From positions 41,392 to 105,391 of the forward strand of contig ONKD01000014.1 in assembly GCA_900318345.1 (NCBI GenBank): a stretch of 64,000 nucleotides of DNA, in the 5' to 3' direction. Shown one piece after another: positions 1-64,000 of this stretch. Positions within the stretch are counted from its first letter, which is position 1. Every line of letters starts with the position of its first letter. The DNA is from an uncultured Prevotellaceae bacterium (lineage in GTDB: Bacteria > Bacteroidota > Bacteroidia > Bacteroidales > Muribaculaceae). A model generated the notes under the pieces. It was not told where the DNA came from. It did not search any database and was given only the letters and a program-made list of their open reading frames with translations. The translations under genes and the position numbers were made by a program.

Positions 1-145
1 GTGTAACAGTCAACACCGTTTCCTTGCTCTCTTGTTCAATATAATTTGCCAAGAGCTTGTCATCATCTTCTTCACACGACGCAAACATCATTGTTGCCAT
101 TACTGCAAGTGCTACAGCACTAAGATTGTTCATAAACTTTTTCAT
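1..145 (-). CDS. Partial putative lipoprotein, N-terminal end only
   Basis: Reading leftward from the ATG at 145, the frame is open to the window edge. It encodes a short basic N-terminus (MKKFMNNL), a hydrophobic stretch and a lipobox-like FASC at about residues 21-24, followed by an acidic EEDDD run. That is a typical Bacteroidales type II signal peptide with an acidic stretch after the cysteine. Only about 48 residues are inside the window, so the family cannot be named. An in-frame ATG at 133 is an alternative start. Confidence 0.6.
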   Translation of the reverse strand, partial: MKKFMNNLSAVALAVMATMMFASCEEDDDKLLANYIEQESKETVLTVT

Positions 146-272
146 TGTTCTAATTATTTAAATGATTAATAATGTAAATATCATCGCTAAAAGCCATTGT
201 CAATAGCAATCCTATTGGTAGGCGTTCTGTAATGTGGAGACTCATGATTGACCATTTCTAACACTTGGATGC

Positions 273-309
273 GCAAAAAAACGGAAGACATTTGATAACG
301 CCTTCCGTT
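273..309 (-). terminator. Rho-independent terminator of the RyR/sigma operon
   Basis: An 8-bp perfect stem (AACGGAAG / CTTCCGTT) lies just beyond the 3' end of the gene ending at 334. In the minus direction it is followed by TTTTTTGCGC, giving the T-run of an intrinsic terminator. Confidence 0.7.
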
Positions 310-333
310 CCATATCTTGAGATGAATTTTATG

Positions 334-1434
334 TTATATCAGATCTTTCCAGGTGATGGGCCTGCCGCAGTGCTCACAGAACACCTGACTTTTGAAGATA
401 GGTTGATTGCATTGGGGACAGTAGTGCTGATCTGATTTATTGCCACGCATGCGACGTAATAGCTGCTGATGCAATTCAGTGTGGTCATTCTTGATCAGGT
501 CATAGCCCAGTTTGATCACGAGTTTAATGGTATTAAAAGCCATTTGGCGGTCATACTCTTTCTCGCCCTCGGTGAGCTGCGCGTAGGGTATCAGGTCAGG
601 ATGATGCATCTTCTCGTCATCTCGCTGGGAACCATAGGTCCACCCCTCATTCATTCGTTGACGAGCCCACACGTCATGAGCGTTCTCGGCGATGGCTTCC
701 CTCAATTCAAGCAGATCTTCATCCAGTTCGATGTCATCGACCACGATGGGCTGTGGGTTGTAGCTGCCGTCGGGCATTTTCACAGTCACAAGATAATTGG
801 TCGAGTCGCCCCATGCGTTCATAAAAACCGACTCATCAACAATGTCGCAATCATCGTAAGAGGCAGGGTCATGGATGCGCAGTTTGCGCTCTTTGGGCAG
901 ATAATCAATAACGACAATAGCATGGTTAGGCTCCTTGTAAGCCTCGGTGACAGTCGTCAACTTATTGTAATTGACAACAACCATCACATCGTGCCCGGTG
1001 GCGATGGCATTCACGATATCCTCAAGGGTGGCTTTATACTTGCGCTCTACCTGCAATTTTTCCTTTTCGAGCAGGCGCCCCATGCTGTGCAACGGCGTGC
1101 CTTGGTCATATAGCCACTTATTGTCTCGCGCTGCCTCACTCAGCAGGTTGGGGTCAATATTAATACCTTTGCGCTTGAGGATGTACTCCTCGCACAGCAC
1201 GTCACACAGGTTGCCCTCCGAGATGCCGGCACGCTCGGCCATGGGCAGGGTCTCGACTTCATCTTCCTGAACGCCCAACGCCTCGTCCATGCGCTGCATG
1301 GTCACGATAAACTCCTTCAGTTCCTCGTCATGTTGTATAGCCTCAAGCACCTGGGCCAGTTCCTCTGGGGTCACATCTCCATCGAGATACCTGTCAACCA
1401 GTTCGTCACTTATCTTGAATCTATTTGTTTGCAT
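334..1434 (-). CDS. Anti-sigma-like / C39-peptidase-like / RyR / zinc-ribbon fusion protein
   Basis: This 366-residue protein reads as four modules. Residues 8-50 (ELVDRYLDGDVTPEEL...) resemble the N-terminal helices of FecR-type anti-sigma proteins. Residues about 75-218 look like a papain-fold C39-type domain, with candidate Cys77 or Cys81, His171 in NHAIVVIDY and Asp189 in HDP. Residues about 245-313 form a RyR domain (HDVWARQRMNEGWTYG, HHPDLIPY, KEYDR, LGYDL). The C-terminus is a four-cysteine zinc ribbon (C339, C342, C353, C356). There is no signal peptide or membrane segment, so it is probably cytosolic. It overlaps the upstream sigma-factor gene by about 14 bp, which suggests coupled translation and a regulator pair. 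The RyR call is strong from the motif; the peptidase fold is weaker; the anti-sigma role is inferred from the N-terminus and context. Confidence 0.75.
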   Translation of the reverse strand: MQTNRFKISDELVDRYLDGDVTPEELAQVLEAIQHDEELKEFIVTMQRMDEALGVQEDEVETLPMAERAGISEGNLCDVLCEEYILKRKGINIDPNLLSEAARDNKWLYDQGTPLHSMGRLLEKEKLQVERKYKATLEDIVNAIATGHDVMVVVNYNKLTTVTEAYKEPNHAIVVIDYLPKERKLRIHDPASYDDCDIVDESVFMNAWGDSTNYLVTVKMPDGSYNPQPIVVDDIELDEDLLELREAIAENAHDVWARQRMNEGWTYGSQRDDEKMHHPDLIPYAQLTEGEKEYDRQMAFNTIKLVIKLGYDLIKNDHTELHQQLLRRMRGNKSDQHYCPQCNQPIFKSQVFCEHCGRPITWKDLI

Positions 1435-2077
1435 AGTGTTTGATGTCTTTTAGTGCGACCTTGGTCAATGCGGCCAGGGCGCGTTTTTTAATGTTATATA
1501 AATTAGCTACCGTGATACCCATCTCGTCTGCGACATCGGCAGGTTCACGTTCCGATAAGCATAGCTCGCGAATGACCATCACATATCTCGCATTGTTCAT
1601 TGCCGACAGCAGGCGTTCAGTATCAAAGTGGGCCTCGGAAGTGGCTTCACTGACATCGGGCGTCTTACGCTGAATCTGTTTCTCGGTCATTTCGTCGTTA
1701 TCCTGTTCTTCTTCGACTGTTTCGGGCTTCCAGTCTGGCACGAAATCACCCTTGTGCCTTATGAGGTACCTCACGGCAGTGCGGTTAATCCAACCTAACA
1801 AGGCAGCGGTGTCATTCACCAGTTTGAAACGGCGACAGTCATCTTCCATCAGGTGGAGAAAGATAGCGTTGCGTATTTCGTCAACCTCGGCTCGGCCACT
1901 GAAGATATAGCCGTTCCAGTATCGGCACAATTTCATGATTGGTTCGGACGAGAAGAACTTATCTGCTGCTTTAGTCGCCGCCCTTTTCATCTCATCAGTC
2001 GCACCGTTGACCACACCAACAATGATTTCTTGATATAGTTGTATTAAATCCATGAAAAAAGTTATTTTAGCATCCAT
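1421..2077 (-). CDS. ECF-like sigma-70 family factor
   Basis: About 218 residues. The middle (EIRNAIFLHLMEDDCRRF ... LLGWINRTAVRYLIRHK) resembles sigma region 2. After an acidic linker, the C-terminal 60 residues form a helix-turn-helix of the sigma region 4 type (LCLSEREPADVADEMGITVANLYNIKKRALAAL). It sits between two RyR-domain genes and overlaps both: about 11 bp with the upstream RyR gene if the ATG at 2077 is used, and about 14 bp with the downstream fusion gene. A downstream ATG at 2053 would remove the first overlap. The likely role is to direct RNA polymerase to a dedicated regulon under control of the downstream anti-sigma-like protein; that partnership is inferred from order and overlap. 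Confidence 0.7.
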   Translation of the reverse strand: MDAKITFFMDLIQLYQEIIVGVVNGATDEMKRAATKAADKFFSSEPIMKLCRYWNGYIFSGRAEVDEIRNAIFLHLMEDDCRRFKLVNDTAALLGWINRTAVRYLIRHKGDFVPDWKPETVEEEQDNDEMTEKQIQRKTPDVSEATSEAHFDTERLLSAMNNARYVMVIRELCLSEREPADVADEMGITVANLYNIKKRALAALTKVALKDIKHYANK

Positions 2078-2357
2078 CAATTGTTATGGTAGCGCCATGG
2101 GCCAATAACGATGAAATCACCGCCCTCACCGTTACACGGTCAACCTCTTTCTCGTCTTCACTCAGCATGTCGTAGGGGACAATACCGGGGTGTTCATTCT
2201 TGCTGTCATCACGGCGCTTACCCCATGTCCAGCCTTGACGTTGGCGCTCCTGCGCCCATTGGTCATGGACATTCCGAGCCAGAATCTCGACCAACCCTTC
2301 TAACTCGGTTGGCAAAGCTTTCATTTCGGCATCTAATAGTTTAGGTTGATTGTCCAT
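2067..2357 (-). CDS. Stand-alone RyR-domain protein
   Basis: A 96-residue protein made almost entirely of one RyR domain (residues about 20-88: NVHDQWAQERQRQGWTWG, RRDD, EHPGIVPYDML, EKEVDR). The same domain forms the middle of the third gene of this operon, at 334-1434. It is the first gene of the overlapping RyR, sigma, fusion operon. RyR domains are best known from ryanodine receptors and also occur in bacterial proteins. The ligand is not evident here; a small-molecule or nucleotide sensing role is only a guess. Confidence 0.75.
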   Translation of the reverse strand: MDNQPKLLDAEMKALPTELEGLVEILARNVHDQWAQERQRQGWTWGKRRDDSKNEHPGIVPYDMLSEDEKEVDRVTVRAVISSLLAHGATITIDGC

Positions 2358-2921
2358 AATTAGTTATGAATATCTGCTGCAAAAATACAAAGTTTCATTG
2401 ACTCACACAACATTTCTAGTTGCCAACTACAAGAAATCCAAATCAGTTTTATTTAACGTATTCATTTCTTTCAGCCCTTATTCCGTGTCGAGCGCAACCT
2501 CTATAAAACTACTTAATCCATTAGAGACGCACCTTACCCATAATCTATCAACCACATCACAAATCATTTCATTTTTTGCTGTCTCAAATAGGTTGAGTAG
2601 GATTTCCGCTCTGATGTGAGCCCAGTCACCGATGATAGTGCCGTTACCACTCTCAACCGATGCCCATGTTCTTCTATATCGTTAACCTCGAGGTCGCTGA
2701 ACCTGGGAACGACAAACATCTAGGGATGATACACCTATCGTTTACTAAATCTTTGGAGAAAAGCTTGCATACTCCAAGAATTTTGACGAAATTTGCATAC
2801 AAGTTGTGCGTAACGGTGATATTAGTCGTTTCTAATCCAACTCTAAATTACTAATAATTAGTAACATACAACCCATTTAAATATCTTTTTATTAACTTTT
2901 TAATCCCACCAAGCAATAACA
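2358..2921 (-). other. Intergenic region with possible gene remnant (about 2478-2660)
   Basis: No complete gene is supported in this 564-bp gap. On the minus strand, about 58 codons ending at a TAA at 2478-2480 read like coding sequence (it includes GDWAHIRAEILLNLFETAKN). The stretch is preceded by an in-frame stop and has no good start codon, so it may be a decayed 3' end of a gene. The right part (about 2780-2915) is AT-rich and resembles the region upstream of the gene at 6077. It presumably carries the promoter of the gene at 2922. Confidence 0.3.
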
Positions 2922-4340
2922 ATGAAAAAAAATCTTTTACTATTCTTTCTCTTGGCACTCTTGCTGTCAGCAACCACTTCCGCCAACGAATACGAATTTG
3001 AAGTGGATGGAATCTATTACACACGCCTCTTTGGAGAAATTCCTAGCGACACTGAAGTCAAAGTGACTTACGACAGTTCTTCTTATGGACCATCTTACAG
3101 CGGTGACATCACCATCCCTGCCAATGTCACTTATGAAGGCGCCACTTATTCCGTCACTGCCATCGACGATGGGGCGTTCTCTTGGTGCCCTGGCTTGACA
3201 AGTGTCTACATCTCCAGCTCTGTCAGATACATTGGCGACTATGCGTTCTCTTGGTGTACGGCCTTGACCAACATCGTCATCCCTAGTTCCGTCAAATACA
3301 TCGGCAATGGAGCGTTCGAAAACACTAAATGGTTTAACGATCAGCCTGACGGCCTTGTTTATGCTGGATTGATAGCATACAAATACAAAGGCAATATGCC
3401 TACAGGTACAAGCCTGGCTTTGTCCGAGGGCACTCTAGGCATCGCTGAAAATGCGTTCTATGGCTGCGAGGGTTTGGCGAGCATCGTCATTCCCAACTCC
3501 GTCACCACAATCGGGGACTATTCGTTCTCTTGGTGTACGGCATTGACCAGTGTATCCATCGGAAATTCTGTCCAATACATCGGAGACGAAGCGTTCGCCT
3601 ACTCTAGACTGACTAGCATCGACATCCCCAACTCAGCCACATCCATCGGTAATAATGCGTTCTATTGCTGCGAGAGCTTGACCAGTGTATCTATCGGCAA
3701 ATCTGTCTGGTCCATCGGTGACGATGTTTTTTATGGCTGCCGAAATCTGCTCAGCATAACAGTTGCTAGTGGCAATAGTAATTATGATTCCCGTGATAAC
3801 TGTAATGCCATCATTAGGACGACCTCAAATAAACTGATGACGGGTTGCCTGACTACCACCATCCCCAACTCTGTCACTTCCATCGGCCGCGGAGCGTTTG
3901 TCAGTGGATCAGGAATGACCATCCTCGTCATCCCCGGCTCCGTCAATACTATCGGTGGCTATTCTTTCGTTGAATGCAGTGATTTGGAAATCGTGAAATG
4001 TCTTGGCTCAGTGCCGCCTAGGATGACTGGAGCTGACATTTTCTCTGAGGACACCTATAACAATGCGACGCTGGTCGTGCCTCGTGGCAGTGAGGAGGCA
4101 TATGCTGCTACTGACGACTGGTGGCTTTTTAACAATATTGAAGGCTGGGACGTTACCAGTCCTGGCGACGTAAATGGCGATGGTCTGATGAACATCACCG
4201 ATGTTACCGTACTCATCGACTACCTACTGACCGGCAACAGCTCGGGCGTGTCAATAATAGGGGCTGACGTGGATGGTAATGGACAGGTGAATATCGCCGA
4301 CGTGACCGCACTCATCGACATGCTGCTCAGCGGTAATTAA
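2922..4340 (+). CDS. Secreted BspA-like leucine-rich-repeat protein with dockerin-like C-terminus
   Basis: 472 residues. A signal peptide (about residues 1-21, ending ATTSAN) is followed by BspA-type LRR_5 repeats with the core ...LTSVxIxxSVxxIGDxAFxxC, at least eight copies across about residues 55-370. The C-terminus has two calcium-binding-loop repeats, GDVNGDGLMNITDVTVLIDYLL and ADVDGNGQVNIADVTALIDMLL, as in dockerin type I pairs. BspA-like repeats mediate surface binding in other Bacteroidales, so an extracellular adhesion or scaffold role is plausible. The next gene starts 36 bp downstream and also has a dockerin-like pair. No cohesin domain was noticed in the window. Confidence 0.85.
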   Translation: MKKNLLLFFLLALLLSATTSANEYEFEVDGIYYTRLFGEIPSDTEVKVTYDSSSYGPSYSGDITIPANVTYEGATYSVTAIDDGAFSWCPGLTSVYISSSVRYIGDYAFSWCTALTNIVIPSSVKYIGNGAFENTKWFNDQPDGLVYAGLIAYKYKGNMPTGTSLALSEGTLGIAENAFYGCEGLASIVIPNSVTTIGDYSFSWCTALTSVSIGNSVQYIGDEAFAYSRLTSIDIPNSATSIGNNAFYCCESLTSVSIGKSVWSIGDDVFYGCRNLLSITVASGNSNYDSRDNCNAIIRTTSNKLMTGCLTTTIPNSVTSIGRGAFVSGSGMTILVIPGSVNTIGGYSFVECSDLEIVKCLGSVPPRMTGADIFSEDTYNNATLVVPRGSEEAYAATDDWWLFNNIEGWDVTSPGDVNGDGLMNITDVTVLIDYLLTGNSSGVSIIGADVDGNGQVNIADVTALIDMLLSGN

Positions 4341-4376
4341 AGAAATAGACATGTTTAACCTACAACCATAAACAAG

Positions 4377-5708
4377 ATGAAAAATTTATTGTTAACATTT
4401 GCAACATTGTTGCTGGCGACTTTCGCCACATTGGCATCAAACAATGAAACCCTCTCGGCTAATACTCTGAATGATGGAGTTTATTTAGATGAGGTTTATT
4501 TAGTATCGGTAGACATACTTGGTAATGAGGACTGGGTACAAATGATTCCAAGTTACGCATGCAGTAATCAAATTTTTTATGATTTCGTTGTTGATCTAAC
4601 AGGATCACGTGCACACTTTTATTTCTGGGCGGATGGGAAAAAATATGGCGCACCAGCCAAGGATACTCCCTTGGTTTTAGGGATAGCTACAGAGAATCAG
4701 GTAGTACCTTATGACCCCGCATCGGGTAATGAACTTTATTACTACACCACCGATGCTGGCTACAGTTACTTGCTGGAACTTATTCCGAGGTATGATGATG
4801 ACTACGAATTGGCAGGCTTCTATCTGTCATCTGCTCGTGGTGGTACAGTTGGCTTGCAGACTGAATTGGGAGATGTTGATTTGGATCATCGAGTAACAAT
4901 CTCAGATGTTACGGTCTTGATCGATTATCTATTAAATAACAATCTGAGTTATTATGTGGATAAGTATAATGCTGATGTTGACCAGGATGGCGCCATCAAT
5001 ATTTCAGACGTGACCACACTCATCGATAAACTGTTAGGCAAAGAACAGCCAAGTGAACCCTACGAGACTCCCGTTCCCGAGTTGACTATTGTTACCGATA
5101 CTGTTGCCGAGGTGGTTACATTCACCGCTACTGGTGAGGGAACTGTCGTCATTTACGTGAACTACTTCGACGGTAATGGCCCCCAGGCAGTTGCTACTGG
5201 ATACGGTCGGGCTACCTTCGAGATACCCTTCGGTGACGAGATGGTTTATGTTGGCGTTTGGGCAACCGCTCAGGCTGACGAGGATGCATTGGTTGGTAAG
5301 AGCGAGACCGAGTATGTTGAAATCCCCGCTAAGCAGGGTCCTGAGGATCCCCACATGGTAGGTTACTGGTTGGTAATGGTACAGGCCGATGGCACTGAGG
5401 AGTTTGTTCAGCTGCAACTGGGTGCAAATGGAGATTACGTGGCCGCTTATGACGTGGTTTATCCCCTCTATGTTAACGTTGGTAACTTCTACTTCATGAT
5501 CGACGGCGTACCTTACGGCGCTCCCGTGGATGGAACCGAGGCTAACTTGAATGGCTACCCAGTGAATAACCCGTTGATTGCTAATACTTCCAACACCTAC
5601 TACGTCGAATGTGGTTTCAGCTACGTCTTCAGTGTTAACTTAGTACTCGACGAAATTTCAGGTGAGGTCGCTGGCTACACTGCATACGTAGCTAGGGGTG
5701 GGTATTAG
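4377..5708 (+). CDS. Secreted protein with duplicated beta-domain flanking a dockerin-like pair
   Basis: 443 residues with a signal peptide (about 1-21). A domain at about 30-165 (YLVSVDI...FYFWADGKKYGAP...LSSARGG) recurs at about 328-443 (WLVMVQAD...FYFMIDGVPYGAP...YVARGG). Between them sits a dockerin-like pair (GDVDLDHRVTISDVTVLIDYLL / ADVDQDGAINISDVTTLIDKLL, about 167-225) and a beta-rich linker (about 230-320). A dockerin in mid-protein is unusual, as these are normally terminal. The gene lies 36 bp after a BspA-like gene with the same tail and probably shares its transcript. No enzyme motif was recognised. Confidence 0.75.
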   Translation: MKNLLLTFATLLLATFATLASNNETLSANTLNDGVYLDEVYLVSVDILGNEDWVQMIPSYACSNQIFYDFVVDLTGSRAHFYFWADGKKYGAPAKDTPLVLGIATENQVVPYDPASGNELYYYTTDAGYSYLLELIPRYDDDYELAGFYLSSARGGTVGLQTELGDVDLDHRVTISDVTVLIDYLLNNNLSYYVDKYNADVDQDGAINISDVTTLIDKLLGKEQPSEPYETPVPELTIVTDTVAEVVTFTATGEGTVVIYVNYFDGNGPQAVATGYGRATFEIPFGDEMVYVGVWATAQADEDALVGKSETEYVEIPAKQGPEDPHMVGYWLVMVQADGTEEFVQLQLGANGDYVAAYDVVYPLYVNVGNFYFMIDGVPYGAPVDGTEANLNGYPVNNPLIANTSNTYYVECGFSYVFSVNLVLDEISGEVAGYTAYVARGGY

Positions 5709-5750
5709 TCTCCATTTTAATGCCTGAATGTAACAAACCCGTTGGCGGAA

Positions 5751-5924
5751 TTAAGTAATCTCATACATGATTCGACCAACGGGCTTGTATAACGGTTTCC
5801 AATTCTTTTGGTTGAGGCGGTAGGCTACTTCTAGCTGAATGCGAACGTTCACAAAAAGATTCGACTGTTCTTCGGTATTCAAATCATAAGGATTTTGATG
5901 AAATTGGCGTACGGGTTGTTGCAT
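5751..5924 (-). pseudogene. Possible short ORF or gene remnant in a 368-bp gap
   Basis: A 57-codon minus-strand frame (begins MQQPVRQFHQNPYDL, ends GRIMYEIT) has a coding-like composition but no recognised family. It overlaps a long inverted repeat (ACAAACCCGTTGG at 5733-5745 against CCAACGGGCTTGT at 5776-5788), which could be a terminator for the upstream secreted-protein gene. Nothing else in 5709-6076 looks genic. It may be chance or a decayed C-terminus. Confidence 0.2.
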
Positions 5925-6039
5925 GCGCGATTTGAAATCATTGTTTTTATTACCACCGAATTACTGAAATCAGCGATATACGCCACTTTTTTGAACATCT
6001 TTTGATTAACTTTTTTATCCCACCATCGGGAAGTTTTGC

Positions 6040-6047
6040 TATTTTTG
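6040..6047 (+). promoter_or_regulatory. Bacteroidetes -7 box upstream of the TPR gene
   Basis: TATTTTTG matches the TAnnTTTG consensus 30 bp before the ATG at 6077. No -33 element at the usual 19-21 bp spacing was found. Confidence 0.45.
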
Positions 6048-6076
6048 CGGAGAATAATAACTCAAAAATTCAACTT

Positions 6077-7852
6077 ATGAAAAAAAACATCTTGTTATTG
6101 CTTTGTTTGTTTATCACATTTGCTGTAGTGGCGCAAAAGCAACAAGGCCTTGTAAGAACTATCGAGCGTCCTGGACAAAAGAGCGAGGGCATTAAAGGTG
6201 CGACTGTGAAAATCAATGGATATCCCAATGCACTAGTTAGTGGCAAAGGCGGCAAGTTTTCATTTGCCATTCAAGGGAAAAAACAAGGTGACCGATGCCT
6301 GGTCACCCGAGTTGAGAAGAAAGGATACACGCTGATTGACAAGATGCCAACTTTTGCCTATTCCATTTCAACACCAGTTGAAATAGTGATGGTATCAAAC
6401 AAACAACTCCAGCAGGACGAACAACGAATTCGTGGCAAAGCCGAGAAAAAAGCGGCTGCAATCTATGAGAAACGAATCGCTGAATTGGAGCGCCAACTCA
6501 ACGAAAAGACGATTAGCGAGGAGCAGTATCGCGAACAGTTGCAGCTGGTGTTTGATGGCCATGAGAATTTTCTCAAGATGATTGATGAAATGGCACGCCG
6601 TTATGCCATGACCGACTATAAGGGCATAAGCGAGATTAACCGCCAAATCCAGGAATGTATCGAGAACGCTGAGCTGGAACGCGCCGACTCCCTCATCAAC
6701 AGTAAAGGAGACATCAATCTGCGAAACCAAGAGCTACAGAATAAGAAGGAAACGACTCAAAAGCTTGCAGAGCTGCACAAGCAGGCCCAAGAAGATTACA
6801 AGATATCTCTCAACGACCTTGCACAAGACTTTTACAACAAGCATCTCATATGCGCAGCAAAATACCAAAATGATTCAGCTGCTTATTGGTTAGAACAACG
6901 AGCTGCTCTTGATGACACAACCAACATTGAATGGGTGATACGAGCAGGTCAGTTTATAGATGATTATTTATCTGACGACTCGCTTGCACTTGCATATTAT
7001 CAAAAAGCACTTTTTATTGCAAAGAACCACTATGACACACCTAATCAATGGGAAGCTTTCGCATTGAATAATATTGGATCCATTTACGGCAAAATAGGGA
7101 ATTATCCAACAGCTCTTGACTATTATTTCAAAGCGTTTGAAACCGACACTTTAGTATTAGGACTCTCAAACGAAAACACCGCAAATATTTTAAACAATAT
7201 AGGCCTCACATACTATGAACAAGGGGATTTTACCAAGGCTCTTGAATACTATAACAAAACATTAGATATTGAAAAGCAACTTGATGAAGCTTTACCCAAT
7301 ATTGCCAGAACATATAACAACATTGGACTTGTTTATTATGAGCTACATGAGTATAAAAGTGCTATTGAGTTTTATTTATTGTCTATTGATATTAAAGAAC
7401 AGATTTTAGGAACAAATCATTATGTAACTGCTCAATCATATAACAATATAGGGGCTGCTTATGTAAAAGAAGGAGAGTACAAGATTGCTACCGAATACAT
7501 TTTGAAAGCCATGGGCATTTTCGAAAAGGTTTTGGGTGAGAAACATCCTCATACGGCATCTTCTTACAACATTATGGGTCCTATATACGAAATTCAAGGC
7601 GAATATGAAAATGCACGTACTTATCTTTTTAAAGCTCTCAAGGCTCTTGGACCTAATGATTATCATGCAGCTTTCCCATATAACAATATCGCAAGTACCT
7701 ATTTTCAACAAGGTAATTATAGTAAAGCCGTAGAGTATTATTATAAGGCTCTCACTATCTTTGAAAAAATTAGTCCCAACCATCCTAACACCAAAGCAGT
7801 GAGAGAACATTATGAAAAAGCAAAAGAAGCACTGGAACAACAGAATAATTGA
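6077..7852 (+). CDS. Exported TPR protein with carboxypeptidase-regulatory-like domain (paralogue 1)
   Basis: 591 residues from the ATG at 6077, chosen because it begins a clean signal peptide (MKKNILLLLCLFITFAVVAQ); the frame is open a further 25 codons upstream. Residues about 22-110 form a beta-sandwich module (GLVRTIERPG, GATVKINGYPN, GKGGKFSF, KKGYTLID). Residues about 120-235 are coiled coil, and about 290-585 hold tandem TPR units of the NNIGxxYxxxGxYxxAxxYYxKAL type. The next gene encodes a paralogue with the same order, followed by a TIR protein. The likely place is the periplasm or outer-membrane face. The TPR half is visibly more AT-rich than the N-terminal third. Confidence 0.75.
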   Translation: MKKNILLLLCLFITFAVVAQKQQGLVRTIERPGQKSEGIKGATVKINGYPNALVSGKGGKFSFAIQGKKQGDRCLVTRVEKKGYTLIDKMPTFAYSISTPVEIVMVSNKQLQQDEQRIRGKAEKKAAAIYEKRIAELERQLNEKTISEEQYREQLQLVFDGHENFLKMIDEMARRYAMTDYKGISEINRQIQECIENAELERADSLINSKGDINLRNQELQNKKETTQKLAELHKQAQEDYKISLNDLAQDFYNKHLICAAKYQNDSAAYWLEQRAALDDTTNIEWVIRAGQFIDDYLSDDSLALAYYQKALFIAKNHYDTPNQWEAFALNNIGSIYGKIGNYPTALDYYFKAFETDTLVLGLSNENTANILNNIGLTYYEQGDFTKALEYYNKTLDIEKQLDEALPNIARTYNNIGLVYYELHEYKSAIEFYLLSIDIKEQILGTNHYVTAQSYNNIGAAYVKEGEYKIATEYILKAMGIFEKVLGEKHPHTASSYNIMGPIYEIQGEYENARTYLFKALKALGPNDYHAAFPYNNIASTYFQQGNYSKAVEYYYKALTIFEKISPNHPNTKAVREHYEKAKEALEQQNN

Positions 7853-7910
7853 TGAATCTAGCAAACCTTTGTTTCATTTACAATAGTCTATTGATAAATC
7901 ATGAACTGTT

Positions 7911-10223
7911 ATGAAAAAGTATAGGTCACTATTAATACTATTCGTATTTATTGTTTTTGGCATTAACGCTCAGACGCAGACGGGGTATGTCAAGACGCGA
8001 GGGAGGCTTGTTAATGGTCAGGTGGTGGCTGGGCAGCGGCTGTCAGGCGTGACGGTGCAGGTTAAGGGACGCAATGCTGTTGTGTCTAAGGCCAATGGCA
8101 CGTTTTCTTTCCCTGTCCCTGCCAACTGGTTCGTTGTTCAGAGTGTGAAGAAGCAAGGCTACGTGCTCGTTGACCCTGAGGTCACAGCCAGACAATACTC
8201 TTATTCTTCAAATCCTCTGATTCTTGTGCTTGAAACGCCTAGTCAACGAATTAGCGACAAGTTGGAAACCGAACGCAAACTAAGGAGGACCCTGAACCGA
8301 CAGCGGCAGCAACAGGAAGATGAGATTGAACGTTTGAAGGAACAGAACAAGTTGACAGAAAACCAATACCATCAAGCATTACATGAATTATATGCCGAGC
8401 AGGATAAGAGCATGAATCTGGTGTCACAGATGGCCGAGCGTTACTCTAGGATTGACTTTGATCAATTGGATGAGTTCAACCGTCGCGTCAGCGAGTGCAT
8501 CATTGAGGGGCGGCTTACCGAAGCAGATTCGCTGATTAAATCTAAAGGCGATCTCAAGGAGCGAATTGCTACCCACAACAAGCACCATGAGGCCAACGTG
8601 GAGGCCCGCAAGCACCTTGAGGACAGCGAGGCCATGGAAATCAAAGACCGCGAAGACCTCGCCCAGGACTGCTACAGCCAGTTCCTTATCCACAAACTGC
8701 AGCACCACCCCGATTCCGCCGCCTACTACATTGAACAACGCGCCCTATTAGACACCACCAACATCGATTGGCTATGTGAAGCTGCTAATTACTTTAAAGA
8801 GAGTGGAAAATATGATAAGGCATTAACCTTGTTTTTGATAGGGCATAATCAATCCGATGTCCACAATGATGCCGATTTACTCAAAAATGCGGCAGAGATG
8901 TATTCTCGTCTTGGATATGATAACAAAGCTATTCCATTATTTGAGGAAGCTATTGAAAGATACAAGGATTTGGCTTCGGACTCAACTATTTTGCTGTTTA
9001 ATCTATATAATTGCTACTCACGTTTAGGTACATGTAATGCTTTGGATCCTTTGGATCCATCAAAAAGAGAAAAAGCGAATTATTACTATAAACTGAGTCA
9101 TGATTTAGAGTATAGAATTGATAGTTTATTTGCTTCTGATTATCTTGACTTAGAGAGTTATTCTCTAATACAAGATCAGACTTTTGGTAATGATAATGCA
9201 ATAAAGTATTATAAAAGAATACTTGAGGCAATGGAAGCAAAATATGGTAGAATGAGCATTGAAGTCGCAAATCAATATCGGAAAATTGCTCTTGCTTCCG
9301 GACTAAGCGGATTACCAAAAAATGATATTACAGATGCCCTTGACTACTATGAAACAGCATTCGATATCTTCAGTAAAATAGACAGCTTGAATCCTGCGTT
9401 TGGTGACTGTTATCGTGAGTTAGCCATGCTTTATCGTTACCAACGTGATCGAGGCAAAATGAAGGTCATCGATTGTCATGAAAAATACATTGCTATATAT
9501 ACGATGAACTACGGTAAATATCATCCTAGTTTTTATAGCATATATTTAGAGTTAGCTGATAAATACTCATCTATAGGCAATGACACAATGGCTCTTCAAA
9601 ATCTCAACAATGCAGTTGAATTGAAAATGAAACTGTATGGCGATAGTGCTGATATTGCATCGGCTTATTTTAGAATAGCAGGTATATATGAGCGACGAAA
9701 TAATGATTCTATAGCCTTAAAGTATTTTCTTTTAGCATTAGATAACTCCCAAAAATGGGCAGAAAAGACTTCCCAAGAACGAGACCGGCGCAACATTGCT
9801 GCTTATGAAGATCGACTGGCCAGTTTTTATTTTCGTCATCACAATTATGAGTCTGCTTTAGAGCTATTCTTGAACTTGCCATATGAAACATATAAATCGG
9901 ATATTGCATATGGTAAGATAGGCTTATGTTACATTGCTCTCTCCGATACATGTACCGGGTTGGATTATCTTTTTAGTACCTTTGAGTCATTTCAAGAGAA
10001 GTTAAAAGATGGTTTCCCCGATGACATAAAGGATCAGATTGAGAACAGCATTAAACTGAAGCAGAGTGGCTTTTGTCATGAATCTTTGCATTCAGTTTTG
10101 AAAATTCTTGAAAATTTAAATGTGGATGATGGGCAGATTGGTTCTTATGGAGCGACTCTCGACGATATACAACGTAGTATAACTAAACTAAGAGAAGCTC
10201 TATTACAAGTTTTAAATGAATGA
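7911..10223 (+). CDS. Exported TPR protein with carboxypeptidase-regulatory-like domain (paralogue 2)
   Basis: 770 residues. A signal peptide (MKKYRSLLILFVFIVFGINAQ) is followed by a beta-sandwich module (about 22-105: GYVKTRGR, GVTVQVKGRN, ANGTFSFPV, KKQGYVLVD), a coiled coil (about 110-245) and degenerate TPR units (about 260-700). The N-terminal 280 residues match paralogue 1 motif for motif (RYSRIDFDQLDEFNRRVSECI against RYAMTDYKGISEINRQIQECI; both have ADSLIxSKGD). The C-terminal repeats are divergent. Base composition drops sharply near 8760, where the conserved part ends. It lies 58 bp after paralogue 1 and 31 bp before the TIR gene, so the three are likely co-transcribed. Confidence 0.75.
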   Translation: MKKYRSLLILFVFIVFGINAQTQTGYVKTRGRLVNGQVVAGQRLSGVTVQVKGRNAVVSKANGTFSFPVPANWFVVQSVKKQGYVLVDPEVTARQYSYSSNPLILVLETPSQRISDKLETERKLRRTLNRQRQQQEDEIERLKEQNKLTENQYHQALHELYAEQDKSMNLVSQMAERYSRIDFDQLDEFNRRVSECIIEGRLTEADSLIKSKGDLKERIATHNKHHEANVEARKHLEDSEAMEIKDREDLAQDCYSQFLIHKLQHHPDSAAYYIEQRALLDTTNIDWLCEAANYFKESGKYDKALTLFLIGHNQSDVHNDADLLKNAAEMYSRLGYDNKAIPLFEEAIERYKDLASDSTILLFNLYNCYSRLGTCNALDPLDPSKREKANYYYKLSHDLEYRIDSLFASDYLDLESYSLIQDQTFGNDNAIKYYKRILEAMEAKYGRMSIEVANQYRKIALASGLSGLPKNDITDALDYYETAFDIFSKIDSLNPAFGDCYRELAMLYRYQRDRGKMKVIDCHEKYIAIYTMNYGKYHPSFYSIYLELADKYSSIGNDTMALQNLNNAVELKMKLYGDSADIASAYFRIAGIYERRNNDSIALKYFLLALDNSQKWAEKTSQERDRRNIAAYEDRLASFYFRHHNYESALELFLNLPYETYKSDIAYGKIGLCYIALSDTCTGLDYLFSTFESFQEKLKDGFPDDIKDQIENSIKLKQSGFCHESLHSVLKILENLNVDDGQIGSYGATLDDIQRSITKLREALLQVLNE

Positions 10224-10254
10224 CCTCCACGAGGGTCAAACCTGAATATATTGT

Positions 10255-11433
10255 ATGGAAGAGAATGCTCCAAAAAAAAATGTCGAACAAGGGCAGGAGT
10301 ATAAGTTTTATGCCTTTATCAGTTATAACTCCAGGGACACGGAGTGGGGCAAGCGGGTGCAGCGCAAGTTGGAGCATTACCGCATGCCGTCGACGTTGTG
10401 TCGTGAACGAGGGTGGAAACGGACGCCCATCCGCCCGGTGTTCTTTGCTCCGACAGACATCCAACCCGGTGGCTTGAGTGACGAACTCAAGGAGCGGTTG
10501 CGGGCATCCAAGAACCTGATCGTCATCTGTTCGCCCCACTCGGCTCAATCAGAGTGGGTGGGCAAGGAGATTGAGTATTTCCATAGCCTAGGCCGTACTG
10601 ACCACATCCACTTCTTCATTGTGGACGGCGTGCCCCACAGCGGCAATCCCGATACCGAGTGCTTTAATCCCGTAGTAGAACAGCTCGGTTTGCCCGAGAT
10701 CCTGGGAGCCAACATCCACGAGAAGAACTACCGCTGGCCGTGGATGAACAAGGAACGGGCCTACGTCCAACTGGTTTCCAAACTGCTGGGCGTTGAGTTC
10801 GACAGCATCTGGCAACGCCACAAGCGCCGCCTCATTACCCGCCTTATCACTTGGACTGTTGCCGCTGTCGCTATGCTGGCGGCATGGGCATGGGTATGGG
10901 CAGTCAATCAGCCGTTTGACGCCCGTGTGGGGCTAAACGAGGTATCCTTCCACAACGACCAGTTGCCCCCACTAGAAGACGCCGTGGTGACTCTCACGCT
11001 TGACAATGAGACCAAAGCGGATACTATTCACACAATGGGCCAGAGCGCCATGTTCACCAACATCCCCCACACATTCCTCGGGCATCAAGTTCACATCACA
11101 TTCGCTGAACCGCAACACGACCCGCCCCGCTTCTTGCCAATCGACACCATCATTGTCCTAAAGCGAGAGATGGTTCTTGATATCAGGCGCGACCCCATGT
11201 ACTATGGTAATGTCCATTTTGGCCTTTGGGATCCTCATGCCGGGAAATACATCCCCAACACCCCAGTGGAGGTTGATGGCCATAAAACCGTTTCTGGCCA
11301 AGATGGCCAAGTGAGAGTCTTCATTCCACTTGAGAACCAACGGCCCGCTTATCATGTCAAGACGACGTTCCCCCTTGTTTGTGATACAATTTACATACCT
11401 TGTAGTGAAGATGTTGTCATCGAAAAACGATAG
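10255..11433 (+). CDS. TIR-domain membrane protein
   Basis: 392 residues. Residues 16-120 form a bacterial TIR domain (YKFYAFISYNSRDTEW, KNLIVICSPHSAQSEWVGKEIEYF). Glu105 follows Ser99 and Trp101 in the SxWxxxE arrangement that holds the catalytic glutamate in NAD-cleaving TIR proteins. A basic stretch (RHKRRL) and a single membrane span (about 194-217, rich in Ala and Trp) follow. The last 170 residues look like two beta-rich exported domains. The topology would put the TIR domain in the cytosol with an exported sensor domain. The two exported TPR proteins upstream are candidate partners. NADase activity is inferred from the motif only; TIR domains may instead act as scaffolds. Confidence 0.8.
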   Translation: MEENAPKKNVEQGQEYKFYAFISYNSRDTEWGKRVQRKLEHYRMPSTLCRERGWKRTPIRPVFFAPTDIQPGGLSDELKERLRASKNLIVICSPHSAQSEWVGKEIEYFHSLGRTDHIHFFIVDGVPHSGNPDTECFNPVVEQLGLPEILGANIHEKNYRWPWMNKERAYVQLVSKLLGVEFDSIWQRHKRRLITRLITWTVAAVAMLAAWAWVWAVNQPFDARVGLNEVSFHNDQLPPLEDAVVTLTLDNETKADTIHTMGQSAMFTNIPHTFLGHQVHITFAEPQHDPPRFLPIDTIIVLKREMVLDIRRDPMYYGNVHFGLWDPHAGKYIPNTPVEVDGHKTVSGQDGQVRVFIPLENQRPAYHVKTTFPLVCDTIYIPCSEDVVIEKR

Positions 11434-11601
11434 ACGAGACCTTAATTCAACCCCTAAGAGAAAGTTAGACCATTATCGAAATGGCCATCCATGCCATCGC
11501 AGAGGACAAACAAGGTCCTCTTGCTCGGAATCTCAATGATTCCGCAACAGTCCTCGTTATTTTCTCGTGGGCCTATCTCAGAAAACTGAATGTATCTCAT
11601 C
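11434..11601. other. Convergent intergenic region with hairpin
   Basis: The region lies between the TIR gene (plus) and the last gene of the NAD operon (minus). It contains a 7-bp stem, AGAGGAC (11501-11507) with GTCCTCT (11515-11521), that could act as a weak bidirectional terminator, though no strong T-run follows it. Confidence 0.35.
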
Positions 11602-12141
11602 TTACTCAAAGTAGTACAGATTGCTGTAATTGAAAGTGGTCAATTCGGACTTGACATCGTCCAGTTCCTTCATTCGCATGGGAGTATCCTTCAGACCATA
11701 TCGCTCAATACAGTCTCTCAGGCGCTGAGTGAATTTCACCATTTCCACGTCAATTTCCTCTTTGGTTGTTGTGATGCCGTTGTCAATTGCTTCCTGCAAC
11801 TCCGAGATAATCATTCCCGAAAAAAAGCCATGAAGGTTGTATTGCTCGGCAAATAGATTAGCGTAACACCAGATACAGATGCAGGTCTTGGAACGTAGGA
11901 ATTGGACATAGCGGCCATCCACCATAAAACGCCTATAGATGCCATCTTTATCAGGCACCGAGAACAAGCCATACTGATTACCATGACCAAGCATGAGCAC
12001 CGTGTCAGTCTCGCGGATGGCCCGTTGGACTGCACTATTGGTACTTGATTCAGTGATATGCATAGAGATATCCCTTCGCTGCTCATAAAGAAGCGAAAGG
12101 AACTGGGTAGTAGGGTCGTTCGCGTGTATTACTGTCATCAT
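11602..12141 (-). CDS. Unknown protein with clan-CD (caspase/CHAT-like) features
   Basis: 179 residues, no signal peptide. Family not recognised. The order of motifs suggests a caspase-like fold: a hydrophobic strand ending in a His-Gly pair (DTVLMLGHGNQYGLFS, about residues 46-61), then about 30 residues later a second strand ending in cysteine (TCICIWCYANLFA), then GFFSGMIISE. Clan CD peptidases place their catalytic His-Gly and Cys after such strands. It is the last gene of the minus-strand operon that starts at 15409, 36 bp after the zinc-binding small protein. The start could also be the next Met, one codon later. The function is not established. Confidence 0.6.
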   Translation of the reverse strand: MMTVIHANDPTTQFLSLLYEQRRDISMHITESSTNSAVQRAIRETDTVLMLGHGNQYGLFSVPDKDGIYRRFMVDGRYVQFLRSKTCICIWCYANLFAEQYNLHGFFSGMIISELQEAIDNGITTTKEEIDVEMVKFTQRLRDCIERYGLKDTPMRMKELDDVKSELTTFNYSNLYYFE

Positions 12142-12177
12142 AAAATGTGTTTATTTTTCAGTTGATAGTTGTTTGTT

Positions 12178-12504
12178 TCATGCTTCATCATTAGGGCCAG
12201 TAACATGAATCTCCACATTGTCAATGCCACCGCCAAAGAATTGAAGGTTCATGATCTTGAGGAATGATGGTGTAATGACTATTCCGCAGTCATCACCGAT
12301 TACAGAATCAATGCCGCAATTGGGACAAAGACCTGTTCGATCACCTCTACCATCGCAGTCACACCAATTCGTAACTTCCTCGGGGCTGAAAAGGCTTCCA
12401 CAATGGAAACAACCACACTGTTGACTGTTCTTAATCTGTTGCTCGTTGCGGAAAGTGCTGTGGTGCAAGCTATAAAGCATGCTCTTGATTTCTTCTTTAG
12501 TCAT
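12178..12504 (-). CDS. Small cysteine-rich (zinc-binding) protein
   Basis: 108 residues. The central part has CGCFHCG, WCDCDG and LCPNCGIDSV, six or more cysteines in CxxC-like pairs that probably bind zinc. The LCPNCGIDSVIGD stretch resembles a widespread family of small conserved bacterial proteins of unknown function. It lies fifth in the NAD/ADP-ribose operon, between two unknown genes. No catalytic motif was recognised. Confidence 0.6.
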   Translation of the reverse strand: MTKEEIKSMLYSLHHSTFRNEQQIKNSQQCGCFHCGSLFSPEEVTNWCDCDGRGDRTGLCPNCGIDSVIGDDCGIVITPSFLKIMNLQFFGGGIDNVEIHVTGPNDEA

Positions 12505-12598
12505 ATTCTTTAGTTTCTAAAATTGTTACTTCAGATCTAATAGAGCGTAAAGTAACCTTAGATCTATCACAATCTATCGAAAAATGAAGCCACAAAAG

Positions 12599-13078
12599 CT
12601 ATTTAAGAACGATTTTCCAAAACTCACTGGCATCACCGCCGAATTCCTCGGTCAGCAGAGCCAGAAACAATGCGACATCGTGTTCATTGTCGGTGCTACC
12701 ATACTGTTCTTGTTCGCGATTCACCGTCAGTTCTGTTATTGTGTATTGTTCGCCACATTCTTCAAATTTAGCGACAAAGATACAAATCCCGGTCCAACTG
12801 CGATAATATCGGATGGTATCGTCGTCACAATACATGAACCAATGATCCTCCATTGCCGAAGGGATATGCCCCATTTTCACGATGTCCATAGCCTCACGTG
12901 AAATCACTACATCCATTGGGATGGTTGTATTGCTGTCAGGCATGGGCAGCGTTTTCCAACTGTCTTCAGTGGCCACCTCGGTCTTTTCGGGGATAGGGTT
13001 CTCGCCATTGAACCGCTTGGCGGAATTGCCAGCGCCCAACTTCCACATCATTAAAGCCTTAATTTTATCATTTGACAT
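12599..13078 (-). CDS. Hypothetical protein of the NAD/ADP-ribose operon
   Basis: 159 residues, cytosolic, family not named. Notable features are a Trp- and Tyr-rich core (HWFMYCDDDTIRYYRSWTG, then ICIFVAKFEECG) and a VNREQEQYG stretch. It starts 13 bp downstream of the NrtR-like regulator gene. The 94 bp after it are the largest gap inside the operon. Confidence 0.55.
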   Translation of the reverse strand: MSNDKIKALMMWKLGAGNSAKRFNGENPIPEKTEVATEDSWKTLPMPDSNTTIPMDVVISREAMDIVKMGHIPSAMEDHWFMYCDDDTIRYYRSWTGICIFVAKFEECGEQYTITELTVNREQEQYGSTDNEHDVALFLALLTEEFGGDASEFWKIVLK

Positions 13079-13091
13079 AGTAATATCGTGT

Positions 13092-13790
13092 TTAAAACTC
13101 CAATCTAAATCCTTTTTGTTTCAACTCATCATATTTCTTTGGGTTGAACTTGAAGAGAAACGCTTCTTTCTTGGGTGAGTTGAAGACCGTTTCGTCTAAC
13201 TGTGTGAGAATCTCAAGATGTTTCATCTTGTTATAGAAGTTGCGGCGATCAAATTTCACGTCTAGAATGGCCTCATAGAGGAGCTGAAGCTCCTTGACCG
13301 TGAATTTATCTGGCAGCAATTCAAAACCGATGGGCTCAAAATGAATCTGTTTACGCAGTTCTGTCAAAGCCTTCCTGAAAATCAAGTCGTGGTCAAACGC
13401 CAATGACGGCACTTCATCCATTGCGAACCATGATGCCCTGGCAGCATCATCACCGCCTTTTACCTCCTGCATTCTTACAAGCGCATAATAGGCTACTGTC
13501 ACGACGCGTTCCCTCGGATCTCGCTTGGGATCAGAGAAGGTATGGAATTGTTTGATGTAAGCACCTTCCAGTCCAGTCTCTTCCTGTAACTCCCTCATTG
13601 CACACGCCTCGGCTGACTCATCCATTCTCAAGAAGCCGCCTGGAAATGCCCATCGTCCCTTGAAAGGTTCAATGCCTCGCTCGACAAGCAGCACTTTCAG
13701 TTTTGTGCCATCAAATCCGAAAATCACACAGTCGGTCGTGACGCTCGGATGTGGATACTCATAGGTGTAAGTTCCTTTTATCTGTTCCAT
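13092..13790 (-). CDS. nrtR: NrtR-type Nudix transcriptional regulator
   Basis: About 232 residues. The N-terminal Nudix domain has an intact Nudix box at about residues 52-74 (GGFLRMDESAEACAMREL then QEETGL), so hydrolase activity may be retained. The C-terminal third (LLPDKFTVKELQLLYEAI ... KMKHLEIL) is the winged-helix DNA-binding part of the NrtR/YrfA group. NrtR proteins bind ADP-ribose and repress NAD-metabolism genes. The gene sits third in an operon headed by an NMNAT-NADAR fusion, whose promoter carries two palindromes that are good candidate binding sites. The ATG at 13790 is preferred over the GTG one codon upstream. Confidence 0.85.
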   Translation of the reverse strand: MEQIKGTYTYEYPHPSVTTDCVIFGFDGTKLKVLLVERGIEPFKGRWAFPGGFLRMDESAEACAMRELQEETGLEGAYIKQFHTFSDPKRDPRERVVTVAYYALVRMQEVKGGDDAARASWFAMDEVPSLAFDHDLIFRKALTELRKQIHFEPIGFELLPDKFTVKELQLLYEAILDVKFDRRNFYNKMKHLEILTQLDETVFNSPKKEAFLFKFNPKKYDELKQKGFRLEF

Positions 13791-13802
13791 CACTTGTAGT
13801 AT

Positions 13803-14354
13803 TTACATCGTACTTCTTAACCAATCACGTACTTCCATCAAGGCGCATCCCAGCAGGTTCTCACCTTTCCATTGATCAACAGTACCCTTCATAGCCGTTT
13901 CCCTATCTAGGCCGATACCCCAAATCTTATCATAAGGGCTAGCTTCAACCAAAATGGCATCACTGGTGGAGAGCAGAAATTCTTTTAGTTCTGGATTCTG
14001 TCCGAACTTGGCTTTGTTTCCCACCACTACGATGTCATATTTTTTGGCATCCCATAACTCAGGGTTAAAGCCATGAACTTTCCTGCCAAGCTTCTTGTGG
14101 TCAGATGGGCAGTACGCCGTCATTATTTCACGGTGAACCTCGTCATCACCAAATAGCAGAGCCTTGCTAGCCATCATAAACTGTTCGGTAGTATGATAGC
14201 ACACGCCATTCACCGCAAAATAGCAATCATACCACTGGCTGAGACATGTAGCAGTCATCTTCTTGGGATTAGGCGAATGTCCCCAGAAGTAGATAATCGT
14301 CGTGTCAGGATTCCTGTGAACGATTTGCCTGATAGTTTCAATATTATATCTCAT
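13803..14354 (-). CDS. NADAR-domain protein (YbiA/DUF1768 family)
   Basis: 183 residues, essentially one NADAR domain: IIYFWGHSP, LSQWYDCYFAVNGVCYHTTEQFMMASKALLFGD, KYDIVVVGNKAKFGQNPELKEFLL, IWGIGLD and WKGENLLGCALMEVRDWL. NADAR proteins act on ADP-ribose-linked N-glycosidic bonds; members have been linked to riboflavin-intermediate hydrolysis and to removal of ADP-ribose from guanine. It lies 2 bp after the NMNAT-NADAR fusion gene, so the operon encodes two NADAR domains. Which substrate this copy uses cannot be read from the sequence. Confidence 0.88.
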   Translation of the reverse strand: MRYNIETIRQIVHRNPDTTIIYFWGHSPNPKKMTATCLSQWYDCYFAVNGVCYHTTEQFMMASKALLFGDDEVHREIMTAYCPSDHKKLGRKVHGFNPELWDAKKYDIVVVGNKAKFGQNPELKEFLLSTSDAILVEASPYDKIWGIGLDRETAMKGTVDQWKGENLLGCALMEVRDWLRSTM

Positions 14355-14356
14355 TT

Positions 14357-15409
14357 CTATGTCTCCTTATCTCTGATGCTCATTAATATTTCGCCTAAAT
14401 GATTTTCTCCTTGCCAGCTGTATAAGTCCACTCCCCAAAAAGTGTCTTGCTTGGTTCCGTTGATGAGAATACGGTTCCCAGTATTTTTCAACCTTTTCAT
14501 CAGATTAGGATTTTGACCAAATTTCGCCTTGAGAATAGACTCCATAATGTTGAGGCGGGCTTCTTCCCAACCAGGGTGCGGAATCTGTTCTTTTCCCAAT
14601 AATATCGTTTTGTTGACAGAACAATTGGCATAAACTTTCCGTTCTGCCTCATCCTCGCATTTGGATGATTGAAACGCCGCCTCTGCAGTTTGATACTCTC
14701 CTCCTTGCCAAGTGAACCTGCAACTGAAGCGGTTGTTGAGATAGTCATACTCGCCTTTGAACTTGGTAATCATATCGGGAAAAACAGCAGGTGTTAATCC
14801 TTTGAACAATTCCCAAACTCCAGAGCAAAGCAAATCTTGACTAGCCTCGCCTGATAGCATTCGATTCCTGACCATGGATGAGCTGATGGTCTCGAGACCA
14901 TCAGGTTGAGGCAGAACCACAATGCGTTCAAGAAAATGTGATAGCACGTCGTTACTTTTCAAAATCGTTTCAAGCTCCACGTCCTCGCGAGAATAGAGTA
15001 TGACATTAAACATGTTCAAGAAGTCTCTATTCTCAGTTAAGTGGACAAGCAGGTCTAACTTGTCAGCGCCCATCACGAAGTACAATTCGGCGTCGGGATA
15101 CATTTTTTGTAGCTCCTGCATCGTATCAACGGTTCTTGCCGCAATGGTACCGATTTCAATCTCACTCACTGTCATGCGCTCATCAGTGCACATGGCCTGG
15201 AGCATTCTAACGCGTAGTTCTGGCGATAGCACAACTGGAGGATGACTATGGCGCATTTTGCGCTTCAGATAGGCATCACTTACTGGAACAAAAATGCCGA
15301 CTTCTGCTCCAAGCGCATTAAGAGCCTTCTCCATCAGTCTGTAATGTGCTAGTGTTGGCGGATTGAAACTCCCGCCCAGAACAACGATTTTTCTTTTCTT
15401 GTCTACCAT
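14357..15409 (-). CDS. Nicotinate/nicotinamide-nucleotide adenylyltransferase-like domain fused to NADAR
   Basis: 350 residues. Residues about 6-205 form a nucleotidyltransferase of the NadD type: GGSFNPPTLAH near the N-terminus (the G-x-F-x-P-x-x-x-H signature), VMGADKLD in the middle, and ISSSMVRNRML near 175, matching the C-terminal ISSTxIR motif. Residues about 215-350 form a NADAR domain (FKGEYDYLNNRFSC, YQTAEAAFQSSKCED, AKFGQNPNLMKRL, FWGVDLY, WQGENHLGEILMSIRD). One protein therefore joins an NAD-making adenylyltransferase to an ADP-ribose-processing domain. It is the first gene of the operon, directly behind the NrtR-like operators. Whether it replaces the housekeeping NadD is unknown. 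Confidence 0.85.
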   Translation of the reverse strand: MVDKKRKIVVLGGSFNPPTLAHYRLMEKALNALGAEVGIFVPVSDAYLKRKMRHSHPPVVLSPELRVRMLQAMCTDERMTVSEIEIGTIAARTVDTMQELQKMYPDAELYFVMGADKLDLLVHLTENRDFLNMFNVILYSREDVELETILKSNDVLSHFLERIVVLPQPDGLETISSSMVRNRMLSGEASQDLLCSGVWELFKGLTPAVFPDMITKFKGEYDYLNNRFSCRFTWQGGEYQTAEAAFQSSKCEDEAERKVYANCSVNKTILLGKEQIPHPGWEEARLNIMESILKAKFGQNPNLMKRLKNTGNRILINGTKQDTFWGVDLYSWQGENHLGEILMSIRDKET

Positions 15410-15412
15410 ATC

Positions 15413-15431
15413 TTGTGTAAATTTTACGCAA
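15413..15431. promoter_or_regulatory. Candidate NrtR operator 1
   Basis: TTGTGTAAATTTTACGCAA is a near-perfect 19-bp palindrome placed 4 bp before the start codon of the NMNAT-NADAR gene, overlapping the end of the -7 box. A near-identical inverted copy lies 53 bp upstream. Its position and the NrtR gene in the same operon support autoregulation. Confidence 0.7.
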
Positions 15432-15460
15432 AAGTACTACCGTTATTTCAATCCACCAAA
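15429..15460 (-). promoter_or_regulatory. Promoter of the NAD/ADP-ribose operon
   Basis: On the minus strand, TTTG (15457-15460), 20 bp, then TACTTTTG (15429-15436) matches the Bacteroidetes -33/-7 consensus. The two candidate NrtR operators bracket it. Confidence 0.65.
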
Positions 15461-15465
15461 TTTTC

Positions 15466-15484
15466 TTGCGTAAATTTTACACAA
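15466..15484. promoter_or_regulatory. Candidate NrtR operator 2
   Basis: TTGCGTAAATTTTACACAA is the near-identical inverted copy of operator 1, just upstream of the -33 element. Two sites flanking a promoter suggest occlusion or looping by a dimeric repressor. Confidence 0.7.
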
Positions 15485-15584
15485 ATATTTTTATAATCCG
15501 ATGCAACATTTGGCTCGATTGGAGAAATAGGTGGTCAAACGGCTAATGTAGCTATTGGCAGTTCTAAATTGTGCCAAAATGACA

Positions 15585-15855
15585 AAAGGGGGGTGTACAA
15601 CGGGGGAATAAAGTGGCAATAAAGAACTATAAATCATTGAAAAACATTGACTTGAAAATGAATCTATTGGAGCTGGAGGTTTTATCGAATGATATTACAT
15701 ACTAATCACATACTGATTGTATGATAGTATAAACTAATGAAAGTATTTGGTTGTCAGTAGATTGTAAATCAATGATTAGTTTGTCGTATCACACGATTAG
15801 TATGTTATATCCCGAAAGGGGGGAATACAAAACGGCCAGTTTCCCCCTTTTAAAC
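15585..15855. repeat. Att-like junction repeat, leftmost copy
   Basis: From 15668 the sequence reads TGGAGCTGGAGG (identical to the 3' end of ssrA) and continues for about 180 bp at high identity to 37448-37635. It has inverted arms CATACTAATC (15698-15707) and GATTAGTATG (15795-15804) and a terminator-like hairpin (GGGGGG ... CCCCC, about 15816-15850). The part before 15668 instead resembles 50450-50525. It therefore looks like a recombinant junction. Confidence 0.65.
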
Positions 15856-16546
15856 TTATCATTTTTAGAGTGTCTGATTGAAGACGAGATGTGTTATCGA
15901 AGGGATGATAGATCTCACTTTTTTTCGGTTGTTAGACCATGAATTATAATAAATTGACTGGGCAATTTTGCTGTTTGTGAAAAATTTAAAAATTTGCAGT
16001 TCATTTTATTGTAAACTGCTCTCAATTAATTGATGATAGGGTGGGGAACAGAATACTGAAGAAGATATGCGTAAGTTAAATATCTGTATTACTATTCGGT
16101 GATTGTGTTTGTGCGCAAGTCCAACGAAAACAAACCACGAATCACATGTGGCATAATTAAAAAACCATGAATTTCACTCATTAAACTAATTAGGCTGGAG
16201 CTTACGTTCTGCGGGGCACTTAGGGCATCTACCTGCTAATAGAACACCTAGAGCAAACAATAAACGACGTCTCAAACAACTTTTTAAGGCGGTCTTATTT
16301 TGTTGTTAGGGTTGTTGTTTTGTTGTTCTTATTGTTTGAAATAACTTAGCGACTTTGCGTCTTAGCGTGAGGCGGTGCAAGTGCTGGTACTTGTAAAAAT
16401 CGTTCATTGAATAACAGAAATGATACATTGCAACAAATTTGCAAGCAGAAGAACTATAATTGATAGTCCTCTATATATTAATAGGTTAACTTTGCAACCA
16501 ATCGACATAAACTAATCATTTTATATTAACCAAAACCAACAGAACA
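15856..16546. other. Non-coding region upstream of the fructan PUL
   Basis: No gene is supported. A 29-bp stretch at 16345-16373 (starts CTTAGCGACTTTGCG) recurs with two mismatches at 58211-58239, a dispersed intergenic repeat. A TTGTTG-rich tract lies at about 16300-16335. The right end holds the promoter of the SusC gene. No PUL regulator is encoded here. Confidence 0.5.
16487..16494 (+). promoter_or_regulatory. -7 box of the fructan PUL
   Basis: TAACTTTG fits TAnnTTTG, 53 bp before the SusC start codon. The nearest TTG (16460-16462) is 24 bp upstream, a little beyond normal spacing. Confidence 0.45.
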
Positions 16547-19500
16547 ATGAACGTACTGAAAAGATTTCTACTCAGCTTCATGCTCATGTTGACGTGTACA
16601 CTAGTGTATGCGCAAACAGAAATCACAGGCACCGTCGTTGACGAGACAGGAGAGACCGTCATCGGCGCCACTGTGATTGAGAAAGGTACCACAAATGGTA
16701 CAGTGACCGACTTTGACGGCGTCTTCACCCTCAAGGTCAATCCCGGAGCAACCCTCGTTTTCTCCTACGTGGGTTACCTCAATGTTGAGATGCCTGCCAG
16801 CAATGGCATGGTCGTTACGATGAAAGAGGATGCACTTGCCCTCAACGAGATTGTCGTGACGGGTTACACCACTCAGCGCAAAGCCGACTTGACCGGTGCC
16901 GTGAGTGTAGTTAGCGTGACCGACCTGGTCAAGCAGAACGAGAACAACCCCATCAAGGCGATGCAGGGTCGCGTGCCAGGCATGAACATCTCGGCCGATG
17001 GTAACCCCTCGGGTGCTGCCACTGTGCGCATCCGTGGTACAGGTACCCTCAACAACAACGACCCGCTCTACATCATCGACGGTGTTCCCACCAAGGCCGG
17101 TATGCACGAGCTTAACGGTAATGACATCGAGAGCATCCAGGTGTTGAAGGATGCCGCCTCGGCTTCTATCTATGGTAGCCGTGCTGCCAACGGTGTCATC
17201 ATCATCACCACCAAGGGCGGCAAGGACGGCAAAGTGAAGATCGACTTCGATGCCAGCCTGTCAGTCCAGACCTATGCCCACAAGATGAAGGTGCTGAACG
17301 CTAAGGAGTTTGGCCAGACGATGTGGCAGGGTTTTGTGAACGATGGTTTGAACCCCAACCTGAACGGTCTGGGTTACCACTATGACTGGAGTTACGATGC
17401 CAATGGTGTCCCCATGCTCAACAACATCACCATGAACAAGTTCTTGGATCCCGCAGGTATTACTCCCGCAGCCGACACCGACTGGTTTAAGGAGACGACC
17501 CGCACGGGCCTGATTCAGCAGTATAACGTCTCGCTGAGCCAGGGTACCGAGAACGGTACTTCATTCTTCTCTCTGGGCTACTACAAGAACGACGGTATCA
17601 TCAAGAAGTCGGACTTCCAGCGCATTTCGGCCCGCATGAACTCGACCTACAAGCTGTTGCCCATCGGCGACCGCAAGATCGTGACCGTGGGTGAGCACTT
17701 CACGGTAAACCGCACCAACGAGCTTCAGGCTCCTGGCGGCTTCCTGGAGAATGTGCTGCAGTTCAACCCCTCACTGCCCGTTTACACGACCGATGGCCAC
17801 TACGCTGGTCCCGTCGGCGGTTATCCTGACCGTGAGAACCCTGTGGCCCGTCTTGACCGCAACAGCGACAACCGCTACACCTACTGGCGCATGTTTGGTG
17901 ATGCCTTCATCAACATCAACCCCATTCAGGACCTGAACCTGAAGACCACCTTCGGTCTCGACTATTCCCAGAAGCAGCAACGCATCTTCACCTATCCCAT
18001 TACCGAGGGTACCGTGGCCAATCCGACCAATGCCGTTGAGGCCAAGCAGGAGCACTGGACCAAGTGGATGTGGAATGCCATCGCTACCTATAACCTGGAG
18101 CGCGGCAACCATCGTGGTGATATCTTGATCGGTACCGAGCTCAACCGCGAGGACGACTCATGGCTGAGCGGTAAGGCATACGACTTTGCTGTCCTCAATC
18201 CCGACTACATGTGGCCCAATGCCGCTGTGGGTGAGGCTGAGGCTTACGGTTCTGGCGAGGGTTACACGCTGGTGTCGTTCTTCGGCAAATTGAATTACAC
18301 CTACGCTGACCGCTACTTGGCCAGCTTGACTATGCGTTACGACGGTTCTAGCCGTTTCGGCCGCAATAACCGCTACGGTACCTTCCCCTCAGTCAGCCTT
18401 GGTTGGCGCATCAGTGAGGAACCCTTCATGAAGGGTCTGGAGTGGCTCGACAACCTCAAACTGCGTGCATCATGGGGTCAGACTGGTAACCAGGAGATTT
18501 CCAACATTGCCCGTTACACCATCTTTGAGAGCAACTATGGCGAGGCAGGTTTCGGTGGCCAGAGCTACGGTACCAGCTATGATATCGCCGGCACCAATGG
18601 CGGACAAACGCTCCCCAGCGGTTTCAAGCGCAACCAGTTGGGTAACGATAACCTCAAGTGGGAAACCACGACCCAGACCAACGTCGGTTTCGACTTCGGT
18701 ATGCTGCGCAACGCACTGTATGGTTCATTTGAGTGGTACTACAAGAAGACCACCGACATTTTGGTTTACATGCCCGGCATCGGTGTGATGGGTGAGGGTA
18801 GCAGCCAGTGGATCAACGCTGGTGAGATGACCAACAAGGGTATCGAGCTGAACGTGGGTTACCGCGGTAGCGTGGGCGATTTCCAGTATGATATCGCCGG
18901 CAACATCGGTACCTATCGCAACAAGGTGACCAAACTCCCCGAGACTCTGGCAGCTGCTGGCACCTTCGGCGGTAACGGCGTTGAGAGCGTTGTGGGCCAT
19001 CCCATGGGCGCCCAGGTGGGTTATGTATATGACGGCATCTTCAAGAGCCAGGACGAGATTGACAACCATGCCGCACAAAACGGTGCCGGCCTGGGTCGCA
19101 TCCGCTGGAAAGACCTGAACGAGGACGGTGTCATCAACGAGAAGGACCAGAAGTGGATTTATTCACCCGTTCCCGACTTCACTTGGGGTCTTAACATCTA
19201 TCTTGAATACAAGAACCTGGACTTCACCATGTTCTGGCAGGGCGTGCAGGGCGTTGACGTCATCAGCGATCTGAAGCGCGAGACTGACCTGTGGGCCGGT
19301 CTGAATATCACCAACCTGAACAAGGGCCGTCGCCTGCTCGACGCTTGGACTCCCAATAATCCCAGCTCCAACATTCCTGCTGTCAGCACGATGGACAACA
19401 ACAACGAGAAGCGCGTGAGCAGCTACTTTGTGGAGAATGGTTCCTTCGCCAAGATGCGTAACATTCAGCTGGGTTACAACTTTGGCAGCAACGTGTGTGA

Positions 19501-19654
19501 CAAGTTGCACATCGCACGCCTGCGCATGTATGTATCAGCCCAGAATCTGCTGACCATCAAGAGCAAGTCATTTACTGGTGTGGATCCCGAGAACCCCAAC
19601 TTCGGCTATCCTATCCCGCTCAATGTCACCTATGGTCTTAATGTTTCATTCTAA
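16547..19654 (+). CDS. SusC-like TonB-dependent outer-membrane transporter (fructan PUL)
   Basis: 1035 residues. A signal peptide (to about residue 23, VYAQ) is followed by a carboxypeptidase-regulatory-like domain (TEITGTVVDETGETVIGA ... about 24-100), the conserved SusC segment LNEIVVTGY, a plug domain (GRVPGMNIS, DPLYIIDGVP, SIYGSRAANGVIIITTKGGK) and a long beta-barrel. It ends in an aromatic Phe (NVSF), as barrel proteins do. It is the import channel for oligosaccharides bound by SusD and the DUF4960 lipoprotein. The downstream GH32, transporter and fructokinase genes point to fructans (levan or inulin). The order matches the Bacteroides thetaiotaomicron levan locus, but no hybrid two-component sensor is next to it. 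Confidence 0.93.
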   Translation: MNVLKRFLLSFMLMLTCTLVYAQTEITGTVVDETGETVIGATVIEKGTTNGTVTDFDGVFTLKVNPGATLVFSYVGYLNVEMPASNGMVVTMKEDALALNEIVVTGYTTQRKADLTGAVSVVSVTDLVKQNENNPIKAMQGRVPGMNISADGNPSGAATVRIRGTGTLNNNDPLYIIDGVPTKAGMHELNGNDIESIQVLKDAASASIYGSRAANGVIIITTKGGKDGKVKIDFDASLSVQTYAHKMKVLNAKEFGQTMWQGFVNDGLNPNLNGLGYHYDWSYDANGVPMLNNITMNKFLDPAGITPAADTDWFKETTRTGLIQQYNVSLSQGTENGTSFFSLGYYKNDGIIKKSDFQRISARMNSTYKLLPIGDRKIVTVGEHFTVNRTNELQAPGGFLENVLQFNPSLPVYTTDGHYAGPVGGYPDRENPVARLDRNSDNRYTYWRMFGDAFININPIQDLNLKTTFGLDYSQKQQRIFTYPITEGTVANPTNAVEAKQEHWTKWMWNAIATYNLERGNHRGDILIGTELNREDDSWLSGKAYDFAVLNPDYMWPNAAVGEAEAYGSGEGYTLVSFFGKLNYTYADRYLASLTMRYDGSSRFGRNNRYGTFPSVSLGWRISEEPFMKGLEWLDNLKLRASWGQTGNQEISNIARYTIFESNYGEAGFGGQSYGTSYDIAGTNGGQTLPSGFKRNQLGNDNLKWETTTQTNVGFDFGMLRNALYGSFEWYYKKTTDILVYMPGIGVMGEGSSQWINAGEMTNKGIELNVGYRGSVGDFQYDIAGNIGTYRNKVTKLPETLAAAGTFGGNGVESVVGHPMGAQVGYVYDGIFKSQDEIDNHAAQNGAGLGRIRWKDLNEDGVINEKDQKWIYSPVPDFTWGLNIYLEYKNLDFTMFWQGVQGVDVISDLKRETDLWAGLNITNLNKGRRLLDAWTPNNPSSNIPAVSTMDNNNEKRVSSYFVENGSFAKMRNIQLGYNFGSNVCDKLHIARLRMYVSAQNLLTIKSKSFTGVDPENPNFGYPIPLNVTYGLNVSF

Positions 19655-19693
19655 TAATTCAGGATTCACTATGAAAAAGATATTCAATATATT

Positions 19694-21409
19694 GTGTGTC
19701 GGTCTGGTTTGCTGCAGGCCACCACTTTATTTACATCATGTGACGATTTTCTCGATGAGCACAAGCCTCAAGCCACCCTCAGTGACGAACAGGTAAAGTC
19801 GCCCGAGAACGCTGAGGCCATGGCCATCTCGGCCTATGCCATCTTCACTTCGGCCGAGGACATCAACTCATCATTCTCGATGTGGAACTTTGACGTCCGT
19901 AGTGATGACGCCTACAAGGGTGGTAACGGTACCAGCGACGGTGACGTTTTCCATCAGCTTGAGATCCAGCAGGGTGTTCTCACCACCAACTGGAACATTA
20001 ACGACATGTGGGTGAGGTTGTACAACAGCCTGTCACGTGTGAACAGCGCCATCGCCCTGCTCAAGGAGACTGATGACAGCTACGCGATGAAGGGTCAGCG
20101 CCTGGCCGAGATGAAGTTCTTGCGTGCCTATGGCCACTTCCTGCTCAAGCGCCTGTACAAGAATATCCCCTTTGTTGTCAATGAGAACCTGACCTATGAA
20201 GAGTATAATGAGTTGTCCAACACCCAGTACACCAATGACGAGGGCTGGCAGCTCATCATCGACGACCTGATGGAGGCTTATAACACTCTGCCCGAGGTTC
20301 AGCAGGACAAGGGACGTCCCACCCGTGCTGCCGCTGCCGCATTCCTGGCCAAGGTTTATCTCTACAAGGCCTATCGTCAAGATGACGCCAAGAGCAACCA
20401 GGTGACGAGCATCAGCCAGGACGACCTGCAAAAGGTAATCGAGTTCACCAATCCCGCCCTGTATGCCAACTATGGTCTGGAGGATGATATCCACAACAAC
20501 TTCCGTCCCGAGGAAGAGTATGAGAACGGTATCGAGAGCATCTGGGCTATCCAGTACTCACGCAACGATGGTTCCACCTATGGTAACCTGAACTGGAGCT
20601 ACGGCTTGATTCCGCCCAACATCCCTGGCGCTACCGATGGTGGCTGCGACTTCTATAAGCCCTCGCAGAACCTGGTGAATGCCTATCGCACCGGTGCCGA
20701 TGGCCTGCCCATGCTCGACACCTTCAACGAGCATGACTATGACATGGCTGCCGACAATGCCGACCCGCGCTTGTTCCTCACCGTGGGTATGCCTGGATTG
20801 CCCTACATGTTCAACCGCAACTACATGATGGAGGAGACCAGCATTTGGAGCCGCAGCAACGGTCTGTATGGCTACTATGTTTCCCTCAAGCACAATGTTG
20901 ACCCTGCGCTCATCGGCAGCTACCTCATCAAGGGTTCTTACTGGGCCAGCTCGATGAACCGCATCGTCTTCCGCTATGCTGACGTGCTGTTGATGCGCGC
21001 CGAGGCTTATGCCCAGTTGGGTCAGGCCGACCAAGCCATCAATCTCGTGAACCAGCTGCGCTCTCGTGCAGCCACCAGCACCCAGATGATTTCCGGCTAT
21101 CCTAACACCTATGGCGTGAAGATGTACATCAGCAACTATCGCGGCAGCTACTCTAAAGATCAGGCTGTAAAGATTGTTAAGATGGAGCGTCGTCTGGAAA
21201 TGGGTATGGAGAGTGAGCGTTTCTTTGACCTCGTGCGCTGGGGTGATGCCGCCACGGTACTCAACAAGTACTTCTCAGAGGAAATTGGCCACTGCGCTAT
21301 CTACAGTGCCGCTCATTTCACCGCCAACAAGGACGAGTACCTGCCCATCCCGTTCAGTCAGATTTCGGCCTCCAACGGCCATTACACACAGAACATTGGC
21401 AACTGGTAA
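19694..21409 (+). CDS. SusD-like glycan-binding lipoprotein (fructan PUL), 5' frameshift
   Basis: SusD family (RagB/SusD): the body reads from a lipobox LFTSCDDFLDEH to NIGNW, with typical AFLAKVYLYKAY, FRYADVLLMRAEAYAQLG and MERRLEMGMESERFFDLVRWG. The natural start should be the ATG at 19671 (MKKIFNILCVGLVC), 17 bp after SusC, but that frame runs out of register about 40 bp later. One missing base near 19708-19715 would join MKKIFNILCVGLVC to LQATTLFTSC. The open frame given here starts at a GTG that is unlikely to be used. Either the gene carries a one-base deletion in its signal peptide or the assembly is wrong. It binds fructan at the surface with SusC. Confidence 0.85.
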   Translation: MCRSGLLQATTLFTSCDDFLDEHKPQATLSDEQVKSPENAEAMAISAYAIFTSAEDINSSFSMWNFDVRSDDAYKGGNGTSDGDVFHQLEIQQGVLTTNWNINDMWVRLYNSLSRVNSAIALLKETDDSYAMKGQRLAEMKFLRAYGHFLLKRLYKNIPFVVNENLTYEEYNELSNTQYTNDEGWQLIIDDLMEAYNTLPEVQQDKGRPTRAAAAAFLAKVYLYKAYRQDDAKSNQVTSISQDDLQKVIEFTNPALYANYGLEDDIHNNFRPEEEYENGIESIWAIQYSRNDGSTYGNLNWSYGLIPPNIPGATDGGCDFYKPSQNLVNAYRTGADGLPMLDTFNEHDYDMAADNADPRLFLTVGMPGLPYMFNRNYMMEETSIWSRSNGLYGYYVSLKHNVDPALIGSYLIKGSYWASSMNRIVFRYADVLLMRAEAYAQLGQADQAINLVNQLRSRAATSTQMISGYPNTYGVKMYISNYRGSYSKDQAVKIVKMERRLEMGMESERFFDLVRWGDAATVLNKYFSEEIGHCAIYSAAHFTANKDEYLPIPFSQISASNGHYTQNIGNW

Positions 21410-21416
21410 TCAAGCT

Positions 21417-22817
21417 AAGATATTATCTATATTCTGTGCGTGTCTTGCCTGCTGCGGACTCGCCTCAATGCTCAGTTCATGCTCCGATGACAACATCAGT
21501 GACCTGGAGTTGTCGGGCAACTGCATGATTGATCAGCTCTCGCTGGACAACTTTGAGGGAATCATCGACTTGCCCTCAAGGTCGATCCTCGTTCGCTTGC
21601 CCGAGGTCTATGAGACATCGGCCATGACCGTCACTTCATTGAAGATGTCCGATGGTGCCGTGTGCAACATCCATCAGGGCGAAACCATCAACATGGATGC
21701 CGCCAAGGTACTTCACGTCAAGAACGGTGACGTCTTTATGGACTGGACGCTGTCAGTCCTCCACGATGAGGCTCGCATCACCAGCTTTGTGATCAACGAC
21801 ATCTACACGGGTAGCATCGATCAGGAGGCCAAGACGATTGTGGTCTATATTCCCGCAACGCTCGACATCACCAACCTGGTGCCCACAATTACCTATAGCC
21901 AGAACGCTACGATTACCCCGTCATCGGGTGTGGCTCAGGACTTCTCTCAGCCCGTGACTTACACGGTAAAGAACAACTCGGCCGAGAGCGTCTATACCGT
22001 TAGAGTTATTGCCATCAGCAAGCCCAAGGCCCTCTTCCTGGGTTCCGCTCCCACGATGAGCGAACTTGATCCCGAGGCTCAGGCCGCTTGCCAGTGGATG
22101 CTGGGTAATGTTGAGAGTTCGCTGTATGCTTCGTTTGCCGACCTGCGCGCTGGAACGCTCGACCTGTCTGAGTGCAAGCTCATCTGGTGGCACTGGCACG
22201 TTGACGGTGGCGTGGATGGCCATGACAACTTTGTCGCTAAGGCTACCGATGCGATGAACACGCTGAACGAGCTGCGTCAGTTCTACGAGAACGGCGGTGC
22301 ACTGCTGCTCACCCGCTATGCCGTTAACCTGCCGTCATTCATCGGCACCACCGGTGACGACGAGTGGACGACACCCAATAACTGCTGGGGTCAGGACGAG
22401 GCCTATGCCGAGTTGTGCGGTGGCCCGTGGACATTCCGCATCTTTGATGGCCAGAATGGCCATGCCATCTATCAGAATCTCGTCACTGGTGATAACCCCA
22501 ACGAGGTTTATTGCACCGATGCCGGTTACCACATCACCAACTCTACCGCACAGTACCACATCGGTACCGACTGGGGTGGATATGACAACTATGACGTTTG
22601 GACCGGCCGCACTGGCGGTAGGGTTCTCGGCGTCGGTGGTGATGGCGCTATCGTGCTCTGGGAGTATCCCGCCCATGACGGCAAGGGAGGCATCATTTGC
22701 GTCGGTTCGGGCTGCTACGACTGGTATTCCTACACCTACGAGGCTGGTTATACCGAGAAGTACCACAAGAACATCGAGATTATGACCAAGAATGCTATCA
22801 ACTATTTAACCCACTAA
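21417..22817 (+). CDS. DUF4960 surface glycan-binding lipoprotein (fructan PUL), start codon missing
   Basis: About 467 residues. The N-terminus reads as a lipoprotein signal (KILSIFCACLACCGLASMLSSC), then Ig-like beta domains (about 25-190), then a DUF4960 domain (KPKALFLGSAPTMSELDPEA, IWWHWHVDGG, GGALLLTRYAVNLPSF). This position and architecture match the levan-binding lipoprotein of the B. thetaiotaomicron levan locus. No ATG, GTG or TTG precedes the signal sequence in frame: after the SusD stop the frame reads CAA GCT AAG ATA. The first in-frame ATG (21468) is only four residues before the lipobox cysteine. A start codon appears to have been lost, or lost in assembly, just 8 bp after SusD. 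Confidence 0.8.
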   Translation, partial: KILSIFCACLACCGLASMLSSCSDDNISDLELSGNCMIDQLSLDNFEGIIDLPSRSILVRLPEVYETSAMTVTSLKMSDGAVCNIHQGETINMDAAKVLHVKNGDVFMDWTLSVLHDEARITSFVINDIYTGSIDQEAKTIVVYIPATLDITNLVPTITYSQNATITPSSGVAQDFSQPVTYTVKNNSAESVYTVRVIAISKPKALFLGSAPTMSELDPEAQAACQWMLGNVESSLYASFADLRAGTLDLSECKLIWWHWHVDGGVDGHDNFVAKATDAMNTLNELRQFYENGGALLLTRYAVNLPSFIGTTGDDEWTTPNNCWGQDEAYAELCGGPWTFRIFDGQNGHAIYQNLVTGDNPNEVYCTDAGYHITNSTAQYHIGTDWGGYDNYDVWTGRTGGRVLGVGGDGAIVLWEYPAHDGKGGIICVGSGCYDWYSYTYEAGYTEKYHKNIEIMTKNAINYLTH

Positions 22818-22824
22818 TTGACTC

Positions 22825-24417
22825 ATGAATAAGTTCAAGAATATTTTCAGCACATTGCTGCTGTGTTGCTTTATGGTCGCTTCGTCGGCATGCAGCGAGG
22901 ATGATTTCGGCCCCGATGCATCAAAGGATTGGGACGGCACAACCGCATTCTTCAATTCGGTAGACGAGGCTGGTTTCCAGACCTACTACAATCCGGCCAT
23001 TGGCCGTTGTGGTGACCCGATGCCTTTCTATGACGCCAAGGCTGGCCACTTTAAGGTGTTGTACCTGCAGGAGTTTGACAACAATGCCGCTTTCAACTAC
23101 CACCCCTTCTGGGGCGTGTCCACCGTTGATGGCGCTACCTATCAGTCACTGGGCGAGGTATTGCCCACTGGCACATCTCCCGACGAGCAGGACGCTGCCC
23201 TGGGTACAGGCTGCTGCGTTTATAATGAGAAGGATGGATTATACTATATCTATTACACGGGACATGACCGTTTTGGCCGCGAGGCAGTGATGAGGGCTAC
23301 CTCATCCGACTTCAAGGACTGGTCAAAGGATGCTGTGTGGATGCTCAAGGGTTCAACCTATGGCTACTCGGACAACGACTTCCGCGACCCGCAGATCTTT
23401 GTTGCCGACGATGGTCTTTACCACATGGTCATCTCCAGCAACCTGAAGTTTGCCGAGTTCAAGTCCAGCGACTTGAAGGTGTGGGAACACGTCGGCAACT
23501 TCCCCATGATTTGGGACCGCATGTGTGAGTGCCCCGACATCTTCAAGATGGGCAACTACTGGTATCTTGTTTACAGTGAGGGTTATCGTGCCTCATGGAG
23601 CCGCAAGGTGAAGTACATGATGGCGCCCACCTTCGAGGCTTTGAAGGCCTGCTTCAACGATCCCGGCGCCAACTGGCCCCGCGATGGTCATGAGGGCGTT
23701 CTCGACACCCGCGCTTTCTATGCCGGCAAGACGGCAAGCAACGGTCAGGACCGCTACATTTGGGGTTGGTGCCCCTACCGCACGGGCAACACCATCCACG
23801 ACAAGAATGTCAACGTGGGTGCTGGTGGCGAGCCCAACTGGTCTGGCGCTCTGGTATGCCACAAGATCATCCAGCATGCCGACGGTACACTCACCCTGGG
23901 CGAGGTGCCTGCTATCGCAGCTAAGTTCAACAAGGAGCAGACCGTCAAGGTGATGGCCAGCAATGGTGCCCAAATGAGCGGTGTCAATGGCAAGCTCTCG
24001 GGTGATGGCGCCTATGTGCTGTACAACCGCCTGGGAACCTGCAACCATATCTCATTCACCGTGACCACGTCCAACAACTGGGACCGCTTTGGCATCTCGC
24101 TGGTTCGCGGTACCGATAGCGAACGTTATTACACGATGATGGTCAACCCCGAGGATGAGAACCACCGCAAGGTGAACTTTGAGCAGGAGGGTAGCGCCGG
24201 TAAGGGCTTTATCGAGGGTATCGATGGCTATTGGTTTGAGCGTCCCGCCGACAACGTTTACCACATCAACATCTACACCGACAATTCGGTCATGGTGATG
24301 TACATCAACGATGTCTGCTGCTACACCAACCGCATCTATGGTATCCAGAAGAATTGCTGGAGTATCAACAATTATGGTGGCAATATCACCATCTCTGACC
24401 TGAAAGTGTTCCAGTAA
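22825..24417 (+). CDS. GH32-like five-bladed propeller lipoprotein with DUF4975-type C-terminus
   Basis: 530 residues, lipoprotein (ASSAC, Cys23). A five-bladed beta-propeller of the GH32/GH43 type carries RDP at 187-189 (FRDPQIF) and ECP at 235-237 (CECPDIF), the transition-state and acid/base motifs of GH32. The nucleophile region reads RCGDPMPFYD (Asp64) instead of WMNDPNG, so this is a divergent subgroup. The C-terminal 150 residues form a lectin-like beta sandwich (DUF4975 type). It sits between the DUF4960 binder and a canonical GH32 gene, in the place of the surface endo-levanase of the B. thetaiotaomicron locus. Surface fructan cleavage is therefore likely; the exact linkage is unknown. 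Confidence 0.8.
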   Translation: MNKFKNIFSTLLLCCFMVASSACSEDDFGPDASKDWDGTTAFFNSVDEAGFQTYYNPAIGRCGDPMPFYDAKAGHFKVLYLQEFDNNAAFNYHPFWGVSTVDGATYQSLGEVLPTGTSPDEQDAALGTGCCVYNEKDGLYYIYYTGHDRFGREAVMRATSSDFKDWSKDAVWMLKGSTYGYSDNDFRDPQIFVADDGLYHMVISSNLKFAEFKSSDLKVWEHVGNFPMIWDRMCECPDIFKMGNYWYLVYSEGYRASWSRKVKYMMAPTFEALKACFNDPGANWPRDGHEGVLDTRAFYAGKTASNGQDRYIWGWCPYRTGNTIHDKNVNVGAGGEPNWSGALVCHKIIQHADGTLTLGEVPAIAAKFNKEQTVKVMASNGAQMSGVNGKLSGDGAYVLYNRLGTCNHISFTVTTSNNWDRFGISLVRGTDSERYYTMMVNPEDENHRKVNFEQEGSAGKGFIEGIDGYWFERPADNVYHINIYTDNSVMVMYINDVCCYTNRIYGIQKNCWSINNYGGNITISDLKVFQ

Positions 24418-24436
24418 ACGCTAAACAGCCTTTACT

Positions 24437-26101
24437 ATGATGAACAGACTAATGACGATTCTGGCGGCAGTGCTCGTGGCCTTCTCGGCCACGGCACTGG
24501 CCCCCCAGATGTTGAGCGAAAACCACGCCATGCTGCGGGTTGATGCTACGGGCAAGTACCTGTTGCTGCCCGTGCAGGAGAAAGAAGAGTACGCCCATTT
24601 GCGCGTCATCGTGGACAACGAGCAGATGCATAATCTCAACGTGAGGCTTGCGGTGGACAAGGTGGACTACTATGTGCCGCTGGATATCCAGCGCTTCGGC
24701 AACAAGAAAGTGCTGGTGGACATCTCCTTCCATGGCGACCGTCGCACAACGGGTGCCGTCAAGGACTTTGTATGCTGGCGCGAGATGCGGATGACCGACA
24801 CATTCGACGATAGCAATCGCGAGCGTTTCCGTCCCGCCTATCACCACACGCCCGCCTATGGCTGGATGAACGACCCCAACGGTATGTTCTACAAGGACGG
24901 CGTTTGGCACTTGTACTACCAGTACAACCCCTACGGCTCGCAGTGGGAGAACATGACCTGGGGACACTCGACCTCGACCGACCTGATCCATTGGACTCAC
25001 CAGCCCATTGCCATTGAGCCTGATGCTCTGGGAACCATCTTCTCGGGTTCCTGTGTGACCGACGGCAACGACGTGGTGGCTATTTACACCAGTGCCGGAC
25101 AGAACCAGACGCAGTCGATTGCCATTTCGCACGACAACGGCCTGACCTTCGACAAGTATGAGGGCAACCCCGTGTTGACGAGCGATGTGCCCGACTTCCG
25201 CGACCCGAATCCATTCTGGAACAGCGAAATCAACGCCTGGAACCTGATTCTAGCCGCAGGTCAGGAGATGAACATCTACAGTTCTAAGGACCTGAAAGAG
25301 TGGAAATATGAGAGTTCCTTCGGCAAGGAATACGGTAACCACGGCGGTGTGTGGGAGTGCCCCGATCTGATGAAGATCGACGGCAAGTGGGTACTCATTT
25401 GCAACATTAACCCCGGCGGTCCATTCGGCGGCTCGGCTACTCAGTACTTCGTGGGCGACTTCGACGGCCACAAGTTCACCTGTGAGTCCATGCCCAAGGT
25501 CACCAAGTGGATGGACTACGGCAAGGACCACTATGCCACGGTATCGTTCTACAACGCACCCGCTGGCCGTCATGTGGTAATCGCGTGGATGTCCAACTGG
25601 CAGTATGCCAACCAGGTGCCCACCCGCCAGTTCCGCAGCGCCAACTCGATTCCCCGCGACTTGGGCCTGTTCACCGATGGTGAAGAGTCCTACGTGAGCG
25701 TGAAGCCCTCACCCGAGATGCTCGCAGCACGCGGTGCCAAGGTGAAAAAGCCGACCGAGACCTGCGAAATCGTTGTGGATGTGAAAAATTCGATGGAGCT
25801 GACCCTGTCCAACGCCAATGGCGAGCAGGTGGTGATGAAATATGATGCTGCCAAGCAGACCTTTGCGATGGACCGCACCGCCAGCGGTGACGCCTCTTTC
25901 AGCGAGGCCTTCCCTGTTGAGACTGTCGCACCCACCCATGGTGCCATCAAGCAACTGCGCATCTTTGTTGACCGTTGCAGCATCGAGGCCTTTGATGCCG
26001 ACGGCAAGATGGCGATGACTAACCTCGTGTTCCCCACCACGCCCTACACCAACCTCAAGGTCAAGGGCGGCAAGGCCACGATTTACCAAATCAACTATTA
26101 G
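24437..26101 (+). CDS. GH32 exo-fructosidase (levanase/inulinase/invertase type)
   Basis: 554 residues with an N-terminal signal (about 1-21). A small N-terminal beta domain (about 25-120) precedes a canonical GH32 catalytic propeller: WMNDPNG with nucleophile Asp146, FRDPNPF (RDP 255-257), and WECPDL with acid/base Glu307. The C-terminal beta-sandwich (about 430-554) ends with the conserved IFVDRCSIEAF motif. It probably releases fructose from fructo-oligosaccharides in the periplasm. The fructose transporter starts 30 bp downstream, followed by the fructokinase. Confidence 0.93.
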   Translation: MMNRLMTILAAVLVAFSATALAPQMLSENHAMLRVDATGKYLLLPVQEKEEYAHLRVIVDNEQMHNLNVRLAVDKVDYYVPLDIQRFGNKKVLVDISFHGDRRTTGAVKDFVCWREMRMTDTFDDSNRERFRPAYHHTPAYGWMNDPNGMFYKDGVWHLYYQYNPYGSQWENMTWGHSTSTDLIHWTHQPIAIEPDALGTIFSGSCVTDGNDVVAIYTSAGQNQTQSIAISHDNGLTFDKYEGNPVLTSDVPDFRDPNPFWNSEINAWNLILAAGQEMNIYSSKDLKEWKYESSFGKEYGNHGGVWECPDLMKIDGKWVLICNINPGGPFGGSATQYFVGDFDGHKFTCESMPKVTKWMDYGKDHYATVSFYNAPAGRHVVIAWMSNWQYANQVPTRQFRSANSIPRDLGLFTDGEESYVSVKPSPEMLAARGAKVKKPTETCEIVVDVKNSMELTLSNANGEQVVMKYDAAKQTFAMDRTASGDASFSEAFPVETVAPTHGAIKQLRIFVDRCSIEAFDADGKMAMTNLVFPTTPYTNLKVKGGKATIYQINY

Positions 26102-26131
26102 CCGAATATAAACAACTTAAAACTAAATATA

Positions 26132-27298
26132 ATGGCAAAGACAAATAAAATCGCGATCATCTCGGTCATGCTGTGCTTCTTCTGCATGGGCTTTGTTGAC
26201 CTCGTGGGTATCGCCTCCAACTATGTGAAAGAAGACCTCCAGCTCTCGGACTCGGTGGCCAACATCTTCCCCTCGCTGGTGTTCTTCTGGTTCCTCATCT
26301 TCAGCGTTCCCACGGGCATGCTGATGAACAAGATCGGCCGCAAGAAGACGGTGCTCCTCTCGCTGGTTGTGACTATCCTTTCGCTGCTGATTCCTTTGTT
26401 CGGCAACAGCTTCGCTGTGATGCTCATCGCCTTCTCGCTGCTGGGCATCGGCAATGCGCTGATGCAAACCTCGCTCAACCCGCTGGTATCGACCGTGATG
26501 GGTGGCGGCAACCTGGCATCGACGCTCACCTTCGGCCAGTTTATCAAGGCCATCGCATCGTTCCTGGCTCCTTATCTGGCTATGTGGGGTGCAACTCAGG
26601 CGATTCCCAGCTTGGGACTTGACTGGCGCGTGCTGTTCGCCATCTATTTTGTGGTAGGCACCTTCTCGGCTGTCTTGTTAGGAGTGACACCCATCCATGA
26701 GGAGAAAATCGAGGGCAAGCCTTCGACCTTTGTGGAGTGCTTCAAGCTCTTGGGCACGCCCATCGTGCTGCTCTCGTTCCTGGGCATCATGTGCCACGTG
26801 GGTATCGACGTGGGCACCAACACCACCGCTCCCAAGATCCTCATGGAGCGCCTGGGCATGACCCTGAACGATGCCGCGTTTGCCACCTCGCTGTACTTCA
26901 TCTTCCGTACCATCGGTTGCTTGACGGGTTCATTCTTCCTGCGCGTACTTAAGATGAGAACGTTCTTCATCATCAGCGTCATCATGATGGCACTGTCGAT
27001 GTGCGGCATGTTCTTCGGCCAGGAGAAGTGGATTCTTTACACCGCTATCGCCCTCGTGGGTTACGGCAACTCCAACATCTTCTCGATGTGCTTCGCTACG
27101 GCTCTCGAGTCGATGCCCAAGAAGCAGAACGAGGTTTCCGGCCTGATGATTATGGGTCTGTTCGGCGGTACCATCTTCCCGCTGCTCATGGGCTTCGCCA
27201 GCGACGCTGTTGGCCAGGCAGGTGCTGTGGCAGTGATGGCCATCGGTGTCATCTATCTGTTCACATACATCAAGCAGCTCAAGACCGTTAACCCTTAA
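26132..27298 (+). CDS. MFS sugar permease, probably fructose importer
   Basis: 388 residues with about 12 hydrophobic spans and the MFS loop motif NKIGRKK between spans 2 and 3. The family resembles the FucP/glucose-galactose symporters common in Bacteroidetes PULs. Its position between a periplasmic GH32 and a fructokinase matches the inner-membrane fructose importer of the B. thetaiotaomicron levan locus. Substrate is inferred from context. Confidence 0.88.
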   Translation: MAKTNKIAIISVMLCFFCMGFVDLVGIASNYVKEDLQLSDSVANIFPSLVFFWFLIFSVPTGMLMNKIGRKKTVLLSLVVTILSLLIPLFGNSFAVMLIAFSLLGIGNALMQTSLNPLVSTVMGGGNLASTLTFGQFIKAIASFLAPYLAMWGATQAIPSLGLDWRVLFAIYFVVGTFSAVLLGVTPIHEEKIEGKPSTFVECFKLLGTPIVLLSFLGIMCHVGIDVGTNTTAPKILMERLGMTLNDAAFATSLYFIFRTIGCLTGSFFLRVLKMRTFFIISVIMMALSMCGMFFGQEKWILYTAIALVGYGNSNIFSMCFATALESMPKKQNEVSGLMIMGLFGGTIFPLLMGFASDAVGQAGAVAVMAIGVIYLFTYIKQLKTVNP

Positions 27299-27323
27299 CC
27301 TGTAACCTATAACCTTAGATAAT

Positions 27324-28205
27324 ATGGACAAACGTTATGTAGTGGGCCTGGGCGAGGCCCTGTGGGATGTTCTCCCCGAAGGTAAGAAACTGGGCGGCGC
27401 ACCCGCCAACTTCGCCTATCATGCCGGCCAATTCCTGGGCAGCGACAACGCCATCGCCATCAGCGCCCTGGGCGAGGACAAACTCGCCGAGGAGACCATC
27501 GAGGCCCTCGAGGAGCATGGTCTCAAGTACCTCATGCCGCGCGTGCCCTATCCCACCGGCACCGTGCAGGTGACGCTCAACGAGGAGGGAATCCCTACCT
27601 ATGACATCAAGGAGAACGTGGCATGGGACAACATCCCCTTCACGCCCGAGATCGAGGAGATTGCCGCCAACTGCCGCGCCGTGTGCTACGGCTCGCTGGC
27701 ACAACGCAATGTCGTTTCGCGCGAGAACATCCAACGTTTCCTGGATGCCACTCCCGCCGACTGCATGAAGATCTTTGACATCAATCTGCGCCAGCAGTTC
27801 TACAACAAGGAGATCATCCAGCAGTCGATGCGCCGTTGCAACATCCTCAAGATCAATGACGAGGAACTCGTGACCATCGGTCGCATGTTCGGCTATCCCG
27901 GCCTCGACATCGAGAACAAGTGCTGGTTGATCCTGGGCAAGTACGACCTCGACATGCTCGTGCTCACCTGCGGCACCAACGGCTCCTACGTCTTCACGCG
28001 TGGACAGATGTCCTTCCAGGAGACCCCCAAGGTCGAGGTGGCTGACACCGTCGGCGCCGGTGACTCGTTCACGGGCTCCTTCTGCGCTGCCATCCTCAAC
28101 GGAAAGCCCGTCACCGAGGCCCACGAGCTGGCAGTCAAGGTCAGCGCCTACGTCTGCACCCAGAACGGCGCCATGCCCACATTACCTGACTGCTTCATGA
28201 AATAG
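27324..28205 (+). CDS. PfkB-family fructokinase
   Basis: 293 residues. PfkB signature 1 region (GGAPANFAYHAGQFLG) and signature 2 DTVGAGDSFTG with catalytic Asp247 are intact. It phosphorylates imported fructose to fructose 6-phosphate. It is the last gene of the fructan PUL, 25 bp after the permease, and is followed by a strong terminator. Confidence 0.92.
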   Translation: MDKRYVVGLGEALWDVLPEGKKLGGAPANFAYHAGQFLGSDNAIAISALGEDKLAEETIEALEEHGLKYLMPRVPYPTGTVQVTLNEEGIPTYDIKENVAWDNIPFTPEIEEIAANCRAVCYGSLAQRNVVSRENIQRFLDATPADCMKIFDINLRQQFYNKEIIQQSMRRCNILKINDEELVTIGRMFGYPGLDIENKCWLILGKYDLDMLVLTCGTNGSYVFTRGQMSFQETPKVEVADTVGAGDSFTGSFCAAILNGKPVTEAHELAVKVSAYVCTQNGAMPTLPDCFMK

Positions 28206-28232
28206 CTTCTATAGCCTTACCACAGGCTCTTG

Positions 28233-28263
28233 AATCGGGGGGGATATGCCTCCCGATTTTTAC
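28233..28263 (+). terminator. Terminator of the fructan PUL
   Basis: AATCGGG ... CCCGATT hairpin followed by TTTT, 28 bp after the fructokinase stop codon. Confidence 0.8.
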
Positions 28264-28378
28264 ATTCACATATTGTCAACGAGGTGAATGATGTATTAGG
28301 GTAGATGATGACAGGGTTTGACCTCTTGTTCCATCTCTCACCGAAAACAGCGGGTTCAAGAGTGCCAATTTTCAAATC

Positions 28379-28580
28379 AAAAAATAAGTCGCTGATTTTT
28401 AGCGACTTAAATTGTGGAACTGGAGGCTTTTTAGGTTGATATTACTCTTTAATACATGATATTATACTTAAATGATTTTCAGTATGTTATGAATTTTTGA
28501 TTTAAGCCTCATATCAGCAGATATGCTTATTTTATCATAAAAGGGGGGAATACAAAGTAGGGGTTATTCCCCCATTTTCT
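28379..28580. repeat. Att-like junction repeat, second copy (diverged)
   Basis: AAGTCGCT/AGCGACTT hairpin, then GTGGAACTGGAGG (28414-28426), one mismatch from the ssrA 3' end, then GATATTA-rich sequence and the hairpin GGGGGGAATA ... TATTCCCCC (about 28542-28573). The order of elements is the same as at 37408-37630, but primary identity is low between 28440 and 28530. The region from about 28585 rightward matches 37642 onward closely. Confidence 0.6.
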
Positions 28581-28645
28581 TGGCGAGTTGAAGGCTGCCA
28601 TTATTCAATGAATTATCACCCCATCTTGCCATCATTCATGCGAAA

Positions 28646-28722
28646 TGGAACAGCAAATAATATTCTAATTCTGATAAAATGTTCCAATCTTGCACATTAT
28701 TTGTAAATAAACTGTAACTTTG
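28646..28722 (+). promoter_or_regulatory. Promoter and candidate operators of cassette 1
   Basis: TAACTTTG (28715-28722) is a -7 box 56 bp before the first gene; a TTG lies 22 bp upstream of it. TGGAACA (28646-28652) and TGTTCCA (28680-28686) form a spaced inverted repeat, with TATTCTA between. All are conserved upstream of cassette 2, as expected for an autoregulated toxin-antitoxin-like operon. Confidence 0.45.
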
Positions 28723-28778
28723 CACATGAAAGTGTGCTGTGATGCCTTGTCATCACCAGTGAAATAGAGCAATAGGAT

Positions 28779-28994
28779 ATGAGCAAGTACGAGATTCCAT
28801 TTTTGACAGCCTGCATTCGGGCTTTTGGCCGTCGGTTTGACATGACTCGTCAAGCTGCCTTCCGTTATTTGCATGAGCATAAGGGATTGGCGTTCTTGAT
28901 AGAGTTCTATGACGTGGAACATCTGCAGTCGATGGATGAAACGATAGATGACCTGCTCATCATTTGTCAAAAGAATGGAGGGACTTTGGCATGA
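28779..28994 (+). CDS. DUF3791-family small protein (cassette 1)
   Basis: 71 residues, matching the DUF3791 pattern (IPFLTACIRAFGRRF ... LIEFYDVEHLQSMDETIDDL). It is the first of three genes joined by ATGA overlaps: its stop codon overlaps the start of the DUF3990 gene. DUF3791 proteins are commonly found beside DUF3990 proteins, so an antitoxin or accessory role is plausible but unproven. An almost identical protein is encoded at 37835-38050. Confidence 0.8.
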   Translation: MSKYEIPFLTACIRAFGRRFDMTRQAAFRYLHEHKGLAFLIEFYDVEHLQSMDETIDDLLIICQKNGGTLA

Positions 28995-29479
28995 CACTTT
29001 ACCACGGAACAAACGCTGATATTGAGGCAATAGACCTTACAAAGGGTTTGCGGTACAAAGATTTCGGCAAGGGCTTCTATTTGACTCCTAATCGGGAAAC
29101 CGCGTGCCGTATGGCGCTAAAGAGAGCACGACTCTTCGGCGGAACTGCCACATTGATTACCTACGAATTATATAACTCTGCCTTGCAATCAGATTTGAAG
29201 GTGAAAGTTTTCCCCGAAAAGGCGAGCGTGGAATGGCTCTTGTTCGTGGATGCCAACCGTGACAGGAAGAGCCAACAGCCCGTGCATGACTATGATATAG
29301 TGGTCGGCCCGATAGCCGATGACGGCGTCGTTTTGCAATTGACTAACTACCGAGAAGGAATCTACTCACCAGAAGAGGCTGCCAGGTTGCTTCAAGACAG
29401 ATACCTTGACCAGCAGTACTACTTTGGAACAGAAAAATCACTTAGTTACCTCAATAAAACAAACGTTGAGACGATATGA
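28991..29479 (+). CDS. DUF3990 protein, ADP-ribosyltransferase-like (cassette 1)
   Basis: 162 residues from the ATG at 28991, chosen because ATGA overlaps the stop of the previous gene. Motifs: LYHGTNADIE at the N-terminus, KDFGKGFYLTPNRETACRMA, then EWLLFVDANR and HDYDIVVGPIADD. The spaced His (YHGT) and Tyr (GFYLT) recall the ADP-ribosyltransferase fold, to which DUF3990 has been related. With its two small flanking partners it looks like the effector of a toxin-antitoxin-type cassette. The nearly identical copy is at 38047-38535. Activity and target are unknown. Confidence 0.8.
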   Translation: MTLYHGTNADIEAIDLTKGLRYKDFGKGFYLTPNRETACRMALKRARLFGGTATLITYELYNSALQSDLKVKVFPEKASVEWLLFVDANRDRKSQQPVHDYDIVVGPIADDGVVLQLTNYREGIYSPEEAARLLQDRYLDQQYYFGTEKSLSYLNKTNVETI

Positions 29480-29703
29480 GCCAGCCCACACGTCAACAAA
29501 TAGCAACCTACTTGACTGATTACGCCCTGAGCGAATTGGTCAAATATGTCATGGAAGACACAGGATGCACCATCGAGCAGGCAATGGAACGTGTGTATAA
29601 CTCACCTTTAATTTCAGCCCTGCAAGACGAAGAAAACGAACTATACGTCCAAAGTCCTGCCTATCTTTACGAACTGATGAACGGCTATTTCGCCGCAAAC
29701 TGA
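29476..29703 (+). CDS. Small acidic partner of DUF3990 (cassette 1)
   Basis: 75 residues. The frame begins by ATGA overlap with the DUF3990 gene. The pattern LTDYALSELVKYVMEDTGCTI ... YVQSPAYLYELMNGY resembles short proteins often encoded beside DUF3990/DUF3791 genes, possibly a second antitoxin. No DNA-binding motif is evident. A near-identical copy is at 38532-38759. Confidence 0.7.
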   Translation: MSQPTRQQIATYLTDYALSELVKYVMEDTGCTIEQAMERVYNSPLISALQDEENELYVQSPAYLYELMNGYFAAN

Positions 29704-29731
29704 GCTTAAGTACCACTAAATCCAACTCTTT

Positions 29732-31207
29732 ATGGCTAAGAAAAAGCAGAAGAAACAACAGGCGGGTGCGCAGTTTCTCTCACCCGAACAGTATATGAAG
29801 CAGCGCGTGCGCTCACTGGAGTTAGGCAAATGCTACATCTCTGATGATATAGAGGAGTATGGTGAAGGCCATGTCGTTGTCACAAGAAAGCATACGGGTG
29901 GACGCATCAGTGTTGCTTTTTACTTGGTGGACATCTTCTGCCTTGGTGTGAAAGACTCTTTCTATCATCTTAGGCTTGAGGAAGAAGAACTGAATAATAT
30001 CCTTGAAAAAGATATGGATGTCAGGGTGTGTTCCTATGAAGAGGCACATAACTGGATCTATGGTGCTATCAGTTGGGCCGAGGAAGCCGGCATAGAACCG
30101 GACAAGTCGTTTGCCGTCACACAATACATGCTAGAGGAGGATACTGACGAGATACCACTTATAGAGTATGAATATGGTCGTGATGGTAAACATTTCTTGG
30201 TGGCCAACGATAATCTTGAAGCAAGCCGGTATCTGCCACTACTCGACGAGAACCTGGGAGAAGGAAACTACACATTTGTCGTTAGGACTGATATCAAAGA
30301 CCTTGACTTGGGCCCCGATGAGATGATTGAACGACTAAAGCATGCCAGTGAGAGTCCTCTATTTAAGAGCTATGGTTCTAGCACGCAGTACACCTATCAG
30401 CACCCCGACTATCCGACAACGCTACAACTTGATGCCCCAGAATGGCTCTATCTGGAGTTGAGGGACACAAGCCATCCTATATATCTGCCTGATGAGGTGA
30501 CTGACCGTATTCTTGCCTTACCTCGCGACACAGTGCGCCATGACCTGGAGCAGATAGTGCTCTATCATATGGGACAGACCTGCGACGGCATCCCCGACGA
30601 TTATGATCCAGATGGCTATGCCGGAACGATTTCCCACTGCATCTTCCTTTTGGGAGAGCTTGGCAACGAGGACAGCAGCCTTGATGTCGTTCTTGAAGTG
30701 TTGCGACAATCAAGTGATTTTACCGACTATCATTTTGGTGATTCTGGTGACGAAGTTTTTGTACCCACACTTTATCTGTTAGGTCAGAACAAGTTGGAAA
30801 AACTGATGAACTTTGTCAAGGAAGAGGGGCTGGAAACGTTTTGTAAATGCTACATATTCCCCGCTGTTGCCAATGTTGCCCTGCTTCAACCTGAACGCCG
30901 AGATGAGGTTGTGGCATGGTTCCGTGAAGTCATCCAGTTCGCAACAAAGATGTTGCCAAAGACACAGTGGTTTGACGCCAACCTAGCGGGCCTTATGCTT
31001 TACAGTTTGCTTGACATCCAGGCCAAGGAGTTGCTGCCCGACATCCGCAAGATGTTTGCAACAAAGCTTGTTGACCTTGGTGTTTGTGGCGATTTTGCCA
31101 CTGTATCCCGCTTGATGTACGATCCTCGTGAAAAAGGTGATCCCAATCGCTATATCACCGAGATTCACAAACGCTTTGCCGACATGAAAAGACGTTGGGA
31201 TCGCTGA
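29732..31207 (+). CDS. Unknown 491-residue protein of the conflict island
   Basis: Not a named family. A very basic start (MAKKKQKKQQ) is followed by a domain at about 25-140 with YISDDIEEYGEGHVVVTRKH, VAFYLVDIFCLGVKDSFYHL and EEAHNWIYGAISWAEEAG, a pattern seen in conserved Bacteroidetes hypotheticals. The rest is acidic and helical (HEAT- or TPR-like), with no catalytic motif recognised. It starts 28 bp after cassette 1 and is probably in the same transcript. Its cytosolic location is inferred from the lack of a signal or membrane span. Confidence 0.6.
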   Translation: MAKKKQKKQQAGAQFLSPEQYMKQRVRSLELGKCYISDDIEEYGEGHVVVTRKHTGGRISVAFYLVDIFCLGVKDSFYHLRLEEEELNNILEKDMDVRVCSYEEAHNWIYGAISWAEEAGIEPDKSFAVTQYMLEEDTDEIPLIEYEYGRDGKHFLVANDNLEASRYLPLLDENLGEGNYTFVVRTDIKDLDLGPDEMIERLKHASESPLFKSYGSSTQYTYQHPDYPTTLQLDAPEWLYLELRDTSHPIYLPDEVTDRILALPRDTVRHDLEQIVLYHMGQTCDGIPDDYDPDGYAGTISHCIFLLGELGNEDSSLDVVLEVLRQSSDFTDYHFGDSGDEVFVPTLYLLGQNKLEKLMNFVKEEGLETFCKCYIFPAVANVALLQPERRDEVVAWFREVIQFATKMLPKTQWFDANLAGLMLYSLLDIQAKELLPDIRKMFATKLVDLGVCGDFATVSRLMYDPREKGDPNRYITEIHKRFADMKRRWDR

Positions 31208-31290
31208 CTTGCCTAAAAGAAATTGTAGCTGAATTAAGGTATAGAGCAAGGAGGCAAAAGAGATTCAATGTAATCAAAAAGTAATGCCAG

Positions 31291-32721
31291 TTGTGTATGG
31301 CCAGTGACGATATTAAGAAAATCATCAACGAAGCTGATGAGGATTTGCTTCGCATGTCTGTTGAGCAATGGGCTGTGCAGCACGAGGATTTCAGAGCATA
31401 TATTACTCTTGTACTGAACCCACCCGCGAGTGAGATTGACTTTGACTACGAACTGGCTAGGGTAATCAACAACAATACAGAGCTCATAGATTCACGTTAC
31501 TTTGAGCGATTAGTCGTTGATTGGAGTGAGATTGTTTATCGCTTGATTGAACCCTGGGCAAAGGTGGCTGATAGTTTCTCCACAGAACGATTGCAAAAAT
31601 TAGTTGAAGCCATTATAACTGAGGTAGGCATGAAAGTACAAGAAGACGACTTCAGAGGTGATGACTGGTATAGCGATGATTATTCTGTGCAAATTGAGGA
31701 AATCATGGATTGGCTAGGTCATTTGTCAGGATTGTTATTGATCCGCGAAGACTTGTCAAGGGATGATATGCTCTCGTTGCAAGCCCTTGTCAAAGAGGCG
31801 CAAAAGAATGACATTATTGAAAGCTACATTGGTGGAACGCTGTATGATGATATCTTGCTGATGATTAAGATGAGGCTTGAAACTGAGGAGGTCGCTTGTG
31901 GAATATTCGACTTGATGATTGAGCGTGATTTTAATCACAAAGCAGGAGAATGGGTTTGCCGCAAGATAGACTTCATCCGTGGAATGGGGCTTGAGCTGGA
32001 AGCACAAGAGTACATGGATGCAAATTTGAAATATCCGCAAGTTTTAGTCAAACTCTACCACGAACTATTAGTGTCAGGCCGTTGGCAAGATGCAATTATT
32101 ATACTTGACAAAGCAAATGCAATGAGTACTGACAGTTATTGGTTTGATACGCCAAACTGGCTTGAAATGAAGTCGGATCTACTCAAAGAACATGGTGACA
32201 AGCAATCACAAATTGAAGTTTTGAAAGATTTGTTCCATCAACGATGGGAAGAGAAGTATTACCGACAACTCAAGGAGATGGTTGATGCAGATGAGTGGAA
32301 TCAGTTCTGTCGCACTCTCCTGAAATGTAAGGCTAATAGCTTTGATATTAATAAGGTCGCCCCATTTCTCATTGAGGAAAACGAGTTTGATGAACTATAT
32401 CAGTTGATCAAGGGAAATTTTGACAGTCATCCAGAGGACTATCAGATAGTAATTGCTTACGCAAAACAATTGCATTCCACCCACGAAAAAGAGTTACAGG
32501 GACTGATTGTGAGGTCGTTCCGAACCTACGCAGCATTGCACTTCGCACCAGGGCAAAAGGTGAACTCATTGGAATACACCTTCTTCTGTGAAGATTTGTC
32601 AAGCCTCTCTAATATGGGCTTTGGCAAAGAGCAACGAGAGCTAGTGGAAATTTTTCTAGAAGAATACCGCAAACGCCGTTCTTTCGTCAACGAGCTCAAG
32701 TCAATAAAACTCAACAATTAA
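31291..32721 (+). CDS. Unknown 476-residue acidic helical protein
   Basis: Family not recognised. Strongly acidic and predicted mostly helical; the C-terminal half has repeat-like segments (WQDAIIILDKANAM, QIEVLKDLFHQRW, YYRQLKEMVDADEWNQF, FDELYQLIKGNFDSH, YQIVIAYAKQLH) reminiscent of TPR or SWIM-associated helical repeats. No signal peptide. The start may be the Met two codons downstream (MASDD). It lies 83 bp after the previous unknown gene and is convergent with the primase-helicase gene, 37 bp away. Confidence 0.6.
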   Translation: MCMASDDIKKIINEADEDLLRMSVEQWAVQHEDFRAYITLVLNPPASEIDFDYELARVINNNTELIDSRYFERLVVDWSEIVYRLIEPWAKVADSFSTERLQKLVEAIITEVGMKVQEDDFRGDDWYSDDYSVQIEEIMDWLGHLSGLLLIREDLSRDDMLSLQALVKEAQKNDIIESYIGGTLYDDILLMIKMRLETEEVACGIFDLMIERDFNHKAGEWVCRKIDFIRGMGLELEAQEYMDANLKYPQVLVKLYHELLVSGRWQDAIIILDKANAMSTDSYWFDTPNWLEMKSDLLKEHGDKQSQIEVLKDLFHQRWEEKYYRQLKEMVDADEWNQFCRTLLKCKANSFDINKVAPFLIEENEFDELYQLIKGNFDSHPEDYQIVIAYAKQLHSTHEKELQGLIVRSFRTYAALHFAPGQKVNSLEYTFFCEDLSSLSNMGFGKEQRELVEIFLEEYRKRRSFVNELKSIKLNN

Positions 32722-32758
32722 TCAAATAATCCCTCCTTAATTCGCATATCTTGTACTC

Positions 32759-35620
32759 TCAGATATGCAGCGAGTAAATAAGAGTTGTAGCAACCTCAGG
32801 ATGGCGGAAAGTGATGATGTTGTCATCTTGCTTGTAGAAACCAAGGGGGTTAACGTTGCCGTACCATAGACGGGAGCGGTCGATGATGGTGGCTGAAAAT
32901 GATAGGCTGTCTTTAATGATGATTCTTATTCCGTGCCTTTCCAAGTGTTCGGTATGTTCGTTCTTCTCTCTGGTCGCTACTGCAATTTTGATGCCTTTGG
33001 GAATGAGGTCAGCAAGTCGTGTAGCGACTAATGAGCGGTAGCTAAACTTTACTTTGGGACAAATGATTATGATGGAACTTTTGGCTGAACCAAGAGATGA
33101 AATGTAACGAGTTAGGAAATTGGAGCCATTGAAAATCTGGTTTTCTGGTTCTTGAACATCGGCGAATAGGCCATCTGGCATGAGCGAGTATCCGATGGAT
33201 GCATAGCCTTTAAGCCTACGTCGATACATAGCTTCACATACCGGAATATTAAAGTCGATATAGTCATAAATGCGCACCTCTTGTTTCCCGACGTGATCGC
33301 GATGCAGGCGACCTGCATATTGCGCGATGATGCCTTTCCATGAAACTGGCAGAGCAAGAAACAATGTGTCAAGCCTGGGACAGTCAAATCCCTCGCCGAT
33401 GTACTTTCCTGTTGCTATGATGACGAGAGGGTCATTGGCTGAGAGTTGATTTAATCGTTCCATTTTCGCCTTCTTCTCTTTGGTGCTCTCTGAGCCGATG
33501 AGAACGATGACATTTGCGCAATGAGCCTCCAGAAGATTGGCAAGTAAATCAACGTGTGTCGTTAGACTTGATAGCACTAAAGGAGTCCGCCCTTCTTTCA
33601 ATGCAGTGCAAACGTCATCCACGATAAGACGGTTACGGTATTCATCCTCGGCAAGTTGGTGAATGATTTGCATGTATGGCAAATTCTTGTCAATAACATC
33701 GTGGTAATGTGTGATACGCGGTACGAGCAATCGGCTAAAAGACTGCATTTGCATCTGATGCTTGGCGTCAGCCGTGTATCTAATCGGGCCGCATTGCATG
33801 AATATGATGGGCTGATGTCCGTCTTTCCTAATCGGGGTCGCGGTCAGGCCATAGACCCGATGTGCATTTGTTTCTTTCAAAACGTGTTCGAAATTTACCG
33901 CAGACACATGATGACACTCATCGACAATCACCATGCCATAGTCCTTGACAAACGGTTTTACCTCTCCATTAGTTATGCAAGACTGGATAAGGGCGACATC
34001 AATGATGCCATGCAATGAGTTGCCAGTAGAACTGAGTGTGCCAATAGGGGAAGATTTCTTTGGTCTGCCACGTTTGGGTTTGGTTTCTTCAGGTATGTAT
34101 TCGATTGATAGAAACTTGCCTAATTCTTTTTTCCATTGTTCAAGGAGAGCTTTAGTATGCGTTAGAATTAGCGTATTAACACCGTGTCTTGCAATGAGTC
34201 CTATTGCAGCAACAGTCTTGCCAAAAGCCGTCGTCGCTGACAACACGCCATTTGTATTCTCGCTTAATAGTGAAACTGCTTTTGCTTGGTCGCTGCGCAA
34301 CTCTTCAGTGAAAGTGACATGAATGGGTTTCCCATGATTGGTTTTGTCGATGATCTCATAGTTTACCTTATTCTCTTCAAGGAATTGGACGATAGCATCT
34401 TCACAACCACGAGGTAATGCCAGGTAGTCATCAATGATTTCAGCGCAAGAGATGATACGAGGAATGTTATAGGTCGTCAGCCGCATAGCCTGTCGGCTAT
34501 AAAATTCTGGATTCCTGAATGAAGCGATGCGCTTGAAATGATTGATAATCTTTGCCGATAATGCCCCAATAGGTAAGTAAAGCATGTTCGCTCTTACGAT
34601 GGTCAGCTTGGCTGCAAAATCTCTTTTATCAATCGTTGGTGCCACAGGAGCTTCCCAAGGATTGTTCTCGCTGGTTGATGCCAGTGCGCCGAGGGGCTGG
34701 GCACTAGCTTTTGACTGAAGCAAGATGCCAACATCTACCTCAGCCAGTCTCTTAATATTTAGCAAGTATTCCCATTGGTCGGAATAGGGCTCAAAATGCT
34801 CATTCACAAATACGCTGTTTCCTTGTTTTCTTGCCAGCCCTTGTAACGGCAGCGCTACGAGATTGCCCAAACCACCTTGTGGCAGATGATCCTGGTTTGG
34901 AAAGAAACGGTCGTAAGATTTGAACGAAATACAACCGTCACGATTTGTGGCTTCAGTTAGAATAGCATACCCTAACCGTCGTGCTTTGGCAACCGGAATT
35001 GGAGCATCAAAAAATATCCAGACATGTGCCCCATTTCCTGAACGAGAACGTTCAATAGAGTAGGGGATATTCCAACTTTTGCAGACATTGACAAATGTCA
35101 ACACATCTCCTTTATAGCCATGCTCGCAGTTCTTGTCATCGAAGTCGGCACAAAGCAGAAAGCAGGTATTATCTTCATTGATGACATACAACCCAATCAC
35201 ATCACGGCAATCAGGCGCTTTCCCTTCAAGGTGACGATAGATATCATTGTCAGTGAGCGTAGAGAATTGCCGGTTAGGACATTCACTGCATTTGTGTTGT
35301 CGCTTTTTGCACAGTTGCGGATTCCACTCGTTTTCACAGGCTGGTTGATATCCACTTTTGCCATTTGAACGGTTCTGCCATCGACGGGCAAACACATCTT
35401 CCCTTCCACGGAACAAACTACGAAACAAGGCAACCTTTTCATCCAACGACAATCGGGTCATTGCTGGAGGAGGCAGGGACTTTTCGTGGCCTGACAGTTG
35501 TGGCTCATACTGCATCAGTCGCTCACGAAGTGACGAAATCTCATCTTCAAGTTGCTTTATTCGCACTTGAAGAGCATCCCGTTCGCGCTTGAGTTCCTGA
35601 TATGACATCGAATCGTTCAT
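32759..35620 (-). CDS. TOTE-type archaeo-eukaryotic primase / DEAD helicase protein
   Basis: 953 residues. A coiled coil (5-40) precedes a primase-like domain (about 60-290) with a Cys cluster (C95, C104, C111, C114), the acidic motif CADFDDKN (Asp159, Asp161) and SGNGAHVWIFF (His199). A superfamily-2 helicase follows: Walker A ATTAFGKT (462-469), a KPKRGRPKK AT-hook-like insert (514-522), DECH at 567-570, GLTATPIRKD, and helicase C (IATGKYIGEGFD, QYAGRLHRD). The C-terminus resembles a degenerate phospholipase-D-like domain (SATIIDRSRLWYGNVNP). This is the layout of the TOTE conflict-system primase-helicases, predicted to act against foreign nucleic acid. It is downstream of, and probably co-transcribed with, the ATPase at 35644. 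Confidence 0.85.
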   Translation of the reverse strand: MNDSMSYQELKRERDALQVRIKQLEDEISSLRERLMQYEPQLSGHEKSLPPPAMTRLSLDEKVALFRSLFRGREDVFARRWQNRSNGKSGYQPACENEWNPQLCKKRQHKCSECPNRQFSTLTDNDIYRHLEGKAPDCRDVIGLYVINEDNTCFLLCADFDDKNCEHGYKGDVLTFVNVCKSWNIPYSIERSRSGNGAHVWIFFDAPIPVAKARRLGYAILTEATNRDGCISFKSYDRFFPNQDHLPQGGLGNLVALPLQGLARKQGNSVFVNEHFEPYSDQWEYLLNIKRLAEVDVGILLQSKASAQPLGALASTSENNPWEAPVAPTIDKRDFAAKLTIVRANMLYLPIGALSAKIINHFKRIASFRNPEFYSRQAMRLTTYNIPRIISCAEIIDDYLALPRGCEDAIVQFLEENKVNYEIIDKTNHGKPIHVTFTEELRSDQAKAVSLLSENTNGVLSATTAFGKTVAAIGLIARHGVNTLILTHTKALLEQWKKELGKFLSIEYIPEETKPKRGRPKKSSPIGTLSSTGNSLHGIIDVALIQSCITNGEVKPFVKDYGMVIVDECHHVSAVNFEHVLKETNAHRVYGLTATPIRKDGHQPIIFMQCGPIRYTADAKHQMQMQSFSRLLVPRITHYHDVIDKNLPYMQIIHQLAEDEYRNRLIVDDVCTALKEGRTPLVLSSLTTHVDLLANLLEAHCANVIVLIGSESTKEKKAKMERLNQLSANDPLVIIATGKYIGEGFDCPRLDTLFLALPVSWKGIIAQYAGRLHRDHVGKQEVRIYDYIDFNIPVCEAMYRRRLKGYASIGYSLMPDGLFADVQEPENQIFNGSNFLTRYISSLGSAKSSIIIICPKVKFSYRSLVATRLADLIPKGIKIAVATREKNEHTEHLERHGIRIIIKDSLSFSATIIDRSRLWYGNVNPLGFYKQDDNIITFRHPEVATTLIYSLHI

Positions 35621-35643
35621 GAAAAGCTTTCCATTGGAGACAA

Positions 35644-37068
35644 CTACTTGAACAAATCATTCATGGTCAGCGTTTCAACAAATGTGGATGAATGCATTCC
35701 GTCCTTCAAACCATAGGTTGTTATCAACGTGGGCCATAATGCTCCTTTCGCACCTGTTTCCTGTTTAAAGGCTGCGGCTCGATTGCGTAATTTAATCGTT
35801 TCGGTGTTGTTCATGGAAAACTCAGCTTCGCTGTATTTCATTTCGCAAAGGTTGATGATTCCGTCTGCGCGATCAAGAATCATGTCTATTTGAGCTTTCG
35901 GTTGCGATTGCTTACTTTGCCACGAATAGAATTTTGTCGAAATCCGATCGATGCCCAGGGCTTTCTTGATTTGAGTTACATGGGTCATGCAGACCCTCTC
36001 AAAGCACAGCCCCAACCATGTGTTGATTTCAGGTGTACCGATATGATTCGTCCAATAATTGGTTTCGGCCTCTGCTCGTGGAACGAATGTCAGATAAAAC
36101 TGCGAGTAGAAATCCGTGAGTTGGTAGATAGCAGAACGATTGCTGATGCGTTTCTCCCTCACCACGTACTTTCGGATGATATCACAATTAACCAAGTCTT
36201 CTAACTTCTGGCTGAGCGTCCCGTTTGGAGCAGATCCAAGAGCAGAGCTTAACTCTTTACGGGTCATACCATGTTTCACCTTTGATAGTGCGTTGACGAT
36301 AGACATGTAAGACTCGGGCGATTGGAACAATGTTGAATACAATCGTTTGTGTTCCCTACGCAATTCTTCCTCTTCTCCAAAGAAAAGCCGGTCAATATTT
36401 GTTGAAAAACTCTCATTATGATGCAAAAGGCTCAAATAATAGGGCACTCCGCCAAGAGTCATGTATGCCTGTAATACAGAAAGACGCTCCCACTTGAAAT
36501 TCCGGCTTTTCAAATATGTTTCGGTTTCATGAAGAGTGAATGGACGCAGATGTATTTCGTGAGTGATGCGGTCATGGAGGCCGCCCTTATCATTTACAAC
36601 ATTTTTGATCATCCAAGAAGTGGCACTGCCGCAAACAATTAATGTGAGGTTGTCTTGCATCGATGCCCATGAGTTCCAAAAGTAACCTAATGCCCGTATA
36701 AAACCTGAGCGTTGTGTATCCATTGAAGGGAGCTCATCCAGGAATACGATGCAACGTCGTTTCAATGTGACCTTTCGTTTCAGATACTCCTTCAATAACC
36801 TAAATGCTTCCATCCAGTTTTCAGGACGTTTGACGGCTTTCTTGCTATATTCTTGGAGTGCATCAATAAACGCCTCCATTTGTTCCTTTGAAGTTCCGTC
36901 AAGTACCCCAGTCATAGCAAAAGCCATTTTACCATGGAACAGATGATTGACCAAGAATGTTTTTCCCACACGGCGCCGACCATAAATGGCAACAAATTCA
37001 GGATGGTCTGAAGATGTGTATTCCGTCAACAGTCGTATCTCTTTTTCTCTGCCTATAAGCTTATCCAT
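35644..37068 (-). CDS. Archaeal-type P-loop ATPase (DUF234-like C-terminus)
   Basis: 474 residues from the ATG at 37068, chosen because MDKLIGREKEI is the usual start of the family; nine upstream codons are also open. Walker A is GRRRVGKT (30-37) and Walker B is CIVFLDELPSMD. A winged-helix segment (MTRKELSSALGSAPNGTLSQKL) is followed by a DUF234-like nuclease-fold region (FYSWQSKQSQPKAQIDMILDR, INLCEMKYSEAEF; the DMI ... CEMKYS spacing resembles a PD-(D/E)xK core). It ends 23 bp before the primase-helicase gene. Its promoter is abutted by a perfect palindrome that recurs as a 47-bp element 1.6 kb away. Confidence 0.85.
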   Translation of the reverse strand: MDKLIGREKEIRLLTEYTSSDHPEFVAIYGRRRVGKTFLVNHLFHGKMAFAMTGVLDGTSKEQMEAFIDALQEYSKKAVKRPENWMEAFRLLKEYLKRKVTLKRRCIVFLDELPSMDTQRSGFIRALGYFWNSWASMQDNLTLIVCGSATSWMIKNVVNDKGGLHDRITHEIHLRPFTLHETETYLKSRNFKWERLSVLQAYMTLGGVPYYLSLLHHNESFSTNIDRLFFGEEEELRREHKRLYSTLFQSPESYMSIVNALSKVKHGMTRKELSSALGSAPNGTLSQKLEDLVNCDIIRKYVVREKRISNRSAIYQLTDFYSQFYLTFVPRAEAETNYWTNHIGTPEINTWLGLCFERVCMTHVTQIKKALGIDRISTKFYSWQSKQSQPKAQIDMILDRADGIINLCEMKYSEAEFSMNNTETIKLRNRAAAFKQETGAKGALWPTLITTYGLKDGMHSSTFVETLTMNDLFK

Positions 37069-37092
37069 AACGAAAAATGAATTTGGTTGATG

Positions 37093-37122
37093 CAAAGGTA
37101 TTATTATTATTTAAATTAACAA
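37093..37122 (-). promoter_or_regulatory. Promoter of the ATPase/primase-helicase operon
   Basis: On the minus strand, TTG (37120-37122), 19 bp, TACCTTTG (37093-37100): a good Bacteroidetes -33/-7 pair. The palindrome GAGTTTTAGCTAAAACTC begins one base upstream of the -33 element. Confidence 0.65.
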
Positions 37123-37123
37123 T

Positions 37124-37170
37124 GAGTTTTAGCTAAAACTCGTGAAAAATCTTCGTTTTAGCCAAAACTC
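37124..37170. repeat. 47-bp paired palindrome element, copy 1
   Basis: GAGTTTTAGCTAAAACTC (perfect 18-bp palindrome, 37124-37141), then GTTTTAGCCAAAACTC (37155-37170). The whole 47-bp unit starts GAGTTTT and ends AAAACTC. A second unit of exactly the same length and layout is at 38777-38823. Position beside the promoter suggests an operator. Confidence 0.6.
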
Positions 37171-37247
37171 AGTTGGGGTTTGTGTCATTTATACTCCCCC
37201 AACATCGTCATTTCAAATATGCACTTTTTGATGTTAGCTATAGCATA

Positions 37248-37396
37248 TGGAGCTAAGAGCTCCAAAACAAGGCGAGATATGATGAGTGGAGCTAGATGCT
37301 CCAAGCCGTCACACAATGCGAGAGAAAGGAAGGTAATTCTTTATCATTGAGTATCATATATTATCAGTAGATATCATCTGGAGCCATCTGGCTCCA
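37248..37396. repeat. Cluster of TGGAGC mini-palindromes
   Basis: Three short hairpins with the same arms: TGGAGCTAAGAGCTCCA (37248-37264), TGGAGCTAGATGCTCCA (37287-37303) and TGGAGCCATCTGGCTCCA (37379-37396). A fourth, TGGAGCCATCTGCTCCA, is at 50520-50536 beside ssrA. TGGAGCT is also the end of ssrA on this strand. Confidence 0.6.
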
Positions 37397-37635
37397 ATAA
37401 AAAACAACGAGTAACTATCTGTATATCAGATAGTTACTCGCATTTTGTGGAGCTGGAGGTTTTATCGAATGATATTACACACTAATCACATACTGATAGT
37501 GTGATAGTATAAACTAATGAAAATATTTGGTTATCAATCAGTTGCAGACTGATGATTAATTTGTCGTATCACACGATTAGTATGTTATATCACAAAAGGG
37601 GGGAATACAAAAATGGCCTGATTCCCCCCCTTTCT
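37379..37635. repeat. Att-like junction repeat, third copy, with ssrA terminator copy
   Basis: 37379-37459 is nearly identical to 50519-50598. It holds the mini-palindrome, a perfect 14-bp stem (CGAGTAACTATCTG / CAGATAGTTACTCG, 37408-37440) equivalent to the ssrA terminator, and GTGGAGCTGGAGG (37447-37459), the last bases of ssrA. 37448-37635 matches the 15668 copy at high identity, including compensatory changes in the stem CACAC/GTGTG (CATAC/GTATG there) and the GGGGGG/CCCCCC hairpin. Confidence 0.7.
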
Positions 37636-37700
37636 TGACTAGCTGAAGGTTGCCATTATTCAATGGTTTATCACCCCATCTTGCCATCATTCATGCGAAA

Positions 37701-37778
37701 TGGAACAGCAAAATAATGTTCTAATTCTGATAAAATGTTCCAATCTTGCACGATATTTGCAAATAAACTGTAACTTTG
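37701..37778 (+). promoter_or_regulatory. Promoter and candidate operators of cassette 2
   Basis: TAACTTTG (37771-37778) is the -7 box. TGGAACA (37701-37707), TGTTCTA (37717-37723) and TGTTCCA (37736-37742) are conserved half-sites also present before cassette 1. Confidence 0.45.
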
Positions 37779-37834
37779 CACATGAAAGTGTGCTGTGATG
37801 CCTCGGCATTATCAGTGAAATAGAACAATAGGAT

Positions 37835-38050
37835 ATGAGCAAGTATGAGATTCCATTTTTGACAGCCTGCATTCGGGCTTTTGGCCGTAGGTTTGACATG
37901 ACACGTCAAGCTGCCTTCCGTTATTTGCATGAGCATAAGGGATTGGCGTTCTTGATAGAGTTCTATGATGTGGAACATCTGCAGTCGATGGACGAAACGA
38001 TAGATGACCTGCTCATTATTTGTCAAAAGAATGGAGGAACCTTGGCATGA
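37835..38050 (+). CDS. DUF3791-family small protein (cassette 2)
   Basis: 71 residues, identical in translation to the cassette 1 protein at 28779. The only differences between the two genes are synonymous, which points to a recent duplication under purifying selection. Stop overlaps the DUF3990 start by ATGA. Confidence 0.8.
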   Translation: MSKYEIPFLTACIRAFGRRFDMTRQAAFRYLHEHKGLAFLIEFYDVEHLQSMDETIDDLLIICQKNGGTLA

Positions 38051-38535
38051 TACTTTATCACGGAACAAACGCTGACATTGAGTCAATAGACCTTACAAAG
38101 GGTTTGCGGTACAAGGATTTTGGCAAGGGCTTCTATTTGACTCCTAATAGGGAAACCGCATGCCGTATGGCGCTAAAAAGAGCGCGACTCTTTGGTGGAA
38201 CTGCTACGTTGATTACCTACGAATTAAATGACTCTGCCTTGCAATCAGATTTGAAGGTGAAAGTTTTCCCTGAAAAAGCCAGCGTGGAATGGCTCTTATT
38301 CGTGGATGCTAACCGCGACAGGAAGAGCCAACAGCCCGTGCATGACTATGATATCGTGATAGGCCCGATAGCTGATGACGGTGTTGTTTTACAGTTGACC
38401 AACTACCGAGAGGAAATCTACTCACCAGAAGAAGCTGCCAGGTTGCTTCAGGACAGATATCTTGACCAGCAGTATTATTTTGGAACAGAAAAAGCTCTTA
38501 ATTACCTTCATAAAATAAACGTAGAGACGATATGA
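38047..38535 (+). CDS. DUF3990 protein, ADP-ribosyltransferase-like (cassette 2)
   Basis: 162 residues, about nine substitutions from the cassette 1 copy (for example ESID for EAID, NDSA for YNSA, EEIYS for EGIYS, NYLHKI for SYLNKT). The YHGT, GFYLT, EWLLFVDANR and DYDIVIGPIADD motifs are intact. The start at the ATGA overlap is preferred to the ATG nine codons upstream. It follows an att-like junction directly, so this cassette is the first cargo of the island that carries the alpha-glucan PUL. Confidence 0.8.
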   Translation: MILYHGTNADIESIDLTKGLRYKDFGKGFYLTPNRETACRMALKRARLFGGTATLITYELNDSALQSDLKVKVFPEKASVEWLLFVDANRDRKSQQPVHDYDIVIGPIADDGVVLQLTNYREEIYSPEEAARLLQDRYLDQQYYFGTEKALNYLHKINVETI

Positions 38536-38759
38536 TCCAGCCCACACATCAACAAATAGCAACCTATCTGACTGATTACGCTCTGAGCGAATTGGTTAAA
38601 TATGTCATGGAAGACACTGGATGCACTATCGAGCAGGCAATGGAGCGTGTGTATAACTCACCCTTGATTCCTGCTCTTCAAGACGAAGAAAACGAATTAT
38701 ACGTCCAAAGTCCTGCCTATCTTTACGAACTGATGAACGGCTATTTCGCCGCAAACTAA
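38532..38759 (+). CDS. Small acidic partner of DUF3990 (cassette 2)
   Basis: 75 residues, three substitutions from the cassette 1 copy (MIQPTHQQ, SPLIPAL). Coupled to the DUF3990 gene by an ATGA overlap. It ends 17 bp before the second 47-bp palindrome element; unlike cassette 1, no further gene follows on this strand. Confidence 0.7.
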   Translation: MIQPTHQQIATYLTDYALSELVKYVMEDTGCTIEQAMERVYNSPLIPALQDEENELYVQSPAYLYELMNGYFAAN

Positions 38760-38776
38760 GGCATTTCATTGGCAAT

Positions 38777-38823
38777 GAGTTTTGGCCAAAACGATTCTAT
38801 TTTCTTTGTTTTGGATGAAACTC
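38777..38823. repeat. 47-bp paired palindrome element, copy 2
   Basis: GAGTTTTGGCCAAAAC (38777-38792), 15 bp, then GTTTTGGATGAAACTC (38808-38823). Same length and layout as 37124-37170. It is not next to a recognised promoter; it sits between cassette 2 and the 3' end of the DUF6377 gene. Confidence 0.55.
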
Positions 38824-38853
38824 GATAGCGTTGCCTCAAGTTTTGAGGATTAT

Positions 38854-40527
38854 TTATTGCTGGATGATGGTACAGATTTTCATTACATCGTCGTCAAAGG
38901 TGTCTTTGTTCAGCGCTTTGTTTTTTGTGACGGAGCGGCAGTTGTAGATGGTCTGGTTGGAAAGAAATAGCAGACCTGCGATGTCGGCAGTGCTCTTCAC
39001 TCCGAGGCGGATCAATGCGAAGGTGCGCAGTTCTGTCGTCATCGTGCCGGGTGACTTGGGGGTGAAACGTTCACCTTCCTGTAGCAGTGCATTGAATTCT
39101 TTGATAAAGGTAGGATATAGTTCGAGGAATGCTTTGTCAAAATTGTGAAGGAATGTCGAAGCGTCCTCTTCCGATAAGCGGTTTGATGTTATGGTATGAA
39201 GCAATTCTTGGGGTTGGTTGGCCTTGATCTTGCGTTTCACCAGCGTCTGATAGTTATTGAGTTTCTCGATATACTTTGCACACAGTTTGATACACACCGA
39301 TGCCAGCGTCTCACGGTGCTTGTTGGTATCCAAGAGTTGCTGATTCAGTTCCTGTAGCTGGCTGTTCAGGGCTTGATGCTCGTGGTTGCTTGCCGACAAT
39401 TGTCCATTGAGTTCCTTCAATTGCAGGTTGTTAGCAGCCAACTCGCTACGGCGGGCAGCGAGCAGTTTGTTCTGACGGTGGATGTAAAAAGACGTCAGTA
39501 ACAATCCTAAAACCAGCAGCGATATAAAGATGACAGAATTGCGCAGGTTCCTGTTCTGACCTTTAATCATAGTTTCATAGGCTGTGACGATTTGGGGCAT
39601 GGTGCGAGAGATTTCAAGGATGCGCAAACGGTTGTTGTAGAATTGAGCGTCTTCGAGTGATGAGCTGATGTAATTCTGAGCACGGGCTAGATCATGATTA
39701 TCATTTTCAAATAGTGATAAGGCAAGCTGTTGCAGTGCCACATTTTCCATTGTGCAGCCTTTCACATCGGCCAGAGCTGCCTTGATGAGATGATCGACAT
39801 AACCTTTTTCATCGCCAGCCATTCTGTATTGTCCTGCCAGGGCAAAAGCAGCCATGGCATAGGGCCTTGAATCGGGGGCAGCCGTCAACAGCACCTGCTT
39901 GTAATGGCTTTGCGCGAGACTGTCGTTCTTGTTGACATACACATATCGCTCGCCTTGAAAAAAGTCATATAAAGGGTCTCCGGCATTCAGATATGCTAAT
40001 GCCTGACTCAGAAATTGATGAGAGCGTTCACGGTATCGAGGTGCGTACATCTGGTCGTTACAATAATCAGCCCAATAAGAATAGACGGTGAATAGGGTAT
40101 AGTAATACTTAAACCGGATCTTTTCATCGATTTGTTGCTCGTTCAGCCCTTTTAGACATTCATCTGCCTCAGCAAACAAACCACCGATGGCGAGAATCTC
40201 AGCCTTGTGGCATGTGAACAGGCATGTGTAATGATTGTCCTGCAGTGCACGGGCCAGTGTCAAGCCTCGCTCGGCATAGACCAACGCTGAGTCAAACTTG
40301 AAGACGTGATACTCGTTATAGAGGTCATCGAGCGTCTGTAAATCCTGCTTATTGCTTAAAGTGGTGCTAAGTCTTTTTTTCAGGACCGAGATTTTTGCCT
40401 CCTTGGCCTTGATGACTTTCCCCTTGTGAAGGATGGCGTCATCAAGCTGACTGAGCAACTCCTCCTGGGCGGCAAATGCCCCAAAGCAAACAAGGATGGC
40501 GGACAGTATTAATAGCAATCTATTCAT
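38854..40527 (-). CDS. DUF6377 TPR-type regulator with C-terminal helix-turn-helix (alpha-glucan PUL)
   Basis: 557 residues. Signal peptide (MNRLLLILSAILVCFGAFAA), TPR-like helical repeats (about 65-320), one membrane span (about 332-350, VIFISLLVLGLLLTSFYI), a long coiled coil (about 355-405, LQLKELNGQLSASNHE...), and a C-terminal region ending in a LuxR-like helix-turn-helix (LIRLGVKSTADIAGLLFLSNQTIYNCRS). Proteins of this build (DUF6377) are encoded next to SusC/SusD pairs and are thought to control them. It is divergent from the SusC gene, with 212 bp between. The periplasmic TPR part would sense ligand and the cytosolic HTH would act on DNA; that mechanism is inferred. Confidence 0.82.
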   Translation of the reverse strand: MNRLLLILSAILVCFGAFAAQEELLSQLDDAILHKGKVIKAKEAKISVLKKRLSTTLSNKQDLQTLDDLYNEYHVFKFDSALVYAERGLTLARALQDNHYTCLFTCHKAEILAIGGLFAEADECLKGLNEQQIDEKIRFKYYYTLFTVYSYWADYCNDQMYAPRYRERSHQFLSQALAYLNAGDPLYDFFQGERYVYVNKNDSLAQSHYKQVLLTAAPDSRPYAMAAFALAGQYRMAGDEKGYVDHLIKAALADVKGCTMENVALQQLALSLFENDNHDLARAQNYISSSLEDAQFYNNRLRILEISRTMPQIVTAYETMIKGQNRNLRNSVIFISLLVLGLLLTSFYIHRQNKLLAARRSELAANNLQLKELNGQLSASNHEHQALNSQLQELNQQLLDTNKHRETLASVCIKLCAKYIEKLNNYQTLVKRKIKANQPQELLHTITSNRLSEEDASTFLHNFDKAFLELYPTFIKEFNALLQEGERFTPKSPGTMTTELRTFALIRLGVKSTADIAGLLFLSNQTIYNCRSVTKNKALNKDTFDDDVMKICTIIQQ

Positions 40528-40698
40528 AATTCAAGAGATTTTCGGCAAAAATAATGCTTTTTTCTGAATTTAGAGAATTTACTATATGATTTTTAGCCCA
40601 TTTTATAACTTTCGGATTTTCAATTAGATAAACTGTTGAAAATTTCCGATGAGTTTACCGTTGCTTTACTGAGGTGTACATTGCATTATAATGGACAA

Positions 40699-40706
40699 TA
40701 AATTTG
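40699..40706 (+). promoter_or_regulatory. -7 box of the alpha-glucan PUL
   Basis: TAAATTTG matches TAnnTTTG, 34 bp before the SusC start. No -33 element at standard spacing, as expected for an activator-dependent promoter. Confidence 0.45.
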
Positions 40707-40739
40707 CGATAGTTTTCAAACCGTTTAATATCGATTAAT

Positions 40740-43730
40740 ATGAACAAAATGAAGCAACTTCTATCAAAACGCTTGGTCATCGGCTTGCTGACGCTGCTGA
40801 TGCCCATGATCGTGCTTGCGCAGGACATTACCGTGCAAGGCACTGTGACTGATGAAGCTGGAGAGACTCTGATCGGGGCTACTGTCCAGCAGAAGGGAAC
40901 GAGTAACGGAACTGTGACCGATTTCGATGGCAATTTCACGCTGACCGTTCCCACGAATGCCATTCTCTCAGTTTCCTATATCGGTTATACACCGAAGGAA
41001 ATTGCAGTCAACGGACAGACCAATCTCATTATTGTATTGTCCAGCGATGACCAGATGCTGAATGAGGTCGTGGTTATCGGTTACGGAACGATGGACAAGA
41101 AGGAACTTACCTCGGCCATCTCGCATGTGAGCGAAAAGGACTTCTTGACGGTCAGCTCCCTTGACCCGTCAATGATGATTCAAGGCAAGGTGGCTGGCGT
41201 CTCGATTACCAATACCGGTACCGGCGACCCCAACAACCAGGCAAGCATCCAGATTCGTGGCGTCTCGTCGCGTTCGGCGGGCTTGGGCCCGCTCATCGTT
41301 ATTGACGGTGTGCCAGGAGGCAACCTGACCAACATCAACCCCAATGACATCGCCTCGTTTGACGTGTTGAAGGACGGTGCCGCTTCGGCTATTTATGGTA
41401 CGCGCGGTTCTAATGGTGTGATTGTTGTCACGACCAAGAAAGGCAGCAAAGATGGCCAAACCCACACTTCCTATTCGGGGCAGTATTCCTGGGACTTCAT
41501 CAACAAGGAATTACAGATGATGAACGCTCAAGAATACCGTGACGTCCGTCTTGGATGGGGTGACACTGGCGTGGACCTGGGCGGCAACATCGATTGGCTC
41601 GATGAGACCAGCCGCACAGGCGGAGCCATGCAGCACACGCTGACGTTGAGCGGCGGTAATGACAAGAGCAACTACCGCGTGAGCGCTGACTACCGCAATG
41701 CCCATGGTATCGACTTGAGGTCAAAGCGTGAGGAATATGGCGCCCGTGCCGCAGTCATGCACACGACCAAGAACGGCCTGTTCACCCTGACCGCCAACAT
41801 CGCTCCGCGCATTATCTACCGCGACAATGCCGACTGGAGCGTGTTCAAGGATGCTATCGAGGCCAACCCGACCACTCCGCTGATGAATCCCGACGATCCT
41901 TCCCTGTATTATAATTTCCAAGGGCAGGTCGTTGGCTCTAATCCTGTTGAGCGCCAGCGCATCGAGAAAGACCATGCAATCACCAAGCTTCTGGACTGGG
42001 ATGGCACGGTGAAACTGAATCTATTGCCCCTGCTGGCCAAAAACGAAGATTCTCCCCACAACTTGTCAACCCAGGTGATGTTTGCCGACCACCAGTACAG
42101 TAACGACAACAGTTGGTTCCGTCCCTCAACGAGCACCATCGCCATCAACAATGGCCGCGAGGGTGAAGCCAGTCGTTCCTACGGCAAGGAAAGCCAGTAT
42201 GTTTTCGAATGGTTGACTAACTATTCCGGCAAGTTCGGCCTGCATTATATCAAGGGTATGGCGGGCTATTCCTACCAATATTCCAAGTATTCCGGTTTCA
42301 ATGCCGAGAACAAGGATTTCCCCAACGACGGCCTGACCTCCGACAATCTGGGCTCGGGCGAGTATGCCAAGGAAGAGGGTGAAGTCATGATGGGCAGCTA
42401 TCAGAATGATGCCAAGCTGATTGCCTTCTTTGGCCGCGTGAGCTACAACTACGATGACCGCTACATGCTGACGGCATCGCTGCGCCATGAGGGTTCGTCA
42501 AAATTCGGTATCGACAACAAGTGGGGTAACTTCCCCGCCATTTCGGCCGGTTGGCGCATTTCGTCCGAGAACTTCATGAAGGACATCACATGGATCAACG
42601 ACCTGAAGCTGCGTGCTGACTTCGGTGTGACGGGCAACCAGGACTTCGGTAGCTATCTGTCGCTCAACACAATGACAGGCTTTGGCTACTATTTCTACAA
42701 TGGCAAGTACTTCCAGGTTTGGGGCCCCTCCAAGAATGTGAATCCCGACCTCAAGTGGGAGAAGGGCAAGAACTGGAACGTTGGCCTTGACTTCTCCTTG
42801 TTTAATAACCGCCTGTACGGTTCGCTCAACTACTTCAGCCGCCGCCAGCAGGATCTGCTCGGTAACTACAAGGTATCGGTTCCTCCTTACCTGTTTGACG
42901 AGACCTTTGTCAACGTGGGAACGATGAAGAATACCGGTTTTGAGTTCGATCTGAACTTTAGGGCTGTGGACACCCCGACCTTTGGTTATGACATCAACCT
43001 TGTGGGAACCACAATGAGCAATAAGTTCCTGGACTTCAGTAACTCGCAGTATGTCGGACAGGACTACTACGATGTGTGCGGCACTGAAGATCCCTATCCT
43101 TTCTATAACCTGCAGCGCATCCAGAAGGGCGAGTCCCTGGGCAACTTCTTCATGTGGAAGTATGCCGGTCACTCCACCGAGGGCGAGTGGCTTGTCTATG
43201 ACCGCGACGGCGACATCATCCGCGCCTCCCAGGCCAGCGACGCCGACCGCCAGCAGGTGGGCAACGGTATGCCCAAATTCACAATGTCGATGAGCCACAC
43301 CTTCCGCTATCGCAACTTCGACTTGTCGCTCTTCTTCCGTGGAGCATTCTTCTTCGATATTTTCAATATCCATGATTTCTACTACGGCACCCGCAACTTC
43401 ACCGGCAACCGCCTGAAGAAAGCCTATGCCAAGAATTTTGAGATTTCATCGTCGGCCAACCCCGTGGTTTGTGATTACTTCCTCGAGCGTGGTGATTATC
43501 TGAAACTCGACATGGTGACCTTGGGCTACACGTTCAGGCCCAACAATTGGCGATTCCTGGACCGCGTGCGCGTGTTCACGACAGCCAAGAATCTGTTCAC
43601 CCTGACCAAGTTCAGCGGTGTTGATCCTTCGACCTATCAAGTGAATGGTTTGACTCCCGGTGGACAGGGTTCACGCACTTATTTCCCCTCTACACGACAG
43701 CTTATCGTCGGTGTACAAGTTGATTTCTGA
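40740..43730 (+). CDS. SusC-like TonB-dependent outer-membrane transporter (alpha-glucan PUL)
   Basis: 996 residues. Signal peptide (to about residue 29, VLAQ), carboxypeptidase-regulatory-like domain (DITVQGTVTDEAGETLIGA), the SusC segment LNEVVVIGYGTM, a plug (GKVAGVSITNTGTGDPNNQASI, LIVIDGVPGG, AIYGTRGSNGVIVVTTKKG) and the barrel, ending VGVQVDF. It is paired with the SusD gene 16 bp downstream. GH97 and GH27-like genes downstream suggest an alpha-glucan or alpha-linked oligosaccharide substrate. Confidence 0.93.
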   Translation: MNKMKQLLSKRLVIGLLTLLMPMIVLAQDITVQGTVTDEAGETLIGATVQQKGTSNGTVTDFDGNFTLTVPTNAILSVSYIGYTPKEIAVNGQTNLIIVLSSDDQMLNEVVVIGYGTMDKKELTSAISHVSEKDFLTVSSLDPSMMIQGKVAGVSITNTGTGDPNNQASIQIRGVSSRSAGLGPLIVIDGVPGGNLTNINPNDIASFDVLKDGAASAIYGTRGSNGVIVVTTKKGSKDGQTHTSYSGQYSWDFINKELQMMNAQEYRDVRLGWGDTGVDLGGNIDWLDETSRTGGAMQHTLTLSGGNDKSNYRVSADYRNAHGIDLRSKREEYGARAAVMHTTKNGLFTLTANIAPRIIYRDNADWSVFKDAIEANPTTPLMNPDDPSLYYNFQGQVVGSNPVERQRIEKDHAITKLLDWDGTVKLNLLPLLAKNEDSPHNLSTQVMFADHQYSNDNSWFRPSTSTIAINNGREGEASRSYGKESQYVFEWLTNYSGKFGLHYIKGMAGYSYQYSKYSGFNAENKDFPNDGLTSDNLGSGEYAKEEGEVMMGSYQNDAKLIAFFGRVSYNYDDRYMLTASLRHEGSSKFGIDNKWGNFPAISAGWRISSENFMKDITWINDLKLRADFGVTGNQDFGSYLSLNTMTGFGYYFYNGKYFQVWGPSKNVNPDLKWEKGKNWNVGLDFSLFNNRLYGSLNYFSRRQQDLLGNYKVSVPPYLFDETFVNVGTMKNTGFEFDLNFRAVDTPTFGYDINLVGTTMSNKFLDFSNSQYVGQDYYDVCGTEDPYPFYNLQRIQKGESLGNFFMWKYAGHSTEGEWLVYDRDGDIIRASQASDADRQQVGNGMPKFTMSMSHTFRYRNFDLSLFFRGAFFFDIFNIHDFYYGTRNFTGNRLKKAYAKNFEISSSANPVVCDYFLERGDYLKLDMVTLGYTFRPNNWRFLDRVRVFTTAKNLFTLTKFSGVDPSTYQVNGLTPGGQGSRTYFPSTRQLIVGVQVDF

Positions 43731-43745
43731 TAATCCTATTAAATC

Positions 43746-45494
43746 ATGAAGACAATGAAACGTATCCATTTATATATGATAATGGCAGCCCTGTGCCTCG
43801 GCACACTGGCAAGCTGCACCGACCTGGACGAGACACTGTATGACCAGGTGGGAACCCAGAACTATTATAACACCAAGAATGACGTGGTAAGGGCAACCTT
43901 CCGTCCGTTTGAACACGCTTTCTGGAGCATCCAGAGCCGTCATGTGCTCAACGAGCTGACTGCCGACCAGTTGATTACCCCGACCCGCGACGGTTGGTGG
44001 GATGACGGTGGCAAATGGCGTCGCTTGCACTACCACGAGTGGAATGTGGAAGACGGCGGTGATGCCCAGAGCGAATGGAACGGCTGTTTCCAGGGTATCA
44101 TGCAATGCAACTATGTGATTGAGGACCTGGAAAAGCTCACGCCGAAGAATTATGGTTTCTCGGATGCCGAGTTTGACAACCTCAAGGCCCAGTGCCGGGT
44201 GCTGCGTGCGTGGTTCTACCTGCGCCTGCTCGATGGCTTCCGCAATGTGCCTCTGGCAGTGAGCTACAGCGACATTTCCAAGAACACCGAAACCCAAGTT
44301 GAGCCCAAGGTCATCTTTGATCTCATCGAGAGTGATCTCAAGGAGTGCATCCCCATGCTTGCCGAGAAGACTTCGCTCGGTTCCAATGCCGGCATTCAGG
44401 GCCAGTGGACCAAGGCCGGCGCTGCAGCACTGCTGGTGCGCTTGTATCTGAATGCCGAGGTTTACATCGGCGAGGCTCGCTATAATGAGTGTGAGCAAGT
44501 GGCTCAAGCCATCCTTGACGGTCAATACGGCCAATATGAGGTAGCCGACCGTTGGGATGCAGCCTTTGACTGGAACAACGACGAGTGCGACGAGGTCATC
44601 TTCGGCTTCCCTGGCGCTCCCGGTTACAGTTTCTGGCACTATCAAGGCGACACTTATTGGTGGACCGTTCCCGCGCGTGCACGTTACTATCTCAACGATT
44701 CCAAGAGCAAGGGTGGCGACCACAACACCAAGTATGCCGCTTCGCCCAGTTTTGCTCCCAATGGCGAGAAATACAACTATCAACTGGGTATGCCCATCGA
44801 GAAGTTCCGCAAATATGAGGGCGATGAGCGCATGAAACTCTATCGCAACCTGGGCAACAGCACCCGTGAGGGCATGTTCATCTATGGCTATCTGGAGTAC
44901 AAGGACGAGAATGGCGCCACCAAGCGCGTCCAGGCTCCCGAGGTGGCCTATGACCTGTACATTCGTGATGCCGTGGGCAAGTTCCAGGGTCTTGCTCCTG
45001 ACCGGTGGCTTTCTGCTTCTAGCAGCACGCTGCGTGACGGTGACCACAACTCGGGCTGGCACTTTGCCAAATACCCCTTCTATAGCGACGATGATGCCCA
45101 CCAGATGGAGAGTGACTACACCGAGATCCGTCTGCCCGAGATTATCTACTCGCTGGCTGAATGCAAACTGCGCTCAGGTAAAAAGGCCGAGGCCGGACGA
45201 CTGCTCAACAGTGTGCGCCGCCGCAACTATCCCGAGGCCAACCTTTCAACGGTGCTCTATGCCCCCGAGGGTGCAGCCGTTCTTGACATGGACGAGATGC
45301 TCGACGAGTGGGGCCGTGAGTTCTTCGCCGAGAGCCGTCGCCGCATCGACCTGATCCGCTTTGGCAAGTTCACTTCTGGCTCATGGTGGGACAAGAATCC
45401 TGATGCCGATGATCACACCAAGATTTTCCCCATCATGCGTCCCATCCTCAACGCCAATCCTGCACTGGTGCAGAATCCCGGTTATAATAAATAA
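43746..45494 (+). CDS. SusD-like glycan-binding lipoprotein (alpha-glucan PUL)
   Basis: 582 residues, lipoprotein (LASCTDLDE, Cys at about 23-24). SusD hallmarks include NYVIEDLEKLTP, CRVLRAWFYLRLLDGFRNVPL, AALLVRLYLNAEVY and LPEIIYSLAECKLRSGKKAEAGRLLNSVR, ending DEWGREFFAESRRRIDLIRFGKF. It forms the lid of the SusCD transporter at the cell surface. Unlike the SusD of the fructan PUL, its 5' end is intact. Confidence 0.92.
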   Translation: MKTMKRIHLYMIMAALCLGTLASCTDLDETLYDQVGTQNYYNTKNDVVRATFRPFEHAFWSIQSRHVLNELTADQLITPTRDGWWDDGGKWRRLHYHEWNVEDGGDAQSEWNGCFQGIMQCNYVIEDLEKLTPKNYGFSDAEFDNLKAQCRVLRAWFYLRLLDGFRNVPLAVSYSDISKNTETQVEPKVIFDLIESDLKECIPMLAEKTSLGSNAGIQGQWTKAGAAALLVRLYLNAEVYIGEARYNECEQVAQAILDGQYGQYEVADRWDAAFDWNNDECDEVIFGFPGAPGYSFWHYQGDTYWWTVPARARYYLNDSKSKGGDHNTKYAASPSFAPNGEKYNYQLGMPIEKFRKYEGDERMKLYRNLGNSTREGMFIYGYLEYKDENGATKRVQAPEVAYDLYIRDAVGKFQGLAPDRWLSASSSTLRDGDHNSGWHFAKYPFYSDDDAHQMESDYTEIRLPEIIYSLAECKLRSGKKAEAGRLLNSVRRRNYPEANLSTVLYAPEGAAVLDMDEMLDEWGREFFAESRRRIDLIRFGKFTSGSWWDKNPDADDHTKIFPIMRPILNANPALVQNPGYNK

Positions 45495-45526
45495 TGTTTG
45501 TCACCCATCTAAATCAATAAAAAGAT

Positions 45527-46714
45527 ATGAAACTGAGATATATAATGTTCGTTCTTGCCGGCATCATGCTGGGTATGGGCCTGACAGGCTGTGAGGACGA
45601 GAAAGACCTGATTATCATTGAGGGCGACCTGCCCATCAAGACCTCTACACTCTACATGGTGGGTGATGCCACGCCCAATGGTTGGGACATCGGCAATCCT
45701 ACGCCGCTGACGGCTACCGAGGCAGACCCCTTGATTTTCACTTGGGAGGGTTCTCTAAACAAGGGAGAAATAAAGCTTTGTCTGACGACGGGCAGTTGGG
45801 ATGCTCCCTTCATCCGTCCCCTCGTGAACGGTACCGAGATTTCCCGAACGGCCATCACTAACGCGAAGTTTGGTATGCATGCTGGTGACCCCGACGACAA
45901 GTGGCGCGTCGTGGATGCAGGCAAGTATCGCTTGACATTTGACTTGAGGAACTGGACCATGTCCACCGAGTACACCGGTGAGCCCGACGCTCCTGTTATC
46001 GAGCCTATCGTGACCGATGTGGTCTATATGGTGGGGGACGCTACACCTAACGGCTGGAACATCGATGCTCCCACCCAGCTCGAGAAGAAGTCCACATATA
46101 TCTTTGAGTATGAAGGCCCGCTCAATGTGGGTGAAATGAAGGCCTGCATCGCTTCAGGTGACTGGGGTGTGCCCTTCATCCGTCCCACGTTTGCAGAGTG
46201 CAAGATTAACAAGGACGGCGTTGAGAGTCCTGAATTCATCTTCGTAGCCAATCCTGATGACAAGTGGAAGGTCGAAGAGGCTGGTAAGTACCGACTGACT
46301 TTTGACTTGGAGAAATACACGTTGAAGGCTGAATACCTGGGTGAACTTGACCCCGTTGGACCTGAACCCATATCAGCAGAGGCCGTTTATATCGTCGGTG
46401 ATGCCACCCCCAACGGCTGGAGCATCGATGCCCCGACACAGTTGACCAAGGTGTCGCAGTATATCTTCAAGTATGAGGGCACTCTCGTCCCCGGCGAGAT
46501 GAAGGCCTGCATCGCAACTGGCAGCTGGGATGTACCATTCATCCGTCCCACGTTTGCCGACTGCAAGATCAACAAGACCGGAGTTGAAAACTCCAACTTC
46601 GTTTTCACCAACGGTCCTGATGACAAGTGGCGTGTTGAAGAATCGGCCAACTACCGCATCACCTTTGATCTGGAGCACTGGACGATTCAAGTGGAAGAAA
46701 TCACCAATGACTAA
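45527..46714 (+). CDS. SusE/SusF-like surface lipoprotein with three tandem binding modules
   Basis: 395 residues. Lipoprotein signal (GMGLTGCEDEKD, Cys about 24). Three repeats of about 110 residues each begin YMVGDATPNGWDI, YMVGDATPNGWNI and YIVGDATPNGWSI and end KYRLTFDLRNWTM-like, each with PFIRPTFADCKINK-like cores. This is the SusE/SusF starch-binding module type. It should bind alpha-glucan at the surface for the neighbouring SusCD pair. The strong similarity among repeats points to recent internal duplication. Confidence 0.88.
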   Translation: MKLRYIMFVLAGIMLGMGLTGCEDEKDLIIIEGDLPIKTSTLYMVGDATPNGWDIGNPTPLTATEADPLIFTWEGSLNKGEIKLCLTTGSWDAPFIRPLVNGTEISRTAITNAKFGMHAGDPDDKWRVVDAGKYRLTFDLRNWTMSTEYTGEPDAPVIEPIVTDVVYMVGDATPNGWNIDAPTQLEKKSTYIFEYEGPLNVGEMKACIASGDWGVPFIRPTFAECKINKDGVESPEFIFVANPDDKWKVEEAGKYRLTFDLEKYTLKAEYLGELDPVGPEPISAEAVYIVGDATPNGWSIDAPTQLTKVSQYIFKYEGTLVPGEMKACIATGSWDVPFIRPTFADCKINKTGVENSNFVFTNGPDDKWRVEESANYRITFDLEHWTIQVEEITND

Positions 46715-46729
46715 TTAAAAACATAAGAT

Positions 46730-50328
<3,599 letters not shown>

Positions 50329-50370
50329 TGATGACTTGGTAGAATAGCTTCTCAATATTACCTGCTGTTA

Positions 50371-50405
50371 GGGGGCGCGGTTGCGATAGCCGCGTCCTCT
50401 TTGTC
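50371..50405 (+). terminator. Terminator of the alpha-glucan PUL
   Basis: GGGCGCGGTTGCGATAGCCGCGTCC can fold as an imperfect GC-rich hairpin followed by TCTTTGTCTT, 43 bp after the GH97 stop codon. Confidence 0.5.
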
Positions 50406-50447
50406 TTAGTATGAGGGTCTAGTCATTCGTATTGGACTCTTAAGACA

Positions 50448-50600
50448 AGAAAAGGGGGAATACAAGGATAACAAGAAACCGTATATCGCTGAAAATCAAT
50501 AACTTGCATATAGGTTTATTGGAGCCATCTGCTCCAATAAAAACAACGAGCAACTATCTGTATATCAGATGGTTACTCGTGCCCTGTGGAGCTGGAGGGG
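50448..50600. repeat. Att-like junction at the ssrA 3' end
   Basis: 50519-50598 is the counterpart of 37379-37459 (mini-palindrome, hairpin, ssrA end). 50450-50525 (starting GGGGGAATAC, ending TTTATTGGAGC) is related to 15602-15672. It is the right end of the island array and includes the true ssrA terminus. Confidence 0.65.
50533..50579 (-). terminator. Terminator of ssrA
   Basis: A 14-bp imperfect stem (50547-50560 with 50566-50579, loop TATAT) lies 8 bp beyond the tmRNA 3' end and is followed on the minus strand by TTGTTTTTATT. Confidence 0.75.
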
Positions 50601-50983
50601 TTTGAACCCTCGTCCAAACGTGGAACTAATAAGGTTTCTACATGCTTAGTCCCGGCTTGGTTTTCGATTGACGGCAGGCCCGGGACGGCCAACCGGCAAC
50701 TTATCCTCTAAATTTCGGACGCGGCCCGAGGCTTGCCTTGTCCTATCGTCGATATTCCTGCACCACCGGTTCGACGTGCCTCGGCGCCAGGGCCGTCGGG
50801 TGATGTCTCGTCACAGCCCCTTGGGCAGTGATAAAGCCGAACTTACTGTGCTTCGGTTAGGCAGCGAGAGCGTAGTTGTTTTCGCCATTTAATTGTGTAA
50901 ATGACTGATATTTAAGAGCATAGCCATTATCGCTCTGCATGCTTGCTTACCACTTCTACACGCTGTCAAAGCCAGTCAGCCCC
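50587..50983 (-). ncRNA. ssrA: tmRNA (ssrA)
   Basis: About 397 nt. The 5' end reads GGGGCTGACTGGCTTTGACA and pairs with AGCTCC at the 3' end to form the acceptor stem. The T arm (GGTTCAAACC type) lies just inside the 3' end; the CCA is not encoded. The tag frame at 50857-50886 reads GGC GAA AAC AAC TAC GCT CTC GCT GCC TAA, giving GENNYALAA, a Bacteroidales-type degradation tag. tmRNA rescues stalled ribosomes with SmpB. Its 3' end is a common integration target for tyrosine recombinases, and copies of it occur at three other places in the window. Confidence 0.95.
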
Positions 50984-51014
50984 GATTTTGCATGTGTCCG
51001 TGTTAAACGGGCTG

Positions 51015-51044
51015 CAAAGGTACTACAATTTCCGTGCCAAACAA
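51015..51044 (-). promoter_or_regulatory. Promoter of ssrA
   Basis: On the minus strand TTG (51042-51044), 19 bp, TACCTTTG (51015-51022), about 30 bp before the mature tmRNA 5' end. Confidence 0.7.
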
Positions 51045-51111
51045 TCTTTTTGGCCGATTTTTTTTGAAAAAAAGATTATTTCTTCTTGGATTCCTTCTGA
51101 TACCTCCGTGA

Positions 51112-51735
51112 TTATTCCACCGTGACAAGCTCGTGCCAATAGGGGGACTGCTCGGGGATGAAGTTGCCGCTGGCGAGGTAGTGGTAGATGCGCAGGCAGG
51201 CCCACGCGTCGATGGCGGCATAGCGCTGCTGGGCGTCGGTCAGTTGTGGGGCTTCCCAGTTGGTGAGTTGCTGCCCTTTGCTGATTTTTTGCTGGAAGAG
51301 GATGGCGTAGATCTTTTGAAGGCTCTGGTCGGTGACTTGGTATTGCTTCACGAGCTGCTGCAGTTCGACAAATCCTGCTGGATGGAAGTCGCTAACACGC
51401 GCCAGCTGGTGGAAGTCGTCGGTGGTCGATAGGCCCACTTTCATGCAAGTGCTGTCCTCAAGGAATTGCTGGAGTGGGGCAGGGATACCGGTCTTGTTCA
51501 GGCGGAAGAGGAATGCATCGGTCTCTGATGACAGCTGCAGCAGGGCGACGCTGTGACGCTCGCCACGCTTGAAGCAAGGCCGCGTCTCGGTGTCAAACCC
51601 CACGATGGATGAGGTGCGCAGTGCATTGACGGCGCTCTTGACTTGGGACACCGCGTCAATAATGTGGATGCGCCCAGGAAATGTGACCCGGGGCATCTCG
51701 TTGATGGCATGCTTATCTATTGAAACAACGTGCAT
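51112..51735 (-). CDS. 3'-5' exonuclease domain protein (RNase D-like, DEDDy)
   Basis: 207 residues. Exo I is IVGFDTETRP (Asp and Glu of DxE), Exo II is in KVGLSTTDDFHQLARV, and Exo III is YAAIDAWACLRIY (Y-x-x-x-D). It lacks the HRDC domains of full-length RNase D. It probably trims RNA or single-stranded DNA 3' ends; the natural substrate is not clear. A TTTG-N20-TACCTTTG promoter precedes it, so it is transcribed independently of the RelA-like gene upstream. Confidence 0.88.
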   Translation of the reverse strand: MHVVSIDKHAINEMPRVTFPGRIHIIDAVSQVKSAVNALRTSSIVGFDTETRPCFKRGERHSVALLQLSSETDAFLFRLNKTGIPAPLQQFLEDSTCMKVGLSTTDDFHQLARVSDFHPAGFVELQQLVKQYQVTDQSLQKIYAILFQQKISKGQQLTNWEAPQLTDAQQRYAAIDAWACLRIYHYLASGNFIPEQSPYWHELVTVE

Positions 51736-51759
51736 CGTGTATACTGGCTTTCAGGTGTG

Positions 51760-51791
51760 CAAAGGTAATGATTATTTGTCAGTGGTGCAAA
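51760..51791 (-). promoter_or_regulatory. Promoter of the exonuclease gene
   Basis: On the minus strand TTTG (51788-51791), 20 bp, TACCTTTG (51760-51767), 25 bp before the start codon. Confidence 0.65.
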
Positions 51792-51829
51792 TAATTGTTT
51801 AAACTGACCAATAATCATGCTATTTCTTG

Positions 51830-54043
51830 TCACATGCGGCTGACCTGCTTAACGCCTTTCACATTGAGGATTTTTTTGGTCAGGTCGTCAAGCAACGCGA
51901 TGTTGCTCACGCTCACGGTGAGGTATCCCTCAAACATGCCCCCCTCGGCTTGCACCGAGATGCTGCGCAACAGGCAGTTGTCGGTCTTGTTGATGACCGA
52001 CGTGATCGACGACACGATGCCCAGGTCGTCCTTGCCGAGCACATGCAGGGTGACGACAAACAGGCTGCCTGCCTTGCCCGTCCACCGTGTCTTGATGATG
52101 CGGTAGGGGAAGCGTCCCTTGAGGTGCTTCAGGTTTTTGCAGTCAGCACGGTGAATCTTGATGGCGCCGTCACTGGCAATGAAGCCCTCGACTCGGTCAC
52201 CAAAGATGGGGTTGCAGCACTTGGCCAACTTATAGTTCACTCCTTTGACGTTATCTCCGATGATGAGGATATCCTCGTTGGCGCTGCTGTGTGACTCACT
52301 CGTCGGTTGTAACACAAACTCCTCGGCCGTGCCACGTGCGGCCGTGCCCTCGTTCTGCTTCTCGGTGATGGCTTCATACTGCTCGACCACGGTGTTCACG
52401 TCGATGATTTCCTCTTGGATGGCGGCAAAAAACTCGGTGGTCGTCTTGTAGCCCATCTTCTTGATCACTCGGGCCATCGTGGCGTCATCAGGCTCGATTT
52501 TACGGTTCTTGAACCGCCGTTGCAATGTTTCGCGCGCCAGCTGTGCCTGCCGCGCTTGGCGCTCGTTCACCGCGTTCTTGATCTTGTTGCGGGCACGGCT
52601 CGTGACCACATAGTTGAGCCAGTCAAGGCGCGGCGTCTGTGTCGTTGAGGTGATGATTTCAACCGTGTCGCCACTCTTGAGGCGGTAGTTGATTTTTTGG
52701 TTCTTGCCATCGACCTTGCCGCCCATGCAGGAACTTCCCACGCGCGAGTGGATGTGGTAAGCAAAATCCAGGATGGTGGCCCCTTGCGGCAGCCTGATCA
52801 GGTCCCCCTTGGGGGTGAACACAAACACCTCGTTGTTATACAGGTTAGTGTCCATGTTGCGCATCAGGCTCATCTGGCCCTCTTGTCCGCTGGCCTCGAG
52901 CATCTCTCTTACCTCGTTCATCCAGCTGTCCACGTCACCCTCGCTCTTGATGCCCTTGTAGCGCCAGTGGGCGGCCACACCCAGCTCGGCCTTCTCGTCC
53001 ATGCGCCGCGACCTGATTTGCACCTCAACCCATTTCCCGCCCGGGCCGCTCACGGTGATGTGCAGCGACTCATAGCCGTTGTTCTTGGGGATGGTGATCC
53101 AGTCCTTGAAGCGGGACGTGTTAGCCGTGTAGATGTCGGTGACGATCGAGTAGGCGAGCCAGCAAGCCTTTTTCTCGTCCTTCTCGTTGGTATCCAGGAT
53201 GATGCGAATGGCAAACAGGTCATAGATGCCGTCAAGGTCCACACCCTGCTTTTTCATCTTTTGCCAGATGCTGTTGATGGACTTGGTGCGGCTCTTTAGG
53301 GCAAATTTTAATCCCTCTTGTTCCAGCCGTTCCTCAATGGGCTTGACAAACTCCTTGATGTAGGCGTCGCGCTCCTGTTTGGTCTCGTTCAAGCGCGTGG
53401 AGATTTGTGAGAACACCTTGCGGTTGAGGTACTTGAGCGAGGTGTCCTCCAGCTCGGTCTTGATGGCATACAGACCCAGTTTGTGGGCCAGGGGAGCATA
53501 CAGGTAGCGAGACTCCGAGGCGATGTCGTGGACAAATTTCTCGTTGGGATGGTGATTGATGGCGCGCATGAGCGTCAGTCGGTCCACTGTCATGATGAGG
53601 ATCACGCGCACGTCCTCGGCAAACGTCAGCAGCAGTTTGTGGAAATTCTCGTTCTCGACAGCCGCCTGCTTTTTGTACAGCGGTGCCACATTCAGCAGCC
53701 CGTGGACAACACGAGCGATATCGTCGCCAAACAGATTCCTTACCTTCTCAACATTGAGATAATTGCCGCGGCACAGGTTGTAAATCAGCGTGGCGATGAC
53801 CATGTTGCGGTCAGGAGCGATGCTGTCACACAGCACCATGGCGGTGCGCAGGTGGCGAATCACGGGGTTCAGCCCATACTGGTCGCGGCGAAAGATTCCC
53901 GCCTGGCTGATGCCTCGTTCAATCAGGTCATGCACGGTGTTGATGTCACTGCACGACAACTGGTCGCCAAGCCTGTCGTTCAATCCCTTGACAAGCTCCA
54001 GCACCTGTGTGCGCTCCTCGGCTGTGAAGTATTCTTGTGTCAT
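51830..54043 (-). CDS. RelA/SpoT-family (p)ppGpp synthetase with degenerate HD domain
   Basis: 737 residues in the long RSH order: HD-like domain (about 40-190), synthetase (about 235-345: YDLFAIRIILDT, FKDWITIPKNNGYESLH, WVEVQIRSRRMDEKAELGVAAHWRYK), TGS (about 395-455: VFTPKGDLIRLPQGATILDFAYHIHS), a helical/zinc region, and ACT (about 665-737: HVLGKDDLGIVSSITSVINK). In the HD domain, the place where hydrolases have HD reads IATLIYNLCRG, so the metal-binding His-Asp pair and the following Glu-Asp are missing. Hydrolase activity is therefore unlikely, and it should act mainly as a synthetase. Confidence 0.92.
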   Translation of the reverse strand: MTQEYFTAEERTQVLELVKGLNDRLGDQLSCSDINTVHDLIERGISQAGIFRRDQYGLNPVIRHLRTAMVLCDSIAPDRNMVIATLIYNLCRGNYLNVEKVRNLFGDDIARVVHGLLNVAPLYKKQAAVENENFHKLLLTFAEDVRVILIMTVDRLTLMRAINHHPNEKFVHDIASESRYLYAPLAHKLGLYAIKTELEDTSLKYLNRKVFSQISTRLNETKQERDAYIKEFVKPIEERLEQEGLKFALKSRTKSINSIWQKMKKQGVDLDGIYDLFAIRIILDTNEKDEKKACWLAYSIVTDIYTANTSRFKDWITIPKNNGYESLHITVSGPGGKWVEVQIRSRRMDEKAELGVAAHWRYKGIKSEGDVDSWMNEVREMLEASGQEGQMSLMRNMDTNLYNNEVFVFTPKGDLIRLPQGATILDFAYHIHSRVGSSCMGGKVDGKNQKINYRLKSGDTVEIITSTTQTPRLDWLNYVVTSRARNKIKNAVNERQARQAQLARETLQRRFKNRKIEPDDATMARVIKKMGYKTTTEFFAAIQEEIIDVNTVVEQYEAITEKQNEGTAARGTAEEFVLQPTSESHSSANEDILIIGDNVKGVNYKLAKCCNPIFGDRVEGFIASDGAIKIHRADCKNLKHLKGRFPYRIIKTRWTGKAGSLFVVTLHVLGKDDLGIVSSITSVINKTDNCLLRSISVQAEGGMFEGYLTVSVSNIALLDDLTKKILNVKGVKQVSRM

Positions 54044-54103
54044 TGCTATTGATGGGTCTCAATGTAAAAAACACGCAAATTTACCCTTTTTATGTCAATT
54101 TAC

Positions 54104-54134
54104 TTGCAGGAACGTTGGCAAAAATGTAACTTTG
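54104..54134 (+). promoter_or_regulatory. Promoter of the DUF4301 gene
   Basis: TTG (54104-54106), 20 bp, TAACTTTG (54127-54134), 27 bp before the ATG. Confidence 0.6.
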
Positions 54135-54161
54135 GGGAAAAATTCCAAATACTATACCGAT

Positions 54162-55685
54162 ATGTTAAACGATAACGACAAACAATTGATGGCCAGCAAG
54201 GGCATCACCGAGCCCGTCATTGAGGCTCAACTCAAGCGTTTTGAGACAGGTTTCCCCTGGCTCAAGTTAGAAGCAGCTGCTACCGTGGACAATGGCATTA
54301 CGCGCCTTGACCCCAAGCAGCAGACGCAGTGTATCAAGGTGTGGAAAGACTTCCAGGGTGGGGGAGCGACAATCGAGAAATTCCAGCCCGCCTCTGGAGC
54401 TGCCAGCCGCATGTTCAAGAATCTGTTCGCTTTCATCAACGAGGGCAAGTCGGCTCCCGAGACCGACTTTGAACGCCAGTTCTTCGAGGGCATCACCCAG
54501 TTCGCTTTCTTCTCGCAGTTGAACAAGACCTGCGTGAACCTGTATCAGAGCAACGTGAACGAGCTCATCGAGGCGGGACGCTATGCCGATGTGCTCAAGG
54601 CCCTGCTTTTGCCCGAGGGGATGAATTATGGCGCATTGCCCAAGGCGTTGCTCAAGTTCCATCGCGCAGCGGCCGGCACAGTCCACACCCCGCTCGAGGA
54701 GCATCTCGAGGAGGGCGCCCAGTATGCTGCCGATAGCCGTCGCCGCGTGGCCATCCACTTCACCGTCTCGCCCGAGCACCGCGCGGGATTTGAAAAACTC
54801 ATCAAGGCCAAGGTGCCCCTCATGGAAAAGGTTTGGGGCGTGACCTATGACATCACCTTGAGTGAGCAGAAGGCCTCAACCGACACCATCGCCGTGAACA
54901 TGGACAACACGCCTTACCGTGATGCCAAGGGCAACTTGCTGTTCCGTCCCGCTGGTCATGGCGCCTTGCTTGAGAACCTCAACGAGCGTGATGCCGATGT
55001 GGTGTTCATCAAGAATGTGGACAATGTGGTGCCCCTGCGCCTGCGCAGCGTCAGCACCCGTTTCAAGAAGATCATCGGCGGTTACCTCGTGATGGTGCAG
55101 CGCCAAGTCAAAAAATACCTCGAGATGCTCGACAAGGGTGACGTCAAGGCAAGCGACCTCAAGGCGATGCTGCGTTACGCGCGTCAAACGTTGTGCATCT
55201 ACGACAAGGCCACCGACGGCATGGACGATGCCGCCCTGGCTACATGGCTGCGCAACAAGTTCAACCGCCCCATTCGCGTCTGTGGCGTCGTACCCAACGA
55301 GGGTGAGCCTGGCGGTGGCCCCTATTTGGCTTATAATGCCGACGGCAGCGCCTCGCCCCAAATCCTTGAGTCGGCCCAGATTAACCCCGATGACCAGGCG
55401 GCTGTCGAGATGATGCGCAGCGGCACCCATTTCAACCCCGTGGACCTCGTGTGCTACATCAAGGACTACAAGGGCATCAAGTTTGACCTGCGCAAGTTTG
55501 TGGACCCCGAGACGGGTTTCATCAGCGTCAAGAGCAAGGATGGCGTCGACATCAAGGCCTTGGAACTGCCCGGACTGTGGAATGGCTCGATGAGTGACTG
55601 GAACACCGTCTTTGTCGAGGTGCCCATCGACACTTTCAATCCTGTTAAGACGGTCAACGACCTGCTGCGTCGCTCCCACCAGTAA
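54162..55685 (+). CDS. DUF4301 family protein
   Basis: 507 residues from the ATG at 54162, chosen because it follows a good promoter and starts the family sequence (MLNDNDKQLMASKGI); the frame is open far upstream but overlaps the RelA-like gene. DUF4301 is a Bacteroidetes family of unknown function. The segment IEKFQPASGAASRMFK (about 65-80) recalls the Gly-rich nucleotide-binding loop of sugar nucleotidyltransferases, and FRPAGHGALLENLNERDADVVFIKNVDNV (in two parts, about 262-290) also resembles that fold. A nucleotidyltransferase role is an inference. No signal peptide. Confidence 0.88.
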   Translation: MLNDNDKQLMASKGITEPVIEAQLKRFETGFPWLKLEAAATVDNGITRLDPKQQTQCIKVWKDFQGGGATIEKFQPASGAASRMFKNLFAFINEGKSAPETDFERQFFEGITQFAFFSQLNKTCVNLYQSNVNELIEAGRYADVLKALLLPEGMNYGALPKALLKFHRAAAGTVHTPLEEHLEEGAQYAADSRRRVAIHFTVSPEHRAGFEKLIKAKVPLMEKVWGVTYDITLSEQKASTDTIAVNMDNTPYRDAKGNLLFRPAGHGALLENLNERDADVVFIKNVDNVVPLRLRSVSTRFKKIIGGYLVMVQRQVKKYLEMLDKGDVKASDLKAMLRYARQTLCIYDKATDGMDDAALATWLRNKFNRPIRVCGVVPNEGEPGGGPYLAYNADGSASPQILESAQINPDDQAAVEMMRSGTHFNPVDLVCYIKDYKGIKFDLRKFVDPETGFISVKSKDGVDIKALELPGLWNGSMSDWNTVFVEVPIDTFNPVKTVNDLLRRSHQ

Positions 55686-55700
55686 GAAAGTTTAGGCATC

Positions 55701-55723
55701 TTGTAGAGACGCAAAATTTTGCG
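55701..55723. repeat. Intergenic palindromic repeat (degenerate)
   Basis: TTGTAGAGACGC followed by AAAATTTTGCG contains the perfect palindrome GCAAAATTTTGC (55711-55722). It resembles the dispersed GTAGAGACGC-type hairpins of Bacteroidetes intergenic DNA, with its right arm lost. Confidence 0.4.
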
Positions 55724-55764
55724 GATCCCTGAGCATGGACGCATAAATGATTTGATAGCAACTG

Positions 55765-56205
55765 ATGAAGAAGATAATATTTGTTTTGCTGTTGGCGTTG
55801 ACGGCTTTGGCCGTCAGCGCCCAGAGTTATAGTGTGAACCCCGACACGGTTTATACCGTCCACTCCATCAACCAGGAGCAGTTCAGGCACCTTGTGGCCG
55901 ACTGGAGTTCCCATGACTGGAAGATGAACAGTCCCCGCCCCGTCGTCGTGGATTTCTACGCCGATTGGTGCCAGCCCTGCAGGCGTCTTGCCCCCATCTT
56001 GCGGCAGATTGCTCAGCACTACGAGGGCAAGGTCGATTTCTACAGCATCAATGTTGACCACAACAGCGACATCGCCAGCGCCTTCGAGATACGCAGCATC
56101 CCGTTCCTGCTCATCTGCCCTCTCGACGGCGAGCCCAAGTCGTTGGTCGGCCTCTATCCTCAACCCGAGCTCATCCGCATCATCAACCAGGCCCTCGGCT
56201 GGTAA
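55765..56205 (+). CDS. Periplasmic thioredoxin-like protein
   Basis: 146 residues. A signal peptide (to about residue 20, AVSAQ) precedes a thioredoxin fold with WCQPC (about residues 71-75 in VVVDFYADWCQPCRRLAP) and the cis-Pro motif SIPFLL. Exported thiol-disulfide oxidoreductase. The partner is unknown; the neighbouring genes give no hint. Confidence 0.9.
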   Translation: MKKIIFVLLLALTALAVSAQSYSVNPDTVYTVHSINQEQFRHLVADWSSHDWKMNSPRPVVVDFYADWCQPCRRLAPILRQIAQHYEGKVDFYSINVDHNSDIASAFEIRSIPFLLICPLDGEPKSLVGLYPQPELIRIINQALGW

Positions 56206-56410
56206 CATTATCCGTTGCCATTGCCCTGAATTGCACGGTGTCAATAAGAAGGTGCTGATTAACCGCCCTATCGGGCGGGAAATTAAGCAAATTAGTATAA
56301 AAATTTTAATGCAAAATTTGTTTTAATTTCTTGGCCGCAGGCCGATTAATAATTGAGTTATACGAGTTTTGCAACACCCTCCTCGGCGAGAATAGTTTAA
56401 CAATAAAGCA

Positions 56411-57787
56411 ATGAAACATCTCTTGTTGTTTCTGGCGCTTTTGCTGCCAGCCGTTGCCGCGGCCTATGATTTTGAGGCCGATGGCATCTATTACATGATC
56501 GACGGCGATGAAGTCGCGGTGACTAGCCGCACGTCTTTGGGTGGGTCATATAGCGGCGATGTGGTCATCCCTGCCACAGTTACCCATGCCGGAACAACTT
56601 ACCCCGTCACTTCCATCAATGGCGACGCGTTCTACAAGTGCAGCGGCATGACCAGCATCACCGTCCCCAATTCAGTGACCACCATTGGTTACGCGGCTTT
56701 CAACCGGTGCGATGGACTGACCAGCGTTCACATCACCGATCTGGAGGCCTGGTTCAGCATCACTTTCTCCAATTTTGATGCCAATCCCTTGTCCTATGCG
56801 GGTCATTTGGTCTTGAATGGTGAGGCCGTGACCGATTTGGTCGTGCCTGGCTCGGTGACGGCTATCCACGACTGGGCGTTTGAGGGTTGCACCGACTTGA
56901 CCAGCGTCACCATTCACGACGGGGTGACGGTCATCGGCAACAATGCGTTCATTAATTGCACGGGGCTGACACGCGTCGATATGGGCAATGCCATTACTTG
57001 GATTGGCGATGGCGCGTTCTCGGGCTGCATGGCCCTGACGGGCATCGACATCCCAAATTCTGTCACTTACGTTGGCTATGAGGCCTTTTGCGATTGCTTT
57101 GGTCTGGTTTCGGTCACGATGGGCGACCATTTGGTGGAAATTGGCGATTTCGCCTTTGCTAACTGTGTGAGCCTCACAGGCGTCAACATCCCTAACTCGG
57201 TTGCTACCATTAGTCATGGTGCGTTCAACGGCTGCAGTGCCTTGACCGAACTGATCCTCCCCAATTCTGTCACCTTTATCGGTCCTTCGGCCTTCTGCGC
57301 TTGCAGCAATCTGACGAGCGTCACCATCCCCAGTTCGCTCACGTCCCTCAGCGACGGCATTTTTAGCGGCTGCTCTGCGCTCGCCAACGTAACCATCCCC
57401 AGCACCATCACCACGATTGGCGAATGGGCCTTTGACGGGTGCAGCGCCATGACCGCGATCCATTGTTGGGCCATGGAGCCCCCAACGGCTTTCTCAACCA
57501 CGTTTGTCGACTGCTATGGTGCCGTGCTCTTTGTCCATGCCGATGCCGTCGAGGCCTACCGGCAGGCCGATTGCTGGAAAGACTTTGCCATGATTCAAGC
57601 CATGCCACCCGCGGGCGATGTCGATGGTGACGGCAAGGTGAACATCGATGACGTGGCCATCTTGATCGACGCCCTTTTGACAGGCGACACCGATGCCATC
57701 AGCTTTGGAGCCGCTGACCTGAACGCCAATGACCGCCTCGATATCGATGACATCACCACCATCATCGACTTCCTCCTGGGCAGTTAA
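56411..57787 (+). CDS. Secreted BspA-like leucine-rich-repeat protein with dockerin-like C-terminus
   Basis: 458 residues. Signal peptide (MKHLLLFLALLLPAVAAA), then LRR_5 repeats (ITVPNSVTTIGYAAFNRCDGLTSV and similar, at least nine, about 55-360), and a C-terminal dockerin-like pair (GDVDGDGKVNIDDVAILIDALL / ADLNANDRLDIDDITTIIDFLL). Same architecture as the protein at 2922, 53 kb away; the starts after the signal are alike (YDFEADGIYYMI against YEFEVDGIYYTR). The role is probably surface binding or scaffolding. Confidence 0.85.
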   Translation: MKHLLLFLALLLPAVAAAYDFEADGIYYMIDGDEVAVTSRTSLGGSYSGDVVIPATVTHAGTTYPVTSINGDAFYKCSGMTSITVPNSVTTIGYAAFNRCDGLTSVHITDLEAWFSITFSNFDANPLSYAGHLVLNGEAVTDLVVPGSVTAIHDWAFEGCTDLTSVTIHDGVTVIGNNAFINCTGLTRVDMGNAITWIGDGAFSGCMALTGIDIPNSVTYVGYEAFCDCFGLVSVTMGDHLVEIGDFAFANCVSLTGVNIPNSVATISHGAFNGCSALTELILPNSVTFIGPSAFCACSNLTSVTIPSSLTSLSDGIFSGCSALANVTIPSTITTIGEWAFDGCSAMTAIHCWAMEPPTAFSTTFVDCYGAVLFVHADAVEAYRQADCWKDFAMIQAMPPAGDVDGDGKVNIDDVAILIDALLTGDTDAISFGAADLNANDRLDIDDITTIIDFLLGS

Positions 57788-58590
57788 CAGTCAACAGTTA
57801 ATAGTTGACAGTGAACAGTTAACAGTTTGGCATCCGCATTCCCTGTCATCGGGAGCGCGGATGCCCCTGTAAGTGCAGTATTGTCCCGTAGTACGAGCCT
57901 TTGGCTCGTAACCCCACCATCTATCGCTTCTAGTCCCTCTAGACCCTCTAAAGCCTAAAAAACCTTTTTGTCATTGCCCCAATCACCCTCTTGATTCTAC
58001 CTTTGCACAAGAGGCTACAAATTTATATTTAACATTCGTTAAGAATCCCGCACGCCACTCCACACAACTGCGCGACAAAGACAGCCATTGACAATCAACG
58101 GGTTACAAAAACGCCCACCAAAACACCCCTCTGCCTTTTGACAACCCACCAACCCTCAGAAGCAGACTTCTCAGTTGTTTGAAAAAAGAGCGCGTCAGCC
58201 CCATTAAATCCTTAGCGGCTTTGCGCCTTAGCGTGAGGCCAGGAAGCGGATGCCTCTCTAAGCTTTAACCACTAAACTCTAAACTGCTCGCGCAGCGAGC
58301 ATTCTTTTTTACATGTAATTATCATGAATTATCCATTAATTCTATGATTAATTCACGACAATTCACGTGAAAGTTTTAAACGCGAATGGCGCTAATTAAC
58401 GCTAATTTATTAGTTTCTAAATCCGTGATAATCAGTGTTTCGTTATAAAAAAGTTTGTTATTCTTGTGTTTCTTGTCTTCCAAAGCCCCAAGCGCGCCAG
58501 CCCTCAGAATTATCAGATTAATCCGTAGTTTTTAAAAGTGCGCGGATGTCCTTTTTAGAGGGCTGGAAAAACTTTTTTTGAGCCAGATGA
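57788..58590. other. Long non-coding intergenic region
   Basis: No gene is supported over about 800 bp. The left end (57785-57827) has a run of degenerate ACAGTTAACAGTT units. A 29-bp dispersed repeat (58211-58239, containing TTGCGCCTTAGCGTGAGG) matches 16345-16373. The rest is AT-rich, with short repeats such as GCTAATTAACGCTAATTTATTAG. Confidence 0.5.
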
Positions 58591-58620
58591 TTGCCAATTC
58601 AAAAATTTGATGTAAATTTG
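58591..58620 (+). promoter_or_regulatory. Promoter of the rpsF-rpsR-rplI operon
   Basis: TTG (58591-58593), 19 bp, TAAATTTG (58613-58620), 49 bp before rpsF. Confidence 0.65.
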
Positions 58621-58669
58621 CACCGCTTTTAGCGAAAAATTTTATTAATCAATTTATTTTTAACGATTT

Positions 58670-59116
58670 ATGAACAAGTACGAAACCGTTTTCATTTTGA
58701 CTCCCGTTTTGTCTGATGATCAGATGAAGGAAACGGTAGAAAAGTTCAAGAGCGTGCTCACCGACAATGGTGCCACCATCGAGAACGAAGAGAACTGGGG
58801 ACTGCGCAAGCTCGCATATCCCATCGAGAACAAGAACACTGGTTTTTACACCCTGATTGAGTTTGAGGGCGAACCCACCATCGTTGACAAGCTGGAGACC
58901 GCTTTCCGCCGCGATGAGAAGGTGATCCGTTTCCTCACCTTCCGTCTGGACAAATTTGCCGCCGAGTATGCTGTTAAGCGTCGCGCCGTGCGCAAGGCCA
59001 AGCAGGAAGAGCGCGCTGCCGCTGAGGCTGCTGCCGCCGAGGCTCCCGCTGTAGAAGAGGCTCCCGCCGTGGTTGAAGCTCCCGCTACCGAGGCTAACGC
59101 TGAGACCAAAGAGTAA
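58670..59116 (+). CDS. rpsF: 30S ribosomal protein S6
   Basis: 148 residues. The S6 core ([56 protein letters not shown]) is followed by an Ala/Glu-rich tail of about 40 residues, which makes it longer than the typical 95-130. First gene of the S6-S18-L9 operon, 31 bp before rpsR. Confidence 0.97.
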
Positions 59117-59147
59117 CCGTTTAACTTAATTAAGGAAGTAAAAAACA

Positions 59148-59435
59148 ATGGCACAAGAACAAGTAAGACCCAATAACCAGGGCGAAATCCGTTACCTGAC
59201 TCCCATGTCGGTTGACACCCGCAAGAAGAAATACTGCCGTTTCAAACGCAGCGGTATCAAGTACATCGACTACAAGGACCCCGAGTTCTTGAAGAAGTTC
59301 CTCAACGAGCAGGGCAAGATCCTGCCTCGCCGCATCACCGGCACTTCGCTCAAGTTCCAGCGCCGCGTGGCTAAGGCCGTTAAGCGCGCCCGTCATCTGG
59401 CATTGCTGCCCTACGTGACCGACTTGATGAAATAA
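59148..59435 (+). CDS. rpsR: 30S ribosomal protein S18
   Basis: 95 residues. S18 signature ([56 protein letters not shown]). Binds S6 in the platform of the small subunit. 34 bp before rplI. Confidence 0.97.
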
Positions 59436-59469
59436 ACAACACGTTTAACACCAAAGGAGGAATACAATT

Positions 59470-60063
59470 ATGAAGATTATATTGAAAGAAGATATCGTCA
59501 ATCTTGGTTTCAAGAACGACGTTGTGGAAGTGAAGAACGGCTATGGCCGCAACTATCTCATCCCCACTGGCAAGGCCATCCTGGCTACCCCCAGTGCACT
59601 GAAGATTCACGCCGAGAACCTGCGTCAGCAGGCTCACAAGCTCGCTAAGGTGAAAGCCGACGCCGAGGAGGCCGCTAAGGCATTTGAGGGCGTTTCGCTC
59701 ACCATCCCCGTTAAGGTTAGCCCCACGGGCACCATCTACGGTTCAGTTGGCGCACAGCAGGTACATGAGGCGCTGCTCGCTGCCGGTCACAATGTTGACC
59801 GCAAGATCGTGAGCGTTCATGAGACCGTTAAGACCCCTGGCAAGTACGTCGGTATCGTACGTCTGCACAAGGAGGTCGCTGTTGAGATCCCCTTTGAGGT
59901 AATTGCCGAGAACGCCGAGGAGCTCGCCGCCGAGAAAGCCGCTCGCAAGGCTGAGGAGGCTGCTCACCAGGCCGCTCTCGCCGCAGCTAAGGCTGCCGAG
60001 GAAGGCGCTGAGGAGGCTACCGAAGAGGCCGAGGCTGAGGCTCCCGCCGCAACCGAGGAATAA
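59470..60063 (+). CDS. rplI: 50S ribosomal protein L9
   Basis: 197 residues. The N-terminal domain (MKIILKEDIVNLGFKNDVVEVKNGYGRNYLIP, in two parts) and C-terminal domain (PVKVSPTGTIYGSVGAQQVHEAL) are complete. A tail of about 45 Ala/Glu-rich residues extends the normal length of about 150, like the tail of S6 in the same operon. Confidence 0.97.
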   Translation: MKIILKEDIVNLGFKNDVVEVKNGYGRNYLIPTGKAILATPSALKIHAENLRQQAHKLAKVKADAEEAAKAFEGVSLTIPVKVSPTGTIYGSVGAQQVHEALLAAGHNVDRKIVSVHETVKTPGKYVGIVRLHKEVAVEIPFEVIAENAEELAAEKAARKAEEAAHQAALAAAKAAEEGAEEATEEAEAEAPAATEE

Positions 60064-60085
60064 TAAAACAACTCTATATTTTATG

Positions 60086-60122
60086 AAACACCGGTCCGCT
60101 CCACATGGCCGGTGTTTTTTAT
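60086..60122 (+). terminator. Terminator of the ribosomal operon
   Basis: AACACCGG (60087-60094) pairs with CCGGTGTT (60109-60116), followed by TTTT, 23 bp after rplI. Confidence 0.8.
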
Positions 60123-60156
60123 TTTAAACTATTGATAATTAAACGATTAATCGATT

Positions 60157-60450
60157 ATGGTCAAGCACATTGTTATGTTTAAACTGCAGGGCAGCGACGA
60201 GGCCAGGCGCGAGGTGGCCCAGCGCTTCAAGGCGGCGCTCGACAAGCTCCCCAGCCAGATTGACGTGCTGCAAAGCATCGAAACCGCACTGAACGAAAAC
60301 CCGGCCGAGGACTGGGATATCGTCCTCACGGCCATCGTGCCCACAATGGCCGATGTGGCCACCTATGCCAAGCATCCGGCCCACGTGGCCGCTGCTGCCA
60401 TCATCAAGGACGCGAAGCAGGCTCGAGCCTGTGTGGATTATCCCTTCTAA
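60157..60450 (+). CDS. Dabb (stress-responsive alpha/beta barrel) domain protein
   Basis: 97 residues. MVKHIVMFKLQG start, IDVLQSIETALNENP and DIVLTAIVPTMADVATYAKHPAHVA match the dimeric ferredoxin-like Dabb family. The usual function is unknown. It is a single gene between two terminators. Confidence 0.88.
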   Translation: MVKHIVMFKLQGSDEARREVAQRFKAALDKLPSQIDVLQSIETALNENPAEDWDIVLTAIVPTMADVATYAKHPAHVAAAAIIKDAKQARACVDYPF

Positions 60451-60480
60451 GGGGACAAGAGACCAATCCATAACAACAAC

Positions 60481-60520
60481 AAAAAAAGGACAGGATCCCA
60501 ATCGGGTCCTGTCCTTTTGT
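60481..60520. terminator. Bidirectional terminator
   Basis: AGGACAGGATCCC / GGGTCCTGTCCTT hairpin with an A-run on the left and a T-run on the right, between the convergent Dabb gene and the gene ending at 60544. A nearly identical hairpin is at 62265-62302. Confidence 0.8.
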
Positions 60521-60543
60521 GAATTCAGTAAACTCTAATCTGA

Positions 60544-62067
60544 TTACTCAGCGGGCCAGTTGCCGCTCAGCAGGAAGTCGATGAGAGCAGTAACATCCGA
60601 GATGTTCACAGCCTGGTCGAGGTTGCAGTCAGCACCAGCAGGTGCAGCAGCACCGCTCAGCAGGATGTCGATGAGTGAAGTAACATCCGAGATGTTCACT
60701 GCATTGTCATCGTTCACGTCACCACGCATGGCATTAGCATGCAGGGTAGCAGTGAAGTTAACCTCATTGTTCTCGGGGTTGTAGGTGATGGTCAGGTCAT
60801 AGGTGCCATCAGCAGCTACAGTGTACTCATAGTTGCTAGCGGGCCAGCAAGTGTTCCAGTTGTTGTTCTTCACAACCTTGAACTCAATAAAGGTAGCGGC
60901 AGCAAGCTCAACACCCTCCTTGGTCCAAGTGTAAAGACCATTGACCAAAGTCATGTTGTTAGCAGCATAGCCGGGATTCCACTCCTCACCAAAGAGGGTT
61001 GCGGGAGAACCAGCAACGGTGTAGAAGTCCTCACCAACCTCAACAGCGGTAGCGTTGAAGGTGATCTCCTCGGTTGCGGGATTGAAGGTGATAACTACGT
61101 TGTAGGTACCATTCTCATCGATAGTGGCAACATAGTTGCTTGAAGGCCATTCCTGACCCCAATCGTGACCCAGAACCACCTTGAACTGTACACTGCCAGC
61201 GGTGAGCTCGACACCGTTCTTGGTCCAGGTGTAGATACCGTCCTGACCCTTGGTCATTTCGTTCTCAACGAGAGCGGGAGCCCACTCAGTGCCAAACAGG
61301 GCAGCAGGTGCACCAGCAACGGTGTAGATAGGATCCTCATCGTCAATGATTTCCTCAACGAGAGTCGGAGTGCAGGTGATCTCCTTGGTGTCGGCATCAA
61401 AGGTGATGACAACATTGTAGTAACCATGCTTTGAGATAGACTGAACAAAGTTGTTGCTAGGATAAGCTACACCCCAGTCATGGTTATAAACCACCTTGAA
61501 CTGGATAGCGCCAACGGTCAGCTCGACATTGTTCTTAGTAAAGGTATAAAGACCGTTAACCAAGGTCATGTCGTTGTCGGTATTGGCCTCGTTCCAAGTG
61601 GGAGAGCCAAACAGGGCAGCAGGTGCACCAGCAACGGTCCAAGTGTCTTCTTCAGGAACATCAACAATACCTTCAACCTTGAAGGTCATGTTGTTCGAGT
61701 CAAAGATAAAAGTGTACTCATTGCCTGAGCCAGTGAACTGATAAGAGGCATTGCCGTCGTTTGACTTCTGAGTGGTGTACTCAGTATTGGCATTAACGAC
61801 CTCGTTACCGCCGCTGACGGGACCATAACGGTAATTGCCGTTGAAGTCATCCCAGTCTTCGCCCTGGCCATCAGCAAAGATAAACCATACTGAACCCTGG
61901 ATGGTAGTCACATAAGTGTAGGTTCCGTCACCATTGTCGGTCATGAGATTGCCGGCGTCGTAAGCCCAGCCGCCAAAAGCACCACTACCCACAATGTACA
62001 TTTCTGCATTGGCATTAAAGCCAACGAGAGCGATCAACATTGATAAAACTAACGTTAATTTCTTCAT
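60544..62067 (-). CDS. Secreted protein with tandem SusE-like modules and dockerin-like C-terminus
   Basis: 507 residues. Signal peptide (to about residue 21, GFNANA). An N-terminal module (MYIVGSGAFGGW, about 22-130) is followed by three related modules that begin WTVAGAPAALFG, YTVAGAPAALFG and YTVAGSPATLFG (about 142-440), with FKVV.NHDWG cores and VTFN-P-T-EITF-like ends. The C-terminus has a dockerin-like pair (GDVNDDNAVNISDVTSLIDILL / CNLDQAVNISDVTALIDFLL). The modules resemble SusE/F-type carbohydrate-binding folds, so extracellular glycan binding is plausible; no catalytic motif was seen. A -7 box TAATTTTG lies at 62143-62150 on the minus strand. Confidence 0.75.
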   Translation of the reverse strand: MKKLTLVLSMLIALVGFNANAEMYIVGSGAFGGWAYDAGNLMTDNGDGTYTYVTTIQGSVWFIFADGQGEDWDDFNGNYRYGPVSGGNEVVNANTEYTTQKSNDGNASYQFTGSGNEYTFIFDSNNMTFKVEGIVDVPEEDTWTVAGAPAALFGSPTWNEANTDNDMTLVNGLYTFTKNNVELTVGAIQFKVVYNHDWGVAYPSNNFVQSISKHGYYNVVITFDADTKEITCTPTLVEEIIDDEDPIYTVAGAPAALFGTEWAPALVENEMTKGQDGIYTWTKNGVELTAGSVQFKVVLGHDWGQEWPSSNYVATIDENGTYNVVITFNPATEEITFNATAVEVGEDFYTVAGSPATLFGEEWNPGYAANNMTLVNGLYTWTKEGVELAAATFIEFKVVKNNNWNTCWPASNYEYTVAADGTYDLTITYNPENNEVNFTATLHANAMRGDVNDDNAVNISDVTSLIDILLSGAAAPAGADCNLDQAVNISDVTALIDFLLSGNWPAE

Positions 62068-62264
62068 AATTGAAAATGATTTTTAATTAAACATATAAAT
62101 AAAGTTGGTTTGTTCTAGTACCTGAAACTTTTTAAAGGCGGACAAAATTACAATGAATTCTAACACTTACATTATAAAATATAAGAAAACCCGCTGAAAA
62201 ACAGCGCAATCGTTTGCACATGGCAAACAGGTCAAAATAATCTTTGTCATGGATAATGGCAACA

Positions 62265-62302
62265 AAAAAAGGACAGGACCCAAAATCGGATCCTGTCCTT
62301 TA
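62265..62302 (-). terminator. Terminator of the tandem-repeat gene
   Basis: GGACAGGACCC / GGATCCTGTCC hairpin flanked by A-rich and T-rich tracts, 30 bp beyond the gene ending at 62333. Closely similar to the hairpin at 60481-60520. Confidence 0.75.
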
Positions 62303-62332
62303 ATATGAATTCAGTAATCTAGTCTGTCTGGA

Positions 62333-63233
62333 TTACTCAACTACGGGCCAGCTGCCGCTCAACAGGAAGTCGATGAGAGCGGTAACGTCGGCGATGGTAA
62401 CATCCTTGCTCAAGTTGCAGTCAGCGTTAGCGAGGCTGATGCCGGTTGCATCACCACTCAGCAGGTAGTCGATGAGGGCGGTAACGTCGGCGATGGTAAC
62501 ATCCTTGCTCAAGTTAACGTCGCCACGCAGGCCGTTGGCAGCCTCGATAACAAGGGTCATGTTGTCAACGCTCAAGGTCAGGTTCCACTGGCCAGCGGGA
62601 ATCTTGAAGGCATTGTCCTGAGCAATCAGCTGGAGCTGCTCACCAAGCAGGGCCTCGGTAACCTCAAAGTCATTCACGCTAGCGCCGAAGCGATAACCAG
62701 CGATCTCGTCCCAGCCACCATTCTCCCAATCGTTCTCTGCGAGCTGCTTGGTGAAGCTGAAGTAGCTATAGCCATCATTCTCACCAGCGGTGGTGATAGT
62801 GGCAGTGAAGACGTTGTTCTGGGCATTGCGGGTCATTTGTACACCAACATTGGGGAACCAACCACCATTGTCGTTCACCTCACCCAGGATGTAGACGTCA
62901 CCAGTGTAAGGCTCGGGAACGATGGTGTCAATGGGCCACTCGCCGTTGATGCTGAAGGTGTTATTCTCCAGATTTACGGTTACAGTCCATTCACCAGCGG
63001 GGATGGCGATTGAGGCATAGCTGCCGTCGGTAGCCAGAGCGCACTGAGTGCCAAGCAGTTCCTGGGTCATCACGAAGTCACCCTCGCTGACGGGACCGAA
63101 GCGGAAGGCCTCGATGTCGTCCCAAGGAGTCTCGCTCTCGGGCTCGGCAATCTTCTTGGTGAAGCCGAAGTAAGCATACTCCTGGCCGTCACGTACGACT
63201 GCGTTAACCGTAGCGGTGTAAACGCTGTCGGCA
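62333..63233 (-). CDS. C-terminal part of a secreted tandem-repeat protein with dockerin-like tail
   Basis: The open frame runs leftward from an out-of-frame junction at 63233/63234 and encodes about 300 residues. First comes one 137-residue repeat (VYTATVNA ... FGFTKKIAEPESETPWDDIEAF in two parts, LLGTQCALATDGS, SINGEWPIDTIVPEP), then a diverged repeat (VYILGEVNDNGGWFPNVG, EALLGEQLQLIAQ), and then a dockerin-like pair (GDVNLSKDVTIADVTALIDYLL / CNLSKDVTIADVTALIDFLL). There is no start codon in this segment; the true N-terminus lies beyond the window. Repeats with a dockerin-like tail resemble the neighbouring gene at 60544. Confidence 0.65.
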
Positions 63234-64000
63234 GGCGCCCTTGGTGGGATCCCAACCCTCGGCGGTGCTGAAGTTGTTCACGTCACCGATGATGAACACA
63301 TCCACGGTGGGCTCGGGAACAACGGTGTCAACGGGCCATTCGCCGTTGATGCTGAATGTGTTGCTGGCCAGGTTGACGGTCACAGCCCACTCACCAGCGG
63401 GGATGGCGATCGAGGCGTGGCTGCCGTCGGTAGCCAGGGTGCACTGAGTGCCGAGCAGTTCCTGGGTCATCACGAAGTCACCCTCGCTGACGGGGCCGAA
63501 GCGGAAGGCCTCGATGTCGTCCCAAGGAGTCTCACTCTCGGGCTCGGCAATCTTCTTGGTGAAGCCGAAGTAAGCATACTCCTGGCCGTCACGTTGCGTT
63601 AACCGTAGCGGTGTAAACGCTGTCGGCAAGGGTCATCTGGGCGCCCTTGGTGGGATCCCAACCCTCGGTGGTGCTGAAGTTGTTCACGTCACCGATGATG
63701 AACACATCCACGGTGGGCTCGGGAACAACGGTGTCAACGGGCCATTCGCCGTTGATGCTGAAGGTGTTATTCTCCAGATTTACGGTTACAGTCCATTCAC
63801 CAGCGGGGATGGCGATCGAGGCGTAGCTGCCGTCGGTAGCCAGGGCGCACTGAGTGCCGAGCAGTTCCTGGGTCATCACGAAGTCACCCTCGCTGACGGG
63901 ACCGAAGCGGAAGGCCTCGATGTCGTCCCAAGGAGTCTCACTCTCGGGCTCGGCAATCTTCTTGGTGAAGCCGAAGTAAGCATACTCCTGGCCGTCACGT
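63234..64000 (-). repeat. 411-bp tandem repeat, 5' part of the same gene, with two out-of-frame deletions
   Basis: Two more copies of the repeat (63234-63594 and 63595-64000) follow at very high identity. Aligning the copies shows a full period of 411 bp (137 codons). The 63234 junction lacks 11 bp (AGGGTCATCTG on the plus strand) present at the same place in the next copy. The 63594/63595 junction lacks 5 bp (ACGAC) present at 63195-63199. Each deletion breaks the frame, leaving three partial reading frames. The window ends at exactly the base where the second deletion lies in the unit. Confidence 0.65.

Follow-up and report, generated by a model that had tools for sequence, protein, structure and literature searches.

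What do repeated copies of a tmRNA gene end mark along a stretch of Prevotellaceae DNA, and how did the segments between them come to lie there? We addressed this question in a window of 64,000 nucleotides (positions 41392-105391 of contig C37, forward strand; ONKD01000014.1, assembly GCA_900318345.1) from an uncultured Prevotellaceae bacterium, whose genome (G000) comprises 3.17 Mb in 82 contigs and is 90.6% complete.

Repeats of the ssrA 3' end

The ssrA (tmRNA) gene lies at 50586-50983 on the minus strand, and its last 13 bases (50586-50598) form the core that closes an array on the ssrA side. This core, GTGGAGCTGGAGG, is composed of GTGGAGC followed by TGGAGG. An earlier note on this DNA had placed core copies at 50586, 37447, 28414 and 15668. 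All four proved real and belong to matches longer than 13 bp: the core is exact at 50586 and 37447 and has one mismatch at 28414 and 15667 (12 of 12 bases from 15668). In this window, the 13-mer count by itself is weak evidence, because five matches at up to two mismatches, the fifth with two mismatches at 37286, compare with 1.22 expected and 2 of 100 shuffles reach five. Longer matches beyond the 13-mer decide the question and confirm the repeats. Positions 37400-37459 and 50539-50598 are 88% identical over 60 nt with the hairpin inside the match, bearing out the longer copy of the ssrA end reported at 37379-37459, and to the right of the core 15668-15832 and 37448-37612 are 90% identical. 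Exact GGAGCTGGAGG occurs five times in the genome, four times at these junctions and once on contig C56. In 16 genomes, 516 kb selected for lying around ssrA contain 32 cores at up to one mismatch on one strand, of which 16 are ssrA ends, and none on the other, against 0.34 expected.

Composition of the array

At least four intervals lie behind ssrA, more than the three islands counted previously, and the array continues to the left of the window instead of being confined to 15668-50598. Island A (37447-50598, 13.1 kb; cores, Pfam and copies in relatives) carries a DUF3990 cassette and an alpha-glucan PUL (SusC, SusD, SusE/F, GH97). Its left arm (50454-50585, plus strand) contains GGGGGAATA at 50454, found by motif search, and the ssrA terminator hairpin at 50546-50580 (fold z -4.72). 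Junction B/A (37447-37612, plus strand; core search and alignment) consists of the exact core at 37447-37459 and a right arm with its motif at 37599; it is preceded by an ssrA-terminator-like left arm (37379-37446, plus strand; hairpin fold z -6.94), which forms the right end of island B.

Island B (28414-37459, 9.0 kb; Pfam and copies in relatives) holds a DUF3990 cassette, two ORFs, a TOTE primase-helicase and an AAA ATPase. The two ORFs have no family in Pfam, NCBIfam, PHROGs or PADLOC, and a recombinase hidden in them is unsupported. DUF3990 genes adjoin the right arms of both island B (28964-29479) and island A (38020-38535), each on the plus strand. Junction C/B (28385-28570, plus strand) comprises a hairpin at 28385-28409, the one-mismatch core at 28414-28426 and a diverged right arm with its motif at 28544. 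Island C (15667-28426, 12.7 kb; cores and Pfam) is a fructan PUL with SusC, SusD, two GH32 proteins, an MFS protein and a PfkB kinase. In junction D/C (15589-15832, plus strand), the left arm has G-run motifs at 15589 and 15602 and is followed by a chimeric core at 15667-15679 and a right arm with its motif at 15819. The window part of interval D (1-15679) encodes RyR, dockerin/LRR, TPR, TIR, NrtR-like NUDIX and NADAR genes; the interval measures 25.3 kb in all, with its left core outside the window at C37:31791.

Cores do bound the intervals, but island B is probably two fused islands, because five relatives have its right half on its own, as an island of 4.9 kb. The copy of the ssrA end with its hairpin is present at 37379-37446, but no hairpin lies beside the core at 15667.

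Arms and core

Aligning the four junctions, as the note had suggested, revealed a shared right arm of about 165 bp at two of them and a second, diverged type, 77% identical in the alignment, at 28414. The right arm has three copies in its own genome, 90-93% identical over 165 bp and all on this contig, one of them outside the window at C37:31793; the repeat is thus confined to the array and not spread genome-wide. A G-run motif recurs in the right arm at +130, about +141 or +152 from the core, with 28 of 30 right arms having it at 130, 140/141 or 152. Forward copies of GGGGGAATA fall within 260 bp of a core in 29 of 32 cases, a zone amounting to 3.2% of the sequence. Left arms mostly end in a hairpin acting as the ssrA terminator, often with the same G-run motif. 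Two left hairpin types were seen with right-hand ssrA, R1 or R2 in all six combinations, the hairpin classes being broad patterns of our own that were written after the junctions had been seen, with G063 removed from class hpB by eye. Left and right sequences are shuffled at the core. At the level of sequence, the junctions have the features of a putative tyrosine-integrase attachment site, namely a short core, exchange at a fixed point and arm-type sites.

Distribution among relatives

Within the genus, 26 of 101 genomes have the arm, the present one included; for five of these the match spans only 27-39 nt. Where arm and ssrA share a contig (11 of the 26), the arm lies downstream without exception and keeps one orientation, and ten relatives show this layout next to ssrA. 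The arm-ssrA link rests on these genomes, since in the other 15 of the 25 arm-bearing relatives ssrA was not recovered or lies on a different contig. Spread beyond the genus was rejected: at E<=1e-10, the arm occurs in 21 of 397 family genomes, all of this genus (one of 30 genera). Flank genes are shared directly beyond the last core in G068 and G050, and further out in G082, which reveals an empty site for another lineage; no empty ssrA site for the present lineage was found among the relatives compared.

Island A differs between G000 and G093 at 7 positions in 11,000 bp, whereas the neighboring 4.6 kb of chromosome beside ssrA is only 79% identical. Copies of its SusC/D genes at 96-100% identity occur in five relatives, all within ssrA arrays, whereas copies outside such arrays reach only 78-81%, with two candidates per genome scored in the genome-wide searches for these genes and for TOTE. 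High-identity copies of this PUL at unrelated loci, which would have spoken against linkage to ssrA, were not seen among these candidates. TOTE islands are 86-95% identical between genomes, as compared to 79-81% for the chromosome. Because these identities exceed that of the neighboring chromosome, at least island A and the TOTE islands have moved since the species split. Among the loci compared, island B as a whole occurs in none, island C has only 70-84% relatives (G029 and G100), and island D is represented only by pieces of about 0.8 kb. High-identity sharing was thus seen for island A and half of island B, but not for C and D.

At the distal end of island A, identity starts four bases ahead of the core in the comparison with G093, or two in that with G099, and continues rightwards, while the left side differs. 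Exchange away from the core also occurs, because the G000 left arm of island A has been replaced relative to the version common to G093, G058 and G013, because the 15667 junction has no hairpin and because a patch of island A shows 44 differences from G093 in 1,500 bp.

Carriage of island A on plasmids or phages was not supported, as a megablast search with its 13.2 kb matched none of the 72,556 plasmid and 50,697 phage records. Viral contigs contained no exact match to the core-plus-arm pattern; 15 stretches fit peptide patterns of the integrase from G068, yet no relative was among them, a single-protein query of this kind reaching close relatives only.

Candidate integrases

In agreement with the note, which had found no integrase in the islands, the contig has no Phage_integrase (PF00589) match; all nine in the genome are on other contigs. 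This genome-wide search covered PF00589 alone among recombinase families. No recombinase, relaxase or conjugation family was detected among the 38 window ORFs and 7 further interval D ORFs scanned, some small ORFs being outside the scan. Across the arrays, 20 of 21 complete intervals are without a Phage_integrase match.

The tyrosine recombinase that the note had recommended looking for beside the same junction sequence was found in G068, where a complete 8.4-kb element with a tyrosine integrase and the same arm layout occupies the same site; the family scan of this element covered its integrase. Elements with an integrase, the same core and the same arm layout occur in G068, G053, G047 and G018, and at 11 of 18 integrase loci the distance from GTGGAGC to the arm motif after it is exactly 130 or 152 bp. 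The G053 element encodes tandem tyrosine recombinases, of which only the second has an Arm-DNA-bind match above the cut-off; the first is just below it, and G068 has none. The DUF3990 gene of island A lies near the position where G068 and G053 have their integrase. A helper in the host's own genome was not supported, since no relative of the G068-type integrase was found at E<=1e-40 in this 90.6% complete assembly.

Alternative explanations

Chance repetition of a short sequence might account for a 13-mer that, at up to two mismatches, is only mildly over-represented in the window alone. It can be set aside, ruled out by the 165-bp arm copies and the strand bias of the cores. It is also very improbable that an integron-type integrase shuffles the cassettes via attC-like hairpins. 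A tandem direct array, integrase-free cassettes and hairpins beside the core would suit such a giant integron, but the first site is a tmRNA gene end with no adjoining integrase gene, and the long arms with spaced motifs and the phage-type G068 integrase fit phage- or ICE-type recombination instead.

The note had left open whether the islands are relics or mobilized in trans. That all of them arrived long ago, lost their integrases and became fixed in the chromosome is unlikely, even though nearly all complete intervals are without an integrase, the host has no relative of the candidate enzyme and the loci compared hold no high-identity copy of C or D. The near-identity of island A and the TOTE divergence, both set against the chromosome, speak for movement of at least these islands after the species split, making the relic reading the weaker option for island A. 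A homologous recombination hotspot is also unlikely; in that reading ssrA with its terminator, along with the arms common to the islands, would supply homology, and imported chromosomal DNA would swap cargo with no integrase. Such exchange would explain the replaced left arm in G000, the divergent patch within island A and the composite appearance of island B, and identical arms could provide the homology. However, at the distal end of island A the sequence switches at the core, an identical arm and core adjoining unrelated sequence on the left; terminator types pair freely with right types across the core; the conserved motif spacing is more than homology alone would demand; and the same site holds an integrase-bearing element.

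Proposed mechanism and implications

We consider it probable that non-autonomous islands, at least four in tandem at the ssrA 3' end, were accreted by tyrosine-integrase recombination and mobilized in trans or in cis. Tandem accretion, already put forward in the note, is supported by the shared arms and common layout in relatives, the sequence switch at the core, the island A and TOTE copies at the same site and the G068 element. An excised, circular island would recombine with the core at the ssrA end, giving ssrA a fresh terminator and pushing the old terminator and a core copy outward; repeated insertion would build a stack with the newest island beside ssrA. For islands without a recognizable integrase of their own, the most likely mover would be a tyrosine integrase like those on the G068, G053, G047 and G018 elements, acting in trans or, after accretion, in cis, with some vehicle presumably carrying them between cells.

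More tentatively, the ssrA 3' end in this genus may plausibly be a docking site for shared non-autonomous 'mega-cassettes' (whole PULs, TOTE and other defense islands) with complete arms and their own ssrA terminator, moved between species by the integrases of a few helper elements; this would resemble a giant integron in its working, but one based on a tmRNA gene end and a tyrosine integrase. Beside the arm, near the integrase position of the helper elements, sits the DUF3990 cassette, which may be a retention module.

These findings suggest how complete loci for glycan use, as well as defense systems, could spread in Prevotellaceae without a carried recombinase. Surveys requiring an integrase within the island would tend to miss such islands; one gut survey restricted itself to islands that had an integrase or transposase or were related to prophages or ICEs, and to islets found in more than two species (PMC6907783). 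The short core, conserved arm spacing and candidate integrase offer a directly testable system, with the ssrA flank a possible marker of transferable PULs.

Comparison with known systems

The window islands lack the integrase and relaxase or transfer genes of their own that characterize IMEs and ICEs. Work on ICESt1 and ICESt3 is reportedly related to CIMEs and tandem accretion. A CIME is described as an att-flanked island without integration or transfer genes, stacked at one site by accretion (PMC5704250). The present islands are similar in having cores and arms as attL/attR-type ends at one target, no integration or transfer genes within the ORFs scanned and accretion at a single site, but no integrase-bearing neighbor lies in the array, and both decay from a mobile ancestor and transfer in cis, together with an adjacent ICE or IME after accretion as expected of a CIME, are hypothetical.

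In Prevotella intermedia, MTnPi1-4 are putative mobilizable elements, and MTnPi1-3 encode tandem tyrosine recombinases (PMC5704250), as does the G053 element; both hosts belong to the same order. Unlike the islands here, MTnPi1-4 encode their own recombinases, and the targets listed for them in that source are short motifs or tRNA-Leu, not ssrA. CALINs, described as integrase-less cassette arrays mobilizable in trans (PMC11389934), share with this array cassettes without an integrase and possible trans mobilization, but the type of site, the target gene and the recombinase type differ, cassettes here span about 2-25 kb, and the first site is ssrA instead of a site beside an integron integrase gene, the contig being free of Phage_integrase matches.

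The ssrA islands of Dehalococcoides are a close precedent. There, as in this array, multiple islands lie in tandem downstream of ssrA and are flanked by the gene or by directly repeated copies of its 3' end; they carry niche-defining cargo, 15 islands have no integration module, and the authors suggest possible cis-mobilizable elements (PMC3146451). That system uses a CcrB-like serine recombinase, has a repeat of 20 bp and inserts in the T-loop region (PMC3146451), whereas the integrase-bearing elements found here carry tyrosine recombinases as candidates. The array described here, in another phylum, further differs in its 13-bp core at the very end of the gene, its long arms with spaced motifs, its island-borne terminator and its cargo of PULs and defense genes.

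Junctions of the ssrA array

A pattern search of the window recovered all four copies of the ssrA gene end that the earlier note had claimed, at the tmRNA gene itself (50586-50983, minus strand, with downstream meaning falling coordinates) and at the 13-bp cores starting at 37447, 28414 and 15667. By itself, the 13-mer is just modestly unusual within the window (five matches at up to two mismatches versus 1.22 expected, with five reached in 2 of 100 shuffles); the flanking sequence is decisive. The cores at 15667 and 37447 have a common right arm of about 165 bp at 90% identity, a diverged arm lies to the right of core 28414, and left of 37447 stands a second copy of the ssrA terminator region (88% identity over 60 nt). 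Four hairpins were found left of cores in this array, with fold z between -4.7 and -6.9. GGAGCTGGAGG occurs exactly five times in our source genome, four of these being array junctions, and the arm occurs three times in this genome (3.17 Mb, 90.6% complete), always on the contig holding the array. One arm copy lies 9.6 kb left of the window, so that the number of intervals rises from three to at least four: A (13.1 kb, nearest to ssrA), B (9.0 kb), C (12.7 kb) and D (25.3 kb).

The core at 15667-15679 looks chimeric, and a core look-alike, the stem-loop TTGGAGCTGGATGCTCCAA, is present in the left arm of an element in the relative G053 (locus L047:17674). If used, such a pseudo-core would explain the terminator-less junction at 15667. 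Left of the outermost core, we observed an additional SusC/SusD locus (C37:20628-31531 of the source contig, locus L005), bordered by that core and by a region that in G029 directly follows the last core; it may represent an older island with a decayed outer core.

Cargo of the intervals

Family profiles agreed with the modules previously described between the sites, namely a fructan polysaccharide utilization locus (PUL) with two GH32 proteins in C, a conflict island in B, and a DUF3990 cassette plus alpha-glucan PUL (SusC, SusD, SusE/F, GH97) in A. Island B comprises a DUF3990 cassette, two family-less ORFs, a TOTE primase-helicase and an AAA ATPase. The window part of D holds RyR-domain, dockerin/LRR, TPR, TIR, NADAR and NrtR-like genes, followed beyond the window by further dockerin-like, Big_2, TPR and BACON proteins. 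PADLOC models were matched by the DUF3990, TOTE, ATPase, TIR, NUDIX and NADAR proteins; we take PDC names in PADLOC to denote candidate defence proteins.

Two copies of the DUF3990 cassette, 95% identical over 300 nt, occupy the right-arm ends of B (28473-29704) and A (37528-38758), and seven relatives have the cassette in the matching position; next to each DUF3990 gene lie two small ORFs without annotation. The two large ORFs at 29732-32721 (491 and 476 aa) had no match in Pfam, NCBIfam, PHROGs or PADLOC, and the first is also present in the G069 and G100 arrays. At 13092-15409, an operon combines an NrtR-like NUDIX regulator, a NADAR protein and a cytidylyltransferase-NADAR fusion, for which a link to NAD- or ADP-ribose-based defence is possible. 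Two RyR-domain proteins, which are unusual in bacteria, lie at 334-2357 with a weak sigma-70-like protein in between.

Arms and cores across the genus

Among 101 genus genomes, mostly drafts or MAGs, the arm was detected in 26 including our own, with G016, G027, G029, G034 and G064 matching over 27-39 nt only; none was found outside the genus at E<=1e-10 in 397 family genomes. Arm and ssrA share a contig in 11 of the 26 (our own, G015, G016, G020, G029, G050, G058, G069, G082, G089 and G093), always with the arm downstream in the same orientation, and ssrA lies on a different contig or was not recovered in the remaining 15. The exact arm pattern was found in six named records, all MAG contigs, from uncultured Prevotellaceae (five) and Porphyromonadaceae (one).

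Within 516 kb taken around ssrA from 16 genomes, the expected strand carries 32 copies of the core at up to one mismatch, of which 16 are ssrA ends, and the opposite strand none, against 0.34 expected per strand. The same sequence contains GGGGGAATA 32 times on the forward strand, 29 of them no more than 260 bp away from a core. This zone covers 3.2% of the sequence and also contains five of the eight reverse-strand copies. The G-run motif (GGGGG followed by AAT, AAC, TAT or TAC) begins 130, 140/141 or 152 bp past the core start in 28 of 30 non-ssrA right sides, offsets stepping by roughly one helical turn, and lies near -62 to -76 or -129 to -147 in left arms. We infer that motifs on both sides at kept spacing fit the arm-type sites of a phage-type integrase.

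Probable movement of islands between species

Between our genome and G093, island A shows 7 differences in its first 11,000 bp and then 44 in 1,500 bp at the GH97 end; identity between the two is 92.5% for ssrA, 77% for the adjoining 0.75 kb and 79% for a 4.6-kb backbone stretch. This stretch is 78-81% identical to ours in 13 relatives and 88% in G013, and was not recovered in G099. Considering the best two candidates per genome, SusC/D copies at 96-100% were found in G093, G058 and G057, on contigs holding ssrA, and in G094 and G099, on contigs holding an arm with ssrA unassembled; copies at 78-81% in G087 and G085 lie on non-ssrA contigs.

Under the same two-candidate search, the TOTE region recurred at 81% or more in at least ten relatives (matches in G054, G048, G100 and G029 being partial), on a contig with ssrA in six and with an arm in four, and three copies were found at 68%, those of G100 and G006 sharing a contig with ssrA and lying 1.8 and 27 kb downstream of it. 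As TOTE alone forms a 4.9-5.1-kb island adjoining ssrA in five relatives, island B is probably a fusion. Among the best four candidates per genome, the DUF3990 cassette reached at least 91% over about 1 kb in at least nine copies (two our own), each adjoining such an arm; for copies at 71-81% in G027, G022, G096, G065 and G021, no tie to an arm was established. Among the loci compared, island C has relatives at 70-84% only, in G029 and G100, and interval D is matched by pieces of about 0.8 kb only.

Sequence switch at the core

When 54 distinct junctions were sorted by sequence patterns drawn up after inspecting them, each of two left hairpin types (hpA, hpB) was found with each of three right sides (ssrA, R1, R2), six combinations in all. 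Type hpA adjoined ssrA in 12, R1 in nine and R2 in one; hpB adjoined ssrA in three (excluding the falsely classed G063), R1 in ten and R2 in four. The other 15 comprise G063, two in which hpB is joined to a third right arm adjoining an integrase, and 12 with other sequence on the left, the right or both. Where island A ends distally, identity between our genome and G093 starts four bases before the core and runs rightwards, and in G099 two bases before it, rightwards except for one gap; both differ leftwards. Together, the hairpins left of cores, the left/right combinations and the switch at the core suggest that islands supply the ssrA terminator, with the displaced terminator marking the far end.

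At 50454-50585, the left arm of island A is replaced in our genome; G093, G058 and G013 have one in common, varying in the few bases that immediately precede the core. Judged from the sequences, this swap and the absence of a hairpin at 15667 show that some events were not clean core crossovers.

Integrases of related elements

The three islands had been described as lacking an integrase, and indeed all nine Phage_integrase matches of our genome lie off this contig; a profile scan of 38 window ORFs and 7 further ORFs of D revealed no recombinase, relaxase or conjugation family. Likewise, 20 of 21 complete intervals, that is, with a core or ssrA at both sides (one G069 end with two mismatches counted), contain no PF00589 match. 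The exception, G068, carries a 461-aa tyrosine recombinase in the 8.4 kb from ssrA to a core copy; its gene begins about 200 bp inward of the distal core, and G-run motifs are present in both arms of the element. In G053, two tyrosine recombinases are located on the inner side of an R1 arm, the second being the only one with Arm-DNA-bind above cut-off, and the element's far end lies off the contig. In G047 and G018, an integrase adjoins an ssrA-type core on contigs separate from ssrA. Integrase homologues at E<=1e-40 are present in 16 of 101 genus genomes, with none in our own (90.6% complete).

At 11 of 18 integrase loci, GTGGAGC precedes the arm motif by exactly 130 or 152 bp, continuing as an ssrA-type core in four and differently in seven; this suggests that GTGGAGC is the segment exchanged and that there is a second target. 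A different core, GTGGAGCATAGCG, stands at the same 130-bp arm spacing upstream of the integrase in seven related loci (L077-L083), on contigs without ssrA.

Proposed mechanism and comparison with known systems

We propose that a circle carrying left arm, core and right arm would recombine with the core that forms the end of ssrA, supplying the gene with a fresh terminator and shifting the earlier array outward. Integrase-less islands would be moved by a related element's integrase, either in trans or jointly after accretion. The search for a carrier between cells gave no match among plasmids, phages or viral contigs.

Judged by titles and abstract openings, no account of such a system was found among the open-licence papers listed. 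Three sources offer precedents: Dehalococcoides has tandem ssrA islands, some without an integration module, with a serine recombinase (PMC3146451); the definition of a CIME fits the anatomy of these islands (PMC5704250); and CALIN are cassette arrays without an integrase, mobilised in trans (PMC11389934).
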